The translations under genes and the position numbers were made by a program. DNA of 64,000 nt, taken from assembly GCA_020284085.1 (NCBI GenBank), contig JACEVL010000145.1, forward strand, positions 1,049,983 to 1,113,982, read 5' to 3'. Under the pieces are notes generated by a model. The model was given only the letters and a program-made list of their open reading frames with translations, had not been told where the DNA came from and searched no databases. Shown one piece after another: positions 1-64,000 of this stretch. Each line of letters begins with the position of its first letter. The first letter of the stretch is position 1. This DNA is from Aporrectodea caliginosa (lineage: Eukaryota; Annelida; Clitellata; Crassiclitellata; Lumbricidae).

Positions 1-1429
1 TTGTCCGTAAGCTACCAAAACTAATAAAAAAATAATCAGCCATGATGACCAAACTAATAAAGGCCTATTAATCTTCAGGCTACCAAAGTTTTTTGCGACG
101 TCGGCCACCAAGGGGATGGTTGCCACCCATCGGATTTCCTGTTTGGTTTCACATATCATATCAAGTAATACAGCAGTTGATTCAGCATTCATATCTGAAC
201 CAAATGGTATATTTAGTTTTAAATTATGTGAATGCACCTCGAAACTACATAATTTTTAACAAGGGAACCGTCCTAATTAGCGATATTTTATATTATTGCG
301 TACAGCTTGCACTTGTTGGATAAACAAATATAAGATTCGGTGTGTTTTTAAACTGATCTATGTATCCAAGAACATTATAAATATAATGAGGCTTCAATTA
401 TAACAATAGCCTACAAACTAGTCTATAGTCTGTGTTAGTTGCAGCGAAATCTAAAGGCAACATGAAACAAGACTTTACGTTATTGGTAGCCCAAGGGTTA
501 ATTATTATCGAATCCTAATTGTCCATTAAAAGTTTTGCAAGAGTGTATACAAACTAGGAGGCCTATGGACTGATCATCTGGATATTCATCTTATTGCGAC
601 TTTGTTTTCATGCGCCATCTATTGATACTAATTTTTTTAATATACACCGGCGCAGTAGAAGTTATAAGCTATATTTACTACTACACGTTCTATTTATTCG
701 CTACGTGGCGCTTCTAATGGAATCAGTTAGACGATGATCTGTGCTGCCTACTTTTCAGCTTTTCGATAAATTTCGCCGATTTATAATTGACATTACCTTT
801 ACATTAAGTCCTAAAGTATTGGCAGTGTGCGATTGAAAATCGTAGCACCGGTAAGCCGTCTTTAATTTGTAACGGCAAATGCTAGATTACCGACATCGGT
901 TGAAAATCGAATTTCAAAACGTTTATCCGAGTTTGCACTAGTTTAACTACCATAAATCTGGTTACCTTCAGCGTATTGATGGGGGGGGAGGTAACCCGTT
1001 TTCGGATGAAATTCGCTTCAAGCCAGCCGTATAAAGAACATAAAGAAACGGGACGAGAGGGAGAACCAAAGGTATAGGGAATCAAGGAGACGCGTATGCC
1101 CAAAGCAGCTCTATACGACACTGCCTTATATCGAATGGTGCCAGTTCGAATCATCAGTTAGAAGGCGTGACGTTATTCACCTTCGCTTGTGCTATAACTC
1201 AATATATTCGGAATAGAGCGAAAACCACAGAGTGCAACATTTGGACACATTTCTAACTGAACACTTTGTACTCATTAAACTCAGGCACTGCCGTTTTAGG
1301 GTGGGCCTGTACTTGGCCTAAATTATGAGAGGGAGACTTCAAGGTTGTCATTAAACACTTGATTCTGCCAGTAGGTCCTATAATATACTGTCAAGTGGGA
1401 ATAATTGAAACATCAGTAAAAAAAAAGAG
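1..1429. other. No recognisable gene; diffuse old repeat sequence
   Basis: I see no coding region, RNA gene or clear transposon end here. The open frames are short and have no family features. A weak resemblance to the dispersed hairpin unit lies around 860-900, too decayed to call. Confidence 0.4.
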
Positions 1430-1687
1430 AGAATGCAAGCAAAAATGTCGCATGCCCTCAAATCTTCAGAAGCATTAAAACACCTTTTAATCGGTTCTCT
1501 CACTCACTATATATTTCGATTTTAATTTCGATCAATTACTAGCATCTCTGCATATTTGTGTAAGTAGCCTAGAAAACTACGGTTGAAGTTAACATCCTTG
1601 GCAGAAGGACTTTTGTTGTTATTAATTAAAAGGTCTCGTCGTGTGTCTGTTGTTGCTGTTGCTGTTGCCGTTGCCGTTGCCGTTGCC

Positions 1688-1765
<78 letters not shown>

Positions 1766-1767
1766 GC

Positions 1768-1809
<42 letters not shown>

Positions 1810-2130
1810 ACCTGTTTCTACTGTACCATGTATGATTCCGAGGTGCTGTTGTTAACGCTGTTTCAGAATATTTCTGGATATTCTTCTGTTTTATGTGTAT
1901 CTCATCGTGTTTTCTTTTTGTTGATATCTCTTGCGTTATCTATTTGTATTTTCATCATCAGTTCACTACCTATGCATCTCTAGTCTTCAGAATGACAGTG
2001 CTGAACAACGCCTGCGCCACTTCAGAATTTCCGTAGTGTTACCCAACTCCCGTTGTTATGCGCAGGAAATCTCCAGCCAACATTCGGCGTTCGTATATGC
2101 GATTCGTTGACAGCTCAACTGTAGCAGTCA
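1430..2130 (+). repeat. Old ~700-bp dispersed repeat, copy A
   Basis: This stretch aligns by eye, with many changes, to 10190-10995 and in part, inverted, to 60480-60870. Shared landmarks are a sense AACACCTTTTAATcg box, a TATATAT run, a GTTG-rich centre and a final part containing CCAACATTCGGCGTTCGT. No coding potential was recognised. The GTT-rich centre has grown into a microsatellite in this copy only. Confidence 0.55.
1646..1808 (+). repeat. (GTTGCT)n / (GTT)n microsatellite
   Basis: About 160 bp of GTTGCC, GTTGCT and GTT repeats. The long valine- or leucine-rich open frames across it are artefacts of the repeat. The paralogue at 10620-10680 has only a few GTT units, so the expansion happened after the parent repeat was copied. 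Confidence 0.9.
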
Positions 2131-2206
2131 CTTCCTTAGCCGCCTTCGACCTTGGATGCGATTGATTGGCTAGTTTTTGTTTAACGACTCTATATCTTAA
2201 GAAAGA

Positions 2207-2245
2207 CCTGGGATTATTATAACTGTCAGTAATAATAGTCCCAGG
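2207..2245. repeat. 39-bp inverted repeat
   Basis: Arms CCTGGGATTATTAT and AATAATAGTCCCAGG pair around a short spacer with one bulged base. The repeat sits inside a degenerate hairpin unit: GTTTAACGACT lies before it and CGCCCGCCTCCTTTATCC after it. It may be a small fold-back insertion. Confidence 0.6.
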
Positions 2246-3125
2246 AAAGACGACTAGTGCCGCCCGCCTCCTTTATCCAGCCTTTAGACACCTCTAAATC
2301 GTTTCTTTCAGGCACTATATATTTTGGGATTAATAAGTGGTTGATTAGCTCTTGTCTGTCAACGCTCTGTCATACTTTAAATTTTCGTTCACTCGCTATT
2401 CAGGTTGCCTACTTCAGTAATTCGTTGTGCCAGAACAACGATAATTGAACGAACAATGGTGTCGCCCTTCTTCTTTCTGGAAGTTTAGGACTGGCATCAC
2501 CCTAAGACTTTTTGTGGCGATGTTATATCGATTGCTAGACGTCGCCCTCCTCCTTTCTCCGGGCTTTGAACTGGCACTACCTGGCACCTGTGTCACTACG
2601 GCGGAGTTATATCGATTGCCTGGAAGTAATGCATATTATAATTAACTTCAATGTAATAATTAATGACACCTTGCTGTTGCCAGAATCTACATTGATCATT
2701 AACTTCGATTGAATTGCCCATAATTTATGCTAGAAATAACGCAGATAACTGAAACTGATGCCTAATATAGCTTTGGTAAAAGCATTATAAAGGGTTTCCA
2801 ATTGGACGTTACCATTAATTAGTTATCTTTCGAAACAGTCTCCTGAGTGAAATATTGATCCTTTAGCTTGTTCGATCTACAGTATACTCATATTAATATG
2901 CCAGGCAAGAATGTCATAAAGAGTAGCGTAACTTTTTTCTCACGCCTGTCATAGAGAGATGGAGGTAATGAAGGACAGACAATAGGTCCACTGATTGTAG
3001 GTTGATTGGGGTTGGGTGATTGACAGGTGGAGGTCAAAGATGAGAGGGACATTCAGAACGTTAAAAGCAACTCCCCACTGCCGTTTTTGGTGGTGCTAGT
3101 ACAAAACCCGGATAAAGGAGGAGGG

Positions 3126-3163
3126 CGACGCAAATCACCTTTGTTAAGGCACAGTGTTGTTAA
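3126..3163 (+). repeat. Dispersed two-tier hairpin, class 2, sense
   Basis: The outer arms CGACGC and GTGTTG pair, partly through G-U, and frame a loop containing CTTTGTT. The usual class 2 upstream block (CCGGATAAAGGAGGAGGG) immediately precedes it, and GTTAA follows the stem. Confidence 0.6.
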
Positions 3164-3981
3164 GAAGGAACTTGCTAAATTCGGGACTTTCCCAACCCGT
3201 TCGTAGTACATAAGTCTAAGATCCAAGTGGGCTGTGACTAGGTAAGTAAGTAAACCAGTGTTTAACGAAGCCCTATTTCTGAAAGAGCCTTCATGTCGCC
3301 CTCGTAAAATGCTGATCTTCCTATGAGGCTGTAAATACACGACCGCCCCGCCCCAAATGGGAATGGAGAGGGTCACCGAAATGGTTATACTTGCGATCAC
3401 CATCACCGGCGATCTAGGAGCATCAGCACACGCCCGTGAAGTGGTTGGTGCCCGATTCGGATAGATACACGCGACCAGAATCCTGAATGGACACGGACTC
3501 CCACCAGCAGCGTCTCACGAGTTCACCCGAGCCACCACAATGGCTCGCCTTTCTTTACGCCTCTCCTGCATGTGGGGGTTACACCACTGCAAGCGACCGC
3601 AACGGACACCAACGGTTTCTGCAGAGAGTCAAGCGACTGATGGGCTAATACCCGCCCAAGCATGCAGCCTGATGTGGCCTCATAGGCGTAGCCACATGAA
3701 GGCAGGAGGAGGCAGTTGCCTCCTCTTGGATTTTCCCGTATTTGCCTCCTCTTGCCCGAACTCCATCGCCATACAAATCTGCATGCAATTTACTTACTTA
3801 CTGCACTGTTCAAGCGAATGTTGTACCGTACGGCGTATACTATTTCCTGACACACAGACACAGTTTTCGTTTCCGGTAACAAACGCCTAACTTCAGTATT
3901 TTTCAAGTAAATTGTACTAATCGAATTATTGTGTATTATCGTCATTCCGACTCATTCGTCAATTCGTCAATAGTCATTATT

Positions 3982-4063
3982 ATGTCTGCGGGGCCGCCAA
4001 ATAAGAAACTTCGACAGATTGTGCTATCTTTTGCCAGCCAAAAGCCAGCGAAGAAATACACAG
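3982..4063 (+). pseudogene. Transposase first exon remnant of hAT-like element
   Basis: An ATG opens a 27-codon stretch starting MSAGPPNKKLRQ and containing VLSF. It ends at 4063 in front of a GTAACG splice-donor-like sequence. Length (82 bp), phase and start resemble the exon at 47483-47564 in another hAT-like element, which starts MSSGPPLKAFKQ. No following exon is found, because the rest of the gene is missing from this 1.1-kb element. By itself it cannot make an active enzyme. Confidence 0.55.
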
Positions 4064-4116
4064 GTAACGACAGGTTATTAGTAATAACGCCTATGGTTAT
4101 TAGTTATAATTAGTAA

Positions 4117-4275
4117 CGAAGCTTCTCTTGAAGAAAAGACCTAGTTTCATCAATCCAACTTTATATACTTACGGAAACAATTATTTCCATCATCCAGCTT
4201 CTATTTAATCAAACTTCCATTTAGGCAAGAAATCATTCTCATCAATCCCTGCAGCTTCCATTTTAAAGCAACAAT
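4117..4275 (+). repeat. ~40-bp minisatellite inside the hAT element
   Basis: Imperfect units of about 37-50 bp carry the theme CATCAATCCAACTTC followed by TATTTAAGCAAAG-like sequence. The same unit appears at 11650-11800 on this strand and at 32985-33300 on the other, inside different elements. Confidence 0.7.
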
Positions 4276-4357
4276 GTAAAATAATTTAGCAACGTAAACT
4301 AGGGTTTAACCGTTATACCGTTAGGATTAGTAAATAGTAATTATGGTAACTTTGTAA

Positions 4358-4509
4358 GGGGCTTCTATCCCCCCTAAACAACCGGGCTCAATCCCTCTCC
4401 TTCCCCCCTACTGTGAGTGAAGAGATCTGTAACTTGTAAAAGAAACACTCTCCCCTGTTTTTCACTGGGCTCAACTTGAGCCCACCGTGTATAGGGATAG
4501 AAGCCCCTG
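4358..4509. mobile_element. Short nested inverted-repeat element (MITE-like)
   Basis: AGGGGCTTCTATCCC opens and its reverse complement closes a 152-bp segment within the hAT at 3681-4785. There is no ORF and no clear target duplication, so the class is unknown. Confidence 0.45.
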
Positions 4510-4514
4510 ATTAT

Positions 4515-4675
4515 GGTTCCTTTATCAACTGGTGTTTTTAAATTACTGTCGTAATTTTACTTCATTCTCATAGAGCTCATAAATAATATATTGCCACAGT
4601 GTAAAACTAATTTGTACAAAATCTTCTTTTAACTGGTGTCTTTAAAATTACTGAGCATTGTAATTTTACGTCACG
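4515..4675 (+). repeat. Direct duplication, two copies
   Basis: AACTGGTGTTTTTAAATTAC and AACTGGTGTCTTTAAAATTA begin two similar segments about 115 bp apart, each followed by a second TAATTTTAC block. This is internal to the hAT at 3681-4785. Confidence 0.55.
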
Positions 4676-4875
4676 TTTTTCGTCTATTGCTCCATGGATA
4701 AATTTTGCCTCCTCTTGTTTGCTCCATGGGTACATTTTGCCTCCTCTTGTGCCTCCTCTTGAAAAGAGGTCTGGCTACGCCACTGTGTGGCCTGTATGAT
4801 GGAAGAGGCAGATAGTCTGCTTTTACAGGCTGTCATCTGTATTTAATGCCACGTACTTCCAGCCCAAGCAGCCTG

Positions 4876-5160
4876 GTGTACTGTATTGTATTGTATCTAT
4901 AAATTTATATAGCGCCTCTCGCAGTGTACACCAATCAGAGGCGCTTCCAGTGTGAAAGACCCAGAGAAAAGAAAGAGTGATGTGGCCTGTTTGATGGAAA
5001 AGGCAGATTATAATCGATTTTGCAGGCTGTCAGCTGGAATTCATGCCACGTACTCCGTGGTCTGTTTCTACCAAAAGTACGACGGAAGTATTCCCTGCGC
5101 CAGAGCCCCACTGATTTCGAAATGCCAGAAAAATACGATTTTTTCATCTCTCGCACACTC
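4876..5160 (-). repeat. SINE-like element ending in a LINE-type 3' tail
   Basis: Read on the minus strand, the element ends with GGAAGCGCCTCTGATTGG, then GAGGCGCTATATAAAT, then ATACAATACAATACAG. The same closing pattern (AGCGC, about 30 nt, GGCGCTATA, short tandem tail) ends the CR1/L2-like LINE at 13705 and the tRNA-derived SINE at 18896. The body shows no clear pol III boxes. A second copy of the body lies just beyond it at 4794-4875 and is the host of the hAT at 3681-4785. Confidence 0.5.
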
Positions 5161-6176
5161 TTTTGGACTGTACCAAAGAATTAGTTTTTCAAACCCTATT
5201 TAATACACACATTATACGATCTATTGACGGTCTGACGGTTATGGACAGCAAAAGCCCACGTTATGTGTGTGCTTTCTTCAATGTAATAAGTTGCCTTTTG
5301 CCAACTTTCTAGTTTTCAATAAACGAAATTATATATAATTATATTCTCTTTTGTCCAGGCTTTGGACTGGCATTATCATTGTAACGGTAGTGGCGGAGTT
5401 AAAGTATGTAAGTAAAAATATTTTTGAATAGTTTCAACCATTCGTCTGCTGGCATAACACGACCTTTCATTAACAATAATTTTTACTTTAAAGACAAATT
5501 ACTCGCCGCTCCTATTCAACTTATTTATAACACAGGAGGAAAACGTTTTTAAGGTGTCTAAGTAGATGTCACCGTAACTTATCCTTTCTAGTTCGTTTTA
5601 TGACAACGTACAAGCAGCAGTTATTGTCCAATATTTAACGACAGAGAATAGGTGTAAACTGGAAACTTTAACTGTCCATGGTTGGGCGTTTTAGAAAATC
5701 AGAGATTACATATTATGCTATTACAACTACCAGGGCAATAGATTATAGTCCTACGGACTGATCTTCTGGATATTGGTCTTAATTTAGACTTGTCATTGGT
5801 GTGCCATCGGATGATGCCTTGTGCATTAGACACCGGCGCAATAGAAGTTAATAATTACAATGCAATAATAATAGGCTCACATGGCCAGCGACGGGGGTTA
5901 AGTCCTAATATTGATAAGCAAGCAGGGTAGAATCTGAACAGCGCCTTAGAAGCCGAAATATATATAACGCTGATGGAAACATTTTAAAGGTGTCGTACAT
6001 TAACCAATGTTTTAACCACATCTTATGGCAGCCAGAGCCGTTGATGTCGACTTTACCTTGCCTCTTTCGGCCAACTTCATAATGGACAACTGTCAGCTTG
6101 GTAACCATCGCATTCACAGGCTTTAGTCAGATAAAAAAAAGACGCTATGCTTAGTCTGTCAAACGGAGTGTATATC
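5161..6176. other. No gene; decayed hairpin-unit fragments
   Basis: I see only fragments of the dispersed class 2 unit (CCAGGCTTTGGACTGGCA followed by TAGTGGCGGAGTT near 5355-5400) and an AAGGTGTCTAAG box near 5552. No ORF with family features. Confidence 0.4.
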
Positions 6177-6305
6177 AATTAATTAATCAATCAATCAATC
6201 CATCCATCCATCCATCCGTCCATCCATCCATCCATCCATCCATCCATCAATCAATCAGTCAATCAATCATTCATTCATTCATTCATTCATTCATTCAATC
6301 ATTTA
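6177..6305 (+). repeat. (AATC)n/(ATCC)n/(ATTC)n microsatellite
   Basis: Tetranucleotide runs change phase from AATC through ATCC to ATTC over about 130 bp. Such tails often follow non-LTR retrotransposon 3' ends, but no element is recognisable next to it. Confidence 0.85.
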
Positions 6306-6455
6306 TTTCTGTAACCATCAGAAGCGAAAACGAACAAACGAAACAATAAGGCTTTCGCTCTAAGCTTAAAACTTACCTCACCCAGTCTGTTAATATTTGT
6401 TAATGTTTCTTATGGCTTCGGTAAGCGCATCTGAGCTTTGTAACGAGAGTATTAA

Positions 6456-7477
6456 CCCTTATAGGGTCACGATATTTCTCAACCAATTTTGGTCACCGGG
6501 GGGTAAAAAAATACCCCCAACTGTGATTCGCATGATTCCTATGATAAACTCCGATTTTCAAGTATAAAACTAAAAAAGTTATTTATAGAAGGTACTGACA
6601 TTATTGTTTTTATCTATGGAGGTTAGGGTTAACCCTAACCCTGTCTAAACGCATTCGTCGTGTGGAAAATGAAAAACCCGCAATGGAAAAATCATAAAGG
6701 TTCAGCACGTCTTGATAAGCGACGTCTTTTCCTGACAGAAGTTGCTGACAAGCTCCTGGAGCCATTGATTACACATTGTGCCTCCTATCCATCAATCCAT
6801 CAATCCATCAAACCGATTTCACACCAACCATCTGTAGCAAAAGCCATGTTGGCGATCGGTGTACAACCGGCACCTAGTCGATGCGCAACAAATCCAGCGA
6901 AGAAATGTGGCCGATGCCACTCGTGTCCACGTAAAGACGACAAGAAATGTGAACACAAATGCACTAACTGCAACAGTTCGTGTGCGGAAAGCATGCAGTC
7001 AAAACACTTGCATATTCCTGCTTATCCTGCCCACTTTCCCTCTCTGCAGATGCAGAATGACTGTTCAGTAAATGCTAAACGGTACCGTTTGTGTACATTG
7101 TAATATCATTGAGTTTATAATGTCATAATTTAGCAGAACTTCATTTATTCATCCTAATTTGATTAAACCAAAACGATTTCTGTAATAATGTTCAGATACT
7201 GATAAGGAGACATTGTAACAGCAAGACACTCATGTGTAAAGCATGCATAATGTTATGCTGATAAATTCCTGAGTAAAATAGCTACGATGTGGTGTATTTT
7301 CGTACTTTATAGCTGATTTGGGTGCATGAATAACTAATGAAACTGGATGCATTCTGTGGATGTAACATGTTTAGGAAATGTCATAGAAGCGATTTCTTCA
7401 ACTATTTTCAGGGATGAAAATTTCCGTGAAAAACCGAGATGGGGGTATTTTTTTACCCCCCGGTGACCCTATAAGGG
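6456..7477 (+). mobile_element. piggyBac-like element, internally deleted
   Basis: The left end is TTAA followed by CCCTTATAGGGTCAC, and the right end is the inverted copy followed by TTAT, a one-base change from TTAA. On the right the terminal repeat runs straight into CACCGGGGGGTAAAAAAA; on the left the two parts are separated by about 22 nt. This asymmetric spacing of terminal and subterminal repeats is known for piggyBac elements. The 1022-bp element keeps only the 3' part of a transposase gene (6660-7103). It is too short to be autonomous. Confidence 0.82.
6660..7103 (+). pseudogene. piggyBac transposase C-terminal relic with Cys-rich domain
   Basis: An open frame of 147 codons. A segment LDKRRLFLTEVADKLLEPLI resembles the end of the piggyBac transposase core. 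It is followed by a Cys/His-rich tail: CGRCHSC, PRKDDKK, CEHKC and CNSSC. This pattern matches the RING-like cysteine-rich domain that binds the transposon ends in piggyBac enzymes. The catalytic DDD region is absent, and the last part loses the family pattern. The frame is probably a decayed fragment rather than a working gene, although a DNA-binding product is conceivable. It lies centrally in the TTAA-flanked element. Confidence 0.72.
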
Positions 7478-7540
7478 TTATACAAAATTACATCAGCTTT
7501 GCATTCACTGACAAATATGATGAAATTGGATGGATCGAGA

Positions 7541-7578
7541 GTTTAACGAAATCTTATGACAACAAACGCCGTTGACGT
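7541..7578 (-). repeat. Dispersed hairpin, class 1, antisense
   Basis: GTTTAACGAAATCTTATGAC opens and GCCGTTGACGT closes the motif. It is preceded by GGATGGATCGAGA, which in sense orientation is the element's 3' tail. Two changes weaken the outer stem. Confidence 0.65.
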
Positions 7579-8025
7579 AATCGACTGAAATAATTCTGAA
7601 CAGATCTTATCGTTCCTATGGCATAATGCAAACCGTTCCTATGGCATAATACAATTATTATATGGTTGAACTGGGCTATCTACTGTTACAGTTGAACGGG
7701 TTGATTAAACATAAAGGTGTCTTAAGAGAACGCTCTCAATAATCATATTGAATCCAGGAGTTAAACATCTTTTCATCAAGGATGTTGACGTCGATTTAAC
7801 AAATGTTTGCTAGAAAAAACGAATACACTTATTATTCCAAACGTTGAACGACATTTTATGGCTGCTATAATTATGGCCTTTGACTTCTTTTAAAAATTGA
7901 CGTCATAAAGTAGGGAGATCATCTGTATTATGTGCATTATAATGTCAGTTCAGTTTTTCGATTTCAGGTCGTTCGTACCGGCTTGCTATTTGTATCATTT
8001 ACGTTTATAATTGTATGGTTTACGG

Positions 8026-8156
8026 TTCTTTTCAGTGGCCATTAAAGCTCTACTCAATTACCATAAGGACTCTTCATTGGCCATTTAGGCTCTTTTCGTG
8101 GCCATATAGGCTCTTTTCAGTGGCCATCAAAGCTCTTCTTAATGGCCATTGAGGCT
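8026..8156 (+). repeat. ~25-bp minisatellite
   Basis: About five or six imperfect copies of a unit built on GGCTCTTTTCAGTGGCCATT stand in tandem. The unit is unrelated to the other repeats in the window. Confidence 0.75.
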
Positions 8157-8626
8157 ATTACATGTAATTGTACATGTTAGTACATTTACATTAGATTTAT
8201 TTATGTACAACAATCAGCTGCTATCTAACACATAAAGAATTACAAAATTAATTGCAAATTGAGTCCAAGTTATTTCAGATTATTTTTTAAAATTTCCATA
8301 TGCAAGCAATTTTTTAGACATATTAATTCATATTATTCCCGTTTAACTAGCAACATCTTACGTAATGTTTACCAGTTTTGTTTTTCCGTTAACATTAATT
8401 CTTATTTTTTTATCATCATCATATTATGGCTATCAGAGCCACTAGCGTCAGCCGTACTTTAAATACTCATAAGGGGTACTCAATAATTCGTTATCGAAAA
8501 TTATAATTATATCGTATTAGAATAACACGATTTAAAGGTGTTTAATTCAGCTGAATATTTGAGTTGTTTAGACATCATACGTAGTTTTTTTGTTTTCTGC
8601 GGGCTAAAAATAATTACTTAGTTACT

Positions 8627-8667
8627 GTTTAAAAACGCTGTGTCATAACAAAAAGGATTAACGTCAC
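8627..8667 (-). repeat. Dispersed hairpin, class 2, antisense
   Basis: GTTTAAAAACGCTGTGTCAT opens the copy and GATTAACGTCACCC closes it. Outer arms GACGTT and AGCGTT pair with two wobbles. The usual CTCCTCCTTTAT block follows. Confidence 0.65.
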
Positions 8668-9376
8668 CCTCCTCCTTTATCATATCCTGGGTTTTGGAAG
8701 TTGGAACAACTAAAGTAGCCTATGAGATTGGTGGAGTTGGGGATGGGGTCAAACAATGTAGCGACATCTTTTGATAGCAGTCTGTTGATGCCGATTGAAC
8801 GAATTTTCAAACAGTTTTCACGGTTTTTCTGTATAGCATACTGCAGCCCTAATAATATTTTCAAGTTCGGTCATTAGATTAATTCCACATTTTGAGTTTG
8901 ACGACATCTTTTGCCAGTGGACGGCAGCATTTATTTTTGATAGTTCTCGTCGCTAATGTGGAATAATAGAGCTCGAACCTTTGGAAGAGGATGAGGGCAT
9001 CGTAAACGGCCATGGGATCCAAATGTTTGTTAGACACTGAAAACTACAGCGACTGCCACGTACGATTTCTAAACAATGAGAAAAATCTGAAAATGTCGAA
9101 ACGCGCTCAAATCTCTTAATCGCTTCTTTCTGGCACAATAATGCTTTCATTAATTGGCGAATCGAGCGTCTATTTACTTTTCCCGATAGATCAGCAAGGC
9201 TTACACCATAAGTGAATGCACTAAAATTACACTTATATAAATTATGGCGTAGGGCAATAAACTAAAGCGTCTGCACAGAGCCAACTATTTGCCGTATGGT
9301 CGAATATTTAGCGACATTTTACGTAGCGTTATCCATTTTCTTTGCTATTAACATACTGACTAATGTTTATTCATTT

Positions 9377-9410
9377 ACATTGTCTTACGGCTGCGAGAAC
9401 CGTGAACGTC
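9377..9410 (-). repeat. Dispersed hairpin, class 3, antisense
   Basis: ACATTGTCTTACGGCTGC is followed by ACCGTGAACGTCTACCGTAC. It is the class 3 form, and an AAAGGTGTCTAAA box follows about 100 bp on, the order seen in other class 3 units. Confidence 0.6.
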
Positions 9411-10189
9411 TACCGTACTGGTTACATTAGATGCTTCTGATTCAATTGGATGAATAGCGCGCAAACGAAAACAACCCACATATAATCTTAGAAAAGCACG
9501 TTTCAAAGGTGTCTAAAACAGCTGTGTATTTTAGTGCTTTGCGATAATTATTTTACGTTGGTTTTTTCATTTTTTAGATAGTTGAATGAATGGCAAAAAA
9601 GATTAGCCACACCCTCCTTTTTTATCTTCTCCTGTGTTTGACACTGACAAAATATGAGCAGTTGCGGGGTAGGAGATGGGATCAAACAGCTTTGCGACAT
9701 CTATAACGCCTCGTGGCAGCTCAGGAGGTCCCAAAGTAGGTAACACCTTGCAATCGTAATCGTTATCGCAAACTCCAGATATCTATAAAAGACGTCAGCA
9801 GAAATGATTGTGAACAGTTCTCGCTGCTGACAATTCCATAATTTATTTTTAGTTTCTTTGTAGTTTTCAGGCGTCTTTGGCATTTTCTCTTTGTCTTTCG
9901 ATGAGTTTATCTGCTGTTCGTCGACTATTTTCATCAACAAAGACAATGAACACTTTTGTTGTAATGTACCAGCATTGTTACTGCTATACCATCTACAACC
10001 ACAGGCTGCTGTTTATGTTGTTCTTAAGAAATCAAAATAGTTTTTTGGATTTTCAGAAGTTTATCTCGCCGCTTCATGTCCTGCCGTTTCAGGGTAGCGC
10101 CAGTCCCAAGTCTAAATAATGGAAAGGGCGACGTCAACCACAGCAAACATCAGATGTCGCCAAACAATGGAATTTGCAAGTTCTGCCAC

Positions 10190-10995
10190 GTGTGATTATT
10201 TGAAATATCGATAAAAGAAAATGCATGCAAAATGACGCAAGCAGTCCAATCTACGGCTGCGTTTAAAAATTGTTTAAACACCTTTTAATTGCGTCTGTCA
10301 CACACTATATATAAATCGATTTAATTTGTTCAATTACTTCTATCATCATCATCATCATCAGGATCCATGGGCCGAAAGCCCGTAGGTGTCCAATGCAAAT
10401 TTCGTCATCCGTTTCCATAATCCTCTGTCTTGCGCCAATACACTCAAACTGTGTAGGTCTTGTTTGCACCAATCCCTGATGTCATCAGTCCATTCCCTGT
10501 TAGGTCTTCCTCTTCGTCCACTTCCATCCATCATACCCATCATTACTTCTATAGGCGGTAATAAAGTATAAAACTGCGGTCGATAGCATCGACCCTGGAA
10601 GCCGAAGTTCGTTGCGTCCTTTGCTATAACAGTGTTTTTGCATCTGTTGTTGAAGCTGTTGTTGCATCGGTTACTTCAGTGCCATATATGACTCCGAAGT
10701 GTCATTTTTAAGGTTTTTAATGCTGCTCACATTATTTTGTTCAAAATTATTTCTGGTTTGTCTTCAGCTGTTTGTATATCTTATATTTCTTTCATTTTGT
10801 TGATTTCTGCTGAGTTCTTTATTTGCAAATTTATCAACAATTCTTCTCTTTTTCTGCAGTTTTCTGGGCGACTGGGTCACCCACTCCAATTCACGTTTTT
10901 ATGCATAGGGATCCTCCTGCCAACATTCGGCGTTCGTCTATGGCGTATTCGTTGACTGCTATGTCGACCGTCAGTCAGAGGTTTGAAGATCTTGG
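10190..10995 (+). repeat. Old ~700-bp dispersed repeat, copy B
   Basis: Homologous to 1430-2130: AACACCTTTTAATTGCG, TATATAAATCG, a short GTT-rich centre and CCAACATTCGGCGTTCGT occur in the same order. Copy B is split by the RTE-like 3' fragment at 10341-10560. Confidence 0.6.
10341..10560 (-). pseudogene. RTE-like LINE 3' end, 5'-truncated
   Basis: On the minus strand a frame reads GRRGRPNREWTDDIRDWC, then LAQDRGLWKRM and LDTYGLSAHGS before a stop. This is the typical C-terminal end of an RTE/BovB-like non-LTR reverse transcriptase ORF. It is followed by a (GAT)n tail at 10341-10362, as expected for a LINE 3' end. Only about 60 codons remain, so it is a dead 5'-truncated insertion. It lies inside copy B of the old repeat. 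Confidence 0.75.
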
Positions 10996-11070
10996 CCAGT
11001 GGCGGATCCAGAGGGGGGTGATTGGGGCGATCGCCCCCCCTAAGAGTCCAATAATTAATTTTTTAATTTG
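10996..11070 (+). mobile_element. Solitary hAT-like terminal sequence
   Basis: CAGTGGCGGATCCAGAGGGG followed by a G-rich then C-rich palindromic stretch (ATTGGGGCGATCGCCCC) resembles the ends of hAT (Tip100-like) elements. No matching opposite end is found in the next kilobases, so the element may be truncated. Confidence 0.6.
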
Positions 11071-11234
11071 ATGATTTTATTGCTATTTGTGTTGTTTTTA
11101 AAATTAATTTTAGCCTATATAGTCTCTGCACACACGCACACAGCATTCATTGAAATAATTAAATACGCTAAAATGTAGTTGACCATCCATAATAATTAAA
11201 TACGCTATTACTCTTTACTGAAAAAAACCAGAAT

Positions 11235-11320
11235 GAATACTCTATTTCGTGACACCGGCCAAGATTCTTGGCCGGTGTCACCCCATACATGAGTATCCCC
11301 CTTAGCGAAATGGAGTATTC
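11235..11320. repeat. Perfect palindrome nested in a larger inverted repeat
   Basis: GTGACACCGGCCAAGA and its exact reverse complement are separated by one base (11249-11281). They lie between GAATACTCTATTTCG and its near-inverse CGAAATGGAGTATTC. A piece of the same sequence (CTAAGGGGGATACTCATG, ACTCTATTTCGTGACACCGG) recurs at 36078-36125. This looks like two fused transposon ends. Confidence 0.75.
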
Positions 11321-11649
11321 GGTTTAGTTTGCATTTTTGCGGTTTCTAAGTGTATTCAGTCGTACTGTTTGGATTTATTGTACACGTAAAATATTGTAAG
11401 TTGCGTATCTTTAGTTTGTACGTCGACCTGAAATTAATTTATTTCGTGTTTGGTGATTTTGACTGGATTTTCGTCTTTGGCTATCGTGATGCGTATGACG
11501 ATAAGGCTAGAATTTTTTATTCCCCCCCCCGGATACTCTAAACCGGTTTATTCCATCCGGGGGATATGCTATTCCATCTCGGGACACCGGCATCGGGACA
11601 GTCCCCCGGACATCCCCCGAACAGTAATTAGGTGGTCTCTACCATTTGT

Positions 11650-11800
11650 CCATGATAACTGTCCATTACTCCAACTTCTATTGAAGCAAAGACCGTCTTT
11701 CATCAACCTAACTTCTACAGTATGTAAGCAAAGAATTTTTCTTTCATCAATCCAACTTCTATTAAGGTAAAGAATAATTGTCATCAGTCCAGCTTGGGGA
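11650..11800 (+). repeat. ~40-bp minisatellite, shared with hAT elements
   Basis: Three to four units of the theme CATCAATCCAACTTCTATT then AAGCAAAGAAT. The same unit is found in the hAT elements at 4117-4275 and, inverted, at 32985-33300. Its presence suggests that 10996-11830 is a decayed relative of those elements. Confidence 0.65.
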
Positions 11801-11969
11801 AACGTCCCGGGGGGAAATATCCGCCGGAAATGTCCTAGATCCATCTTTGCTTTGTATGGCTTAGTGATTCCGAAACAATTTGCGTAAATTTTATTCATTT
11901 AACAAGACGTTGGTTAGTTGTTTCTTTTCGTTATCTTCTGTGAAACGATCGACGCTTAACGACTTTTAA

Positions 11970-12594
11970 CCCGTTGGAGGTGAGGTGGGGTATGACACAC
12001 CCCATAGCTATTCTACGCTGCGTTTTCTACGGAAAAAGTGGAACCAGCTTGGATTATTTTTGTCTACCTTAGTGAATGTGAAATACGGACACTTTAGGTC
12101 AATTTCAGCTATTTTTGAACGCACATTTTTTTTATTCTGTTGCAAATTCAAGTGAAATTATAATTTTTCGTATACATATTGATTTTAATTAATTAAAAGA
12201 AGTAACGGCACAGTTTGGAAAAATTGGTGATAATAGAAGATAGTGCAGATATAAGATATATCTTGTTTTGCATAGATGCAAAATTGTTCCATTATTACTG
12301 GTAGTATGTCACGTTCGAAAACGTTACATGTTTCAAGAACCACGAAGATGCCATTGCAGAGGGCCGCTTTTGATTTCGAGCGCCACCGCGCTGGCCACTT
12401 CAATTATGATAGAAAAAAGTTATTTGCTCCCGATAATCACCAGTTTAACTGATAATTGGTTACAGAACAATAGTTTAGCTCACAATAAATGTTTTGTAGT
12501 TGATATTTTGACTTACAAGTAAAAAATATGCATTGGGGTATGTCATACCCACCTCACCTGAAACGTTCCAATGCTTCACCTCACCTCCAAAGGG
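11970..12594. mobile_element. piggyBac-like MITE, copy 1
   Basis: The 625-bp element is flanked by TTAA at 11966-11969 and 12595-12598. Ends are CCCGTTGGAGGTGAGGTG and, inward from the right, CCCTTTGGAGGTGAGGTG. On the left a GGGGTATGACACACCCC palindrome follows directly; on the right a related palindrome lies after an ~18-nt spacer. There is no transposase frame. It inserted into the TTAA of a dispersed hairpin, whose remainder (AAGGTGATTTGCGTCGCCC) continues after the right end. A close copy is at 26916-27526. Confidence 0.88.
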
Positions 12595-12781
12595 TTAACA
12601 AAGGTGATTTGCGTCGCCCTCCTCCTGTCTCCAGACTTAAGACTGGCACCAAGACAGGCAGGAGAATGGCTGAGGTGTTTATTTATAGTGTCTAATCTGA
12701 GTCGAATTTTCAACGTAGTTTTGAGTGTCTAGCGACATAATTATTACATAAAGTTTTCTATATTTTTGTAATTTTGTCATT

Positions 12782-12820
12782 GTTTAACAATGTCTTATGG
12801 CTGCCAGGACCATAAACTTC
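12782..12820 (-). repeat. Dispersed hairpin, class 3, antisense
   Basis: GTTTAACAATGTCTTATGGC, CTGCCAGGACC, then ATAAACTTCGAGCC. The loop arm is well kept; the outer stem has decayed. Confidence 0.65.
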
Positions 12821-12971
12821 GAGCCTGCTTTACATGAGGTTACCCAGGGTCAACTTATAATGGTGGTTGAACGAAAATTAAATCTTTATAGTGTTTGGAA
12901 GAACTCACTAAAAGGTGTCCATTTCTAGTTGACAATTTAAACTACCTGGTATTTGCGTGTGTGTGTCCACA

Positions 12972-13011
12972 GTTTAACGGCAGCTTATGACAACATAGGC
13001 CGTTGCCGCCG
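12972..13011 (-). repeat. Dispersed hairpin, class 1, GC-stem variant
   Basis: In sense the outer arms are CGGCGGC and GCTGCCG, seven pairs with one G-U. Inner arms are GGC and GTC around CTATGTT. Against GACGTC stems elsewhere, several pairs changed on both sides together. Confidence 0.8.
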
Positions 13012-13703
13012 ACAAAGATTAGTTTTGGCATATTACAGCTCTTTTTAGTTACTATTTGCGCTCATTTGCAAACGATTTATATGTCTTGTCTGTTCCACAC
13101 AGAGGTGTGTACAATCAGTTTCCCCATTGAAATTAATAAGAAAATAGGCATTGATCCAGGCTAACAGAGAGCAATAATCTACGACTTTAGCCACGGCTTC
13201 TCTTCAGCCAGATATTGACAACATGGCTTGTAAATAACAAGACTTGCTGGACATTTACGTCCCACGTATTGTATAATGAACTGTGTAAGGAGCTTTTCAT
13301 AATCCACAGGAATATAATTATATAAAGTGAAATGAAAATTATTTATAATTATTGCGTTTGGAAACTGTTTAAAAGATTTCGAAATAAAGCAGTGGGTTTA
13401 AGTGTTTTACCGCGTTCGGAATACGATTTTCTTTTCCAAAGACCACCATATTACATGTAGTTAGTACAACGTTTCTGGCCAACGATTGATTTTCACACTA
13501 GAGGACGCTGTCGAGTTAAAACCTCTGCGCCTCATTCTGTGTCGTAGTAATTAGCTCGCTCTTTTTGATGCCCTTCTGTAGTTTGTCGAGGGGTTGACTG
13601 TTTCACAGTAGATGGCGCTTCTGATTGCGACCCCCTACGTCTGTTTTCGATGTATGTCGTAAGTGTTTTTTTCGCCCCTTTCTCTGGTCGGTCTACTTTT
13701 GAT

Positions 13704-15390
13704 TCATTCATTCATTCATTCATTCAGAGCATTTATATAGCGCCCCTTCAAGAAACTACTCAGGAGCGCTCCCGGCCCAGCCACGACTAAAGAAAAAAGA
13801 CTTGAGGGACTTGTAGAACCCTGTCAGATGGCCTACAAGTAAAAAACGGAGCTTAAGTGGTAGGTCATTCCAAATGGAAGGGCCAACAACCGAGAAAGCA
13901 CGGCGCTGCCTAATAGCCAAGCGAGTCCGTGGAACAAGGAACTCACCCCTCGTCGCAGAGCGAAGCACCCGACGCGCTGGAACAACAGACACTGGGCGGC
14001 AAAGATCACGCAAGTAAAGATGGAGCGCAGCCAAGAACACAACGAGAAACAAGAGCAGCAATGCGATATGAGATACGCTGAGACACAGGCAGCCAATGCA
14101 ACACATCACGCATGTATGCAGAGACAGGAGAGTACTTAGGAAGCCGTCCAATAAGCCGAGCAGCCGAGCGTAGAACTCGATCTAGTCGCCCCAAAACACC
14201 AAGAGGAAGGCCAGCAAGTAGTGAGGAACAGTGGTCAATTCGACTAGTAACAAAGGCATGAACAAGGACCACAACTGCATCATGAGAGAAAGAGCGAGAG
14301 ACCACTCGAAGCTGACGAAGCTGATAATAACAACTCCGTGCAATTGAGTTCACATGTTGAGATAAAGTAAGCTCGGAGTCAAGAGAAAGTCCCAGATCAC
14401 GAACTGTGGGGGAAAAGGTATGTGAGGAAAGAGCAGGGTAAGTTGAGGAAAGTCGATACCCTGCAGTTGTCTACGGCTACCCAGCCAAATGAGCTGTGTT
14501 TTAGAGGGATTTAAGAGTAGCCGATTGGAGGCCATCCAAGAAGAGAGGACATCCATAGTCAGACACATCTGACTCACAGTAGCCACCGCATCGGCTGAAT
14601 GGGTGTGGATGTAGGCTTGCACATCATCGGCAAATAGTTGGTGTAGAAGCCCCTGAGACGTCAACAAGGAGCAGACATCAGCAGTATAAAGAAGATAAAG
14701 CAGCGGGCCCAGGACAGAACCCTGGGGCACACCCAAAGGGGCAGGGACCCAAAGAGACCTGGACGAACCAAGGACTACACAATTTGAGCGGTCAGTTAAA
14801 AAAGATCTAAGCCATTCTAGAGGCTGGTCCACCAAGCCAAAGGAAGTAGAGAGGCGCTGCAAGAGAATGGAGTGGTCCACACAGTCAAAAGCAGAGCTTA
14901 CATCAAAGAGAGCAAGGAGAGTAACCTGACCACAGTCAACTGCGCTATAGAAGTCTGACAAAAGTCGAAGCAGGAGAGTCTCCGTGGAGTGATTCCGACA
15001 GGAAACCCGACTGCTGCGACGGAATCAATTCATTCACATCTAGATAAGTAATCAGCTGGTTAGCAACAATGCGTTCCAGTATTTTAGACAAAAAAGTTAC
15101 ATTCGCAATGGGGCGATAGTTTGCTGGATCACTCTGGTCCAGACCATCGTGCTTCAGAACTGGTAGAAGAACGGAACGCTTCTGTGAGACTGGTAGGCAT
15201 GCCTCACGGATCGAACAGTTGCACAGAACAGTGAGGAAGGGAAGGAGATCGTCAATTAATTCCTGAACAAGAAATGTTGGTGCAGGATCCAACTCGCACG
15301 TCTTGGCGGCAGAGGAGAGGATGAGTCGACGGAGGTCCAAACTCGAAATCTCCTGGAGAGATGAACGATTAGCTCCTCTACTTTTGGTTG
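13704..15390 (-). pseudogene. CR1/L2-like non-LTR retrotransposon, 5'-truncated, frameshifted
   Basis: The minus strand encodes most of a reverse transcriptase in four frame-broken pieces. In order they are: ANYRPIANVTFLSKILERIV; LLALFDVSSAFDCVDHSILL (catalytic Asp); GVPQGSVLGPLLYLLY; LFADDVQAYI (the FADD box); RDLGLSLDSE; and a C-terminal WNDLPLKLR region. Frameshifts fall near 14998, 14415 and 14050, so it is dead. The endonuclease half is missing, as in 5'-truncated LINE copies. The 3' end is GGGAGCGCTCCTGAG, then GGGGCGCTATATAAATG and a (TGAA)n tail at 13705-13728. The clade is judged from the motif wording only. Confidence 0.85.
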
Positions 15391-16274
15391 TAGACGCTTC
15401 GGAACACTACCGCACACTATTTATAGCCTGTGATCTGTCATAGTAGTTTCTAATTAACGACGCAATGTCATGACAGATATAAATACGTTTGCACTGAAGT
15501 GACCAGTTTAATTAATATCTGTCCCTTCTCTAATAGGTACGTTTACTTCTATTTCTTCGTTTATGAAGTGACATGGTTCTATTCAATTCTTGACCGAAGG
15601 ATGAAAGAAGCGGTCTTTGTAGTAGTGTTTACTTGAAGCGGGACTTAGAAATCTTGGTGCCAACTAATAATAATAATAATAGTACTTTTTCTGTATTGAA
15701 GCGCCTGCAAACGCACTGCGCTGTACATTTACATGTTATGACAATTAAACAATTATTATTTTCTCCGTCATAGCTCATTCGAAAACTCTAAAAGTGAAGC
15801 AAATAGTAACTTCAACTCGGAAAAATGCCTAAGCCAGAGAAGCGGAAAGGCCGCTCAATGAGTCCATCAGCTCTTCCGAACGCTCTTTTGATTCAGCAAA
15901 TAAGACACCGCCTGCATTATGGCTGTGTCCTACGGTGGTTGAGGAGTCACAAACGGATGATGAATGGGCTGATTTGATCGCAGATGGTAGTTACATATCT
16001 CAGCAACCCATCTAAAGATGATAGAATGGACGATGAATAGAATGCTGTTATCAGACATCAACAAATTGAGGCGAATGCAGAAACGATCTCTAGCAAAACG
16101 ATATCAATCGAAATGAAACGAAAACAATGAAATACAAACGAAATCTAAATCCCTCGAATCAACTCAACTGCCTTCAGAATCAACGTACGGAAAGAGAAAG
16201 AAAAAGAAGTCTGCTCGAATATTTAGGTCGATTGCACGATGGCATCCAACTAAGTCTGCTGAAAAATCTGGTAT
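15391..16274. other. No clear gene; short ORF1-like stretch
   Basis: Around 15690 there is a LINE-type tail fragment (GAAGCGCCTGCAAACGCACT) that recurs near 59212 and 36860. From 15825 an ATG starts MPKPEKRKGRSMSPSALPNA, soon broken by stops. It may be a decayed LINE ORF1, but I see no zinc knuckle or other diagnostic motif. Confidence 0.35.
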
Positions 16275-16510
16275 GAAAAGTAAGTAAGAGTAAGTAAGAA
16301 TGTTCTTTATTGAACGCAAGCAAACGCTCAGCGCTTTACATACAAAGTCAGAAATAATTTAAGTACAAAGAAAACGATATTTAGAAGAAATTAGGTCAAC
16401 TAGAAAACATATGTCTAACTGTACAACATCCTAGCTAAGAAGCCACGCCTGGTAAGGGAATCAAATCTAGGAGAACACGGTTATGTGAGCGTGGGCGCAG
16501 GTCATGACCA
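16275..16510 (-). pseudogene. LINE 3' end with (CTTA)n tail, copy 1
   Basis: The minus strand is homologous to 39232-39460 on the plus strand. Both end a reverse transcriptase C-terminus (RFDSLTRRGFLARMLYS in the other copy), then a short 3' region with CAATAAAGAACAT, then CTTACTTACT repeats. Related copies lie at 37617 and 53255. It is 5'-truncated with no catalytic core. Confidence 0.6.
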
Positions 16511-16575
16511 GTAATCTCTGTCAATCAAAATTTTGAGGAAAAAGTAATGTTTTCTATATATATCCCTCGTCGAAA

Positions 16576-16609
16576 AACACGTCTTATGGCCTCCACGGCC
16601 GTTAACGTC
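16576..16609 (-). repeat. Dispersed hairpin, class 3, antisense
   Basis: In sense the inner stem GGCC/GGCC around GTGGA is fully paired. The outer arms GACGTT and GACGTG keep five of six pairs. Confidence 0.7.
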
Positions 16610-16671
16610 AAGCATATTCCACATTATCTTAGGTGTCGAACAAAGCATTATTTGTTATTATTTTATCCACA

Positions 16672-16706
16672 GTTTAACGTCGTCTTATGACATGAAAGAC
16701 CGTTTC
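16672..16706 (-). repeat. Dispersed hairpin, class 1, antisense
   Basis: GTTTAACGTCGTCTTATGAC opens it, and GACCGTTTCG closes it with the 5' outer arm lost. Confidence 0.6.
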
Positions 16707-16901
16707 GAACAAAGCAAAAATTACAACTCACATATATATATATATACTGCCGGAAGAAAGCGTTTTTAAGGTGTGTAAAGTGAGGCCCTAGGTTTGAGTG
16801 CTTCCCGAAATATCTACTTAACCCTCGGGCTACCAAGAAGGGGGGTTATTACGACCCCCACCCTAGGTTTTTTGCTTCGAAAAAACGTTTTCTGTTCCAT
16901 T

Positions 16902-16940
16902 GTTTAACAACGTCTTATGGCTTCCAGGACCGTTAACGTC
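16902..16940 (-). repeat. Dispersed hairpin, class 3, antisense
   Basis: A best-kept class 3 copy: sense outer arms GACGTT and GACGTT pair with G-U at each end, and inner GGT/GCC enclose a seven-base loop. The AAAGGTGTATAAA box follows at 17024. Confidence 0.8.
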
Positions 16941-17123
16941 TACCGTACATAAAGAACCAGGGCCTTTAAGTTAATATCAATTGAACGAAATTTCAATGTA
17001 CATAGTTTTGGAAACAAACGATTTAAAGGTGTATAAACGGAGCAGTAAGTTGGATTGCTTCGCCACACCTTACTTTAACATTTCAAATTTCTTCTCCCAT
17101 TAGCATTGGAAGTGGTGTCCGTT

Positions 17124-17162
17124 GTTTAGCAGCGTCTTATGGCCCCAGGACCGTTAACGTTG
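17124..17162 (-). repeat. Dispersed hairpin, class 3, antisense
   Basis: GTTTAGCAGCGTCTTATGG is followed by CCGTTAACGTTGACC. The sense inner stem GGTCC/GGGCC is longer than usual. Confidence 0.7.
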
Positions 17163-17218
17163 ACCGCACTCTACATACTTTGGTCGTTGGATCAATGCAC
17201 TAATTGGATGGATCCAGA

Positions 17219-17258
17219 GTTTAACGATATCTTAGTGCAACAAAGGCATTTGCAGACG
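17219..17258 (-). repeat. Dispersed hairpin, class 1, antisense
   Basis: Preceded by GGATGGATCCAGA, the inverted 3' tail. GTTTAACGATATCTTAGTGC opens the motif and GCAGACGAC ends it. Confidence 0.65.
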
Positions 17259-18328
17259 ACATAAATAATTTTGTCTTAAAACAGCTATTTTGTTTTTGAT
17301 ATCACCGTCTCAACAACCTAACAGATGCAGGTTTTCTTTTATAGCTTTAAGATATTTATAGATGAAGCCAGGCAGTTCGTCTGTGTTAGCATTGTCCGAA
17401 TAGTGCAGGTCAACTGTTGAGAGCGGCATTCATCTCGAAGTCTCAATTGCTGTGCCGTCTGCTTTCGCCACCAGATCAGGAAATGTGTCACGGTTTCGGG
17501 GACGGTCCGTTACAGGCCTCACAATTGTCACAATATACAGTGTCCTGCATCCACCAGCGAAGGGTTGTTCGTTGTCTAGTTGACCGTTGACTACGACGCC
17601 ATTTTGAAAAGCTGCCGATTGGTTGCTAGTTGCTGTTTAAGGACGCCGCGTGTAAAAGATTATCTACCTCTAAAGTTATTTATTTATCGCCTCCTTTTTT
17701 GTCGTTGTCATATATTTCGCTCGTGTTGTCATCTTCAGCAATGCGTTTCGGCTACCAAGGTCATTCAATGGTGATGTAACGAAAAAAGCTTATATTGTGG
17801 TTTTGAAAACCGATTAAAAGGTGTCTAAACAAAGCCTTGGGTCCAAGCGCTTAACCACGTTTGCCATACGATTTTCTTTTCGAAATAGTTCCATATATCT
17901 AGTTAGTAAAACGTTTTCTGGCCAACGATCGATTTTCACATTAGAGTTAAATCCTTTTTCTTTTCGTAGGCTATGACATAATGGCTTTCTTCTCCGTTGC
18001 AGTAATATATTTCCCTCTTGTTTTATTTCGTTACTAGTTTTCCGAGTGTTTGACTCTTTCACAGTAGAGGGCGCTTCTGAGTGCGACCTCTATTGTAAGT
18101 TTCGCGCGTCTTCCGTTACAATTTTTGTTGAAATATCAGCTCTTCCACTTTGGGTTTAATACGCTTCCGAACACGACCGTTAATTCTTGATCGCCTTTGA
18201 CTTGCCATAGTAGTTTCTGACAAACGACGCAATATCATAGCAGAGATGATTGACGTCGCCCTCTTTTATCCGAGCTTCGGGCTGGCACTACCAGATTACT
18301 GGCAGAAATCGACAAAGCTTGGATTCTG

Positions 18329-18369
18329 AGTTTAACGACAGCTTATGACAACTTATGCCGTTGCCGTCG
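18329..18369 (-). repeat. Dispersed hairpin, class 1, antisense
   Basis: Sense outer arms CGACGGC and GCTGTCG form seven pairs with one G-U. This copy pairs the changed bases on both sides. Confidence 0.78.
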
Positions 18370-18430
18370 ACAGAAATTATGTTGGCTTTATTGGAGCTCT
18401 TTTTTAAGCGACTAAGCGTGTGTATTTCCT

Positions 18431-18532
18431 TTTTAACGACTAGCTGTGTGGTAACAAAGACCATTAGCGTCGCCCTCCTCCTTTATCCAGGCTTGGGACT
18501 GGCACTGTCAGAAAGCGAACAGTGGCGGAGTT
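18431..18532 (-). repeat. Dispersed hairpin, class 2, with its conserved neighbour block
   Basis: The hairpin (CGACTAGCTGTGTGG then ATTAGCGTCGCCC) is followed by CTCCTCCTTTATCCAGGC, TTGGGACTGGCACT and CAGTGGCGGAGTT. This block accompanies most class 2 hairpins (31370, 57010, 57247 and others), so the copied unit is at least 100 bp long. Confidence 0.75.
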
Positions 18533-18895
18533 AAGCGACTAAGCGAATTATTAACAGTGTCGGAAGCAAACTATCTAAGGTGTCTAGACAGAGTCCAACG
18601 TATCCACAGCATGTATATATTAAGCACATCCAACAAGAGTCTACAAATGAGCATAACCATAGACCAAAATTCATAAGAAACATCATATCATATTTATTAT
18701 GATTATGACATCTGATGCTATCAAACAAACACTTAGCATCAGTTTTGACACATAAGTTCAAAAGTAAAATCGTTTTTTATTACAGATTTCAGAATATTTG
18801 ACAACGTTGATCTGAAATGAGATTCATAATCTCCTTTGTCTACAATTTTTAAATCTAAAATTTTTAAATTTTTAAATCTTTGAGGACAATTTATA

Positions 18896-19132
18896 ATTGT
18901 ATTTTGTATTGTATTTGAACACTTGTTATAGCGCCCCAACCAGATTTCCCATTCAGAGGCGCTCCCGACTACTGCGCGAACGCTGAGTCGGAGTTTCACG
19001 CCGAAGCGCATGAGCAATTGCGAGTGAAGGACTTGCCCAGGGTCCCTACGCGGCGACTTTGAGGTGGATTCGAACCCGCAACCCTCCAGATGCAAGGCAC
19101 CGAACATACCCCTATACCACCGCGCCCCAGTT
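18896..19132 (-). repeat. tRNA-derived SINE (unit A of a dimer)
   Basis: On the minus strand the head reads GGCGCGGTGGTATAGGGGTA (box A region) and GGTTGCGGGTTCGAATCC (box B), which is tRNA-like. After the body come GGGAGCGCCTCTGAATGG, GGGGCGCTATAACAAG and an ATACAATACAA tail. The closing pattern matches the 3' end of the CR1/L2-like LINE at 13704. The long minus-strand frame across it is not a gene. A second copy lies at 52403-52620. Confidence 0.8.
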
Positions 19133-19310
19133 GTATTGTGATGTGTTGTATTGTGTGTTGTATTGTACTCCACGTTTATATTGCGACCGAGCCACCCGCA
19201 GTAAAGATCCGAGAAATTAATCTCTGATAAACCGACCCGACCGGGAAGCGAACCCGGGGCGCCGGCGCGGCGAGCGGGCACCAACCCACTCGGCCACTCA
19301 GGATCCTTTA
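19133..19310 (-). repeat. tRNA-derived SINE (unit B of a dimer)
   Basis: The minus strand begins GGATCCTGAGTGGCCGAGTG (box A) and has CCCCGGGTTCGCTTCCCGG (box B), similar to a serine/leucine-type tRNA. The body carries TCAGAGATTAATTTCTCGG, and the tail is ACAATACAACACAC. It directly precedes unit A in transcription order. The same A+B pair is at 52403-52785, so the two move or were duplicated together. Confidence 0.8.
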
Positions 19311-19506
19311 TAATGTTATCAACCGGAGCATGAGGTTCTTGACACATATAATCAATGAGAAAATGTAACAATATTATATAAAGAGTAACACACATTAAAA
19401 AATAAAACAAGCCTATACCATAATGTACATTTAATTAACTGATTTCATACACAAATGAAACTCTTGCAATAGAGTTTAACATGGCGCTTATTATTATTAA
19501 TCCAAT

Positions 19507-19544
19507 ATTTAACGACATCCTATAGCTACAAAGGCTGTTGACGT
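19507..19544 (-). repeat. Dispersed hairpin, class 1, antisense
   Basis: Sense arms GACGTC and GATGTC pair with one G-U. TTTAACGACATCCTATAG opens the plus-strand reading. Confidence 0.7.
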
Positions 19545-20285
19545 CTTTAAAGTTGTTGATGTATTTCCGTTCATTTTCTTGTAATGTTCTCATGGCGCGT
19601 TAAAAAATTTGCTATATATAGCCTCCGAAATGCACGATTTAAAGGTGTTTAAACGCAGCTGTGTATTTGTGTGCGCTGAGATATCTGACGTATGTTTTCA
19701 TCTTCGGATAAAAAACCCGATTAGTTAATTACTGTTTAACAACGCTGTATCTTGACAAAAAGATTAGTCTTGCTCTCCTTTTTAAACTTCTCTTGGGTTG
19801 GGAACTACCAAAGTACGGGCGGTGGCGGAATTGGAGAGTGGATCAAACAGCCTAACATATTTTGGCATCAAAATCTGTTGAAACATATATTTGAACATTT
19901 CTCACGGTTTTTCGTAGGCTGTGGCATAATGCAACCCTAATATACAGTGTGACGTTCAAGGAACAGCTTAATTATAGCTTTTGGTAACAAAAGTGGTCGA
20001 CAGCAATAATTTTTAACACTTCCAACGTTCATTGAAATAATACAGCTCGAACCATTGCTAGAGTTTGAGGCAATCATAGAGTGTCGTTAAGGCAAAGGAG
20101 CTACAGCTATTGCTGTATGCGATTTGTTGAACAATCCAATACTTAGCAAATGTTGAAAAGCACTCAAATCTATTAATCGCACTATTTGCTTCTATTATTA
20201 TTTCGACCAATAGATTTCGACTCTGTATAATCGTCAGCGGCATTTTAGATGAGAATTAAACACCGAAAATGGCGTATGAGATTTG

Positions 20286-20400
20286 ATAATGTAATGTAAT
20301 GTAAATCTTCGAAAATTTCTCAGCGCCCACAAAAGCCACGTCAGGGAGACCAGCTTATTCACCGGCGCTATATCAAATCAGTCCGCAATAGCCAAAACTC
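20286..20400 (-). repeat. Retroposon 3' end with (TTACA)n tail
   Basis: The minus strand reads GATATAGCGCC, GTGAATAAGCTGGTCTCCC, GTGGGCGCTGAGAAATTTTC and ends in TTACATTACATTACA. The words GTGAATAAGCTGGT and GGCGCT...AGAAATTT recur at 41410-41490 and 53050-53120, so this is a dispersed family. Confidence 0.55.
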
Positions 20401-20595
20401 TTCTGTTCGTTTCGGTGCCAGGTCAAAATCCGGGGAGGTCAAGCCGAGGATAAGATAGTCGTTGATGAAGTTTATCGATTTTTACGGTTTTCGATAAATA
20501 TCGTGTAGTTAACATTGCGAGGAACATTATTACACACCTCTTTTAAACTTGGTCTTCCTCCTATAAATAAAAGCAGCAGCGTAGGATAGTCTGGT

Positions 20596-21415
20596 TTCAG
20601 ATGCCGCCTGGCAAATTATAAATTGAGCATGTTTTCTAGATTTAGCCCTATCAATAGTTGCCAAAACGCCAAGAACGAAGGACTTTTTCATTTTTGTAAT
20701 TGGATCATCATCTTCTGTATCATTTACTGATTTTGAAATGGTTATTGCCTGATAATCTTTGTCATTGAATGACAAAAATCTTTTGGTTAAATCATCTGGA
20801 GAAGTTTCCCCATTAGAAGTAATTTGCACATCAATTGGTGTTTGTGCTTCAATTGTGGAAAGAATAACTTCTGTTTTATTTTCTATTCCAGTTTTAACTT
20901 TTGATGCATATGTGACACTATTTGGTATAGGAACATTAGCATTGACATTTTCACTCTGGATCTCGTCAACTTTTATCATAGCATCAGCAAATTTGATATT
21001 TTGCTCAGCTCTGATTCTGAGTGCAGCTTGCATTTTGATATAGACTGCACAGCCTCTATGTGCAGCACTGTGTGCCTCTCCACAATTAGCACATCTTAAT
21101 TTAGTTTTATCAGGACATTCAGTAAAAGAATGATTACCAGCACACCTGCTGCACACAACTTCCCGAGTACAGGAACCCGTTCCATGACCATAAATTTGAC
21201 ATCTGTCACACCTCATAGGTTTAGGCACATAAGGATGAACCCTATACTTTCTTCCATTTACTTCCAAGAATTCTGGTAGAACAGTTTCTTTGGGATAAGC
21301 TATGAGCGTTGCTTTGCTAAATTCAGGATTACCTATTCTATTAATGTGATGGGCTCCTACTTCTAATGCAATTTCATTTAAATTCTCTTCATTTAAATTT
21401 AAAAAAAACAGTAGA
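20596..21415 (-). pseudogene. ORF1 (gag-like) of the I-type LINE, inverted and truncated
   Basis: The minus strand encodes a nucleic-acid-binding protein with three zinc knuckles in a row: CDRCQIYGHGTGSC, CSRCAGNHSFTEC and CANCGEAHSAAHRGC. This is the arrangement of ORF1 in I, Jockey and related LINEs, where the protein coats the RNA. The open frame continues upstream of the first ATG at 21267 (FLEVNGRKYRVHPY and before) to the junction near 21415, so the N-terminal part is missing. Its last codons (20530-20595) lie in flanking DNA if the target duplication is correct. The inversion separates it from its own promoter, so it should not be made as part of a normal LINE RNA. Confidence 0.8.
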
Positions 21416-21434
21416 TTCTTATTTTTTTTCCATT

Positions 21435-24400
21435 ATGGCATTGACCATTCTTCAGTGGAATGCACGTGGTTTGCGTGGTAATAAAGATCAACTTAAAAAT
21501 TATATCTTAAAAACGTGCATTCCACCGGATGTGATATGTGTGGAGGAGACCTTTTTAAAAGATAAAATTCAGTCACCAAAATTGGATGGTTACAATATTA
21601 TACGTAAGGATTGCTTAAGTAATGAAAGGGGAGGTTTGGCTATTTACATAAAAGTGGGGCTAAATTTTAATGTATTAGATGTTGTAGAAATTCCAAACAT
21701 TGAAATTCAAGGTATTGAAATTAATACTTTAAATGGCCATTTAAAGATTTTTAATTCATATATCACACCTTCATTTAAATTTAAAAAAGAGGATATTCAA
21801 AGAATTTTTCCACATAAAAGATCAATTCTTGTTGGAGATCTGAATGCTCATAATAAACTATGGGGTTGTTCTGAAACAAATTTTAGAGGCAGAATTATAG
21901 AAGAAATATTAATTGAAAATAATTTAGTAGTACTTAATACAGGTCAAGCTACTCATATTACCTCAAACCAATCAAATGCCCATTCTGTTATAGATTTAAG
22001 CATAAGTTCACAAGATGTTGCTCTAAATGCTAGGCATAATGTCATTAACAGCAACATGGGGTCTGATCATTATGCTACTGTTACTACTGTCAATGAAGAA
22101 GTCATACTAGAATATAACTTAAGCATGCATATCTGGAAATTAAAAAAGGCAGATTGGAAAAAGTATAAGGAAATAAGTAAATTTTCATTAACAGAAGATA
22201 TTTTGGTTGATAAAAATTGCGATGATACTTTCAATAATTTGGTAGATTGCATTACATCTATAGCGAACCAATCAATACCTAGTAATAATCTTAATAATAG
22301 AAAAAATAAAAATAAGAAATTTAAACCTTTACCTTATTGGAATGATAAGTGTAATGAAGCCATTTATAAGAGAAATCAGTATAGGAATAAAATGATTAAA
22401 ACAAGAGAATTGACTGATTATTTAGAATATAAAAAGCAAGAGGCCGTTGTTAAACAGACCCTGAAAACAGAAGCAAAAACTTGTTGGCAAGCATATTGCT
22501 CTGAGCTAACAGATCAGACAAAATTGGGTTCTGTCTGGAGTTGGGCAAGAAGAATGAATGGCATTGCAACCTATAGTTCTATTCCTACTTTGACTTATAA
22601 TGGATTAGTAGCAGAAACAAACTTAGAAAAAGCAAATATTTTAGCTAAAACTTATGAGAATACTAGTAATACCCAGAATTACAATGATAAATTTGTGAAT
22701 TATATAAAAGATAATAATTTGCAAAATAACCCTCGTAAGAATGAAAGTATTAATGATCATGAAATGGAAATCTTAAATGAGAAGTTTGATATTAGTGAAT
22801 TGAAACAAGCTATTAGATCAGCTAAAAATAATAAGTCACCAGGTGACGACAAAATACCTTATGAATTATTGAAACATCTTCATAAGAATGCTCTTAAAAT
22901 TCTATTATTATTTTATAATGAAATCTGGGAAGAAGGGAAATTGCCTACTGATTGGCATCATGCTATTATTCTACCATTATTAAAACCTAATAAAGAAGCC
23001 TCAAATCCAGAATCTTATAGACCAATATCACTTACCTCTACCTTATGCAAGGTAATGGAATCAATGGTTAATAAACGTCTTCAATGGTTTTTGGAAAAAA
23101 ATAATATAATTTCAAAAAATCAATCTGGCTTTCGAAAATATAAAAGTACAATGGATCAAATTCTTAAACTTCAGGATACTATTCTTAAAAAACTTAAAAA
23201 CAAAGAACATGTTCTAGCCATTTTCATTGATTTTGAAAGAGCTTATGATATGTTGCATGTCCCTACCCTTTTAAAGAAATTTCAGAAATTGGGAATAGTC
23301 GGTAATACATTTAACTGGGTTGAAAGCTTTCTGTCTAATAGAACGTTTCAGGTCAAGGTAGGGGCAGAACTTTCTGATAAATTTATACAACAGAATGGTA
23401 CTCCGCAAGGTTCAATAATTTCTCCTATTTTATTCCTAATAATGATAAATGACATTCCCACAGGTGTGGATGGTGTAGAAATGTCCCTTTTTGCTGATGA
23501 TAGTGCTATTTACTTAGGACATAGAAATATTAAAATCTTAGAAAATAAAATTCAATTATCGATCAATTTAATACAAAATTGGTGTAATGAGAATGGTTTC
23601 AAAATATCTATTAATAAAACGACTGGAGTCCTCTTTTCCAAAAGAAATAATTTATCAAAGATTACTATAAAGATTGATCAAAAACAAATTAAAATAGAAA
23701 ATAAAGCAAAATATTTGGGTGTAATTTTTGATAGTAAAATGAGTTGGAAACCACACATTGATTATATTGTTGAAAAATGTAAAAAGAGGTTAAACCTTTT
23801 AAGAGCAATAAGTGGCTATGGTTGGGGAGCTTGTAAAAAAACACTCCTCACCATATATAGAGCACTAATCAGGTCTATTTTTGATTATGGTGATGTTGCA
23901 TATTCTTCAGCCTGCAAGTCTTATTTGGATAAACTCTCATGTATTCAAACTGAGGCTCTTAGATTATGTTGTGGAGTTCCAAAGGGTACTGCAGCATCAG
24001 CACTTCACAATGAATGTGGAGAATTACCACTTCATTTAAGGCGACTCCAAAATTCACTAAAATTTGGAGCTAAAATTTTGGGTAGTAAATTTCACCCCCT
24101 TACTAGAGTAATGGAAAACCACTGGACAAATGTTTTTAGGACATCTGATAGTAGGGAACATTCAATCTATACTCGTACCACTGACTTTTTTTCTTCACTT
24201 AATACATCATTTATTGGCCCATCTTTCCCTTCTACTCCTCCTTGGTGTAACAAGGAAATAGAAGTTGATTTAACTCTGAAGAAATATATTAATAAGAAAA
24301 CTGATAATCCTGAATTTCTAAAACAGTATGCCTTAGAATTAATTTCTAAATATGACTCTTATATACATATCTATACTGATGGGTCAAAAGTAGATGACCT

Positions 24401-25211
24401 TGTTGCTGCTGCATTCACAGTACCGAGTTTAAATGTCGATAAGAAATATAGATTGTGTAATAAGTCAACTATATATGCAGCCGAGTTGACTGCAATTATT
24501 GAAACTGTTCTATGGATATTAAACAGTGAATGTTATAATAACTGTAAGTTTGCGATTTTCTCTGATTCATTGAGTGTTCTTACATCAATAAAGAGGTCTT
24601 ACTGTCAATCTAGACCTATTTTATTAAACGATTTACTATATCACATTAGCAAATTAAATTCTAACCAAATAAGATTCATTTGGATCCCAAGTCACATTGA
24701 TGTGGCAGGCAATGATAGAGCAGATACCTTGGCTAAAGAGGCTCTTAAAATTGATCACATAAATTCTATTAATTATCTTGAACTTCAGGAAATTTATACT
24801 TTAATAAAACTTTATATAATAAATAAATGGCAAATAGAATATAGTAATGATAGTAGAGGTCATTTTTATAAATCTATGTGTCCAACTGTTAGTACAGATA
24901 TTAAATATTTAGAACCTTATAGACATAAGGAAGTTCAAATTTCTAGACTACGTCTAGGAGTAGCCAATACTAATCAAAGGCTGTTCATTATAAAAAGGCA
25001 TGATGATGGTCTATGTGATACTTGTAAGATCAGGGAGACAATCCATCACCTCTTACTTGATTGTAAAAAAGAAGATATTTCAGAGGTATTAAGAAATAAA
25101 TGTCAATTATATAAACACGAAGTTTCCGTTAAAACTCTTTTGACGGTAAATTTATTTCAGAATGAAGTGTATAGGTTGGTTAAGATAATTAATAAAGGTA
25201 AAATTTTGTAA
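21435..25211 (+). CDS. I-type LINE ORF2: endonuclease, reverse transcriptase, RNase H
   Basis: 1258 codons without interruption; the ATG at 21435 is chosen because the endonuclease motif QWNARG starts six residues in. Endonuclease: QWNARG, CVEET (~35-39), VGDLNAHN (~133-140) and SDHYA (~210) supply the expected catalytic residues. Reverse transcriptase: YRPISLTST (~525), FIDFERAYD, GTPQGSIISP and FADDSA (~685). RNase H: YTDGSK (~979), AAELTAI, FSDSLS and WIPSHIDVAGNDRAD (~1081), all key acids present. A C-terminal CDTC...HHLLLDC finger lies near 1193. The set defines the I group; Nimb-like is possible. It copies its own RNA at nicked genomic DNA. All motifs look intact, so activity is plausible. 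The codon use is much richer in A/T than the CR1-like relic at 13.7 kb. Confidence 0.93.
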   Translation: MALTILQWNARGLRGNKDQLKNYILKTCIPPDVICVEETFLKDKIQSPKLDGYNIIRKDCLSNERGGLAIYIKVGLNFNVLDVVEIPNIEIQGIEINTLNGHLKIFNSYITPSFKFKKEDIQRIFPHKRSILVGDLNAHNKLWGCSETNFRGRIIEEILIENNLVVLNTGQATHITSNQSNAHSVIDLSISSQDVALNARHNVINSNMGSDHYATVTTVNEEVILEYNLSMHIWKLKKADWKKYKEISKFSLTEDILVDKNCDDTFNNLVDCITSIANQSIPSNNLNNRKNKNKKFKPLPYWNDKCNEAIYKRNQYRNKMIKTRELTDYLEYKKQEAVVKQTLKTEAKTCWQAYCSELTDQTKLGSVWSWARRMNGIATYSSIPTLTYNGLVAETNLEKANILAKTYENTSNTQNYNDKFVNYIKDNNLQNNPRKNESINDHEMEILNEKFDISELKQAIRSAKNNKSPGDDKIPYELLKHLHKNALKILLLFYNEIWEEGKLPTDWHHAIILPLLKPNKEASNPESYRPISLTSTLCKVMESMVNKRLQWFLEKNNIISKNQSGFRKYKSTMDQILKLQDTILKKLKNKEHVLAIFIDFERAYDMLHVPTLLKKFQKLGIVGNTFNWVESFLSNRTFQVKVGAELSDKFIQQNGTPQGSIISPILFLIMINDIPTGVDGVEMSLFADDSAIYLGHRNIKILENKIQLSINLIQNWCNENGFKISINKTTGVLFSKRNNLSKITIKIDQKQIKIENKAKYLGVIFDSKMSWKPHIDYIVEKCKKRLNLLRAISGYGWGACKKTLLTIYRALIRSIFDYGDVAYSSACKSYLDKLSCIQTEALRLCCGVPKGTAASALHNECGELPLHLRRLQNSLKFGAKILGSKFHPLTRVMENHWTNVFRTSDSREHSIYTRTTDFFSSLNTSFIGPSFPSTPPWCNKEIEVDLTLKKYINKKTDNPEFLKQYALELISKYDSYIHIYTDGSKVDDLVAAAFTVPSLNVDKKYRLCNKSTIYAAELTAIIETVLWILNSECYNNCKFAIFSDSLSVLTSIKRSYCQSRPILLNDLLYHISKLNSNQIRFIWIPSHIDVAGNDRADTLAKEALKIDHINSINYLELQEIYTLIKLYIINKWQIEYSNDSRGHFYKSMCPTVSTDIKYLEPYRHKEVQISRLRLGVANTNQRLFIIKRHDDGLCDTCKIRETIHHLLLDCKKEDISEVLRNKCQLYKHEVSVKTLLTVNLFQNEVYRLVKIINKGKIL

Positions 25212-26094
25212 ATGGATGTTTTAGTGTGTGTGTGTTTTTTTTTTAATGCAAATGGTTTTATATCTTATTCAAATCTGTAAATATTTAATTACTCTTTTAC
25301 TGGTACATTGTTATTATGCAATTACATGTATGTACTGTGTTGCAGTGTTGGTTGCAATGCTGGTTACCATATTATCATTATTCAACTTTGGTTTTTCAAT
25401 AATACATATTACATATGGTGTGGTTTGGTTATTGTATCACAGTAGATATTATGTTGCATGGTACTGCGGTACTGTGTTGCAGTGCGGGTTATTGAGATAT
25501 TCATAAAGAACTTCTTATCAACTGTTGATTTTTGAATATGTTGTGTCAAAATAACAAGAACTGATGTGAGAACATTTTAAATATTACCTATTGGTAAATG
25601 AATTTCTGTTATTACCATATTATTGTTATTCAACTTTGGTTCTTCAATATGGGATGTGGTTTGGTTTGGTTGCTGTGTTGCGGTGGCTACTATGTTGCAT
25701 GATACTTAGTAATGTGTTATAATAAGAGATCTGTGATTATAATTTTAATCGATTGAAATTATACTTTAAACAATTATAATACATGTATGCTATGTTATTG
25801 AATGAACTTGTATTACATGTATAGTATGTTAGATACATGAACAGTTTAAAAGAGTACTTAGTAATTTTTTTTATATGGATCAATTGCTGCATAGTTACAT
25901 AACATAGTTGAATTTGCATGGAATCTTTTGTCAGAATATAGAAATCATAGACAGAATGAGATGAACAGTTACTACCCTATGTTACAAAAATATTGAATAT
26001 TAGTGAAATTGTAAAGCTCTGTTTGACACATTTGATGGTGTCATTCGGACGCTATAAGTTTCTTGTAAACATTTAATTGTATATTTCCTGTATT
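25212..26094 (+). other. 3' untranslated region of the I-type LINE
   Basis: Non-coding, T-rich. Two related segments, 25371-25500 and 25611-25735, share ACCATATTATnnTTATTCAA, CTTCAATA and TATGTTGCATG, evidence for an internal duplication about 240 bp apart. The last 50 bp (TGTATATTTCCTGTATT) recur before the hairpin at 51962. Confidence 0.7.
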
Positions 26095-26133
26095 GTCGTC
26101 AACGGCCTTTGATGTCATAAGACGACGTTAAAC
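26095..26133 (+). repeat. Terminal hairpin of the I-type LINE (class 1)
   Basis: Outer arms GTCGTC and GACGAC pair perfectly. Inner arms GGC and GTC enclose CTTTGAT, and GTTAAAC follows the stem. It is the last structured sequence before the A-rich tail at 26142. By analogy with other LINEs it is probably where the reverse transcriptase starts. The many isolated copies in the window share this design. Confidence 0.85.
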
Positions 26134-26269
26134 GTTGGTATAAAAAAAAAAGATAGTCTGGTATTGTCAACTATTACAGAATCAGAAACCTTCTTCACAA
26201 ACCGATTACATAGTGCTTATAAAAATAACAAAGAGGGGCAGTGGAGGAGTTGGAGATTGGAACAACAGG

Positions 26270-26307
26270 CGTAACGACATCTTTTGAGATCCAATTATGT
26301 TGACGTC
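26270..26307 (-). repeat. Dispersed hairpin, class 1, antisense
   Basis: GTAACGACATCTTTTGAGAT then ATGTTGACGTCGATGG. It follows the flanking words AGTGGAGGAGTTGGAGATTG, as in the unit at 8735 and at 19810. Confidence 0.6.
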
Positions 26308-26469
26308 GATGGAAAAAATACATTTGAACATTTCTCACGGTTTTCCTTTCGTAGGCAGTTAATTAAAGTCACTCTCTTGTCTTATTATTTTATTCGATTT
26401 GTTACGCGCTTAAGGTTAATTAATAATTATGAGAGTGGAGGTGAATACCCCTATATATGTGAAAGCCCC

Positions 26470-26548
26470 TAATAGGTGAAAGCCCCAGAGGTGAATCGTC
26501 TGGAGGTGAATCGTCCGGAGGTTAATCGTCCGGAGGTGAAAGCCCCTG
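26470..26548 (+). repeat. 15-bp minisatellite
   Basis: Four to five copies of GGAGGTGAATCGTCC-like units, flanked by GTGAAAGCCCC on both sides. The reading frame gives an EVNRP pentapeptide repeat, most likely without meaning. Confidence 0.7.
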
Positions 26549-26559
26549 ATACCGGTCTT

Positions 26560-26800
26560 ACCTGGTACTATCTTGGAAGAACCAAATACTCGGAAACTAC
26601 GATATTTTGGCCATATCATAAGACAACCGCACGACAACATCGAGAGCAGCCTAAAGACGGGTCTCGTGGAAGGTGTCCAAGCACGAGGACGGGACTTGTG
26701 GGTGCTGGATTAGCATGATGACAGGAGGTACTGGCCGCCAGGGTCCATTCATGCAGCCAACCGTCGCCTTGACGATGTCGATGCGATATGACATGACGTC
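26560..26800 (+). pseudogene. RTE-like LINE C-terminal fragment
   Basis: The plus strand encodes, in shifted frames, LEEPNTRKLRYFGHIIRQ, NIESSLKTGLVEG and an ARGR-like stretch, then a W-rich tail. This is the C-terminal region of an RTE-like reverse transcriptase ORF; compare RKLTYFGHLMRKQGN at 45.9 kb. It is interrupted and 5'-truncated. Confidence 0.65.
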
Positions 26801-26915
26801 AAACAAATTAATTAAGGTGTCTAAACAGAGTCTAATATTGACCGTAGTTTTAAGTGTTTAACGATATATTACGTAATAGTTTATTTCTTGTAATTAAATG
26901 TCGTCCCTTGCTTAA

Positions 26916-27526
26916 CCTGTTGGAGGTGAGGTGGGGTATGACACACCCCATAGCTATTCTACGCTGCGCTTTCTAGGGAAAAAGTGGAACCACCTTGGAT
27001 TATTTTTGTCTACCTTAGTGAATGTGAAATACGGACACTTTAGGTCAATTTCAGCTATTTTTGAACGCACATTTTTTTATTCTGTTGCAAATTCAAGTGA
27101 AATTATAATTTTTCGTATACATATTGATTTTAAGTAACGAAAAAAGTAACGGCACAGTGTAGAAAAAAATTGGTGACCATTAGAAGAGAGTGCAGATATA
27201 AGATATATCCTGTTTTGCATAGATGCAAAATTTTTCCATTATTACTGGTAGTATGTCACGTGTTCGAAAACGTTACATGTTTCAAGGGCCACGAAGATGC
27301 CATTGCAGAGGGCCGCTTTTGATTTCGAGCGCCACCATACTGGCCACTTCTATTATGATTGAAAAAAGTTATTTGCTCCCGATAATCACCAGTTTAACTA
27401 ATAATTTGTTACAGAACAATAGTTTAGCTAACAATAAATGTTATTACGTTGATATTTTGATTTCTTGTAATTAAATTGGGGTATGTCACCTGAGACGTTC
27501 CATTGCTTCACCTCACCTCCAAAGGG
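26916..27526. mobile_element. piggyBac-like MITE, copy 2
   Basis: TTAA flanks both ends (26912-26915 and 27527-27530). The ends CCTGTTGGAGGTGAGGTG and CCCTTTGGAGGTGAGGTG match copy 1, and most of the 611-bp interior is the same. The inner right palindrome is partly deleted. Like copy 1, it sits in the TTAA of a dispersed hairpin (class 3), which resumes as CAATGTCTTATGGC. The short frames within it have no transposase features. Confidence 0.88.
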
Positions 27527-27561
27527 TTAACAATGTCTTATGGCTGAAACAGCCGTTAACG
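27525..27561 (-). repeat. Dispersed hairpin, class 3, target of the MITE
   Basis: GGTTAACAATGTCTTATGGC continues to CCGTTAACG. In sense the inner stem GGCTG/CAGCC is five perfect pairs. The GTTTAAC part was split by the piggyBac MITE. Confidence 0.7.
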
Positions 27562-28090
27562 TAGAGCCTGCAATATATATACACACAACCAAACGAATAA
27601 CTGATCGAAAATTGCGTAGATATTTATTTATAGCGCGTGAGATATCGTTTAAAAGGTGTCTAATGAAATCCGTTGGTCGTTTTCTTTACCACTTTTACAC
27701 ACGATTTTTCTTTCCAAATAGTTCCATAAATCTAAATAGTACAACAACTGATTTTCGCACCAGAGGTCACGGTCGAGTTAAAACCTGTGCGCCTTCTTCA
27801 TCGTTGTAGTGATATATTATTTCGCTCTTTTTGATTCCATTCTGTATTATTTTTGCCGAGTGGTTGACTCTTTCACGGTAGAGGGCGCTTCTGAGTACCA
27901 AGTTTACGTCTTAAGCGACGACCCAATTAAAATGTGGATTATTTACAGCGTCGGAAGGAAACTATCTAAGGTGTCTAGACAGAGTCTAACGTTAGTCGCT
28001 GTTCTTAGCGTGTATTGGCTCTAGTGACATTATATAGGGGCCTAAAGGTTTTTACTTAATTTTCCTTTAACATAACAAGTGATGTCCATT
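27562..28090. other. No gene; unit fragments
   Basis: AAAAGGTGTCTAA at 27650, a stretch similar to 17860-18100 (TTTCACGGTAGAGGGCGCTTC) and AAGGTGTCTAGACAGAG at 27969. Nothing coding. Confidence 0.45.
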
Positions 28091-28096
28091 CTCTAT

Positions 28097-28195
28097 GCCC
28101 GATAGCGCATTGGATAACATAGCGCATTGGATAACATCTGGATAACATCTGGCACAGAGACCGAGAGGTACTGAGTTCGAGCCCCCGTTGGGCGG
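28097..28195 (+). repeat. tRNA-like SINE head with internal duplications
   Basis: GCCCGAT at the start can pair with GTTGGGC at the end, like an acceptor stem. TAGCGCATTGG fits a box A and GAGTTCGAGCCCC a box B. The region between is lengthened by two small tandem duplications (ATAGCGCATTGGATAAC and GGATAACATCT), so it cannot fold as a normal tRNA. A copy without them is at 36387-36456, and both are followed by ATGCTTTGTAGGCTGCTAT. Confidence 0.65.
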
Positions 28196-28335
28196 ATATG
28201 CTTTGTAGGCTGCTATTAGCGCCGTTGTATTGCAGGCTGTCTGTTCTGTTAGTAGTTAAGATTTGCCCTTGCATAACATGTAAATGTACAGCGAACAGCT
28301 GCGTTTGTCAGGCGAACTTATAAAAGAAAAGATAT

Positions 28336-28349
28336 TATTATTATTATTG

Positions 28350-28388
<39 letters not shown>

Positions 28389-28410
28389 GGGATTATTATT
28401 ATTATTATTA

Positions 28411-28487
<77 letters not shown>

Positions 28488-28505
28488 TACTACTACTACT
28501 ACTAT
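28336..28505 (+). repeat. (ATT)n then (ACT)n microsatellite
   Basis: About 150 bp of ATT with two interruptions, ending in six ACT units. Poly-isoleucine and poly-tyrosine frames over it are artefacts. Confidence 0.93.
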
Positions 28506-28569
28506 CAGTCTTAAGGCAACCGGGGCCATTAACATCGACCGTACTTTATACGATTTTGGAAGAAGTTAG

Positions 28570-29190
28570 TAATTGAACCAGAAGTATTGATAGAATCAGT
28601 AAAGTGTGTCTACACACATTCAAGTTTTTTGAAGTTTCTAAATTTTACTTAATTTATTTACTTTTTCGCGAGAGATCAGTGTCGCTTGGATACAGCAGTT
28701 TAACGACATCCCATACATCAAAGGCCGTTGACACCTATCGGAATATTTCTTACAGTTTTCGCTGTAACGTTGTTCTTATACTGTGACCGAACGTACTAAA
28801 ATAACATTATGTATGGTGTCGAAAATAAACTGAAGTGTCTGAACAGAACCAAATATTATCCGTATTACCGAATATTTAGCGACATCTTACGTAGCGTTTT
28901 CCATTGTTCTTTTTTCATAGGCATAATTACATTATTCGACGTTGCCTTAGGTTTATGATTTTTGGATAGTTATATGATTAGTTAGTAACTGCTAAGTAAC
29001 ACTGTGTCATAATAAAAGGATAAGCGTCCTCCTCCTCCTCAGTCTTCTCTGGGGCTCGGCACTACCAAAGCAACATGGGAACAACAGCGTAACGACTTAT
29101 TTTGAGAGTGTGCCGTAGATCCTAATTCCGTGCTGTCTAACATGCAGCCCGCCCGAGTTCGCGAAATCGAGAAACTCTTTTCTGTCTGAC
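28570..29190. other. No gene; unit fragments, antisense
   Basis: Hairpin remnants at 28698-28733 (GTTTAACGACATCCCATACA, GGCCGTTGACACC) and 28994-29030, with the CTCCTCCTCC block between them and 29060. Confidence 0.5.
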
Positions 29191-29199
29191 TGAGGCCTA

Positions 29200-29390
29200 A
29201 AGGATTGCATCAAAGGACTCAGCTTTTACACAACTTCCAGCAACACAGGACGAAAGAAAGAAGCTTGCGTTTTGGTAGACATGCTACTGGAGAAAAATGG
29301 TCTACTTGGCATGCAGGCATCATACCAATGAAATTCTTTTGGAGGAAGCCTTCAGCACCACAGTGGCCTTGAGTTCCTCCTGCTGTCTAT
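29200..29390 (+). pseudogene. Fragment of the transposase family found intact-like at 43.2-45.9 kb
   Basis: Across a frameshift the plus strand encodes GLSFYTTSSNTGRKKEACV and then LACRHHTNEILLEEAFS. These match CFDTTASNTGRINGACTLLE and MACRHHMFEVLLADIF of the minus-strand ORF at 43846-45234, in the same order and spacing. Only about 60 codons remain, and no terminal repeats are visible. Confidence 0.7.
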
Positions 29391-30368
29391 GTTGTTGTCG
29401 CCGGTAGTTTATAGCATTACACGCTGCTTGTTTATGGTTTATATTGACGGAATTCTAATGACCATACGTGCTTGTGTTTACAAATTTATAGCATCGGTTG
29501 ATAACTTCTTAGAGGTGTGTAAAGAAAGAGAGAGAGAGCTGTAAACTATCGGCAAGTATGGGATCCAGCGTTTCGAGACATCTTAAGGCATCAAAGACTG
29601 CTGACCTCAGTAGAAGTAATTTTGGACATTTCTCCATATTTGTGATTTGTTTGTTAATTGCTGTTCAACAACACTGCGTCATTAGAAAAATTATTAGCGT
29701 CGCATCACTCCTTTTGGACACCTTTAAATCGTTTTTCAAGACAATACATATATTTGTCATTTTCGTTCAATCACCAAATTAACGATAAATACTACTGTTA
29801 TTCTAAACTTGAAACCATAGAACTGTTGCTAAATCACAAAAAAACGATAATATTCAATTACAAAAAGAGACATCTATGGAGCTGTGAGAGAGTAAGGATA
29901 AAGTAAGAAGAAATATCAGCAATAAAGTCAGCTGAATAACATTCGCGTAATAAAACCACATCGGGTTAATGCGTCAGCACGCGGGATCTCACAGTTGTGC
30001 GAACGAGGACGGAGTGAGCAGTTTCGTTGCATATAGGTATCAACCGACAATAGGCTATTATTCACACTGGGCCTTAGCCTTTCAACAGCTGGACGTTATT
30101 ATTCTATGAATGACCAGGTCATCTACTTTGGGGTTTAGATGCTTCTCAACACGATCAAACAACACTCATCCTGGCACATCCTTAGCTGCTTTCGACATGT
30201 AAGCGATTGATTAGTTAAGTTCTGTTTGATGCGCTGTCATTGCAGGGATGATTAGAATCGACCACCCCCTTTGTCCGGACTTTGGACTGGCACTACCACA
30301 GTACGGGTAACAGCCGAGTTTATTTGCAAGTTATTGGCGATGGCAGAGTTATTTTGTTGGTTAGTTGC

Positions 30369-30408
30369 GGTTTAACGACGCTGTGATACAACATAATGAT
30401 TAGCGTCG
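30369..30408 (-). repeat. Dispersed hairpin, class 2, antisense
   Basis: Sense outer arms CGACGCT and AGCGTCG make seven Watson-Crick pairs, one of the best class 2 stems. Confidence 0.8.
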
Positions 30409-30613
30409 CCCTCCCTTCTTCTCAAGGACTGGCAGATTGGCATTACCATTCTCAAGCCTGGAGAAAGGAGGAATTTGAATTTTGAAGGAAAATTACTATA
30501 ATTATATTGCATCAGGTAAAGACAATTTAAGGTGTTTTCATGGCGGTAGGTTAGAGTGTTTCCAACGTTTCTACCTTCTTTTGCCATTTCCGCGTTGTTT
30601 ATAATGGTCCTTT

Positions 30614-30650
30614 GTCTAAAACGTCTTATGGCTGCCAGGGCCGTTAACGT
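30614..30650 (-). repeat. Dispersed hairpin, class 3, antisense
   Basis: Sense outer arms AACGTT and GACGTT pair throughout (one G-U). Inner GGC/GCC frame CCTGGCA. Confidence 0.75.
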
Positions 30651-31190
30651 TGACAGTACTTCGCACGAAATCGTAGAACATGATATTAAAACGAAAATGA
30701 CTCGTATTACTATATGATTGGAAAGTCTGGACTTTAAGGTGTCTAATCTGTGCCTTAGGTTTAAACGCTTTACCCCATTTTACATAGGTTCTTTATTTTG
30801 CTGATAACTCTATAAACCACGTCCTGCATGTTTGTTCTATGTGCTACTCACCTTAAAATAATCAAAGACCCGCACGAATGTTTTGAATTACATAGAAACA
30901 CCATCCTAATCGAAGATTCCGACTGGTACAACCAGAAAACGACAGTGGTGGACTTTTTCTACTGACTATTACGTGGCTGCGTGGTTGCTTTTTAATGACG
31001 CTGTGTCACTACAAAGATAATTATATATTAGCGCTGCCCTCCTTCGCCGAGTATTAGGACTGGCACTATCCGATAATAGGCAGCATCGCTTAGCTGAGTT
31101 ATATTTCTCTGGCGGCATCAGTTAAGGAACACATTATTTGAAAAGAGCAACACAAGGGTCGAAACCGTAAACTAGATGGGTGGATCCAGA

Positions 31191-31228
31191 GTTTAACAAC
31201 ATCTTATGGCAACAAAGGCCGTTGACTC
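31191..31228 (-). repeat. Dispersed hairpin, class 1, antisense
   Basis: GGTGGATCCAGA (tail) precedes GTTTAACAACATCTTATGGC; AACAAAGGCCGTTGAC closes it. Inner stem GGC/GCC intact, outer stem decayed. Confidence 0.7.
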
Positions 31229-31274
31229 TGGCAGAAGTTATTTCGAACAGTTCTTACCGTTTGTAATGGGAATA

Positions 31275-31695
31275 GAAACCAAACGACGGTGGAAACGTAA
31301 ACAAGTAGTAGTAGTTTAAGTTTAACGACACTGTGTGACAGCAAAGATAATTAGCGTCGCCCTCCTCCTTTATCCAGGCTTGGGACTGGCACTGACGGAG
31401 TGCAATCAGTGGTGGAGTTAACAAATAGACCAAGTCGTTATTTATAGCATCAAATAGCAACGTTTTAAATGTGTCTAAGCAGACACAGCCTTACAGCAAT
31501 TTTTAGCTAGTAGTAAAAGCAGTAGTAGCAGTAGTAGTAGTAGTTCCAACAGTGGTGGTGGTGGCAGTAGTTGTATTAGCAGTAGCAGTAGTAGTAGACT
31601 AGTAGTAGTTGTAGTGGTGGTGGTAGTCTCAAAGTAGTTTACGCCATGCAATCGTAATTGTAGACTCCAAATTTCAGAAGTTTTCACATAAATTA
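31275..31695 (+). repeat. Inverted duplication, left arm
   Basis: About 420 bp align, inverted, with 50228-50590. Shared features in order are ACGGTGGAAACGTAAACAAG, a class 2 hairpin, GCACTGACGGAGTGCAATCA, TTTTAAATGTGTCTAAGCAG, an (AGT)n microsatellite and CATGCAATCGTAATTGTAGA. Both arms include the microsatellite, so the segment was copied as one block. Confidence 0.8.
31320..31359 (-). repeat. Dispersed hairpin, class 2, antisense
   Basis: Sense arms CGACGCT and AGTGTCG (one G-U). The inverted-duplication partner at 50509 has AGCGTCG, a fully paired form. Confidence 0.8.
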
Positions 31696-32620
31696 TTTTG
31701 ATTAATTTTAAGCATTCAGAGACATCTTCCGTAAAGTTTCTGTGTGCCTTGTTTAACAGTGCTTTATAGTTGACCGTACTTAAAATAATTATATCGATCA
31801 TTTAGTTTAGTCAGTAATTAAAATTAATTGAACCAATATGCAAATATATCGTTTTGTAAACAAACAATTTAAAGGTGTTTAAACGGAGTAGTGAGTTGGA
31901 ATGCTTACCGACATCTTACGCAACATATAAAGCGAAAATAAGGTTGCAAGAGCCGCTGACATCGACCGTATTTCGTACTTAAATATACACAGAGGATTTA
32001 GTAACTGAACGGATGGATCCACAGTTTAACGGGAGCTTATGACAACATAGGCCGTTTCCGCCGACAAATATCGATTAAAAGGTGTTTAAGAGCATGCGAT
32101 TTAACGTCCCAGAACTGTCTGCCTTCGCTCCCTCGGGCAGTGTGATTCAAGTTAACTGAAACTGAAACTGAAATGTCAGTTAACTGATTTATTTGATTTA
32201 AGTTAACTGGAACTGAAACTGAAACGGAAATGGTCAGGAAACTGAAACTAAATAGAAACTGCAATGACCAAAACTTTAATAGAAACTGAAATTCAAAAAC
32301 TGAAAATCAAAAACTGAAATTGATAGTTAGGTGCATTAATTTGCCAATTTAAAAGGTACTTTATTCAGATCAATGCGTAATCTTACTTATCAATATATGT
32401 ATATCAATTTTTTACCATCCTCCATGATGATTTCATTTATATAAAGTCTATGTTTTATCCAATGATATCTATTAATAGTTACTAATACAAATCAGTGGTT
32501 TCATCAATTGAACGGAAGTTACCGAAAGTTTGTTTTGAAATTGTCTTTTTGTAATGAACAATTTCTGTTATAGTTTAGAATGTTTAAATATATCATAATA
32601 TTTCGCTATGAGTATTCCGT

Positions 32621-32809
32621 ATGAGTGGTAGAAAACGAGAGAGCGTAGTGTGGGACTATTATTTGCAAGACGTTTTGAACGACAATTCCGTGTGTAGGCC
32701 TACTGTGCTGGTTAACAACAAGCCATGTGGTTGCAAAATCTCAGGGTGCAACTGTACTAATACTCAAGTCCATTTGAAAGCGCTACACAAGGACGCGTAT
32801 GAAGAATAA
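32621..32809 (+). pseudogene. BED zinc-finger exon of a hAT transposase
   Basis: 62 codons from ATG. VVWDYYLQD, then CGCKISGCNC, NTQVHLKALH: the order aromatic, Cys-x-Cys, Asn-Thr and His-Leu-Lys-x4-His fits the BED finger that starts many hAT transposases and binds the element ends. The frame stops at 32810, and no downstream catalytic or dimerisation domain is found within the element. It is a leftover of an internal deletion or of decay. Confidence 0.68.
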
Positions 32810-32984
32810 ATTTCTAAAGAGTCGGCGTTTCTAAAGAAAGTGGGGCCTAAAGCCAAGTCATCCAGCGCCAGGATCAAATTTCAGTAGTTCCAGTAATTTA
32901 TCTATGAGTCACTTTCTTCGACCTATTGTAAAGTTGGGTAAACCGGTAGTTTTTGGTTGGTAAATTATTTTATATCGTCAAATT

Positions 32985-33300
32985 GAAATGGAAGCTGGAT
33001 TGATGTTAAAAAAAATCGTGTCCCTAAATGGAAGTGGGATTGATGAAACCATTTCTGTGTTTAAATAGAAGTTGCATTGATGGAAATAATTTTTACCGTA
33101 AATAGAAGCTGGATTGAAGAAACTAAGTTTTTGATACAATACAATACAAGTCGGGTTGATGAAAATAATTGTTTCCGTAAGTAGCAGCTGGACCCATGCA
33201 TGAGAATAATTCTTTACTTAAATAAAAGTTCCAATGATGAAATATATTTGTTTGGCTAAATAAAAGTTGGGTAATTTTTTTCATTAAATGGAAGCTGCAG
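32985..33300 (-). repeat. ~40-bp minisatellite in the hAT element
   Basis: Six to seven units of AAATGGAAGCTGGATTGATG followed by an A/T-rich spacer. This is the reverse complement of the units at 4117-4275 and 11650-11800. Confidence 0.75.
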
Positions 33301-33749
33301 TGTTATTGGGTTATTGCCGGTTTTTCCCACTGTCCTGACAAAAATAGGTTTTTGCCGGCATTAACCCAACCTTGGTAGCTTATAATATTTGTAAATCTAT
33401 TTAATTACTGACTATTCAGTAGCTGAGGCTATCTTACTTTACGATGAAAGGTTCTGTGTTCATATAAAATTATGAATACATAATAGCAGTTTTTCAATAA
33501 GAAGTTTCATGTGTGAACCTGTTCATATTACTCATTAGCTCGTAATGCTGCATAACAACGTCAAAAACTGAAATAGAAATTGGCTGAAAACTGAAACTAC
33601 AATAGAAATTCAGTGAAAACTTTAACTGAAATAGAAACTAAAATCAGTCCGAAAAACTGTAATCGAAACTGGAATGAGTCTATTCCAGTTAACTGAAACT
33701 TAAACTGAAACTTAAATAAATCAAAAACTTTAATCACACTGCCCTCGGG

Positions 33750-33963
33750 GGCTTCCCTGTTGGAACCCGTGGCTGCTTCTGTACTGAGGGGCATTTGTGC
33801 CACATGGTCCAGGCGTGGGCAGAGCAGTACGTGACGCTGACTTTCACCCTCATAACTACCCAGTGCCGTTAGCCCCTTAGTTGTTGTACCACCGCTCTTG
33901 GATTTACTTATTAGAGGGACAGGCTTTGATCTAAATGCCGTTGTTTTTCTTACATCTCCAAGG
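33750..33963 (-). pseudogene. Open frame segment split between two hAT insertions
   Basis: On the minus strand this 214-bp stretch between two hATs is fully open: TTAFRSKPVPLISKSKSG, LTALGSYEGESQRHVLLC, LSTEAATGSNREAPEG. The frame stays open for a short way past the left hAT if that element is mentally removed. To the right the frame changes. No family is recognised. It may be a piece of an older gene or of an older mobile element. Confidence 0.35.
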
Positions 33964-33971
33964 GTGATACT

Positions 33972-35306
33972 TACGGAATGCAAACCCGAGGCCTTTTTTA
34001 GAAACCCGGGTTTCGGGTTTCACGGCCGTAAAAACCCGGGTAACCCGGGTAACCCGGGTTTACAAATTTTACATGATAAATATTATTACTGCACTATTTC
34101 TTGCGTAAGAACAACGTCGTCATATGCAGCTACAAGTCCAAAATTCTCCAACAGTCAAGAATTTTGCATTAAAAAAACTTTATGAAAATCGCGATAGATT
34201 GTTTCAAATAAGCAGTGTTTTTTCTATAAAAAAGGGTCCGGAACTGAACAATTTCAGAACAGTTATGGAAGACATTGTAAAGGTTCCGTAGGGCTAAACC
34301 TGCACGAGCGTCTTATTTTATAGCATCTTGAATTCCAATAAACACTAAAAACGCTGAAATTAAATTAAAGTAACTAACTAATTTTTTATTAAAAATTTAA
34401 GTGAATTAAATTATTTGTAACAGCTTGAAAAATTCATGGAATGCCGTTCCGGAGCGTTCTGTCTGAAAGAAACATTGCATAGGCCTATAAGCAGATTTGT
34501 CAAATGACACCTTAATAGTCTTCATCGCAGCTTTAGGCCCTGCTAGTGCCAGCCCATTTGCTTTCAGAAGAAAATTAGTTACTCTGCAACCCAATTTGGC
34601 AGAGCCAAAACTTACTAAAGTAGATGCTGCGTTGGAGACATCGCTGCTTGTGATTGTGCTTGGACTAAGAGGCCTACCATCATTGTCTTCGTCAGAACGA
34701 CAAGAGTTACCAACGTCCTTGTGTTTCAGCAGGTTTATCTTATGCTTGAACCCGAGATGAGTCTATGCATATTTCTTGTTGCACCGCTGGCAATTTTTGC
34801 TGCGAGTTACATAGCCTAACTGACATTGAGCCGTCTGGCCCTCAGAATCGTGAACGAAATGATCCCAAACACCACTCTTTACATTTGCTGATTTAGACAT
34901 TGTTTGGATTTGTGTGTGAAATCACTAAATTTAAATAAAACAGTTTCCTGCTATTATTTACGAATTAGAAGCTACGACGCCGACGTGTAAAAAACTCAAC
35001 ATTAGTCACTGGTCGTGTGAAATGGGAAGCAACACTCATACGAAGTCACCAATAAAGATATGGAATAAGCCGATAAATAAGTAGTTAGAAGTTGTATTAC
35101 GTAAACCCTTTATCAACCACTATTATCGTTATATTTCCATTACTCTGCATTTGAAAGTTTCACAGCGTGAAGCACGGTGAAAGTGACGAATTTTGAAAAC
35201 CGTCGAAACCGGGTTTCAATTGCGTTCAAACCCGGGTCTCGGGTTTGAAAAAATGCCGGGTAACCCGGGTTATCCGGGTATCAAAAACCCGGGTTTGCAT
35301 TCCCTA
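33972..35306 (-). mobile_element. hAT element with AACCCGGGTT-rich ends
   Basis: Termini TACGGAATGCAAACCCG and, inverted, TAGGGAATGCAAACCCG. Flanks GTGATACT (33964-33971) and GTGACACT (35307-35314) form an 8-bp target duplication with one later change. Both ends carry several CCCGGGTAACCCGGGTT-type repeats. The minus strand encodes a decayed transposase start. The length of 1335 bp is too short for a complete gene. Confidence 0.82.
34400..34900 (-). pseudogene. Decayed hAT transposase N-terminus
   Basis: From an ATG at 34900 the minus strand reads MSKSANVKSGVWDHFVHDSE, then QTAQCQLGYVTRSKNCQRC, a BED-finger-like start, and meets a stop at 34763. Past it the frame continues with HKINLLKHKDVGNSC and, to 34406, a serine-rich stretch and a further open part. 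No catalytic motif is visible. It belongs to the element at 33972-35306. Confidence 0.5.
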
Positions 35307-35606
35307 GTGACACTTGTTATCTTCTCTTTCTTCATTGCCCTCCTTCCGTTCTTGTCGAACCTTTTCCCCACGAAAGATGTCGAAGCTTTCATCATCTGCC
35401 GAGCTGACTGCATCATCATTGTCTGAAATGAACAAACGGTTACTGTTGCCGCTGTCAGACATTTTCCGTTTCTTCAGTAAAAAGGGGAAATCGTTGCCGG
35501 AGTCCATCTCCTCAGACTGCTGCATGTGAGAAGCAGAGCCCGAGGCGATTAATTCCTCACCACCACCACCGCCGCTCATAGCGAACGAAAGCAGTATGGT
35601 AGACAA
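35307..35606 (-). CDS. Unknown acidic/low-complexity N-terminal exon, interrupted
   Basis: On the minus strand an ATG at about 35579 opens MSGGGGGEELIASGSASHMQ, then a segment rich in Ser, Asp and Glu (LFISDNDDAVSSADDESFDI) and a basic-acidic end, at the edge of the hAT at 33972-35306. I recognise no domain. The first third recurs at 36130-36215, where it soon stops. It could be the first exon of an older gene or of a mobile element. Confidence 0.35.
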
Positions 35607-36129
35607 CTACAAATATGTGACCTGCTCTGGCAAAAGGAGGCGGAAGTCGCCAGTACTGTTATAAAAGTTACGAAATTAGCTAAAACACAAATCAGGTGTA
35701 AATTTTTCAGTTATCATTTTTTGGCATATATCAATAAATATATTTATATTATATTATATTATTTTAATAATATTTCACCTATTTCATGACAAATTTGCAC
35801 ATAAACTTTGCGTCTACCTATAGGGTTTATATTAAGATAATAAACTTTGCATGCGTTTTTCTCAAAATTTTACTTTCGAGTAGAAATATCAAAAAAATCA
35901 TATATCTGGAAACCATCAAGATAGAATAATAATTTTTTCAACCTTTGAAACAGGAATTATTTCTTATCAATTTTAGCCCAAAATACACAAACCTAATTTT
36001 TTTTGACAAAGGCCTCTCATGCCAGAGCAAGTCACTAACTTTTGCAGTATATCTAATAGTACGCACTCCATTTTGCTAAGGGGGATACTCATGTATGGGG
36101 GAAATACTCTATTTCGTGACACCGGAAGC

Positions 36130-36215
36130 CGTCTCCTCAGACTGTTGCATGTGAGTAGCAGAGCCCGAGGTGATGAATTCCTCACCACCACCACCACCGC
36201 CGCTCATAGCGAACG
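36130..36215 (-). pseudogene. Second copy of the Gly-rich exon start
   Basis: MSGGGGGGEEFITSGSATHM on the minus strand matches the start of the frame at 35307-35606, then diverges into GTGTCACGAAATAGAGTATT, the sequence of the palindrome region at 11235-11320. The duplicated piece includes the same 5' flank. Confidence 0.5.
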
Positions 36216-36386
36216 AAAGCAGTATTTGTATTGTATTGTATTGTATTGTATGGTAGAAAACTGTAAATATGCTTTTACAGTATCTCTAATAGTACGAAAC
36301 TAGAACAGCTCACTGCGAGAGTCTCTGCAACGAGCGTTGTAGCTGCTTTGTAGACGTTTCGATATTCAGCGTTGAGTTGAGGGGGG

Positions 36387-36456
36387 GCCGATAGCGCATT
36401 GGATAACATCTGGCACAGAGAGCAAGAGGTACCGAGTTCGAGCCCCCGTTGGGCGG
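36387..36456 (+). repeat. tRNA-like SINE head, second copy
   Basis: GCCGATAGCGCATTGGATAA (box A) and CCGAGTTCGAGCCCCCG (box B), ending GTTGGGCGG. Length about 70 nt, as a tRNA. It is followed by ATATGCTTTGTAGGCTGCTA, shared with 28097-28220. The mismatched acceptor and missing anticodon arm argue for a SINE head rather than a working tRNA. Confidence 0.65.
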
Positions 36457-36489
36457 ATATGCTTTGTAGGCTGCTATAGATCCTCATTC

Positions 36490-37616
36490 GCAGTGACGCG
36501 TAAAGAAAATTTAAGTTTATATAGCCTTAGAAGGATACGATTTAAAGGTGTTTAAGCATAGCTGTCTATTTCTGTGCTTTAAGATATCTAACATAGGTTT
36601 TTCATTTTCAGATTTTCAGATAAATAATCGATTAGTTAATTACTGTTAAACAACGTTGTGTCCCGAACCCTCCCAAAGGTCCACTCAGCCTATAATTCGT
36701 GAAATGGCGCGTTCGAAAAAATCTGATGTAGGGCGTGATTGGCGCTGTATACAGTTAAATTCGACTCCTTGTAATAACTTGTGAACATCCGTTCATGCTG
36801 ATTTGTAATCATCATCATAATAACAATAATATCTTTCCTTTAATCAAGCGCCTGACAAACGCATGTTATGACAATTTAACAATTCACAAGAACACAATTA
36901 AATAACGCGATTGAACTATATTTTCGTCCATGCAAAGACAGAGACTTCACGACTCAGACTTCAACTACCTCGTTGTTTAACGCTTTTCTTAATTTTAAGT
37001 GTAAATTTTACACTGTAAAAACCTCAGACTGCCAAGGTTTTATCAAAGCAAAGAAGGTGTACTTTGGTCAACGCGGGTCAAATCGCCCACATCTTGAAAG
37101 TTCCAACGACAGTTCTATAAATGCATAACCTGCAGTGCCTCCAGAGATGACTAACTGGATGGATCCAGTTTAACGGCAGCTTTTGACAACATAGGCCTTT
37201 TCCGCCGACAAAGATTATTTTTTGGCATATTATTACAGCTTATTGGTAGACGACTAAGTAAACCCTAACTTATCGATTAACTAAATCCAACTAATCATTT
37301 TGTAGTGTGAGAGTAAAGCATATTAAAGGTGTCCATGCATGCATATACATAAAGTTGCGGAATTTCTGTAGCTAAATGTTACACCATAAAATGCAGTTAC
37401 AGAAATGTTAAGCAACATTTTCGTCACATGCAGTGGCTGTTGATATTGAGTTTACCTTATTTATTTGGCTAAATTTGATTATATTATTTAATATGTATTA
37501 TATTCTGCGACCCCTTGCGGCTGCATGACCGTTGACGTGACCTCATCTGACCCTGCAGTCCGGTTCGATCCGGAAATTGAACATTGGTATTGCACAGTAT
37601 TTAACGACATAAGTAA
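36490..37616. other. No gene; hairpin units, antisense
   Basis: AAAGGTGTTTAAG at 36541, a LINE-type tail piece near 36850, GGATGGATCCAG with a hairpin at 37168, and a class 3 remnant near 37505. Nothing coding. Confidence 0.5.
37168..37207 (-). repeat. Dispersed hairpin, class 1, antisense
   Basis: GTTTAACGGCAGCTTTTGAC then GGCCTTTTCCGCCGAC; a relative of the GC-stem copy at 12972 with two lost pairs. Confidence 0.65.
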
Positions 37617-37925
37617 GTAAGTAAGTATATTCTGTATTCAACCAATTGCATATCCGCACTTTGGTGTACATACATTTATACAGAGTATAACATTCTTATT
37701 ATAAACGATTTGCGTGAAAGATTATCAGCTTGTGGAATAATACGGTCATGTAATCTCGGGCGCAGGGTGTAGGGGAGCGACTTTTTGGGGGGAAGTAGTT
37801 CATGGAGTACATGCCCCGGGTTTCCTAGGACCGCAGAGAAGAGGCGTGAGTCGGCAGGGTTGCAAAGATGCTCAAACGAAGGACTGTCCTCTGGCAGGTA
37901 CCGCAGACGAGTCAGACGCCGCATC
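37617..37925 (-). pseudogene. LINE 3' end with (CTTA)n tail, copy 2
   Basis: The minus strand frame contains FSAVLGNPGHVLHELLPPKK, LPYTLRPRLHDRIIP and KSFIIRMLYSV, then a 3' region with GAATACAGAATATAC and a CTTACTTACTTA tail. The frame at 53314-53580 is homologous (VLHQLLPP, YSLRPRTHNRIILKANSLS). This motif set resembles the C-terminus of a non-LTR reverse transcriptase ORF. 5'-truncated. Confidence 0.65.
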
Positions 37926-38639
37926 GCCGACTGAAGGCGGTTCTTTTCTTGCTGCCCTGCATCTTAAGGTCGTCATGGTCGTTGACGTCGCCCTTCCACT
38001 TTCTCGGGGCTTGAGCCTGGCACTACCACAGTACAGATAGTGGCGAAGTAAATAAGTAATCTTTATTAGTGCAGGACAACTGATTGCACTTTTTTAATGA
38101 AGGATACTTACTTACTCTCCAAAATTAGTGCTGTATGGATTCCGAACTTAACGACATCTTACGACAATAAAGGCCGATGACGTCGGCAAAAAACTATTTT
38201 GGACTTAATACATTTCTTAATAATTTATAGAGATTGCAGAACTAAGAATATTAACACGTGCATTAGCGAAAAGTTATAGCGTCTGACGAGCCCGCTTTAA
38301 AGGTGTCTAACTAACCCAAGTCTAACCTCAAGTTCATTGATAGTCTTGCAATAAGGAAATGCTCAAATAGGCAGTAAATACTATATTTAACGAAATATTG
38401 TTTGTGTCACCCAGGACGTTGACCTACTTGGAAATATATCTGTAGATATGGCCTTCGCGGTCGGGGAATAATTTCGCGGAATGAAATCCATTTATAAGCC
38501 TTGAGCCATCCACATCAATGCCCCTTCTACTTTCCACATAAAATGTATTATATCCCTGACCACAGTGCCTGCATTCTCTGTAATTATAGCCTAGGGAAGT
38601 CTCAGGATTGACCGCTTCCTTATGTATAAGTGTTCCTCT

Positions 38640-38882
38640 CTTATACATTAGCGAAAATCACGGTATCATACGGCGAAACACGGTAGATGACTGTTTAAAG
38701 AGCTCTCGTTTAGACACCTTTAAAACGTGGTTAGCTGATGCTATAATTAAAAGGGACACGCTACCAAATACACATAATTTTTGTTTCACTTTTATTATGA
38801 TTAAAGATTATAGAGTTGGGAAATCCAAAAAATAATTGCTGTCGACGGCAACGGCCTTTGCTGTCATAAGCTGTCGTTAAAC
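38640..38882 (+). repeat. Complete 3' end unit: LDTFK box plus class 1 hairpin
   Basis: TTTAGACACCTTTAAAACGT at 38709 reads RLDTFKTWLADAIIKRDTLP, like the end of a LINE reverse transcriptase frame, and the frame stops at 38835. The hairpin follows at 38841-38882 with arms GACGGC and GCTGTC, then GTTAAACTCTTGATTCATCC and CATCCATC. This is the clearest case of the box and the hairpin in one unit. Confidence 0.7.
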
Positions 38883-39231
38883 TCTTGATTCATCCATCCA
38901 TCAAATATGGTATCAAACTCCGCCACTACCATACTTATGGCAGTACCAGTCTCAAGCCTGCATGATGTGGTCAGGGCTACCACTATAAACCGCACGCTAT
39001 ACTGTTCCCAAGCATGGTGGAGCTTCGCCAGTATAAGCAGGAACTTGACTCTTTGAGCACGCTGGTCCGCAAGTTGGTACGCCTTGGTTTAATTCCTACC
39101 CAAATCTTTCCCAACATTTGAGGAGCTTTGTAAAAAGCTGACATAAACCTGTTTAGAAACATCTTAACAAATAGTTGTCAAATACTAGCCACACCCTCCA
39201 CGACCTTCTCTCCCTATGAATTGTACTGGTC

Positions 39232-39460
39232 ATGACCTGCGCATATACGCTCACATAACCGTGTTCTCCCTAGATTTGATTCCCTTACCAGGCGTGGCTT
39301 CTTGGCTAGGATGTTGTACAGTTAGACACCTGTTTTCTAGTTGACTTAATTTTCTTCTCCTAATTATCGTTTTCTTTATACCTAAATTATTTTTGACTTT
39401 GTATGCAAAGCTCTGAGCGTTTGCTTGCGTTTAATAAAGAACATACTTACTTGCTAACAT
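39232..39460 (+). pseudogene. LINE 3' end with (CTTA)n tail, copy 3
   Basis: In shifted frames it encodes RFDSLTRRGFLARMLYS. The 3' region has GCGTTTGCTTGCGTTTAATA and AAGAACATACTTACTTGC. It is the inverse partner of 16275-16510, with high similarity across 230 bp. Confidence 0.65.
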
Positions 39461-39473
39461 AGAAAGGACGAGG

Positions 39474-39514
39474 GCGACTCTAATCATCTTTGTTATGACA
39501 CAGTGTCGTTAAAC
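39474..39514 (+). repeat. Dispersed hairpin, class 2, sense
   Basis: Arms CGACTCT and AGTGTCG (one mismatch). The inner stem TCAT/ATGA with loop CTTTGTT is perfect, and GTTAAAC follows. Confidence 0.78.
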
Positions 39515-39617
39515 AACAACTAACCGATCAAATACGGTATTAAAATGGTGGGAACTGCATATTGTGTAATATATAATTCCAACTGAACGGTGAGAATTGT
39601 TCAAAATAATTTATGTC

Positions 39618-39651
39618 GACGTCAACGGCCTTTGTTGCCTTAAGATGTCGC
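39618..39651 (+). repeat. Dispersed hairpin, class 1, sense
   Basis: Arms GACGTC and GATGTC, inner GGC/GCC, loop CTTTGTT. The 3' word is GCTACTCTGGATACAT instead of GTTAAACTCTGG. Confidence 0.75.
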
Positions 39652-39841
39652 TACTCTGGATACATAAATATCCAAATGAAAGAGCGCTCTCTTTAGACAC
39701 CTTTAAATACTTTTCTCCAACGCTATATAACAGTAATATTCGTTTCATCAATGTTCAAATTGTCCCATTATTGTGAATTCTGACAAGGATGCGTTATGAT
39801 AAATGAACGGTGATAACAATTCAATATTCAATCCAACTATA

Positions 39842-40230
39842 TGCGCGACATTCTTCACTGGCTTCCCCTCAGGTAGCGTATCGAGTATAGGGTATACTGC
39901 CTTAGTTTGGCGCTGCCTGCTAGGCCTCGCTCCTGCCTACCTTATTGAGCTTTGTAGCCCCACCCTCAGCGCTCGGGGCTCGCACTCCCTCCGTTCAGCT
40001 GAACATAATCTTCTCTTTGTCCCTTTTGCTCACACCTCCACCAGGCAGAGCCTTGCCTTCTCTGTGGTTGGCCCTTCGACTTGGAATGGCCTCCCTCTGG
40101 CACTCCGCTCCCTTCCTAGAACCCCTTCTCAGGCATTCCTCTCTCAACTTGAAATGGTCCTATTTGGCCGCGCTGGGGTTGGGAGCGCCTCTGAGTAGTT
40201 CCCTTGAAGAGGCGCTATACAAATTCAAGT
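39842..40230 (+). pseudogene. CR1/L2-like LINE 3' fragment
   Basis: Frames encode DILHWLPLR, GLAPAYLIELCSPTLSARGS, FSVVGPSTWNGLPLALRSL and end GVGSASE. These are the C-terminal words of the same LINE family as 13704-15390. After the stop come GGGAGCGCCTCTGAGTAG and GAGGCGCTATACAAATTC. 5'-truncated, and broken near its start. Confidence 0.8.
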
Positions 40231-40306
40231 AATAAATGAATGAATGAATGAATGAATGAATTAATTAATTAATTAATTAATTAATTAATTAATTAATTAA
40301 TTAATA
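40227..40306 (+). repeat. (AATG)n(AATT)n tail of the CR1-like LINE
   Basis: Six AATG units change to about twelve AATT units directly after the LINE 3' end. Confidence 0.9.
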
Positions 40307-40322
40307 TAATAAATTTTCTCTC

Positions 40323-40354
40323 GACGTCAACGGCCTCTGTTGCCATAAGATGTC
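40323..40354 (+). repeat. Dispersed hairpin, class 1, sense
   Basis: GACGTC, GGC, loop CTCTGTT, GCC and GATGTC; the tail runs into CTATCCTATCCATCCATC. Confidence 0.72.
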
Positions 40355-40666
40355 GCTACTCTCGATCTATCCTATCCATCCATCAAACATAGTCGTAGAA
40401 TTGCTCAATAATATAAAACGAGGCACAAGTTAAGGCCGTCTTGCAGTTTGTGAAACGTCTCTGAATATCATGTTAGTCAGCCAAATTTTCGAACTTTCAA
40501 ATTCATATTTTCAGGCCAAAGCTGATATATACATGGTTGGCAATGGTATGAGTTTCTTTGTGCCGATGGTAACAAACGAGCTTAAATTATTCTCACCCGC
40601 ATATGCCCATTCTGTTTTGTAGTGTTCTGGCGATTTTGGCATTACTTGGTCAATCATTGTGGTGTT

Positions 40667-40935
40667 CGATTGCCCAGTGGTTGGGGTGCTGAACTGTTAA
40701 TCGAGAGGTCGGGGTTATAACCTCCGCAACTGCAGAGATTTCTGCTCTATCTGCACCCTACCCAACTCAGCAATAATGAATACACTGACCGTACACTGTC
40801 GGCCGGAAGATGAGACGGCGAGAGGGAGAGGACTGGCCACCAGCCCTCATAGGCAGAGGCTAAGAAACTGAAGTTGTTAACACTTCATACCCATGGCTGC
40901 CTCTCAGAGTTAGCTTTAAAAAGGGACTGCTCTTC
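40667..40935 (+). repeat. SINE with tRNA-Asn-like head
   Basis: GCCCAGTGGTTGGGGTGCTG (box A), CTGTTAATC resembling an Asn anticodon loop, and GGTCGGGGTTATAACCTCC in place of box B. The body contains GAGGACTGGCCACCAGCC and GGCTGCCTCTCAGAGTTAGC. The weak box B suggests an old copy. No second copy in the window. Confidence 0.55.
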
Positions 40936-41497
40936 TGCTTCTTCGTGGTCCTATCGATGACCTCTTTGGGTCTTCCCACGTAGTTTCAATAACGATTCTC
41001 GCATGCAGTGTGTGCAACATCTCCAAAGGTTTTCCGTTAGTGATTCTCAACTTTTCAAACTATTCAAGACTCCGTTTTCCTTCGGTGGTGCGCCCTCTTA
41101 ACGGTTACTATTCGCGACCCAAATGTGTTTAGGATTTATAAGGAGGTATTCACGTCAAGTATCCATCCAGATCCTTCCTACGAACTTACCCATACTCCAC
41201 CCCTTGCTATCTCTCCACAGGTAGCTTTCAATGAGAATTGAAACCACGATTCATTCACAACTACTATATTGATTCCTCCTCTCCACCACCTCTTTCGCCG
41301 CGTCAATTTTAATAGCAATTACTGTAGACGTCTGACTGTCTGCATGCCTGACCCTTTGGATCTTGACTTGGAACCAATTCTGACCTTTCCATTTTGTTTT
41401 GACTGAGCGTCTGTGAATAAACTGGTTCCCGCTACATCGCATTTTACGGCGCTGTAGAAATTTCGAAATTACGATTACAATTGATGTAATACTATGC
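40936..41497. other. No gene; one retroposon tail fragment
   Basis: GTGAATAAACTGGTTCCCGC and GGCGCTGTAGAAATTTCG at 41413-41490 belong to the family seen at 20286 and 53050. The rest shows nothing recognisable. Confidence 0.4.
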
Positions 41498-41556
41498 ATG
41501 CATGTATGTATGTATGTATGTATGTATGTATGTATGTATGTATGTATGTATGTATG

Positions 41557-41587
<31 letters not shown>

Positions 41588-41590
41588 TGT
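41498..41590 (+). repeat. (GTAT)n microsatellite, left side
   Basis: About 22 GTAT units, then AATGTAATGTAATGTAA. With 41993-42066 it frames a LINE fragment. Confidence 0.92.
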
Positions 41591-41599
41591 AATGTAATG

Positions 41600-41992
41600 T
41601 AACAAGACATTTATATAGCGCCACTTTAGAGTCTCACATAAGCGCTCTACATGTGACCATCAAACAGCTGAAAAAGTGCGTCTTTAAGAGTCGAGAGAAA
41701 ACCATGTAACCACATGCAGCATTAGTGGCACGCACAGATGGCGGAAGAGTATTCCAGATCCGTGGCGCCGCAATCGACAAGTCCCGACAGGCACGTGTGG
41801 TGGTTCGAAACGAAGGTACAATCAAGTCATTTCGCGAGGCAGACCGGAGAGCCCGCCGACCAGTTTGAGTGCCAACTGGAAGGCACAGTTCAGCAATGTA
41901 GTCCGGAGCAGTGCCAGTCGTAGCCTTCCAAACCAGCGTAGCGATCTTGAAATTAACACGATCAGCAACTGGAAGCCAGTGAAGCTCACTGT
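41600..41992 (-). pseudogene. CR1/L2-like LINE 3' fragment inside a microsatellite
   Basis: Minus-strand frame: ELHWLPVADRVNFKIATLVW, GTAPDYIAELCLPVG, RRALRSASRNDLIVPSFRT and AAPRIWNTLPPSVRA. These are C-terminal reverse transcriptase words of a CR1/L2-like LINE. The 3' end is GGCGCTATATAAATGTC with a TTACATTACATTACA tail. The fragment begins and ends in (CATA)n sequence, so the His-Thr-Tyr-Ile repeats fused to the frame are microsatellite. Confidence 0.8.
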
Positions 41993-42066
41993 ATGTATGT
42001 ATGTATGTATGTATGTATGTATGTATGTATGTATGCATGCATGCATGCATGCATGTATGCATGTGT
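41993..42066 (+). repeat. (GTAT)n/(GCAT)n microsatellite, right side
   Basis: About ten GTAT units, then GCAT units. It is on the 5' side of the LINE fragment. Confidence 0.9.
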
Positions 42067-43009
42067 GAGATTACTTGCTGTACATGACCTAATTGCGGAC
42101 TGCGCCATCCAATCTCGTTCCTTCCTTTCTTAAAATCTTGGACGAACACCATTATTAAAGGTGCCACTGAATTAGTATCTATTGTAATGTCGAAGAAAAT
42201 CGTTTTAAAGGTGTCAAAGTGTGCGTGCACAATCCTTCATTATTTCTTTAACTGAAGCTTGACAACAGTGAATGCAGAAACAGTATTGTTAAACAACATT
42301 TTTACTGTTATGGCTCTTGATATCGAGTTTACTTTATTTAAAATGTTAAATTTGAGTTAATTGTTTAATTTTTCAGTAAATTCTGCGTTTAGCGCCAACT
42401 AGCGGCTGCCATGACCGTTGACGTCGACCTCATCTGAGTTTGTCAGACTTGATTATCAGATTCTGTCGGATGGATCCACAGTTTAACGGCAGCTTATGAC
42501 ATCATAGGCCGTTGCCGCCGACAAAGATTTGTTTTGGCATATTACAGCTCATAAGATTCTGTCGGTTGAATGAAACTTTTATTATAGTGCAGAATAGAAA
42601 CGTTTTAAAGGTATCTAATTAAGCCTCACCTCGCGTTCATAGATAGCTTCACAATGAGGAAATTTTTTAATGAAGCGACATCTATTATTAATTTAACGAA
42701 ATAAATTTTTGTCACTACAGGGCGTTTGCGTTCCGGACATGACTTAGCGGAACTTGGTGACTTCAACCCAGTTCCAAGCATGGAACCATACGCATCAAAG
42801 ATCTTACTTTCGACACAGCTAATTGTGTTACTTGTAACCTGTTGCGTTTTGTCAACTGGATTATTTTGAAATTAAACGAATATGAATATGAATGAAAAAT
42901 ACCCGTTGCGTACTATGTAAGCTTACCTGCTCACAGTGCCTGTTTCCTCTAGGGAAGGCTCAGGATTGGCGCATCCTTCAGAGGCGATACTATAACTTAC
43001 AACGAAACA
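42067..43009. other. No gene; hairpin units, antisense
   Basis: AAAGGTGTCAAAG at 42186, a class 3 remnant near 42395, GGATGGATCCACA plus hairpin at 42481, and AAAGGTATCTAAT at 42604. At 42930 CAGTGCCTGTTTCCTCTAGG recalls 38560-38620. Confidence 0.45.
42481..42520 (-). repeat. Dispersed hairpin, class 1, GC-stem variant
   Basis: Outer arms in sense CGGCGGC and GCTGCCG, as at 12972, with loop CTATGAT. Preceded by the inverted tail GGATGGATCCACA. Confidence 0.8.
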
Positions 43010-43204
43010 CTTGTCTTGTCTTGTCTTCAACCATCCTCGATCCGAGGGTTGGTCGCTCCATGGACAAGTCTTCTCCACCTTTTCTATCTTCCGTCTCCGT
43101 CAACAATCGATGAAAAGGCATATTCATCCATGTGCTGATGTTGTTAAGCCATCCCATTCTCGGTCTTCCCCGCGTCCTTGCTCCTGGTACAGTTCCCTGT
43201 ATAA

Positions 43205-45872
43205 TAGGGTGTCCCATAATGTTTGAAAAAAACTTTTCTTGGGCAAATCTCAGGAGGCACCTTGTAGAAAGTTTCTATATGATAATACAATGCTACATGC
43301 AAAATTTCAGTTCATTTGATTAACATTGAGAGGTCCCTCAAGTCTGTTGAATGTCATTGTCTCGGCCGTCGAATGTCTCGTGATATCGTGTAGTTTGACA
43401 AGGTATTAAAAATTATTTATTGTCATTTGAAGTTGTTTGATACCATTGGAAAGCTGTTAGAGTATGTAGTTTATGAATATATTTATAAACTGTGCTAGTT
43501 CAAACAATATAATAACACTAGTTCCAGGCAAAAGCATCAAAATTCAGAAAATTATTCATTGATCGGCAGTATTTTTTGTAAGAAACGAGGTCGAGTTCAA
43601 ACTACATATCGAGAAGTTTGTCTCTGGTGCAAGTTGGAAATTCTTTTCTGTGTTTTTCTGCTACTTGCAACAGAAACTGTTTCTGTTCTTCATTTCTTGT
43701 TATCGATGAATTGAAGTTCTGGATCAGGGCAACGCCACGTTCAGCAACGTCATTAACGCAAGCCAAATTATTCACTAGCTTGGCGCCAGCCAGGAATGAT
43801 TCATTGTTTTTCCAAGAGTCAACTGGCGAATTCAGAAAACTGTCCTCAATGCCTGCAGTTTGGAAGAAGCTCCTTGAAATAGCTATATCCTCCAATGTTT
43901 CTGGAAGTGACTCGAGTAAATGTGGACCTCTTGCAGATTTCATCTCTCACAAGCTGAGTTTTCTCGTCGTTAGAAATTTTCTCCGAGAATAAGCATAGTG
44001 TAGCCAACTCTTGGCTTAAATACCACGAATGGCGTTTCATCATTTTCAGTCCAGTAGATTTTAGTGCATCATCATCATATACTTTCAAGCGTTGGATTAG
44101 CAGTAAATCATTGATTGGTGCATCGACTACCAACCTACTAGTGAACCAGGATTGTATGTAAATTGTCACAACAAATCGATTGAATCTCTGAACTCCTTGG
44201 AATTCACAACCTGTCAGAGGAAAAGTTTGTTCATTTCCATTGAACAGAAGCTCAATTTTCAGCGAATATATCGCCTTCGCCATCCAGCGAGCACGATGTA
44301 AAGCACCAGGTTTGCGAATGTTTGCCTTGACATCCAATCCAACCATTAACCCAGCTAGGCATATAAACTCGCGATAATCTTCTCGAGGATAACTTTTGTT
44401 GCAATGCTCAAGAATGAATTCTTTCACTTGATCCGAAACGATTATGAGTGGGACTGTTCGTTGTTTGAAGATATCGTGATTTAGATCAGACCATTTCTCG
44501 CGGAATCGCTTAAAAATAAGGATATCTGGACCAGTTGATGGTGATCGAAGACATACTTGAAAGATATCTGCCAAAAGAACCTCAAACATGTGGTGCCTGC
44601 ACGCCATCCATAACAGATTCCGACCAATGTCCTTTTCAAGAAGTGTACATGCTCCATTAATTCTCCCTGTGTTTGAGGCAGTCGTATCGAAACACATACC
44701 GATAACATGATCATCACACTCCCATGATCGAAGAAGGTCAAGTACTGCATTAGCAGCTATTCGTCCAGTCCCAGAAGTCAACTTGGGTACACCAAGAAGT
44801 TTAGTACTTCCATCTATGAGAGAGGAAACAAGAACAGGCAGGCGATCTACAAGTTTGCTCTCTAGGCCAGTGACATCAGGCAGCAGTTTGCCATCCCAAT
44901 GAACAACAGATTTGGATTTGCTTGATTGAAAGTCTAGTTTGATTAGAGCAGCAGAGACTTGCCTGTGATGTTTACGTCGCCGGTGAATTGTACTTTTGGA
45001 TAGAACTGTCGAGGAAGCTGAACAACCTGTCTGATTAGCAACTGAAGCAAGAATCATCACAGATTTCCGGAGGCTAGTATTCGTTCGATCTAAGACTGCC
45101 GATACTTTCTCAGATACAATATCTTTTTGTTTGAGCAGTGTATTTTTAATTTTCTTGGGATATGCTGGGAGTCGTATATCACATTCATCCATGGAATCTT
45201 CAGAAGAGCTGCTGCTTGTATTCAGTTCAACCATTGAAGAATCCGATTCATGATCTTCATTGCTTTCTGTTGGAACTTGTGAATGGATATTAAGTGTTAG
45301 CTGGCGGACGTGGTGTTTATGAAATTTTTATGTTGTAGTTTCTTTTAATATTTAAATGTTTCGATTTTGTATGCTATGAAAAACAACATGGCTTCCAGTC
45401 ACGTGACAGCAGATGGTTGTAAATTTGTATAGCACCTAACTTTTACAGAGCTGTAAAGTGTAAACTGAGAAGGTCCATTTTTTGTGTGAAAACTGTAGAA
45501 ATGTTGAAATTACAGTTTTTCAAAGATTTCTTAGCTAAATAATTGTTTACTGATCAATCAAGGCCAGCATATCAATATATTTATGAAATCTACTCTTCAA
45601 CAGCTGTCTACTGTCTAGACTCTAGAGGTGTTAAATAATAAATAATGTAATATAATTTACTATGGATGCACTGCATAATTATTTTACAGTACACTTTTGA
45701 GTTCTCGCGAGACATCGATGGTCGAGTTGGTGAAATTCAAAATCTTTGAGGGACCTCTAAATATTATTTAAAATGAACTGAAATTTTGCCAGTAGCATTG
45801 TATTACCATATAGAAACTTTCTAGAAGGTGCCTCTTGACTTCCTGAGGAAAAAAATTTTCTGGGACACCCTA
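43205..45872 (-). mobile_element. DNA transposon with ~130-bp terminal inverted repeats
   Basis: The ends TAGGGTGTCCCA and TGGGACACCCTA open about 130 bp of inverted similarity (shared words AGAAAGTTTCTATATG, TAATACAATGCTAC, CAAAATTTCAGTTCATTT and GAGGTCCCTCAA). Perfect duplications CTGTATAA flank at 43197-43204 and 45873-45880. TAGGG ends with 8 bp fit a hAT-like group. The interior carries one transposase-like frame on the minus strand. It inserted into the RTE-like LINE between codons for EIIQ and GTVP. Confidence 0.9.
43602..45234 (-). pseudogene. Transposase-like ORF with one frameshift
   Basis: Two overlapping minus-strand frames (462 codons, 43846-45234; 113 codons, 43602-43943) join by a frameshift near 43940, giving about 560 residues. 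Key words: VVHWDGKLLPDVTG, VDRLPVLVSSLIDGSTKLLG, CFDTTASNTGRINGACTLLE, WMACRHHMFEVLLADIF and, near the end, LACVNDVAERGVALIQ. The two aspartates in WDGK and CFDTTASN look like RNase H-fold catalytic positions. From memory, similar proteins are common in insects and cnidarians, without a settled name. It would cut and join the inverted repeats around it. A serine-rich start at 45234 may not be the true N-terminus. Confidence 0.72.
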
Positions 45873-47267
45873 CTGTATAATCTCCTTTTCCAGGCAGTTT
45901 CCCTGTTTCCTCATTAGATGCCCAAAGTATGTAAGTTTCCTTCTTTTAATCTGATTGAGTAGACTTCTTTCCGTTCCTGTTTTCTCTAACACCCATTCAT
46001 TTGTTTTTTTTTCTATCCATGATACTCTCAGAATCTGTCTTAGGCATTTCATTTCAAACGCATTTATTCTTTCTTCTTCATTTTTCTTGATAATCCAACT
46101 TTCACACCCGTAAGTTGCCACTGGCCATACCAAAGCCCTCATGAGTTTCATCTTTGTATCCATCTTTATGTTATGGCTTTTCCATAATTGTTTCAATGAT
46201 GTTATTGTATTAAGACCTCTAGCCAACTTCTCTCTTATATCCTTGACGTCTGTTGCATCTTCCGTTATCAAAGATCCCAGATATCGGAATGTGTCTACTT
46301 GTTCCAACCTTACTCCTCTAATTTCTATGTTACACATTTTCCCTTTTTGTGTCATCACTTTTGTTTTATTCATATTTATCTTTAGTCCTTTGTTCTCTCC
46401 TATTTGTTGTAAACGATTGACTACTTCCTGCAGCTCACTTTCTGATCCTGCCAGAAGTACTATATCATCTGCATATCTTAAATTCGTGATTTTCCTTCCT
46501 CCTATTCTCACGCCTCCCTCCCAACCTTCTATTACTTCTCTCATGACCGCTTCTGCCATTATGTTAAACAAGTGTGGTGAAATTACACACCCCTGCCTCA
46601 CTCCTTTCTTTACTCGGAATCCACTTGACAGTGTTCCTGCCACCTTTACTTTTGCCTGTTGTTTACAATATAATTTATTCAATAAATTAATAATATGTGC
46701 CGGAAAACCCATTTCTGTCATTGTTATCCACAGTTGTTCATGTGATATACAGTCAAAAGCCTTTGTAAAGTCTACGAAACACATGTACAACGGCTGTTGA
46801 TGTTCGTTCATTTTCTGCATTATTATCTTGAGATTTATAAGTTGATCTCTTGTTCCCCTTCCTCCAGGGACCCGGGAACCTATGGCGCCACTGCCGCCGA
46901 TGCTCACCCAAATATTGACCCTGTGGCGCCAAGGCAGGGTCATGCTCACACAACTTTTTGGAAACAGTAATACTATGAAAATAACGCAGTAATGGAACCT
47001 AACCAAAGCCGGCCAAAGCTGGCCCTGGCATTAAGCAAAGGGCAGCAGACAACTGTCAAGTCTTGCAGGATGACAAATTGTGCGAATCATGGATACTTGA
47101 TACTTGGCTACTCTTTGGGCCTAAACGGTACCACATGTGTAAATGTGTTTGTCGGAAGTCGGAGGTAGGGGCCTACTGAAGTGACACGGGCATTCTACAA
47201 GAATGGGCGAACTGTGGTTGCAGACAGTACAGCTAATTATTAAGACAGCTGTGATATATATTAATAT

Positions 47268-47332
47268 ATATATATAATTATATATACATGTTTAGATATA
47301 CACATACCTATATATATATATATATATATATA
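47268..47332 (+). repeat. (TA)n microsatellite
   Basis: Two TA-rich runs separated by a short ACATGTTTAGATATACACATACC stretch are inside the hAT-like insertion. Confidence 0.85.
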
Positions 47333-47482
47333 AACATAGGCATAATATTCAGTGTGTCGGCTCTCAGAGTGCCTGGAGAAATAGAGACTAGATCAGTTCT
47401 TCTCGAGACTCCATTCGAGTGTATACAGAGGATAATAAATAATTTTGAATAAATAAAATTGGTAAATAAAGAAAGTGCAGCA

Positions 47483-47564
47483 ATGTCTAGCGGACCGCCT
47501 TTGAAGGCATTTAAACAGTCTTTTCTGTCGTTTTGCAAGTCACCTGCAGCTGGGAGGTCTGATG
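47483..47564 (+). pseudogene. Transposase first exon remnant, second example
   Basis: ATG opens MSSGPPLKAFKQSFLSF, CKSPAAGRSD, and a GTAAGT donor follows at 47565. The 82-bp length, phase and M-S-x-G-P-P start match the exon at 3982-4063 in the other element. The rest of the gene is absent. Confidence 0.6.
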
Positions 47565-48156
47565 GTAAGTAGGCTACAACTAAATAAATTGCATTTCACA
47601 TTTATAAGCAATTCGCCACAGCGCAAAATAATATGAGCATAAGAAAAATTTGACAAACGGCATTAGGCCTATACCTGACAAATTCCTGTAAATAAATTTT
47701 ATTTTCTTCCATGCAAGAAATCCATCTTCATCGCATGTCTCATAATCGTAATAGTAATAGTAATGGTATTTTTGATTGCTAAAGCAGTTATTGACTTATT
47801 GTGCTATTGTCGCCTTTTATGTTATCAATATTGAGCGTAATAAACCACCAGTGGTTGCAAAAAATGACAAAATATTGTTATAGATAATATCAGGCAAAAT
47901 GAATAATTTTATCCACCTTAGGTCTGTGGCCTACACGGCTGAGGTTGGCTCACACAACTTTTAAACACTTCCCGGGCCTCCCCTTCCTCTTCTAAAACCG
48001 GCCTGTTCATCAGATAATTCTGATTCTGTTTTTCTTCTCATTCTCTCCACTATGACCCGAAGAATGATTTTGCTGGCATGAGAAACTAGTGCTATGGTTC
48101 TGTAGTTTTCACATTTTCCCATGTCACCCTTTTTTGGTATAGGTATAAAGATTGAA

Positions 48157-49835
48157 TTTTCCTTGTCTTTCTGCTTGAATATCATTCGTTTAGGAAATTT
48201 AAATAGTTTGTAAATATCTTTTATATTCTCTATAAGAGTGTCTATAAATATTTGAGCTACATCATCGTCTTCGTTTTCCGCTGTAAACATTACGGGGTCT
48301 TGCGAATATAGGTCATCGTCGAAACATTTTATATAATAACAGAATGAACTCGGAACGTGTTTTTGGTATTTGTTAGTATAGGACGTGTTAGGATTTGGCT
48401 GACAAGTGTCTATAGGTTTAATGAAGCTTTCAAAATCTGCGTAGATTATGAATGGGACTCGCATCTTTCTATAATAATTTTTAAAACTCAATATAGTTCC
48501 CGGTTCTGGAAGTTCGATCTTTTGCGCCTCGTGTTGGGAACAGTACTCGGTGTGTTTGCGTAGTGAATCTTTTCTACTGAATCCTATTAAGCATCTTTTA
48601 CAATGGTACATAGAAGTGTATGTGTTTTCTCTATGAACCGCCACCAGTCTGTTAAAGTTCTTTATCCAACAATAATGCTTCTTTTCTCCATCAGAAATGA
48701 GTAATAGATCTATACACCTATCACTCTCATGCTTTGATATATATAGTGGGAATAGGTTAACATCTTTCTCATAACCAAAAACATTAATATTAATATTATT
48801 ATTTCTCTCAAACTTACTTATCACATTAGCATCCGCCGCTACTGGAAATTCGATGCCGGACCAATTGAGATCCTCAGACTGCCTAATTAATTCTTTCGTA
48901 ATTCTTTCTGAATCTCTCGCAACAGGGTTTAAGGCTCTCGTGACGCACCATTTGAAACATTGTTCGTCTTCGTTCTTCATATTAATAATTCCCTTTTTAC
49001 TCGCTAAACAGGTCGGTAGTGGAATGTAAGAACTTCCTTTCAACGGTTTATAAACAACCGTATCGATATCCAACTTCATAACTGATTTAAACCTCCAATT
49101 ACTACCTCGCATCTGATAACTCGCCATGCTTTCCTTAATTTTATCCACTGCGCCGCTATAAATTTCACCCACGTCGGTTGCGTCTAAAATAATCTCATTC
49201 TTCGATTTAAAATTAGGTTCAGCCTCAATTACTTCCCCAGATTTCATATCTACTTTCTCCATTACACATAAAAGATTGAATTGAACTTTTACCCCTCGAG
49301 ATTTCGTTAACAGACTGACTACCCGCGGCCTTACAGCATCGAGGAAAGATGTGACGTCGATCCCTCGAGTTCCTTCGATCGTGTATCGTTTAGTAAATCC
49401 CTTAATAGCATTCGCGGTCTCTAGGATTTCAAACTTCTTTTTATTAATTTTACTAAAAATACTCGAAACCTTTAACTTCAACGAGTCTAATTTTTCATTC
49501 ACGGGTTTCTTTTCTAGAGGAGCTACGTAATTAACCAACCAATCCGCAAAAGAATTAATTTTCGACCTTACCTCGTTCTTTACTTCAGTCAAAACATTAT
49601 TAAAACGAGATTTCCAAGGAGGTGTATACTTACCTGGTTCAAGCGTTGGAACCTTAATGTCTGGAACTGGAGCGTCTAGAGGGTTACTTTCGTGTACAGT
49701 CTTAACGCTTTGCAAAAGTCTCGATGATACTAATGTCACGAGATCCGCTTTTCGCAGTCCCGAATATCTAACCAAGCCATTCTCTTTAGCAATATTTCGT
49801 AATTGTTTTACTGTTTTCGTTGTGTAGTAGTCCAT
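48157..49835 (-). CDS. Polinton-type protein-primed DNA polymerase B, N-terminal part
   Basis: About 560 codons on the minus strand from ATG at 49835. Residues 1-40 (TVKQLRNIAKENGLVRYSGL) look like a SAP/Rho-N type DNA-binding segment. The middle has NMKNEDEQCFKWCVTRALNP and SGIEFPV. A finger CKRCLIGFSRKDSLRKHTEYC lies near 410-432, and FIIYADFES near 460 is the first exonuclease motif of family B polymerases. This order is known from Polinton/Maverick-like mobile DNA in many invertebrates. The polymerase domain is missing: after FKQKDKEN the frame passes without a stop into the RTE-like reverse transcriptase. The fragment is a relic, although its frame is open throughout. Confidence 0.8.
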
Positions 49836-49944
49836 TTTATATACAGAAGATTTTTCTTTAAGTCAAAAATGAGATAACAGTTAACGACCGTGTGACGGCT
49901 CATTATCGAGACTGACGACTGATCGAAACTGTTGGGAACTTTCG

Positions 49945-50030
49945 CACGCGATGATTCATCGATCGATACCTTGGGGATTTCCGATGAGTCATCGCGAGAA
50001 CTTGGGTATTATATATAAATGTGGTTTCTT
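49945..50030. promoter_or_regulatory. Possible bidirectional promoter of the Polinton fragment
   Basis: GATGATTCATCG at 49950 and CGATGAGTCATC at 49983 form an inverted repeat with one mismatch, each holding a TGAnTCA (AP-1-like) core. A TATTATATATAAAT sequence at 50008-50021 is TATA-like on both strands. Start codons lie on both sides (49835 minus, 50078 plus). This is inference from sequence only. Confidence 0.4.
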
Positions 50031-50077
50031 ATAGGTTCAATTTGTAATAATAACCAATAGTTTGGGTGATTTTTAAA

Positions 50078-50167
50078 ATGCGCCAGATAGCAACAGATAG
50101 TACTACTCGTAATCAGGTCAACATCCAGAATATCAGTCCGAAATGGCACAAGAAGATAGAAAGATAG
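50078..50167 (+). pseudogene. Short divergent frame next to the Polinton polymerase
   Basis: ATG starts MRQIATDSTTRNQVNIQNIS, PKWHKKIER and stops. It lies head-to-head with the polymerase. It may be the start of another Polinton gene cut off by the junction near 50180, but I do not recognise it. Confidence 0.3.
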
Positions 50168-50227
50168 ACAAGTAGAAACGTTAGAAACACTCTAGCCTAC
50201 CGCCATAATTACAGGCTCTGTTTAGAC

Positions 50228-50590
50228 ACCTTAGAAATTTGGAATCTACGATTACGATTGCATGGTGTAAACTACTTTGGGACTACCACCAATACTACGA
50301 CTACTACAACTACTGCTACTGCTAATACAACTACTGCCACCACCACTATTGGAAATGTTACTGCTACTACTGCTTGTACTACTAGCTAAAATTTACTGTA
50401 AGGTTTTGTCTGCTTAGACACCTTTAACACGTTGCTATTTGAAACTATAAATGCGCCACTGATTGCACTCCGTCAGTGCCCGTCCCAATCCTGGATAAAG
50501 GAGGAGGTCGACGCTAATGATCTTTGCAGTCACACAGCGTCGTTAAACTGAAACTACTCCTACTTGTTTACGTTTCCACCGTCGTTTGGA
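50228..50590 (-). repeat. Inverted duplication, right arm
   Basis: The partner of 31275-31695 on the opposite strand. It contains the (ACT)n run, TTTAGACACC boxes at 50222 and 50416, CTGATTGCACTCCGTCAGTG, the class 2 hairpin at 50509 and GTTTACGTTTCCACCGTCGT. Confidence 0.8.
50509..50548 (+). repeat. Dispersed hairpin, class 2, sense, perfect stems
   Basis: Outer CGACGCT/AGCGTCG are seven perfect pairs. Inner TGAT/GTCA with loop CTTTGCA, then GTTAAACTGAAACTAC. Preceded by CCTGGATAAAGGAGGAGG. Confidence 0.85.
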
Positions 50591-50932
50591 CTTGCGTCTA
50601 AATGCTCCGCAGGTTTTGGTAATCTATTTTTAGCTCAACCAATCACGCGTCTTGAAAGCGCCAACGACGACGAAGAGCTAGCGTGTTAAGTCTCGGCTTT
50701 CACGTCGTCTACAGTTTCTCTTATCTGGCTGTGTAATTGAAGTTGGATTGATAAAATAATTCTATAAGTCATAATCTCGGTCAATGACCCAATTCTCGTC
50801 GGCGACATATCTCTTCGTTATTATTCTTATTATTGGTTGGCCAGTCGCCTGTTCATTTCTTAGGCATTTAGACACCTTGAAATCGTTTTTTTCAGACACT
50901 ATATATTTGTAATTTGTTCGATCGCTAGTTTA

Positions 50933-51103
50933 TTTTAGAGAAAACAGAAAAACGAAGAAAAAAAAGGAAGAGGAACAGAAAAAAAACCAATTATAATAAA
51001 AGAGCCAATGGGCCAAAGAGAAATTACATACAAAAGAAAATGTAAAGACGTCAACGATCATTGTTATCATAAGACGTCGTTAAACTCAGGAAAAGAAGAA
51101 GAA
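50933..51103 (+). mobile_element. 171-bp retrocopy ending in the class 1 hairpin, 13-bp target duplication
   Basis: GATCGCTAGTTTA at 50920-50932 repeats exactly at 51104-51116. Between them lie an A-rich stretch, GAGCCAATGGGCCAAAGAG, the hairpin (51047-51085) and a TCAGGAAAAGAAGAAGAA tail. A target duplication with an A-rich tail is the mark of target-primed reverse transcription. The insert carries no ORF, so it is a 5'-truncated LINE or a SINE. It lies inside an older unit with TTTAGACACCTTGAAATCG at 50872. Confidence 0.88.
51047..51085 (+). repeat. Terminal hairpin of the retrocopy (class 1)
   Basis: Arms GACGTC/GACGTC perfect; inner GAT/ATC with loop CATTGTT. Against GGC/GCC elsewhere, the inner stem changed on both sides at two pairs. 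GTTAAAC follows. Confidence 0.87.
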
Positions 51104-51149
51104 GATCGCTAGTTTACTTAAAAAAATTAATAAATGGTTAGATAGTATT

Positions 51150-51255
51150 GTTTAACGTTGTTGTGTTATAACAAGGATGATTATCGTCGCCCTCCTTCCT
51201 TTAATATCGAGGCTTGGGACTGACACTGCCAGAGTACAGGCAGGGGCATCTTGAG
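51150..51255 (-). repeat. Dispersed hairpin, class 2, antisense, with block
   Basis: GTTTAACGTTGTTGTGTTAT and TTATCGTCGCCCTCC, then CGAGGCTTGGGACTGACACT and GTACAGGCAGGGGC. Outer stem decayed. Confidence 0.6.
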
Positions 51256-51961
51256 TTTAACGTCTTACGGCAACACTTGTCTGAAATGGTTGAAAGCGTG
51301 TCTGCTCCCAAATTACGTCCTACCTTGAATCCAATTCCCTATTATCTCTCACCAGTCGGTATTCCATTGATTTCATTATACGGAAACACTTATTAGTGTT
51401 ACACGTCTACTCACTGAAGCGTTTGGGTTTGAAGTTAATGCAAATTTGTCGAGTCCATTGATAGATCTATGAAGTTGATGTGCTATATTGTGTCAGAGAA
51501 GAGCGTTTTAAAGGTGTTTAAGGATCAACATAGTCTAAACTATTATTTGCCATCATCTCCAAAAACACCGCAATTGCAGTTTTTGCCTGTAGCATAATAG
51601 TAATAGTAGGAGTAGTAGTTATTGCATAGTAGCAATTGGGGTAGTACTAGTAGTAGTAAGTTTTAATTAATGTCATTGTTTGCGAAATCATAATGATTTT
51701 TGTCCGCTGACTTCGACGTCTGTTGCAAGCTCTGCCGAATGGTGCCTAGTTCCTGTTTAAGTAAGCTGCGTTAAAAATGTCTAGCTATAAAAGTATATTA
51801 AATATATGAGCATTATAGACGGATCTCTTTTCGCTATGAACATGAAAACAACGAATGCAATGATACGACACCTTTTAAACAAGCCAACGTTGTACTATTT
51901 AAATAGTTAGAGCTATAAATCATAATAATTTGTTATGATTGTATTGTATATTTTCTGCATT

Positions 51962-52000
51962 GTCGTCAACGGCCTTTGATGTCATAAGACGACGTTAAAC
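51962..52000 (+). repeat. Class 1 hairpin identical in sequence to the LINE end
   Basis: All 39 bases equal those at 26095-26133, and the preceding TGTATATTTTCTGCATT is nearly the same. It is a short truncated copy of the I-type LINE 3' end, followed by TGTGGTTATAATAATA. Confidence 0.85.
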
Positions 52001-52191
52001 TGTGGTTATAATAATATTATCATAACAGTACTGTACGTCATTATTATTTCTGCTGTCAACAGCCTTTGTTGTCGTCATAATAATTATGTCATCAAACACG
52101 GGATCCAACACTACCATAAGCTGTATCAACTCTGGTTCTACACTTTGTTACAAACTACTACCAGGTAATGCCAGTCCTAGACCTGAGGAGG

Positions 52192-52232
52192 GCGACGGTA
52201 ATCATTTGTGTTATGACACAGCGTCGTTGAAC
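52192..52232 (+). repeat. Dispersed hairpin, class 2, sense
   Basis: Inner TCAT/ATGA around TTGTGTT is perfect; outer CGACG/CGTCG kept. Preceded by GCCAGTCCTAGACCTGAGGA. Confidence 0.75.
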
Positions 52233-52402
52233 AGTTACCAATTATTTGGATATCTTGGAAAAATACATACAACGTACTATGTAAGATGTCTCAAAGCAAC
52301 AAATCAACGTCTCTTTAAACACCTCTAAATCATAGCTCTCGGACGCTATATGAATTTAATTTTCGATCAATTTTCTATTGTCAACTACAGAGTCAATACT
52401 AT

Positions 52403-52785
52403 TGTATTGTATTTGAACACTTGTTATAGCGTAATTACCAGATTTCCTATTCAAAGGCGCTCCCGACTACTGCACGAACGCTGAATCGGAGTTTCACGCC
52501 GAAGCGCATGAGCAATTGCGAGTGAAGGACTTGCCCATCCCTACGCGGCGACTTTATCGAACGCAACCCTCCAGCTGCAAGGCACCGAAACATACCCCCA
52601 AACCACCGCGCCCCAGTATATTGTGTTGTGTTGTGTGTTCATTGTAATCACGTTTATAATCGACCGAGCCACCCGCAGTGAAGATCCGAGAAATTAATCT
52701 CTGATAAACCGACCCGACCGGGAAGCGAACCCGGGGCGCCGGCGCGGCGAGCAGGCACCAACCCACTCGGCCACTCAGATCATTA
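52403..52785 (-). repeat. Dimeric tRNA-derived SINE, second copy
   Basis: The same B then A units as 18896-19310 in the same order and strand, with small deletions. Box B of unit A is damaged (GTTGCGTTCGATAAAG), box B of unit B (CCCCGGGTTCGCTTCCCGG) is intact. The 3' end GGGAGCGCCTTTGAATAGG and TACGCTATAACAAG precedes the ATACAATACAA tail. Confidence 0.8.
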
Positions 52786-53254
52786 CGTTGATGTCGTAAT
52801 TTACTTCGATATGGATTATTTTCGATAATATTATATACATGTTAAAATAATTCTTCATTTAGATTTCTGTCTGTCAGAACAAGAAAAACTATAGTGATGT
52901 CTTTCTCCGAAAGTGGCAGGAAGGTTTAGCATGCATGCTAACGTAATCCTCAGATTCGGTGATAGCAACAAATTAAACTGCCGTGCACACGTTAGGCTAA
53001 GGGCCGCGACACATTTCCTGATCCAGTGCTGAAACGAGACGAGCGCTCGTGAATAAGCTGGTGCCCTGCGCTTGGCTTTCGAATGGCGCTTTAGAAGTTT
53101 GGAGATTACGATTACTACTACTCTTACTATTTATTTGTTGAATTGAATGAGCTTTCTGATGAGCTGGTTGACTCATTCAACGGCCTTCTCCGCTTCTCCG
53201 TTTTAAGCATTTTACGTGTTGAAGTTACTACTTGCTTCACTTTTAGTCAGAAGG
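52786..53254. other. No gene; one retroposon tail fragment
   Basis: CGTGAATAAGCTGGTGCCCT and ATGGCGCTTTAGAAGTTTGG at 53050-53105 belong to the family at 20286 and 41413. Nothing else recognised. Confidence 0.4.
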
Positions 53255-53560
53255 GTAAGTAAGTAAGTAAGTAAGTATATCCTTTATTGAAAAACCAACT
53301 GCTAACCACAAGATCATCTAAATATGAAAAAAATTAAGTATAAAGCATCCGTGTGACAAATACGAGATAGAGAGTTTGCCTTAAGTATTATTCTATTGTG
53401 GGTTCTGGGGCGTAGCGAGTATGAAACAGTTTTCACGGGAGGCAGTAATTGATGTAATACATGTGCAAGGTTGCTGGTGATGGTAGAAAAGAGGTTAGAG
53501 TCTGCTTTTCGGCAAAGTTGGTAGGATTCGGAAAATAATCTATCGATTTTGTACGATGAA
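53255..53560 (-). pseudogene. LINE 3' end with (CTTA)n tail, copy 4
   Basis: Minus frame: CRKADSNLFSTITSNLAHVL, HQLLPPVKTVSYSLRPRTHN and RIILKANSLS. The 3' part has TTTCAATAAAGGATATAC and CTTACTTACTTACTTAC. It aligns with 37617-37925. 5'-truncated. Confidence 0.65.
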
Positions 53561-56120
53561 TACAAAGCAACAATCATCAAACACGTTTATCAGAGAAATA
53601 TGTCCATGTCATTCGCTAAATCGAGTAGAAATTTATATAAACGATTTATTTCTAAGGTTCTACACACCTATGTGAATTACAATTATACAAAACCACTGCG
53701 CTGCCAATACTTAAATGACAAATATAAACCTTAAAAGAGGTGTGTAATTATTTTACAGACAATGATAACTGATTTATCCGATTGGCATCGAAAAACGGTA
53801 AAAACAAGAAACTTTAACAAAGACGATCTTATCTAATTTAATACGCAAATTTTTTTCAGTATTTAGTTCTCGCCTAAAATACTGCTGACAATTATAGTGT
53901 TTGTCGAAATCTATTGAACGAAATATTAATTGAAGTAAACAGTGCCTGGAAGAAGCGATTAATTTATTTGAGAGTTTTCAACATTTAGCGATTTCTTGGA
54001 TTGTCCAAATAAATCGCACATGGCTGTAGCTGTGTAGTTTCCTGTGTCTTAATGACAACCTATGATTCCTGGGGTCGTTGAGGCTGTTCTCGTCCTTTAC
54101 AGGCTTGCAGCTGTTTTAGTCCACACGAACGGTGGGAAGTGTTAGAAATAATAGCTGCCGACTACTTTTGTCTTCAAAATGTCGTTTAACTGTGGAATCA
54201 ATCTAATCCTTGAACTTCAAAATGTTTATTAGGCTTGCACTGTGCACTAGTCTACGAAAGGAAAACCGTGAGAATTATTTTTTTACATCGATATCACAAG
54301 ATTTGGATGTCGATACGCTGTTTGATCCAATCTCCAACTCGGCCAATGCCCGTATTTTGGTAGTGCCAAACCCAAGAGAAGATAAAGGAGGAGGGCGACA
54401 CTAATCATTTTGTTACGACACAGCCTTGTTTAACAGTAATTAACTAATCGATTATTCATCCGAAAATGAAAAACCTACGTAAGATATCTTAAAGCACACA
54501 AATAGACAGCTGTATTTAAACACCTTTAAAGCGGATGTTTCTAAGAATATATAAAGGTAAATTTTATTTTACGCGCCACTGGTCTCCACGAATAAGTTTA
54601 ATCTTAAGGAATGGACACTAGCTAGAATGGAAAACTTTACGTCATGTCGCTAAATATTCTGATACACGGCTCTTATTTGGCTTTGTTCCGACACTTTAGT
54701 TTATTTCCGACGTCAGATTTAGACTTTAAAGCATTCTTAGAGTATAAGTACAAGCCACAGTGAAAACTGTAAAAATTCCTATTCCGTCAACGGCCTTTGA
54801 TGTATACGATGTCTTTAAACTGCTCCATCGAAACTTAACTAATCTCTGGGGAAAAGTAAATAAATTTCCGTAACATTTCGAAGCATTTCAAGAACATGGA
54901 TGCGTGTAGAAACCATTACTTGACTCTCTCAATACTTCTGTTTCAATCAATAACTTCTTCTATTTCAAAGTGAGGTCGATGTTAACGGCCCTGGTTGCTC
55001 TAAGACAATGTAAGAGTATGGATGTGACCTGCTGTGTTAATGGAAAGAGGAAGTAGAAACCCTTAGGTTATATACAATGTAGCTACAGCCGACATATTTG
55101 ATAACAACGGCTAGCGTTAGACTCTTTCTAGATATCTTAGATAGTTTGTTTCCGACGCTGTTAACAATCAAAATTTTCTCTCAGTCGCTTTCATCCAGTA
55201 CTCTGGTAGTGCCAGGCCGAAGCTGGGGTTAAGGAGGGGCGACACTAATCATCTGTGTTTTGGCACGGCGGCATAATTAGAAACTATTATGCCATGTCAC
55301 AGAGGGATCAAGGATGTGCGGAAGTGTTCGGAAGCTTCTAAGTAGAAGAGCTGATCGTTTATCAAAAGTTCAGGCAAAGAGGCGCGAAACTTACAATAGA
55401 CATCAAAAAAGATGCAAATGTCGCACTCAGAAACGCCCTCTACCGTGAAAGAGTCAACCACTCGGCAAACTACAGAAGGAAATCAAAAAAAGAGGGAAAT
55501 GTTATTACTACAACAGAGAAGAAAGCGCAAAGGTTTTAACTCGATAGCGTCCTCTAGTGTGAAAATCAGTCGTTGTCCAGAAAACGTTGAATTAATTAGA
55601 TGTTTGGAAAAGAAAATGGTATGCCAAACGTGGTAGAGCACTTTATTCCAAGGCTTCATTTAGACACCTTTTAATCGGTTTTAAAAACACAATATAAGCA
55701 ATTTTCGTTAAATCACCATTGAATGTCCATCATCTTCCACTAAAGCAAGATCGGCGTAAATTACCTTGGCAGCCGTAAGGCAATTTGCTAAAAAAAATGA
55801 CAACACGACCGAAATATATGACAACGACAGAGAAGAAGGAAGCGCTAAATAAATAGCTTTATTGGCGGATAATCTTTTTAACGCAGCGTCCTTAAACAGC
55901 AACTAGCCACCAATCGGCAGCTTTTCAACAGGCGTCGTAGTCTACGGTCAACGAGCAACCAAACGCTGGTGGATGCAGGACATTCTAAATTGCGACAATT
56001 GCGACACCTGTTACGGACCGTCCCCCAAACCATGACACAATTCCTGATCTTGTGCCGAAAGTAGACGGCACTGCAGCTGAGACTACAAGATGAATGCCAC
56101 CCTCAACAGTTGACCTACAC
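53561..56120. other. No gene; hairpin units, mostly sense
   Basis: AACACCTTTAAAG at 54525, hairpins near 54394, 54786 and 54976, CCAGGCCGAAGCTGGGGTTA at 55212, GACACCTTTTAATCGG at 55663. At 55560-55990 similarity, inverted, to 17540-18060. No family features in the frames. Confidence 0.45.
54786..54820 (+). repeat. Dispersed hairpin, class 1, sense
   Basis: GTCAACGGCCTTTGATGTAT then ACGATGTCTTTAAAC; the 5' outer arm is half lost. Confidence 0.6.
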
Positions 56121-56123
56121 TAC

Positions 56124-56267
<144 letters not shown>

Positions 56268-56302
56268 CAACGACGTATAATTATTGAAGTATTTAGCGTG
56301 CG

Positions 56303-56346
56303 GTCGACGTTAACGGGCCTGGCGGTCATAAGACGTTGCTAAAAAC
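56303..56346 (+). repeat. Dispersed hairpin, class 3, sense
   Basis: Arms GACGTT/GACGTT, inner GGG and GTC near the loop, GCTAAAAAC after the stem. Confidence 0.65.
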
Positions 56347-56570
56347 GGACACCTCTTGCAATGCTAATGAGAGAAGAAACTCCAAATTTTAAAGTAGAGA
56401 TGTCGATAAAGCAATACCACTTATCACTTCATTTACGGCCTATTTAAATCATAAGCTGCCGTTATTATATATAGGGAGATATCCGTTCAATTAATAATCA
56501 TAACGCCACTGGTATCCATCAAGACGTTGATTGTAAACAAGAAGAATTTCAGAAAACGTTACTTGAGACT

Positions 56571-56670
56571 AGGGTGTGACCGATTGGCATTTTTGCCGAT
56601 TTCTGTTTCCGGATAGTTGGCCTGCTTTTTCGCCGATTCCGGATCCGATCCGATTAATCGGCAATATTCA
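56571..56670 (+). mobile_element. Solitary hAT-like terminal sequence
   Basis: CTAGGGTGTGACCGATTGGC then several inverted CCGATT/AATCGG words look like a hAT end. No partner end seen. Confidence 0.45.
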
Positions 56671-57204
56671 TTTTTATTTGATTCTAGGCACTGTTTTCAA
56701 CTCAAAAGCCCGACTGTCCGCCAACTAGTTTGTTTCTGACTCACAATTTTATTATTTTATACGGACTTTTAATGACAATGATTAAAGATTACCGCAGAAG
56801 GTCGCCAAAACAGGTTACTATTTTTGTACTATTTTCATAGACCAACGGTGAGAGCTGCTTCAAATATTTTCGCTCAATGATAGTAGTAGAAATACTTTCT
56901 GTATTTTCGCTCAATGGTAGTAGTAATAATAATAATAATAATAATAATCTTTTCTTTATTAACGACACAATGTGCTTACAATTTACAATTTACACATTAA
57001 TAATAGCCTAATACAAAGACCATTAGCGTCGTCCTCCTCCTTTATCCTAGGCTTGGGACTGGCACAACCAGAGTGCGAGCAGTGGCGGAGTAATTTCGTT
57101 CAATTATTTGAGAATAGATGTACATAGTTTCTGAAAAAGCGATAGAGTTGTATAAACGTAGATTTGAGTGCTTTGCAACATTTAGCGTTCATTTTAGTAG
57201 TTTC

Positions 57205-57305
57205 AGTTTAACGACACTGTGTGTTAACAACGATCATTAGCGTCGCCCTCCTCCTTTATCCTGGCTTGGGACTGGCACTGACCGATGACGATCAGTGGCG
57301 GAATT
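57205..57305 (-). repeat. Dispersed hairpin, class 2, antisense, with block
   Basis: Sense arms CGACGCT/AGTGTCG. Followed by CTCCTCCTTTATCCTGGC, TTGGGACTGGCACTG and CAGTGGCGGAATT. Confidence 0.75.
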
Positions 57306-57580
57306 ACTCAGCGTTCATTTTCTTCTGTCTTTTGATATTTCAATAAATCCCAATTCGCAGTACTTGCAGATTGCAATCCTGAACGACATCTGATGGCTTC
57401 CATGGTTGACGTTGCCCTCCCTTTTATTCATTGTTGGGACTGGCGCCACCCATAAGCGGAAGTGGTTGAGTCCAATGAGTACAAAGGTGTCCAAATGTTG
57501 CATTCTGTGTTTTTTTCGCTATTCGTCCATCTGATGTATAAATAACAATTACAAGCAAGCGAGCAGTTATTGTTTTCAAT

Positions 57581-57620
57581 GTTTAATGACAACTTTTGGC
57601 CGCAAGGACCGTTAACGTCG
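57581..57620 (-). repeat. Dispersed hairpin, class 3, antisense
   Basis: GTTTAATGACAACTTTTGGC, CGCAAGGACCGTTAACGTCG; inner pairing kept, outer stem altered. Confidence 0.6.
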
Positions 57621-58352
57621 ATAGAAAAAAGGTTCTTTACGGTTTCACTTGGAATGTACCAATGTTATAATCGATGAACTGATGAATTAATCCAAGGCTT
57701 AACGACATCTAGTTACAACAAAGGACGTTGACATAGTCAGAAATTATTTTCAATACTATGGCATAACAAGTACTATTACTGATACTACCACTACAATCTT
57801 TGTCATGAAACTAGGTAAAGAAAGTGTAAGGGTGTTGGGTGCCTTCTCAAACACCTTTAGAACGTTGATCATCGAAACTACATGTATAGTAAGTACGAGC
57901 TTCGGTGTTTGCTATTCGTCAACATACACAAACCCATTTTAAGCAATAACTAAGGACCAAGAATATTAGAAATATAATTTTCGAGCTAATTCTGTAATAC
58001 ATAAAACCAACATTGAATCATATTGATGCTATGATTGTCATGTTGAAATTGATAATTGAATCTGTATGTAGGCCTGCTATGATTGATGGATAATGAATAT
58101 TGAACATCGCCTGTAAATGTAATATTGATAGTTTGATGGTAATTTAGATAGATGAATGTGGTGTGATATTCTATAAAATATTGTTAATAAGATTGAGGAG
58201 AAAACAGTTAGTAAAAGAGCCTGTTTGGCCACAGAAAAAATCGACAACAACCACCTGTCAGAAACGGAAACAAAGACAAGAAAAGAGAAAGAATAGCCTA
58301 CTGATGAAAAACATTATTCGAAAATGAACTGAAATGCATCAAAAACTTTTAA

Positions 58353-58391
58353 GACGTCAACGGCCTTTGTCGCTAAAAGATGTCGTTAAAC
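58353..58391 (+). repeat. Dispersed hairpin, class 1, sense
   Basis: Arms GACGTC/GATGTC, inner GGC/GCT (one wobble), GTTAAACATTGGATAAATT after it. Confidence 0.78.
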
Positions 58392-58913
58392 ATTGGATAA
58401 ATTAAAAATTCGGTATTTGCTACCTTCAATTCCCGCTATTTGTTGAAAACTATTTTCAAGCGAGACCTGTTAATGTGACGTATGGTGTTGACAAATACAT
58501 AACCCAGCTCGCGATATTGCCTACTATCGTTTGGTGCCTGTCCTAATTATCGGTAAAAAAGGCGGGCAACACGAGTTATCTTTGTTATGACACAGCGTCA
58601 TTGAGCATAAACTACTCAGCTAACTGGTCACTAGCAGAGAGTGCACCGCTGTCGTATTCGGGTGCAACGGGTCGGATGTTTGGCTAACGAGAGCCATACC
58701 TTTCACCTTCATCTGTTGCGCTGTAACTCAGCAAATTCGTTCGGTCCGGTGTTTATTTTCAAGTGAATAGCGTCAAGAACAAAGAATGCAACAGGTGGAC
58801 CTCTTTCTAAGCGATAGCGTTGTGTTAATTAGATAAAAAAAATTATACTGAACTATTAGGAAAAGAAAAAACCTATAAAAAATGGAGTGAAGCACTTAAA
58901 TCTGCGGCTCTCT

Positions 58914-59060
58914 ACAAACACCTTTAAAACGGTTCGTACCTACATTATATATATGTAATTCCGTTCACTCATTCAACTCAACTAAGATCATCTGGAACAA
59001 AATTTAATGTAATGGAGGTTTGACGTTAACGGCCCTGGCTGCCTTAAACCAGTGTTAAAC
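58914..59060 (+). repeat. Class 3 unit, sense: box plus hairpin
   Basis: AAACACCTTTAAAACGGTTC, then ATTATATATATGTAATTCCG, TTCACTCATTC and, at 59022, TGACGTTAACGGCCCTGGC and GTGTTAAAC. This is the reverse complement of the arrangement at 16902-17035, about 150 bp long. Confidence 0.65.
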
Positions 59061-60480
59061 AATGGACGACACTTAATGGAAAAGAAATAAAATCATTTAC
59101 GTAATATGTCGCTAAACACTCAAATCTACGGTCAATATTAAACTCTGCTTAGAAACAGGAAATAATTTGCTTCAGAGGTCATATATGATAAGTAAGTAAG
59201 TACGTGCTTTATTGAACCGCCTGCAAACGCACTGCGGCAACATCGGATAAGATTCACTCCGCTGCAACCCAAACTGTGGTTATGTCAGTCGCAAGCCAGG
59301 AGACTGGAGATGGACGATGCTAATCACCTCTGTTAAAACAGCAACTAACCAATCATTCGCTTTCGTATCGAAGGCTGCTAAATTATGGCTGAGTTGAATA
59401 AGTAACCGGAAATTACTCATATATAATATAGGTACGAACCGTTTTAAAGGTGTTTAAAGAGCGCCGATGTCGACTGATGGACGGTCGTGTTTGGAAGAAA
59501 TTAAATCCCAAAGTGAAGGAGCTGAGTATTAAACGAATACAACAGACATGAACAAGAGCGAACTTCACAACAGACGTCGAGAATGTCGCACTCATAGGCG
59601 CCCTCTACCGTGAAAGAGTCGATCGTTTGACTAGCTGCAGATATAATGACATTTAGCGAAATATACAACTACCCTAGAGAAGAGAGCGCTGAGTCTAACT
59701 TGTAGCCGACTCGACAGCGTTCTCCAGCACCAAAGAGTCGAACGTGGCGCAAAATTACAGCAAACAAGAAAATATAGATGGGGGGGACTACTTTCTGCAA
59801 TTAGAAGAAACAAAAAAGGTGATATATTTAGGCTTGGGACTGGCACCACCCTGTAAACGGCAGAAAATAAAGCGGCGAGATTAAGAAAACTTCAGAGACC
59901 CCAGCAGAGCTAGTTGGATGTCTTCTTCCAACATACTCCAACAGACCTCTTAAAAACAGAACTGGAAACTCCTTATATAGCGTCGTGTGACTAGTTTTTG
60001 ACCGATAATTGGGGATCAGAAAAATGTCACATCTTGTTTACACAACAAATGCATTCAATTAATAATATTTATGAAGGCAAAATGGACGAATAATTATGTT
60101 TGCGATGCAAAGAATATCCAGTGGAGATTTAAAACACCACATTTAATATCAAAATTTGAAGTGGGGCGACATCTGTGGATAAGTCAGAAACGGATATACT
60201 GTTATTTTCGCGAGTAAACCATTCCTCGAAATATTGATTCCTTGATATTTCAGCAGACTTTTGCTTTTTCTTTCTCTTTCCGCAATTTGAATCTGAAGGC
60301 AGTTGAGTTGTTTCAAAGGATGTAGACTTCGTCTGTTTTCCCTGTTTCCCATGCATGTTTCCCGCCTTCTATTAACGAAATATCCTTAATCCGTAACTAC
60401 AATCTAGAGAAATCAAGTGATCCTAGTTGAAATTGAAGAATGAAACGGTGGCCATAGTTGAAGGGTTAATGTCCGGAGTG
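59061..60480. other. No gene; unit fragments
   Basis: A GTAAGTAAGTACGTGCTTTA tail piece near 59192, GAAGCGTTTGC-type words near 59215, AAAGGTGTTTAAAG at 59447, TTTCACGGTAGAGGGCGC inverted near 59600, TTGGGACTGGCACC at 59835. The rest, including 60000-60480, shows nothing. Confidence 0.4.
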
Positions 60481-60870
60481 AATCGATCGTCGGTTGGTAT
60501 CTTCATCGAATGATGATAAGACAAAGATCTTCAAAGCGATGACTAACGGTCGACATAACAGTCAATGTATGCCATAGACGAACGCCGAATGTTGACGGGA
60601 GGATCCCTATGCCTCACAACGAGAGTTGGAGCATAATTATAGAGGAAGTGGAGATGGAGTGGGTGACCCGGTCGCTCAGAATATCGCAGTGGAGTATATA
60701 GGAGATGAACTGATAAAAATATATACAACTAACGATCTCATCAGAAATCAACAAAAAGAAAGAAATATGAGATATACAGAAAACTTAAGAAATAATTTTC
60801 GACAAACAGCGAGCGAAACTCATTGGAAAATGCCCAAGTTATCAGAAAAACTACGAAGAAACTAAAATGT
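60480..60870 (-). repeat. Old dispersed repeat, copy C (inverted)
   Basis: ACGAACGCCGAATGTTG, GGATCCCTATGC and GTGGGTGACCCGGTCGC are inverted versions of words at 10860-10960; TCAACAAAAAGAAAGAAATA matches 10790-10805. Confidence 0.6.
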
Positions 60871-61131
60871 AAATTTCAGAATAATTGTCAACGGCCATTT
60901 TTGCAACTGCCTTGTTGCGCTGTCAGCAAAAGAAATGTACGTTAGACGCCGCGCAAGATTCAAAACTACATTACGCTTCGACACCTTTAAATTATATCTT
61001 TCTGGCGCAATATATTCGTAATATTCACCTTATTTACAATTGCCTTTCTTGCCCGGTTGATTGCGGTTCTCATGGGTTGTTGAGACGGCGAAATAAGCAA
61101 ATGACCTGCATAAATCAAAATAATTTCTGCC

Positions 61132-61170
61132 GACGTCAACGGCTTATGTTGCCACAAGAGGTCGTTAAAT
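61132..61170 (+). repeat. Dispersed hairpin, class 1, sense
   Basis: GACGTC/GAGGTC with one mismatch, inner GGC/GCC around TTATGTT, GTTAAAT after it. Confidence 0.75.
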
Positions 61171-61197
61171 CCAAGGTCCATGCACAGTAAACTGCCC

Positions 61198-61262
61198 AGG
61201 GATGTGGGCTCGAACCCGTGTGATCTCCACGTAACAAGGCGTGCGCTCTAACCAATCGGCAA
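61198..61262 (-). repeat. tRNA-like sequence (SINE head or tRNA pseudogene)
   Basis: On the minus strand: GGTTGCCGATTGGTTAGAGC (box A) and CACGGGTTCGAGCCCACATC (box B) at normal spacing. The acceptor stem does not close well, and there is no second copy in the window, so I do not call a functional tRNA. Confidence 0.45.
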
Positions 61263-61284
61263 CCGTGTTTCGTGTCTACATATT

Positions 61285-61287
61285 ATA

Positions 61288-61326
<39 letters not shown>
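61285..61326 (+). repeat. (TA)n microsatellite
   Basis: An AT run of about 50 bp lies beside the tRNA-like sequence and could be its tail or independent. Confidence 0.88.
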
Positions 61327-61330
<4 letters not shown>

Positions 61331-61549
61331 AGGGGACTTTGGCCAATCCTTGACAGGAGTTGTTTGTGATAAAGTGCGAGGTTTTGAATGGCGCTATAGG
61401 AATGTTTGTGTATAGGAAATGACATAAGTATTCACGCCAAATGAACAACTCCTGTTTAATTTCATACACAAAATGCTCACGATTCGCATTCATCCTTTCA
61501 TCTCTGTCTTTCTCGCTGCTTCGAAATCTCCCAACCTACCAGACATGAT

Positions 61550-63114
61550 CATGGGCGTCGAGAGCCAAATCGGGCCCCGGGGCAGAAATCCATCAGGCCC
61601 CTCGTTTTTATTATTAAGCCCAAGTCTGGTGTAAGCCTGAAAAACGCTATCAAACTACATTTAACGAATAATAATAAGGGTAATAATAATAATAACAGGG
61701 CTTTATAGTGTGCAGTTCTACACAAAAAGGGCAGTTCTAAATGAATTTGTGCAGCCGTAGAAGCATTTTTGTGCAGTTAAAACTAGTTCTAAAATGTTGA
61801 TTGTCATCCGATTTGGAATAATTCACTATGGCTTTTTATGGGGTCGTGCAGTTATACAAATTCCTTTTAAAAGCCCTGAATAGGGTCTAATAATAGTAAA
61901 AGTAAATGTGAAAATCAATTTCTGGTTTAAAAGGTCCATCTATGACTCTAATTATAAAAGAAATTTACAGAAATTTAATATGAAAATGTGATTATGTGAA
62001 TGTGATAAATGATTTTTAAATGACATTTATCGCATTATGATATCCAATTTCAAGAGGTCAATCTGTGTTGCTGTGCGCAATTGCTGTGTTGCATTGTCTA
62101 CATGGACTACGTCAACAACTCGCTCTGTAGCCTACCACGATCAACTTCACGTACATCTACTATCATACTAGCAACGATATTGTCAGATTGATTTGCTGCA
62201 TCATTCACTTTTGATGAAATTGAAAATGCAAGGCTTTGAAGGATTGTTTGTCTCTCGTTTGCACTCCTGACTTTCCTTCCTTTATTCAGCTCCAGATTTC
62301 TGATGGCAATTCATCTTCTAATTCGTTATCAACTTAATGGAATTATAATATTATTATAATATCAAATATTGGTAATTTGATATCAATTATTTATTGTGAT
62401 AAATTACATCCAGCTGTAAATTAAAGTATTATTTATTTTGACAATAACTCGCATTTCAATTAAGAAATTTGCATCCGGTACAAATTTTCTGCCTCCCAGA
62501 AGACGACTAATTAATTCTAGGCCGACTGCTGATACATCTCAAAACAGGCCTACTGATAAGCAGTGTTTTTCAAATTCAAGTTATTCAACTATAACGTGGC
62601 CTAGAACTTTGCATTACGCACCCCGCAATGCACAGTTCTTGGCCACGCATACAATTCTGGTGGAGTATAGAATTCAGTCAGAAATCGAAATTTCTCTGCA
62701 TCAGTTAACTTTGCATCAGCAGCTATAGTCCAAAACCATTCTGATGAGTGATGACCAACTCCTAGCTGTTACTGTGCTCACTCCTAAATTCTCTGACTGA
62801 GCAACTGAGACTGTTAAGTTTCACAGTTATTAATTCGTTTTCGTTAACAATAATGCTAACCTTTTCAGTCCCAATTTCAGCGTCACATTCGTTATTGGCT
62901 TACATTTTGGTAAAGAAATTCAATAGATCTAGTACCTCATTCACTTCATTACCTCGCTATTAAATTGAAGCAATTAGACTGCATTAGGCCAAAATCCACA
63001 GGTTTCTTCAGTTTGAAAAAAGTTTTAGACATTTCCAAGCCCTTGCAAGGGCCCCTGCCATAGAACCGGGCCCCGGGGCAGCAACCCCACCTGACCCCCC
63101 TCTCATCGGCCCTG
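61550..63114. mobile_element. hAT-like element, 8-bp target duplication
   Basis: GACATGAT flanks at 61542-61549 and 63115-63122, without mismatch. Termini CATGGGCGTCGAGAGCC and, inverted, CAGGGCCGATGAGAGGG, each followed by a GGGCCCCGGGGCAG block. The 1565-bp interior has no transposase motif that I recognise; a minus-strand stretch around 62050-62330 is open for about 55 codons. Confidence 0.8.
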
Positions 63115-63122
63115 GACATGAT

Positions 63123-63740
63123 ATGCAACCTGGGACATAATCTTACTCTACCTATCTACGCTTGGATAGAGAACCCTTTACAAATGAGCATGTTTTGATG
63201 ATACTCCGACCTAAACAACTCATATTTTAGTATGCTTTGCGCCTGCACAACAGACCAGAATATGGGTTTTATTAATTACAGTGATCGGGTTATATACAGT
63301 ATTAATTCGAACAAATTTGATTATAAATTATTTTAAATGAAATTCTCTCACGGAACTCTTCTCCTCGCCTCGGTGTCTGATTGATAATAACACATTAAAA
63401 CATTATTTATTAGCCTATCCAATATCCTAACGGAACCTTTGTCTTCTCGTCGCAGAACCATAGGGTTCCGCAGAACACAATTTGGGAAACACTGCGTTAG
63501 AGCGCGCTCTTTAGACACCTTTTAAACGTTGTCAATAGATGCTATATATAAATGGGACACGTCAGCCCATAAATACAAGCTACATCGCAATTGAAACTTT
63601 TCAGAATCACTTAAAAAGAGCATTAAAGCCCAAAAAATAGATAAACGGGAAATAAAAAGATGTAGTGGGATACCGATTGGAGTCGCTATCCCAATCAAGT
63701 ATAGACAACGATGGAAGTGCAATATGGCGAGAACAGGCCG
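63123..63740. other. No gene; one box
   Basis: TTTAGACACCTTTTAAACGT at 63511 followed by GATGCTATATATAAAT is a sense start of a class 1 or 3 unit. Nothing else. Confidence 0.45.
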
Positions 63741-63743
63741 CCA

Positions 63744-63835
63744 TTACCCACCTTCACCCCACCCATCCACTTCACCCCACCTCACGTCACCTCACCCCGC
63801 CCCACCTCACGTCACCTCACCCCACCTCACCAACG
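63744..63835 (+). repeat. CACCTCAC-type minisatellite
   Basis: Imperfect repeats of CACCTCACGTCACCTCACCC make an unusually C-rich strand of about 90 bp. Confidence 0.7.
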
Positions 63836-64000
63836 GAAGACGACGCCAAAAGAAAACATTCTGTACCGGTAACAGGAGAAGCACTGAGAAGAACGAAGTT
63901 GAATACGCAGAGGAAAGAGGAACAGCTACCAAAAAGTAAAAACGAAGCCAAAGACAACAAACCTTTTAAACATATAACGCTATTATAATACATGTAGTTT

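Follow-up and report, generated by a model that had tools for sequence, protein, structure and literature searches.

A predicted twister ribozyme joined to a LINE-type 3′ hairpin in short retroposons of the earthworm Aporrectodea caliginosa

The window analyzed here, a 64,000-nucleotide stretch of DNA from Aporrectodea caliginosa, contains many copies of a short two-tier hairpin followed by GTTAAAC, which raises the question of what kind of element the hairpin belongs to. A sequence-only reading of the window had listed examples, which are indeed present where it placed them, and had put their number at at least 40. This count is borne out by a hairpin model, R1, with which 45 positions of the window match at E < 0.006. 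They comprise 19 further places and the 26 seed copies of alignment A1, which were chosen by eye among the GTTAAAC occurrences and aligned on sequence only. GTTAAAC itself occurs 45 times compared with 13.9 expected, a number reached in none of 100 shuffles, and not every one of these occurrences has a hairpin. Several of the listed examples, including those at 12972, 42481, 30369, and 27525, lie in minus-strand orientation. What had been missed is that the hairpin forms the 3′ end of retroposons and that in one class of copies (class A) it stands directly behind a twister ribozyme. An Rfam scan of the window shows no family over the hairpin itself; only the twister reaches into its first bases. 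Matches of the mir-297 type were discarded, being positioned on a TGTA repeat.

In A1, 80.9% of 283 cells pair, compared with 70.0% in shuffled alignments and 23–57% in slid ones. The covariation is 0.498 versus 0.290 in the shuffles and is reached by none of 500, confirming that the hairpin is repeated and covarying. The numbers of pairs with two-sided changes (6 versus 5.4) and of further pair types (19 versus 18.4) in A1 are not above those of the shuffles. The single geometry that had been proposed for three sequence classes is not uniform: of the 26 copies, 9 leave one outer pair open and 19 lack pairing at the fourth inner position, which is mainly a class-A feature. Judged by energy alone, the two-tier fold comes out lowest in class C, in three forms of class A, and in one of class B, with a class-C energy no better than shuffles (z 0.98) and a weak energy for the third class-A form (27 of 200 shuffles are equally good). 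Another class-B form folds with a different inner stem, and one takes another fold.

The window also contains a LINE. Its frame (21366–25211, plus strand; 1281 aa) encodes an endonuclease, a reverse transcriptase, and an RNase H (PF14529, PF03372, PF00078, PF00075), and its 3′ UTR (25212–26151, plus strand) ends in a hairpin (26087–26136, R1 57.3 bits) with GTTAAAC at 26127–26133 and an A-rich tail. Several short families have a 3′ terminal hairpin of the same type, and the hairpin is a retroposon 3′ end rather than an isolated RNA gene. With a probability of about 0.83, the hairpin, GTTAAAC, and a short tail form the 3′ end both of a LINE encoding endonuclease, reverse transcriptase, and RNase H and of short non-autonomous retroposons, among which class A consists of a twister lacking P1 joined to the hairpin. 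The most likely role of the hairpin is that of a structure by which the LINE reverse transcriptase would pick its template for target-primed reverse transcription.

Thirteen alignments to the LINE 3′ end stop within 10 bases of each other just beyond GTTAAAC, and their 5′ starts are staggered. One locus (L033) contains the end of the LINE frame and most of the 3′ UTR (75%), and another (L034) contains a reverse transcriptase piece joined to the end of the LINE 3′ UTR (88%). Among all 30 reverse transcriptase regions measured, three have a hairpin on their own strand no more than 500 bases away, in L034 and L012; the case in L012 is an inserted class-A copy. The 11-bp repeat flanking the window LINE (20585 and 26152) is weak, as 279 of 2000 random pairs share an 11-mer (a few pairs were skipped as too close). 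The window LINE may be the one used by class A. This assignment rests on the fold and GTTAAAC, because the class-A hairpins in A1 have only 18–26 of 39–40 letters in common with the LINE hairpin.

In class A, a type-P1 twister ribozyme (RF03160) leads into the hairpin with no gap between them, and the unit is 100 nt, AACTCC...GTTAAAC, followed by a short repeat tail. The Rfam gathering score of RF03160 is 67.2 bits, and the window has eight twister matches at E ≤ 5, all below this score (best, 64.4 bits). Among 62 scored matches in the genome, seven exceed it, three of class A (69.4, 68.8, and 68.0 bits) and four of class D, in which a twister is followed by a hairpin with GTAAAAC and then by a LINE body. 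A twister search of 14 control genomes gave no match, and the viral contigs searched contain no exact match to the twister core. In 17 of 30 fetched twister loci, the hairpin model matches directly at the twister end, two of them weakly (E 0.03–0.04); the other 13 comprise 11 class-D loci, one variant (L026), and one unparsed locus.

The joint structure pairs as a whole. Across 32 copies (de-duplicated at 97%), 96.7% of 926 cells in the twister, its two pseudoknots, and the hairpin pair, compared with 92.2% in shuffles and 29–50% when slid. Per helix, 93.8–99.0% of cells are paired in P2, P3, P4, and both pseudoknots, at what we take to be the pseudoknot positions, and P3 has two-sided changes. 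The totals of two-sided pairs (5 versus 3.8) and further pair types (21 versus 20.3) in these copies are not clearly above shuffles. One inner-stem pair of the hairpin is C-G in 17 copies, G-C in 14, and unpaired in one. The inner-stem arms of class A are exchanged as matched pairs (TCAT/ATGA, TGAT/ATCA, and TGGT/ACCA), mostly each with its own tail. In 49 twister-linked copies, chosen by flanking letters and fixed spacing regardless of the inner stem, pairing is seen in 189 of 196 inner-stem cells (shuffle mean 162, maximum 173 in 2000 shuffles), although many of these copies are near-identical relatives and hence not independent. This result supports the earlier suggestion of selection on an RNA fold while the copies were active.

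Class-A copies in the window are in various states of preservation. A full-length twister SINE (AATTCC...GTTAAAC) is located at 57206–57305 on the minus strand, with a twister match at 57242–57310 (51.9 bits), a hairpin match at 57203–57252 (R1 53.8 bits), and a 12-bp duplication, AAAATGAACGCT, 4 bases ahead of the element start. The copy at 18431–18532 (minus strand) belongs to the TGGT/ACCA subfamily and has the best twister score of the window (18468–18537), an R1 score of 36.7 bits, and a 15-bp duplication, CGCTTAGTCGCTTAA. Two copies are without a convincing duplication: that at 31320–31419 on the minus strand (twister 31357–31424, 61.2 bits; R1 53.8 bits) and that at 50444–50548 on the plus strand, which has a decayed 5′ end (twister 50444–50511, 30.5 bits; hairpin 50502–50551, R1 58.2 bits). 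An old copy at 3064–3165 (plus strand) is matched weakly by both models (twister 3064–3129, 23.3 bits, E 1.8; hairpin 3119–3165, R1 14.5 bits, E 0.28). On the minus strand, class-A twisters occur with a broken hairpin at 57028–57097 (35.1 bits; no R1 match at E ≤ 1), without a hairpin at 5337–5405 (37.1 bits; no R1 match), and without an intact hairpin at 2541–2613 (36.7 bits; no R1 match). Conversely, class-A hairpins stand behind decayed twisters, as judged by eye upstream, at 51147–51196 (R1 47.0 bits), 8624–8673 (33.0 bits), 19731–19779 (40.5 bits), and 30367–30415 (41.9 bits) on the minus strand and at 52186–52235 (36.0 bits) and 54389–54437 (28.9 bits) on the plus strand. At 39468–39517 (plus strand, R1 53.9 bits), only the last twister bases are seen upstream, again by eye.

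The insertions themselves have been examined in 30 genome loci with near-identical class-A copies, nine of which were left out of the junction count. In 20 of the 21 parsed loci, the copy ends at GTTAAAC and a tail and is followed by a target-site duplication with a score of at least 9, a threshold reached by 4.3% of 396 swapped flanks. Five of the 21 loci share one flank, so that about 17 insertions are independent. Class A is short and non-coding, with many dispersed copies that have target-site duplications. A DNA transposon (MITE) or a family of host RNA genes would also give short dispersed copies with a conserved fold, but the duplications differ in length, the tails are short repeats, and 5′-truncated relatives share one 3′ end, which makes this origin extremely improbable. 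The best 40 copies, scored from 2168 first-look candidates, are 97–100% identical to the query, and part of the class-A family is therefore young.

The 5′ junction is at AACTCC in 10 of 20 cases, and in 15 of 20 it is no more than 1 base away from the U^A site at which cleavage is expected. Because T is at position −1 in 21 of 28 distinct flanks, the 5′ end can be placed only to within a base or two. Class A could instead be a retrozyme-like element, copied from a circular RNA that its ribozyme would produce by cleavage and ligation; non-autonomous animal hammerhead retrozymes are described as yielding linear and circular RNAs of ~170–400 nt (in a passage of PMC7229834). The copies examined here, however, are single units with a single ribozyme each, a 3′ tail, and duplications, and such a circular route is quite improbable.

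A closed P1 stem was not found in class A, where its 5′ strand is host flank; 41 of 112 cells are paired, a fraction (0.366) a little higher than the background (0.299). P1 has been reported to be dispensable for the twister in a passage of PMC6154101. The outer stem of the class-A hairpin occupies the place of the P1 stem and may substitute for it by stacking on pseudoknot T1. A Pol III head was rejected, as the A and B boxes in one class-A sequence have three mismatches each and 910 and 631 of 1000 shuffles are as good; class A is consequently only SINE-like in the strict sense.

In the cycle proposed as part of the main explanation, a copy would be transcribed by readthrough within a host transcript, and the twister, whose self-cleavage is predicted, would cut immediately 5′ of the nucleotide with which it begins (U^AACTCC). 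Once released, the RNA would offer its hairpin to a LINE enzyme and would be copied into a staggered new site, giving rise to the duplication. A more tentative reading, nearly as apt to hold as to fail, is that class A is a minimal promoterless retroposon in which a putative self-cutting ribozyme frees the 5′ end from any host transcript and the hairpin recruits a foreign LINE enzyme. It is also conceivable, though unlikely, that the hairpin is an ordinary LINE-type tail, the twister a leader that was inherited and has lost its use, and the AACTCC junction just the point at which reverse transcription runs off an RNA started in the normal way. The head could be a relic, given that a twister also stands at the 5′ end of an RTE-like LINE in this genome, and class-B and class-C copies have spread without a recognized twister. 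A dispensable leader is at odds with the pairing in P2, P3, P4, and both pseudoknots, with the two-sided changes in P3, and with the three class-A loci above the gathering score.

If the promoterless reading is true, one 100-nt RNA serves as both scissors and ticket. An active class A would be a retroposon that survives without its own promoter by cutting itself from host RNA, and a very short natural RNA in which the ribozyme and the recognition by reverse transcriptase are separately testable. It could account for some of the scattered twisters in animal genomes, and the LINE tail family gains a defined, covarying structure.

Classes B and C carry the hairpin as well. A class-B retroposon of 84 nt (42470–42553, minus strand) has the head GAGCTGTAATATGCC, a hairpin at 42478–42527 (R1 64.0 bits), and a 12-bp duplication, CCGACAGAATCT, at 42554–42565 and 42458–42469. 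A class-B stretch at 31175–31279 (minus strand; hairpin 31188–31237) served as a genome query, and 33 of the 40 copies scored from 808 candidates start at query positions 14–27. The hairpin at 51039–51088 (plus strand, R1 55.1 bits) ends a ~171-nt retroposon with a 13-bp duplication, GATCGCTAGTTTA. Class-B hairpins are also located at 38836–38885 (plus strand; 66.2 bits, the best of the window), at 12969–13018 (minus strand; 65.2 bits, CGGCGGC/GCTGCCG), and at 51954–52003 (plus strand; 61.4 bits), where 40 of 40 compared letters are the same as in the LINE end. Class-C hairpins are found at 16899–16948 (minus strand; 49.5 bits, loop CCTGG..), 59014–59063 (plus strand; 40.3 bits), and 12779–12828 (minus strand; 40.8 bits). 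No duplication was found in 38 of 55 class-B and class-C copies; of the 17 repeats found, four, in four class-B copies, were accepted as duplications.

No twister SINE was found in the part of the literature searched, which covers few subscription papers and preprints, nor in passages of PMC4918200, PMC10085705, PMC7936874, and PMC8216279. Related systems have been described. Twisters at the 5′ ends of RTE-superfamily LINEs, with a proposed role in 5′-end processing, are mentioned in a passage of PMC7761336 that concerns RTE retrotransposons and cites work in preparation. There the twister is truncated and heads a non-LTR element, an arrangement that class D resembles, whereas class A is a 100-nt non-coding unit of only a twister and a 3′ hairpin. 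In the trypanosomatid L1Tc/ingi clade, SIDER included, LINEs and SINE-like elements share a 5′ self-cleaving ribozyme, according to part of PMC4035085, but this is an HDV-like ribozyme in another host, while in class A the ribozyme is directly joined to the tail hairpin. The 77-nt L1Tc/ingi sequence is also described in PMC8190864, in part, as activating transcription. The animal hammerhead retrozymes, as presented in PMC7229834, are likewise short non-autonomous non-LTR ribozyme elements, some with target-site duplications, but their ribozyme is a hammerhead and their RNA intermediates are circular. According to a section of PMC5135761, LINEs of the stringent type recognize a stem-loop. SINEs with a stringent LINE tail also combine different heads with one 3′ stem-loop; class A differs in that its head is a ribozyme in which no Pol III box was found and its hairpin is like that of the LINE in fold and GTTAAAC more than in letters.

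The class-D element, which may belong to the RTE clade, matches PF03372 and PF00078 and has 3340 relatives among 8000 scored, with PF20049 in many of the 120 listed. Its order of twister, hairpin with GTAAAAC, and LINE body could suggest that the hairpin is a feature of the 5′ region of LINE RNA and that the short copies are deleted 5′ ends. This is very improbable, given that class-A copies end at GTTAAAC and a tail before the duplication, that the loop in the fold of the class-D hairpin has 3 nt instead of 7, and that the 3′ end of the window LINE bears the hairpin, which weakens this explanation. Two points serve as leads only: in octopus, a hairpin precedes GTTAAAC at RTE and SINE ends, and the 5′ ends of fish RTE elements combine a twister, a hairpin, and GTAAAAC.

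The two-tier hairpins described by the sequence-only reading lie at the positions it gave. Twenty-six window copies, chosen by eye, were aligned on sequence only, and 80.9% of 283 cells are paired, compared with 70.0% after shuffling and 23–57% after sliding. Two-sided changes occur in 37 cells versus 12.7 in the shuffles, but the counts of two-sided pairs and of additional pair types are no higher than after shuffling. A covariance model built from these 26 copies finds 56 places in the window at E up to 1, of which 45, including the 26 seeds, have E < 0.006.

Some of the hairpins are joined to a ribozyme-like sequence. An Rfam scan of the window gives eight type-P1 twister matches (RF03160, 23.3–64.4 bits), none of which reaches the gathering score of 67.2. 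Five of these have a same-strand hairpin match directly behind them, in one case a weak one (E 0.28); the other three have none. By eye, decayed twister remains are found upstream of seven more window hairpins, and only the last twister bases upstream of two others. In the genome (1.1 Gb in 4544 contigs), 62 twister candidates were scored, and the seven above the gathering score comprise four of class D, a group with a 5' twister (best 70.2), and three of class A, the twister-linked hairpin copies (best 69.4). Among 30 twister loci fetched from the genome, the hairpin directly follows the twister in 17, two of them weak; the others are 11 class-D loci, a variant without GTTAAAC (L026), and one locus left unparsed (L029). 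L026 and L027 carry a class-A twister variant with TAGGTATGGAAACTACTAC after the hairpin in place of GTTAAAC.

In class A, the outer stem of the hairpin begins at the base after pseudoknot T1, where P1 would be. After de-duplication at 97%, 32 class-A copies have 96.7% of 926 cells paired in the twister with two pseudoknots plus the hairpin (92.2% shuffled, 29–50% slid). Two-sided changes, chiefly in P3 and the inner stem, affect 44 cells versus 16.4. The inner arms of 49 copies are TCAT/ATGA in 27, TGAT/ATCA in eight and TGGT/ACCA in five, the rest being minor forms, and 189 of 196 cells pair, where the shuffle maximum is 173. With at most nine tails shown per group, the tails are mostly specific to the arm set: AGTAACCAAG with CAAG repeats, TGAAACTACT with ACT repeats, and AGAAAAACCACC.

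A one-copy class-A query gave 40 scored matches, out of 2168 first-look candidates, at 97–100% identity. Thirty class-A loci were read and nine dropped, four without the exact core used for finding and five with a changed start. From AACTCC to GTTAAAC the length is 100 nt in 20 of 21 loci and 99 nt in one. Target-site duplications scoring 9–14 are present in 20 of the 21, and such scores arise in 4.3% of 396 swapped-flank trials, a figure inflated by five loci sharing one flank. Junction offsets in the 20 loci are 0 in ten, -1 in three, +1 in two, -3 in two, and -2, +2 and -5 in one each. A set of 11 class-A loci has such scores in nine, one of which (L025) was misplaced by the automatic rule. 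Two window copies of class A are flanked by clear duplications, 12 and 15 bp long. Twister cleavage occurs at a U-A step, U5-A6 in env22 (PMC6154101). By this rule, the expected cut site in class A would be at the base before AACTCC; this position is T in 21 of 28 distinct flanks. For the P1 partner bases, 41 of 112 cells are paired, against a background of 0.30.

Judged from sequence, class A would be a SINE-like element headed by a ribozyme, here a predicted twister with a directly joined tail hairpin. Ribozyme-headed elements are already known: RTE retrotransposons are reported to keep a truncated but competent twister at their 5' ends as a conserved feature (PMC7761336), and an HDV-like ribozyme region is common to trypanosomatid LINE and SINE-like elements (PMC4035085).

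LINE-type reverse transcriptase frames are present in the window and mark the genome as eukaryotic and animal-like. One LINE has an open frame of 1281 aa (21366–25211) and a 3' UTR ending in a hairpin and GTTAAAC (26087–26136). Elsewhere in the genome, L033 contains the end of this frame and most of its 3' UTR (75%), L034 joins a reverse transcriptase piece to the end of the UTR (88%), and shorter pieces occur in L001, L002, L012 and L025. In 13 alignments the 3' ends fall within 10 bases of each other, 13–22 bases past GTTAAAC, and the 5' starts are staggered, as is typical of LINE copies truncated at the 5' end. Therefore, part of class B, another hairpin sequence class, is this LINE's own end; alignments whose first base lies in the hairpin may represent other families. 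The class-A and LINE hairpins have the fold and GTTAAAC in common but only 18–26 of 39–40 letters alike, and the LINE is therefore a candidate, not a proven, class-A partner. Just upstream of the LINE frame, on the opposite strand, a 245-aa frame with zinc-knuckle-like cysteines (20530–21267, minus strand) has no Pfam match and might represent the 5' part of the LINE in inverted orientation.

With a 105-nt class-B query, 40 matches out of 808 candidates were scored; after the query itself, identities are 81–94%, and 33 of the 40 start at query position 14–27. The duplication search covered 55 copies of classes B and C; it found none in 38, and four of 17 repeats were accepted (window 42478, window 51039, L045 5660 and L003 1482).

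Ten class-D loci were read. From its sequence, this class looks like an RTE-like LINE with a 5' twister and a GTAAAAC hairpin; the GTTAAAC hairpin is not at its 3' end in these loci. L042 (G000:C528:605700-615600) spans ~7.4 kb, with the twister at one end and the repeat tail at the other, and its endonuclease (PF03372) and reverse transcriptase (PF00078) frames lie ~4 kb apart, so that this element is probably interrupted. In seven loci (L037–L041, L044, L045), the first part, ~130 nt or more, is fused to a variable 3' piece, which was not seen in L043. These seven are short copies that combine the class-D 5' part with a fragment of the 3' end. The 120 listed relatives of the class-D reverse transcriptase include named ones from fish, lancelet, snail and fluke.

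Other features of the window include a 624-aa frame (47961–49835, minus strand) that is apparently a fusion of two elements: one end has a Rho_N domain, the opposite end an RVT_1 start that scores below cut-off. Matches to mir-297, mir-1277 and others at 41489–42074, all below gathering, look like an artefact of the TGTA repeat located there. ARAGORN places a tRNA-Gly (gcc) at 52709–52782 on the minus strand. The dispersed sequence AGACACCTTTAAA occurs from 2286 to 63525 in 27 places with at most one mismatch, versus 0.25 expected, and often precedes a CGACGCTATAAATA-like piece.
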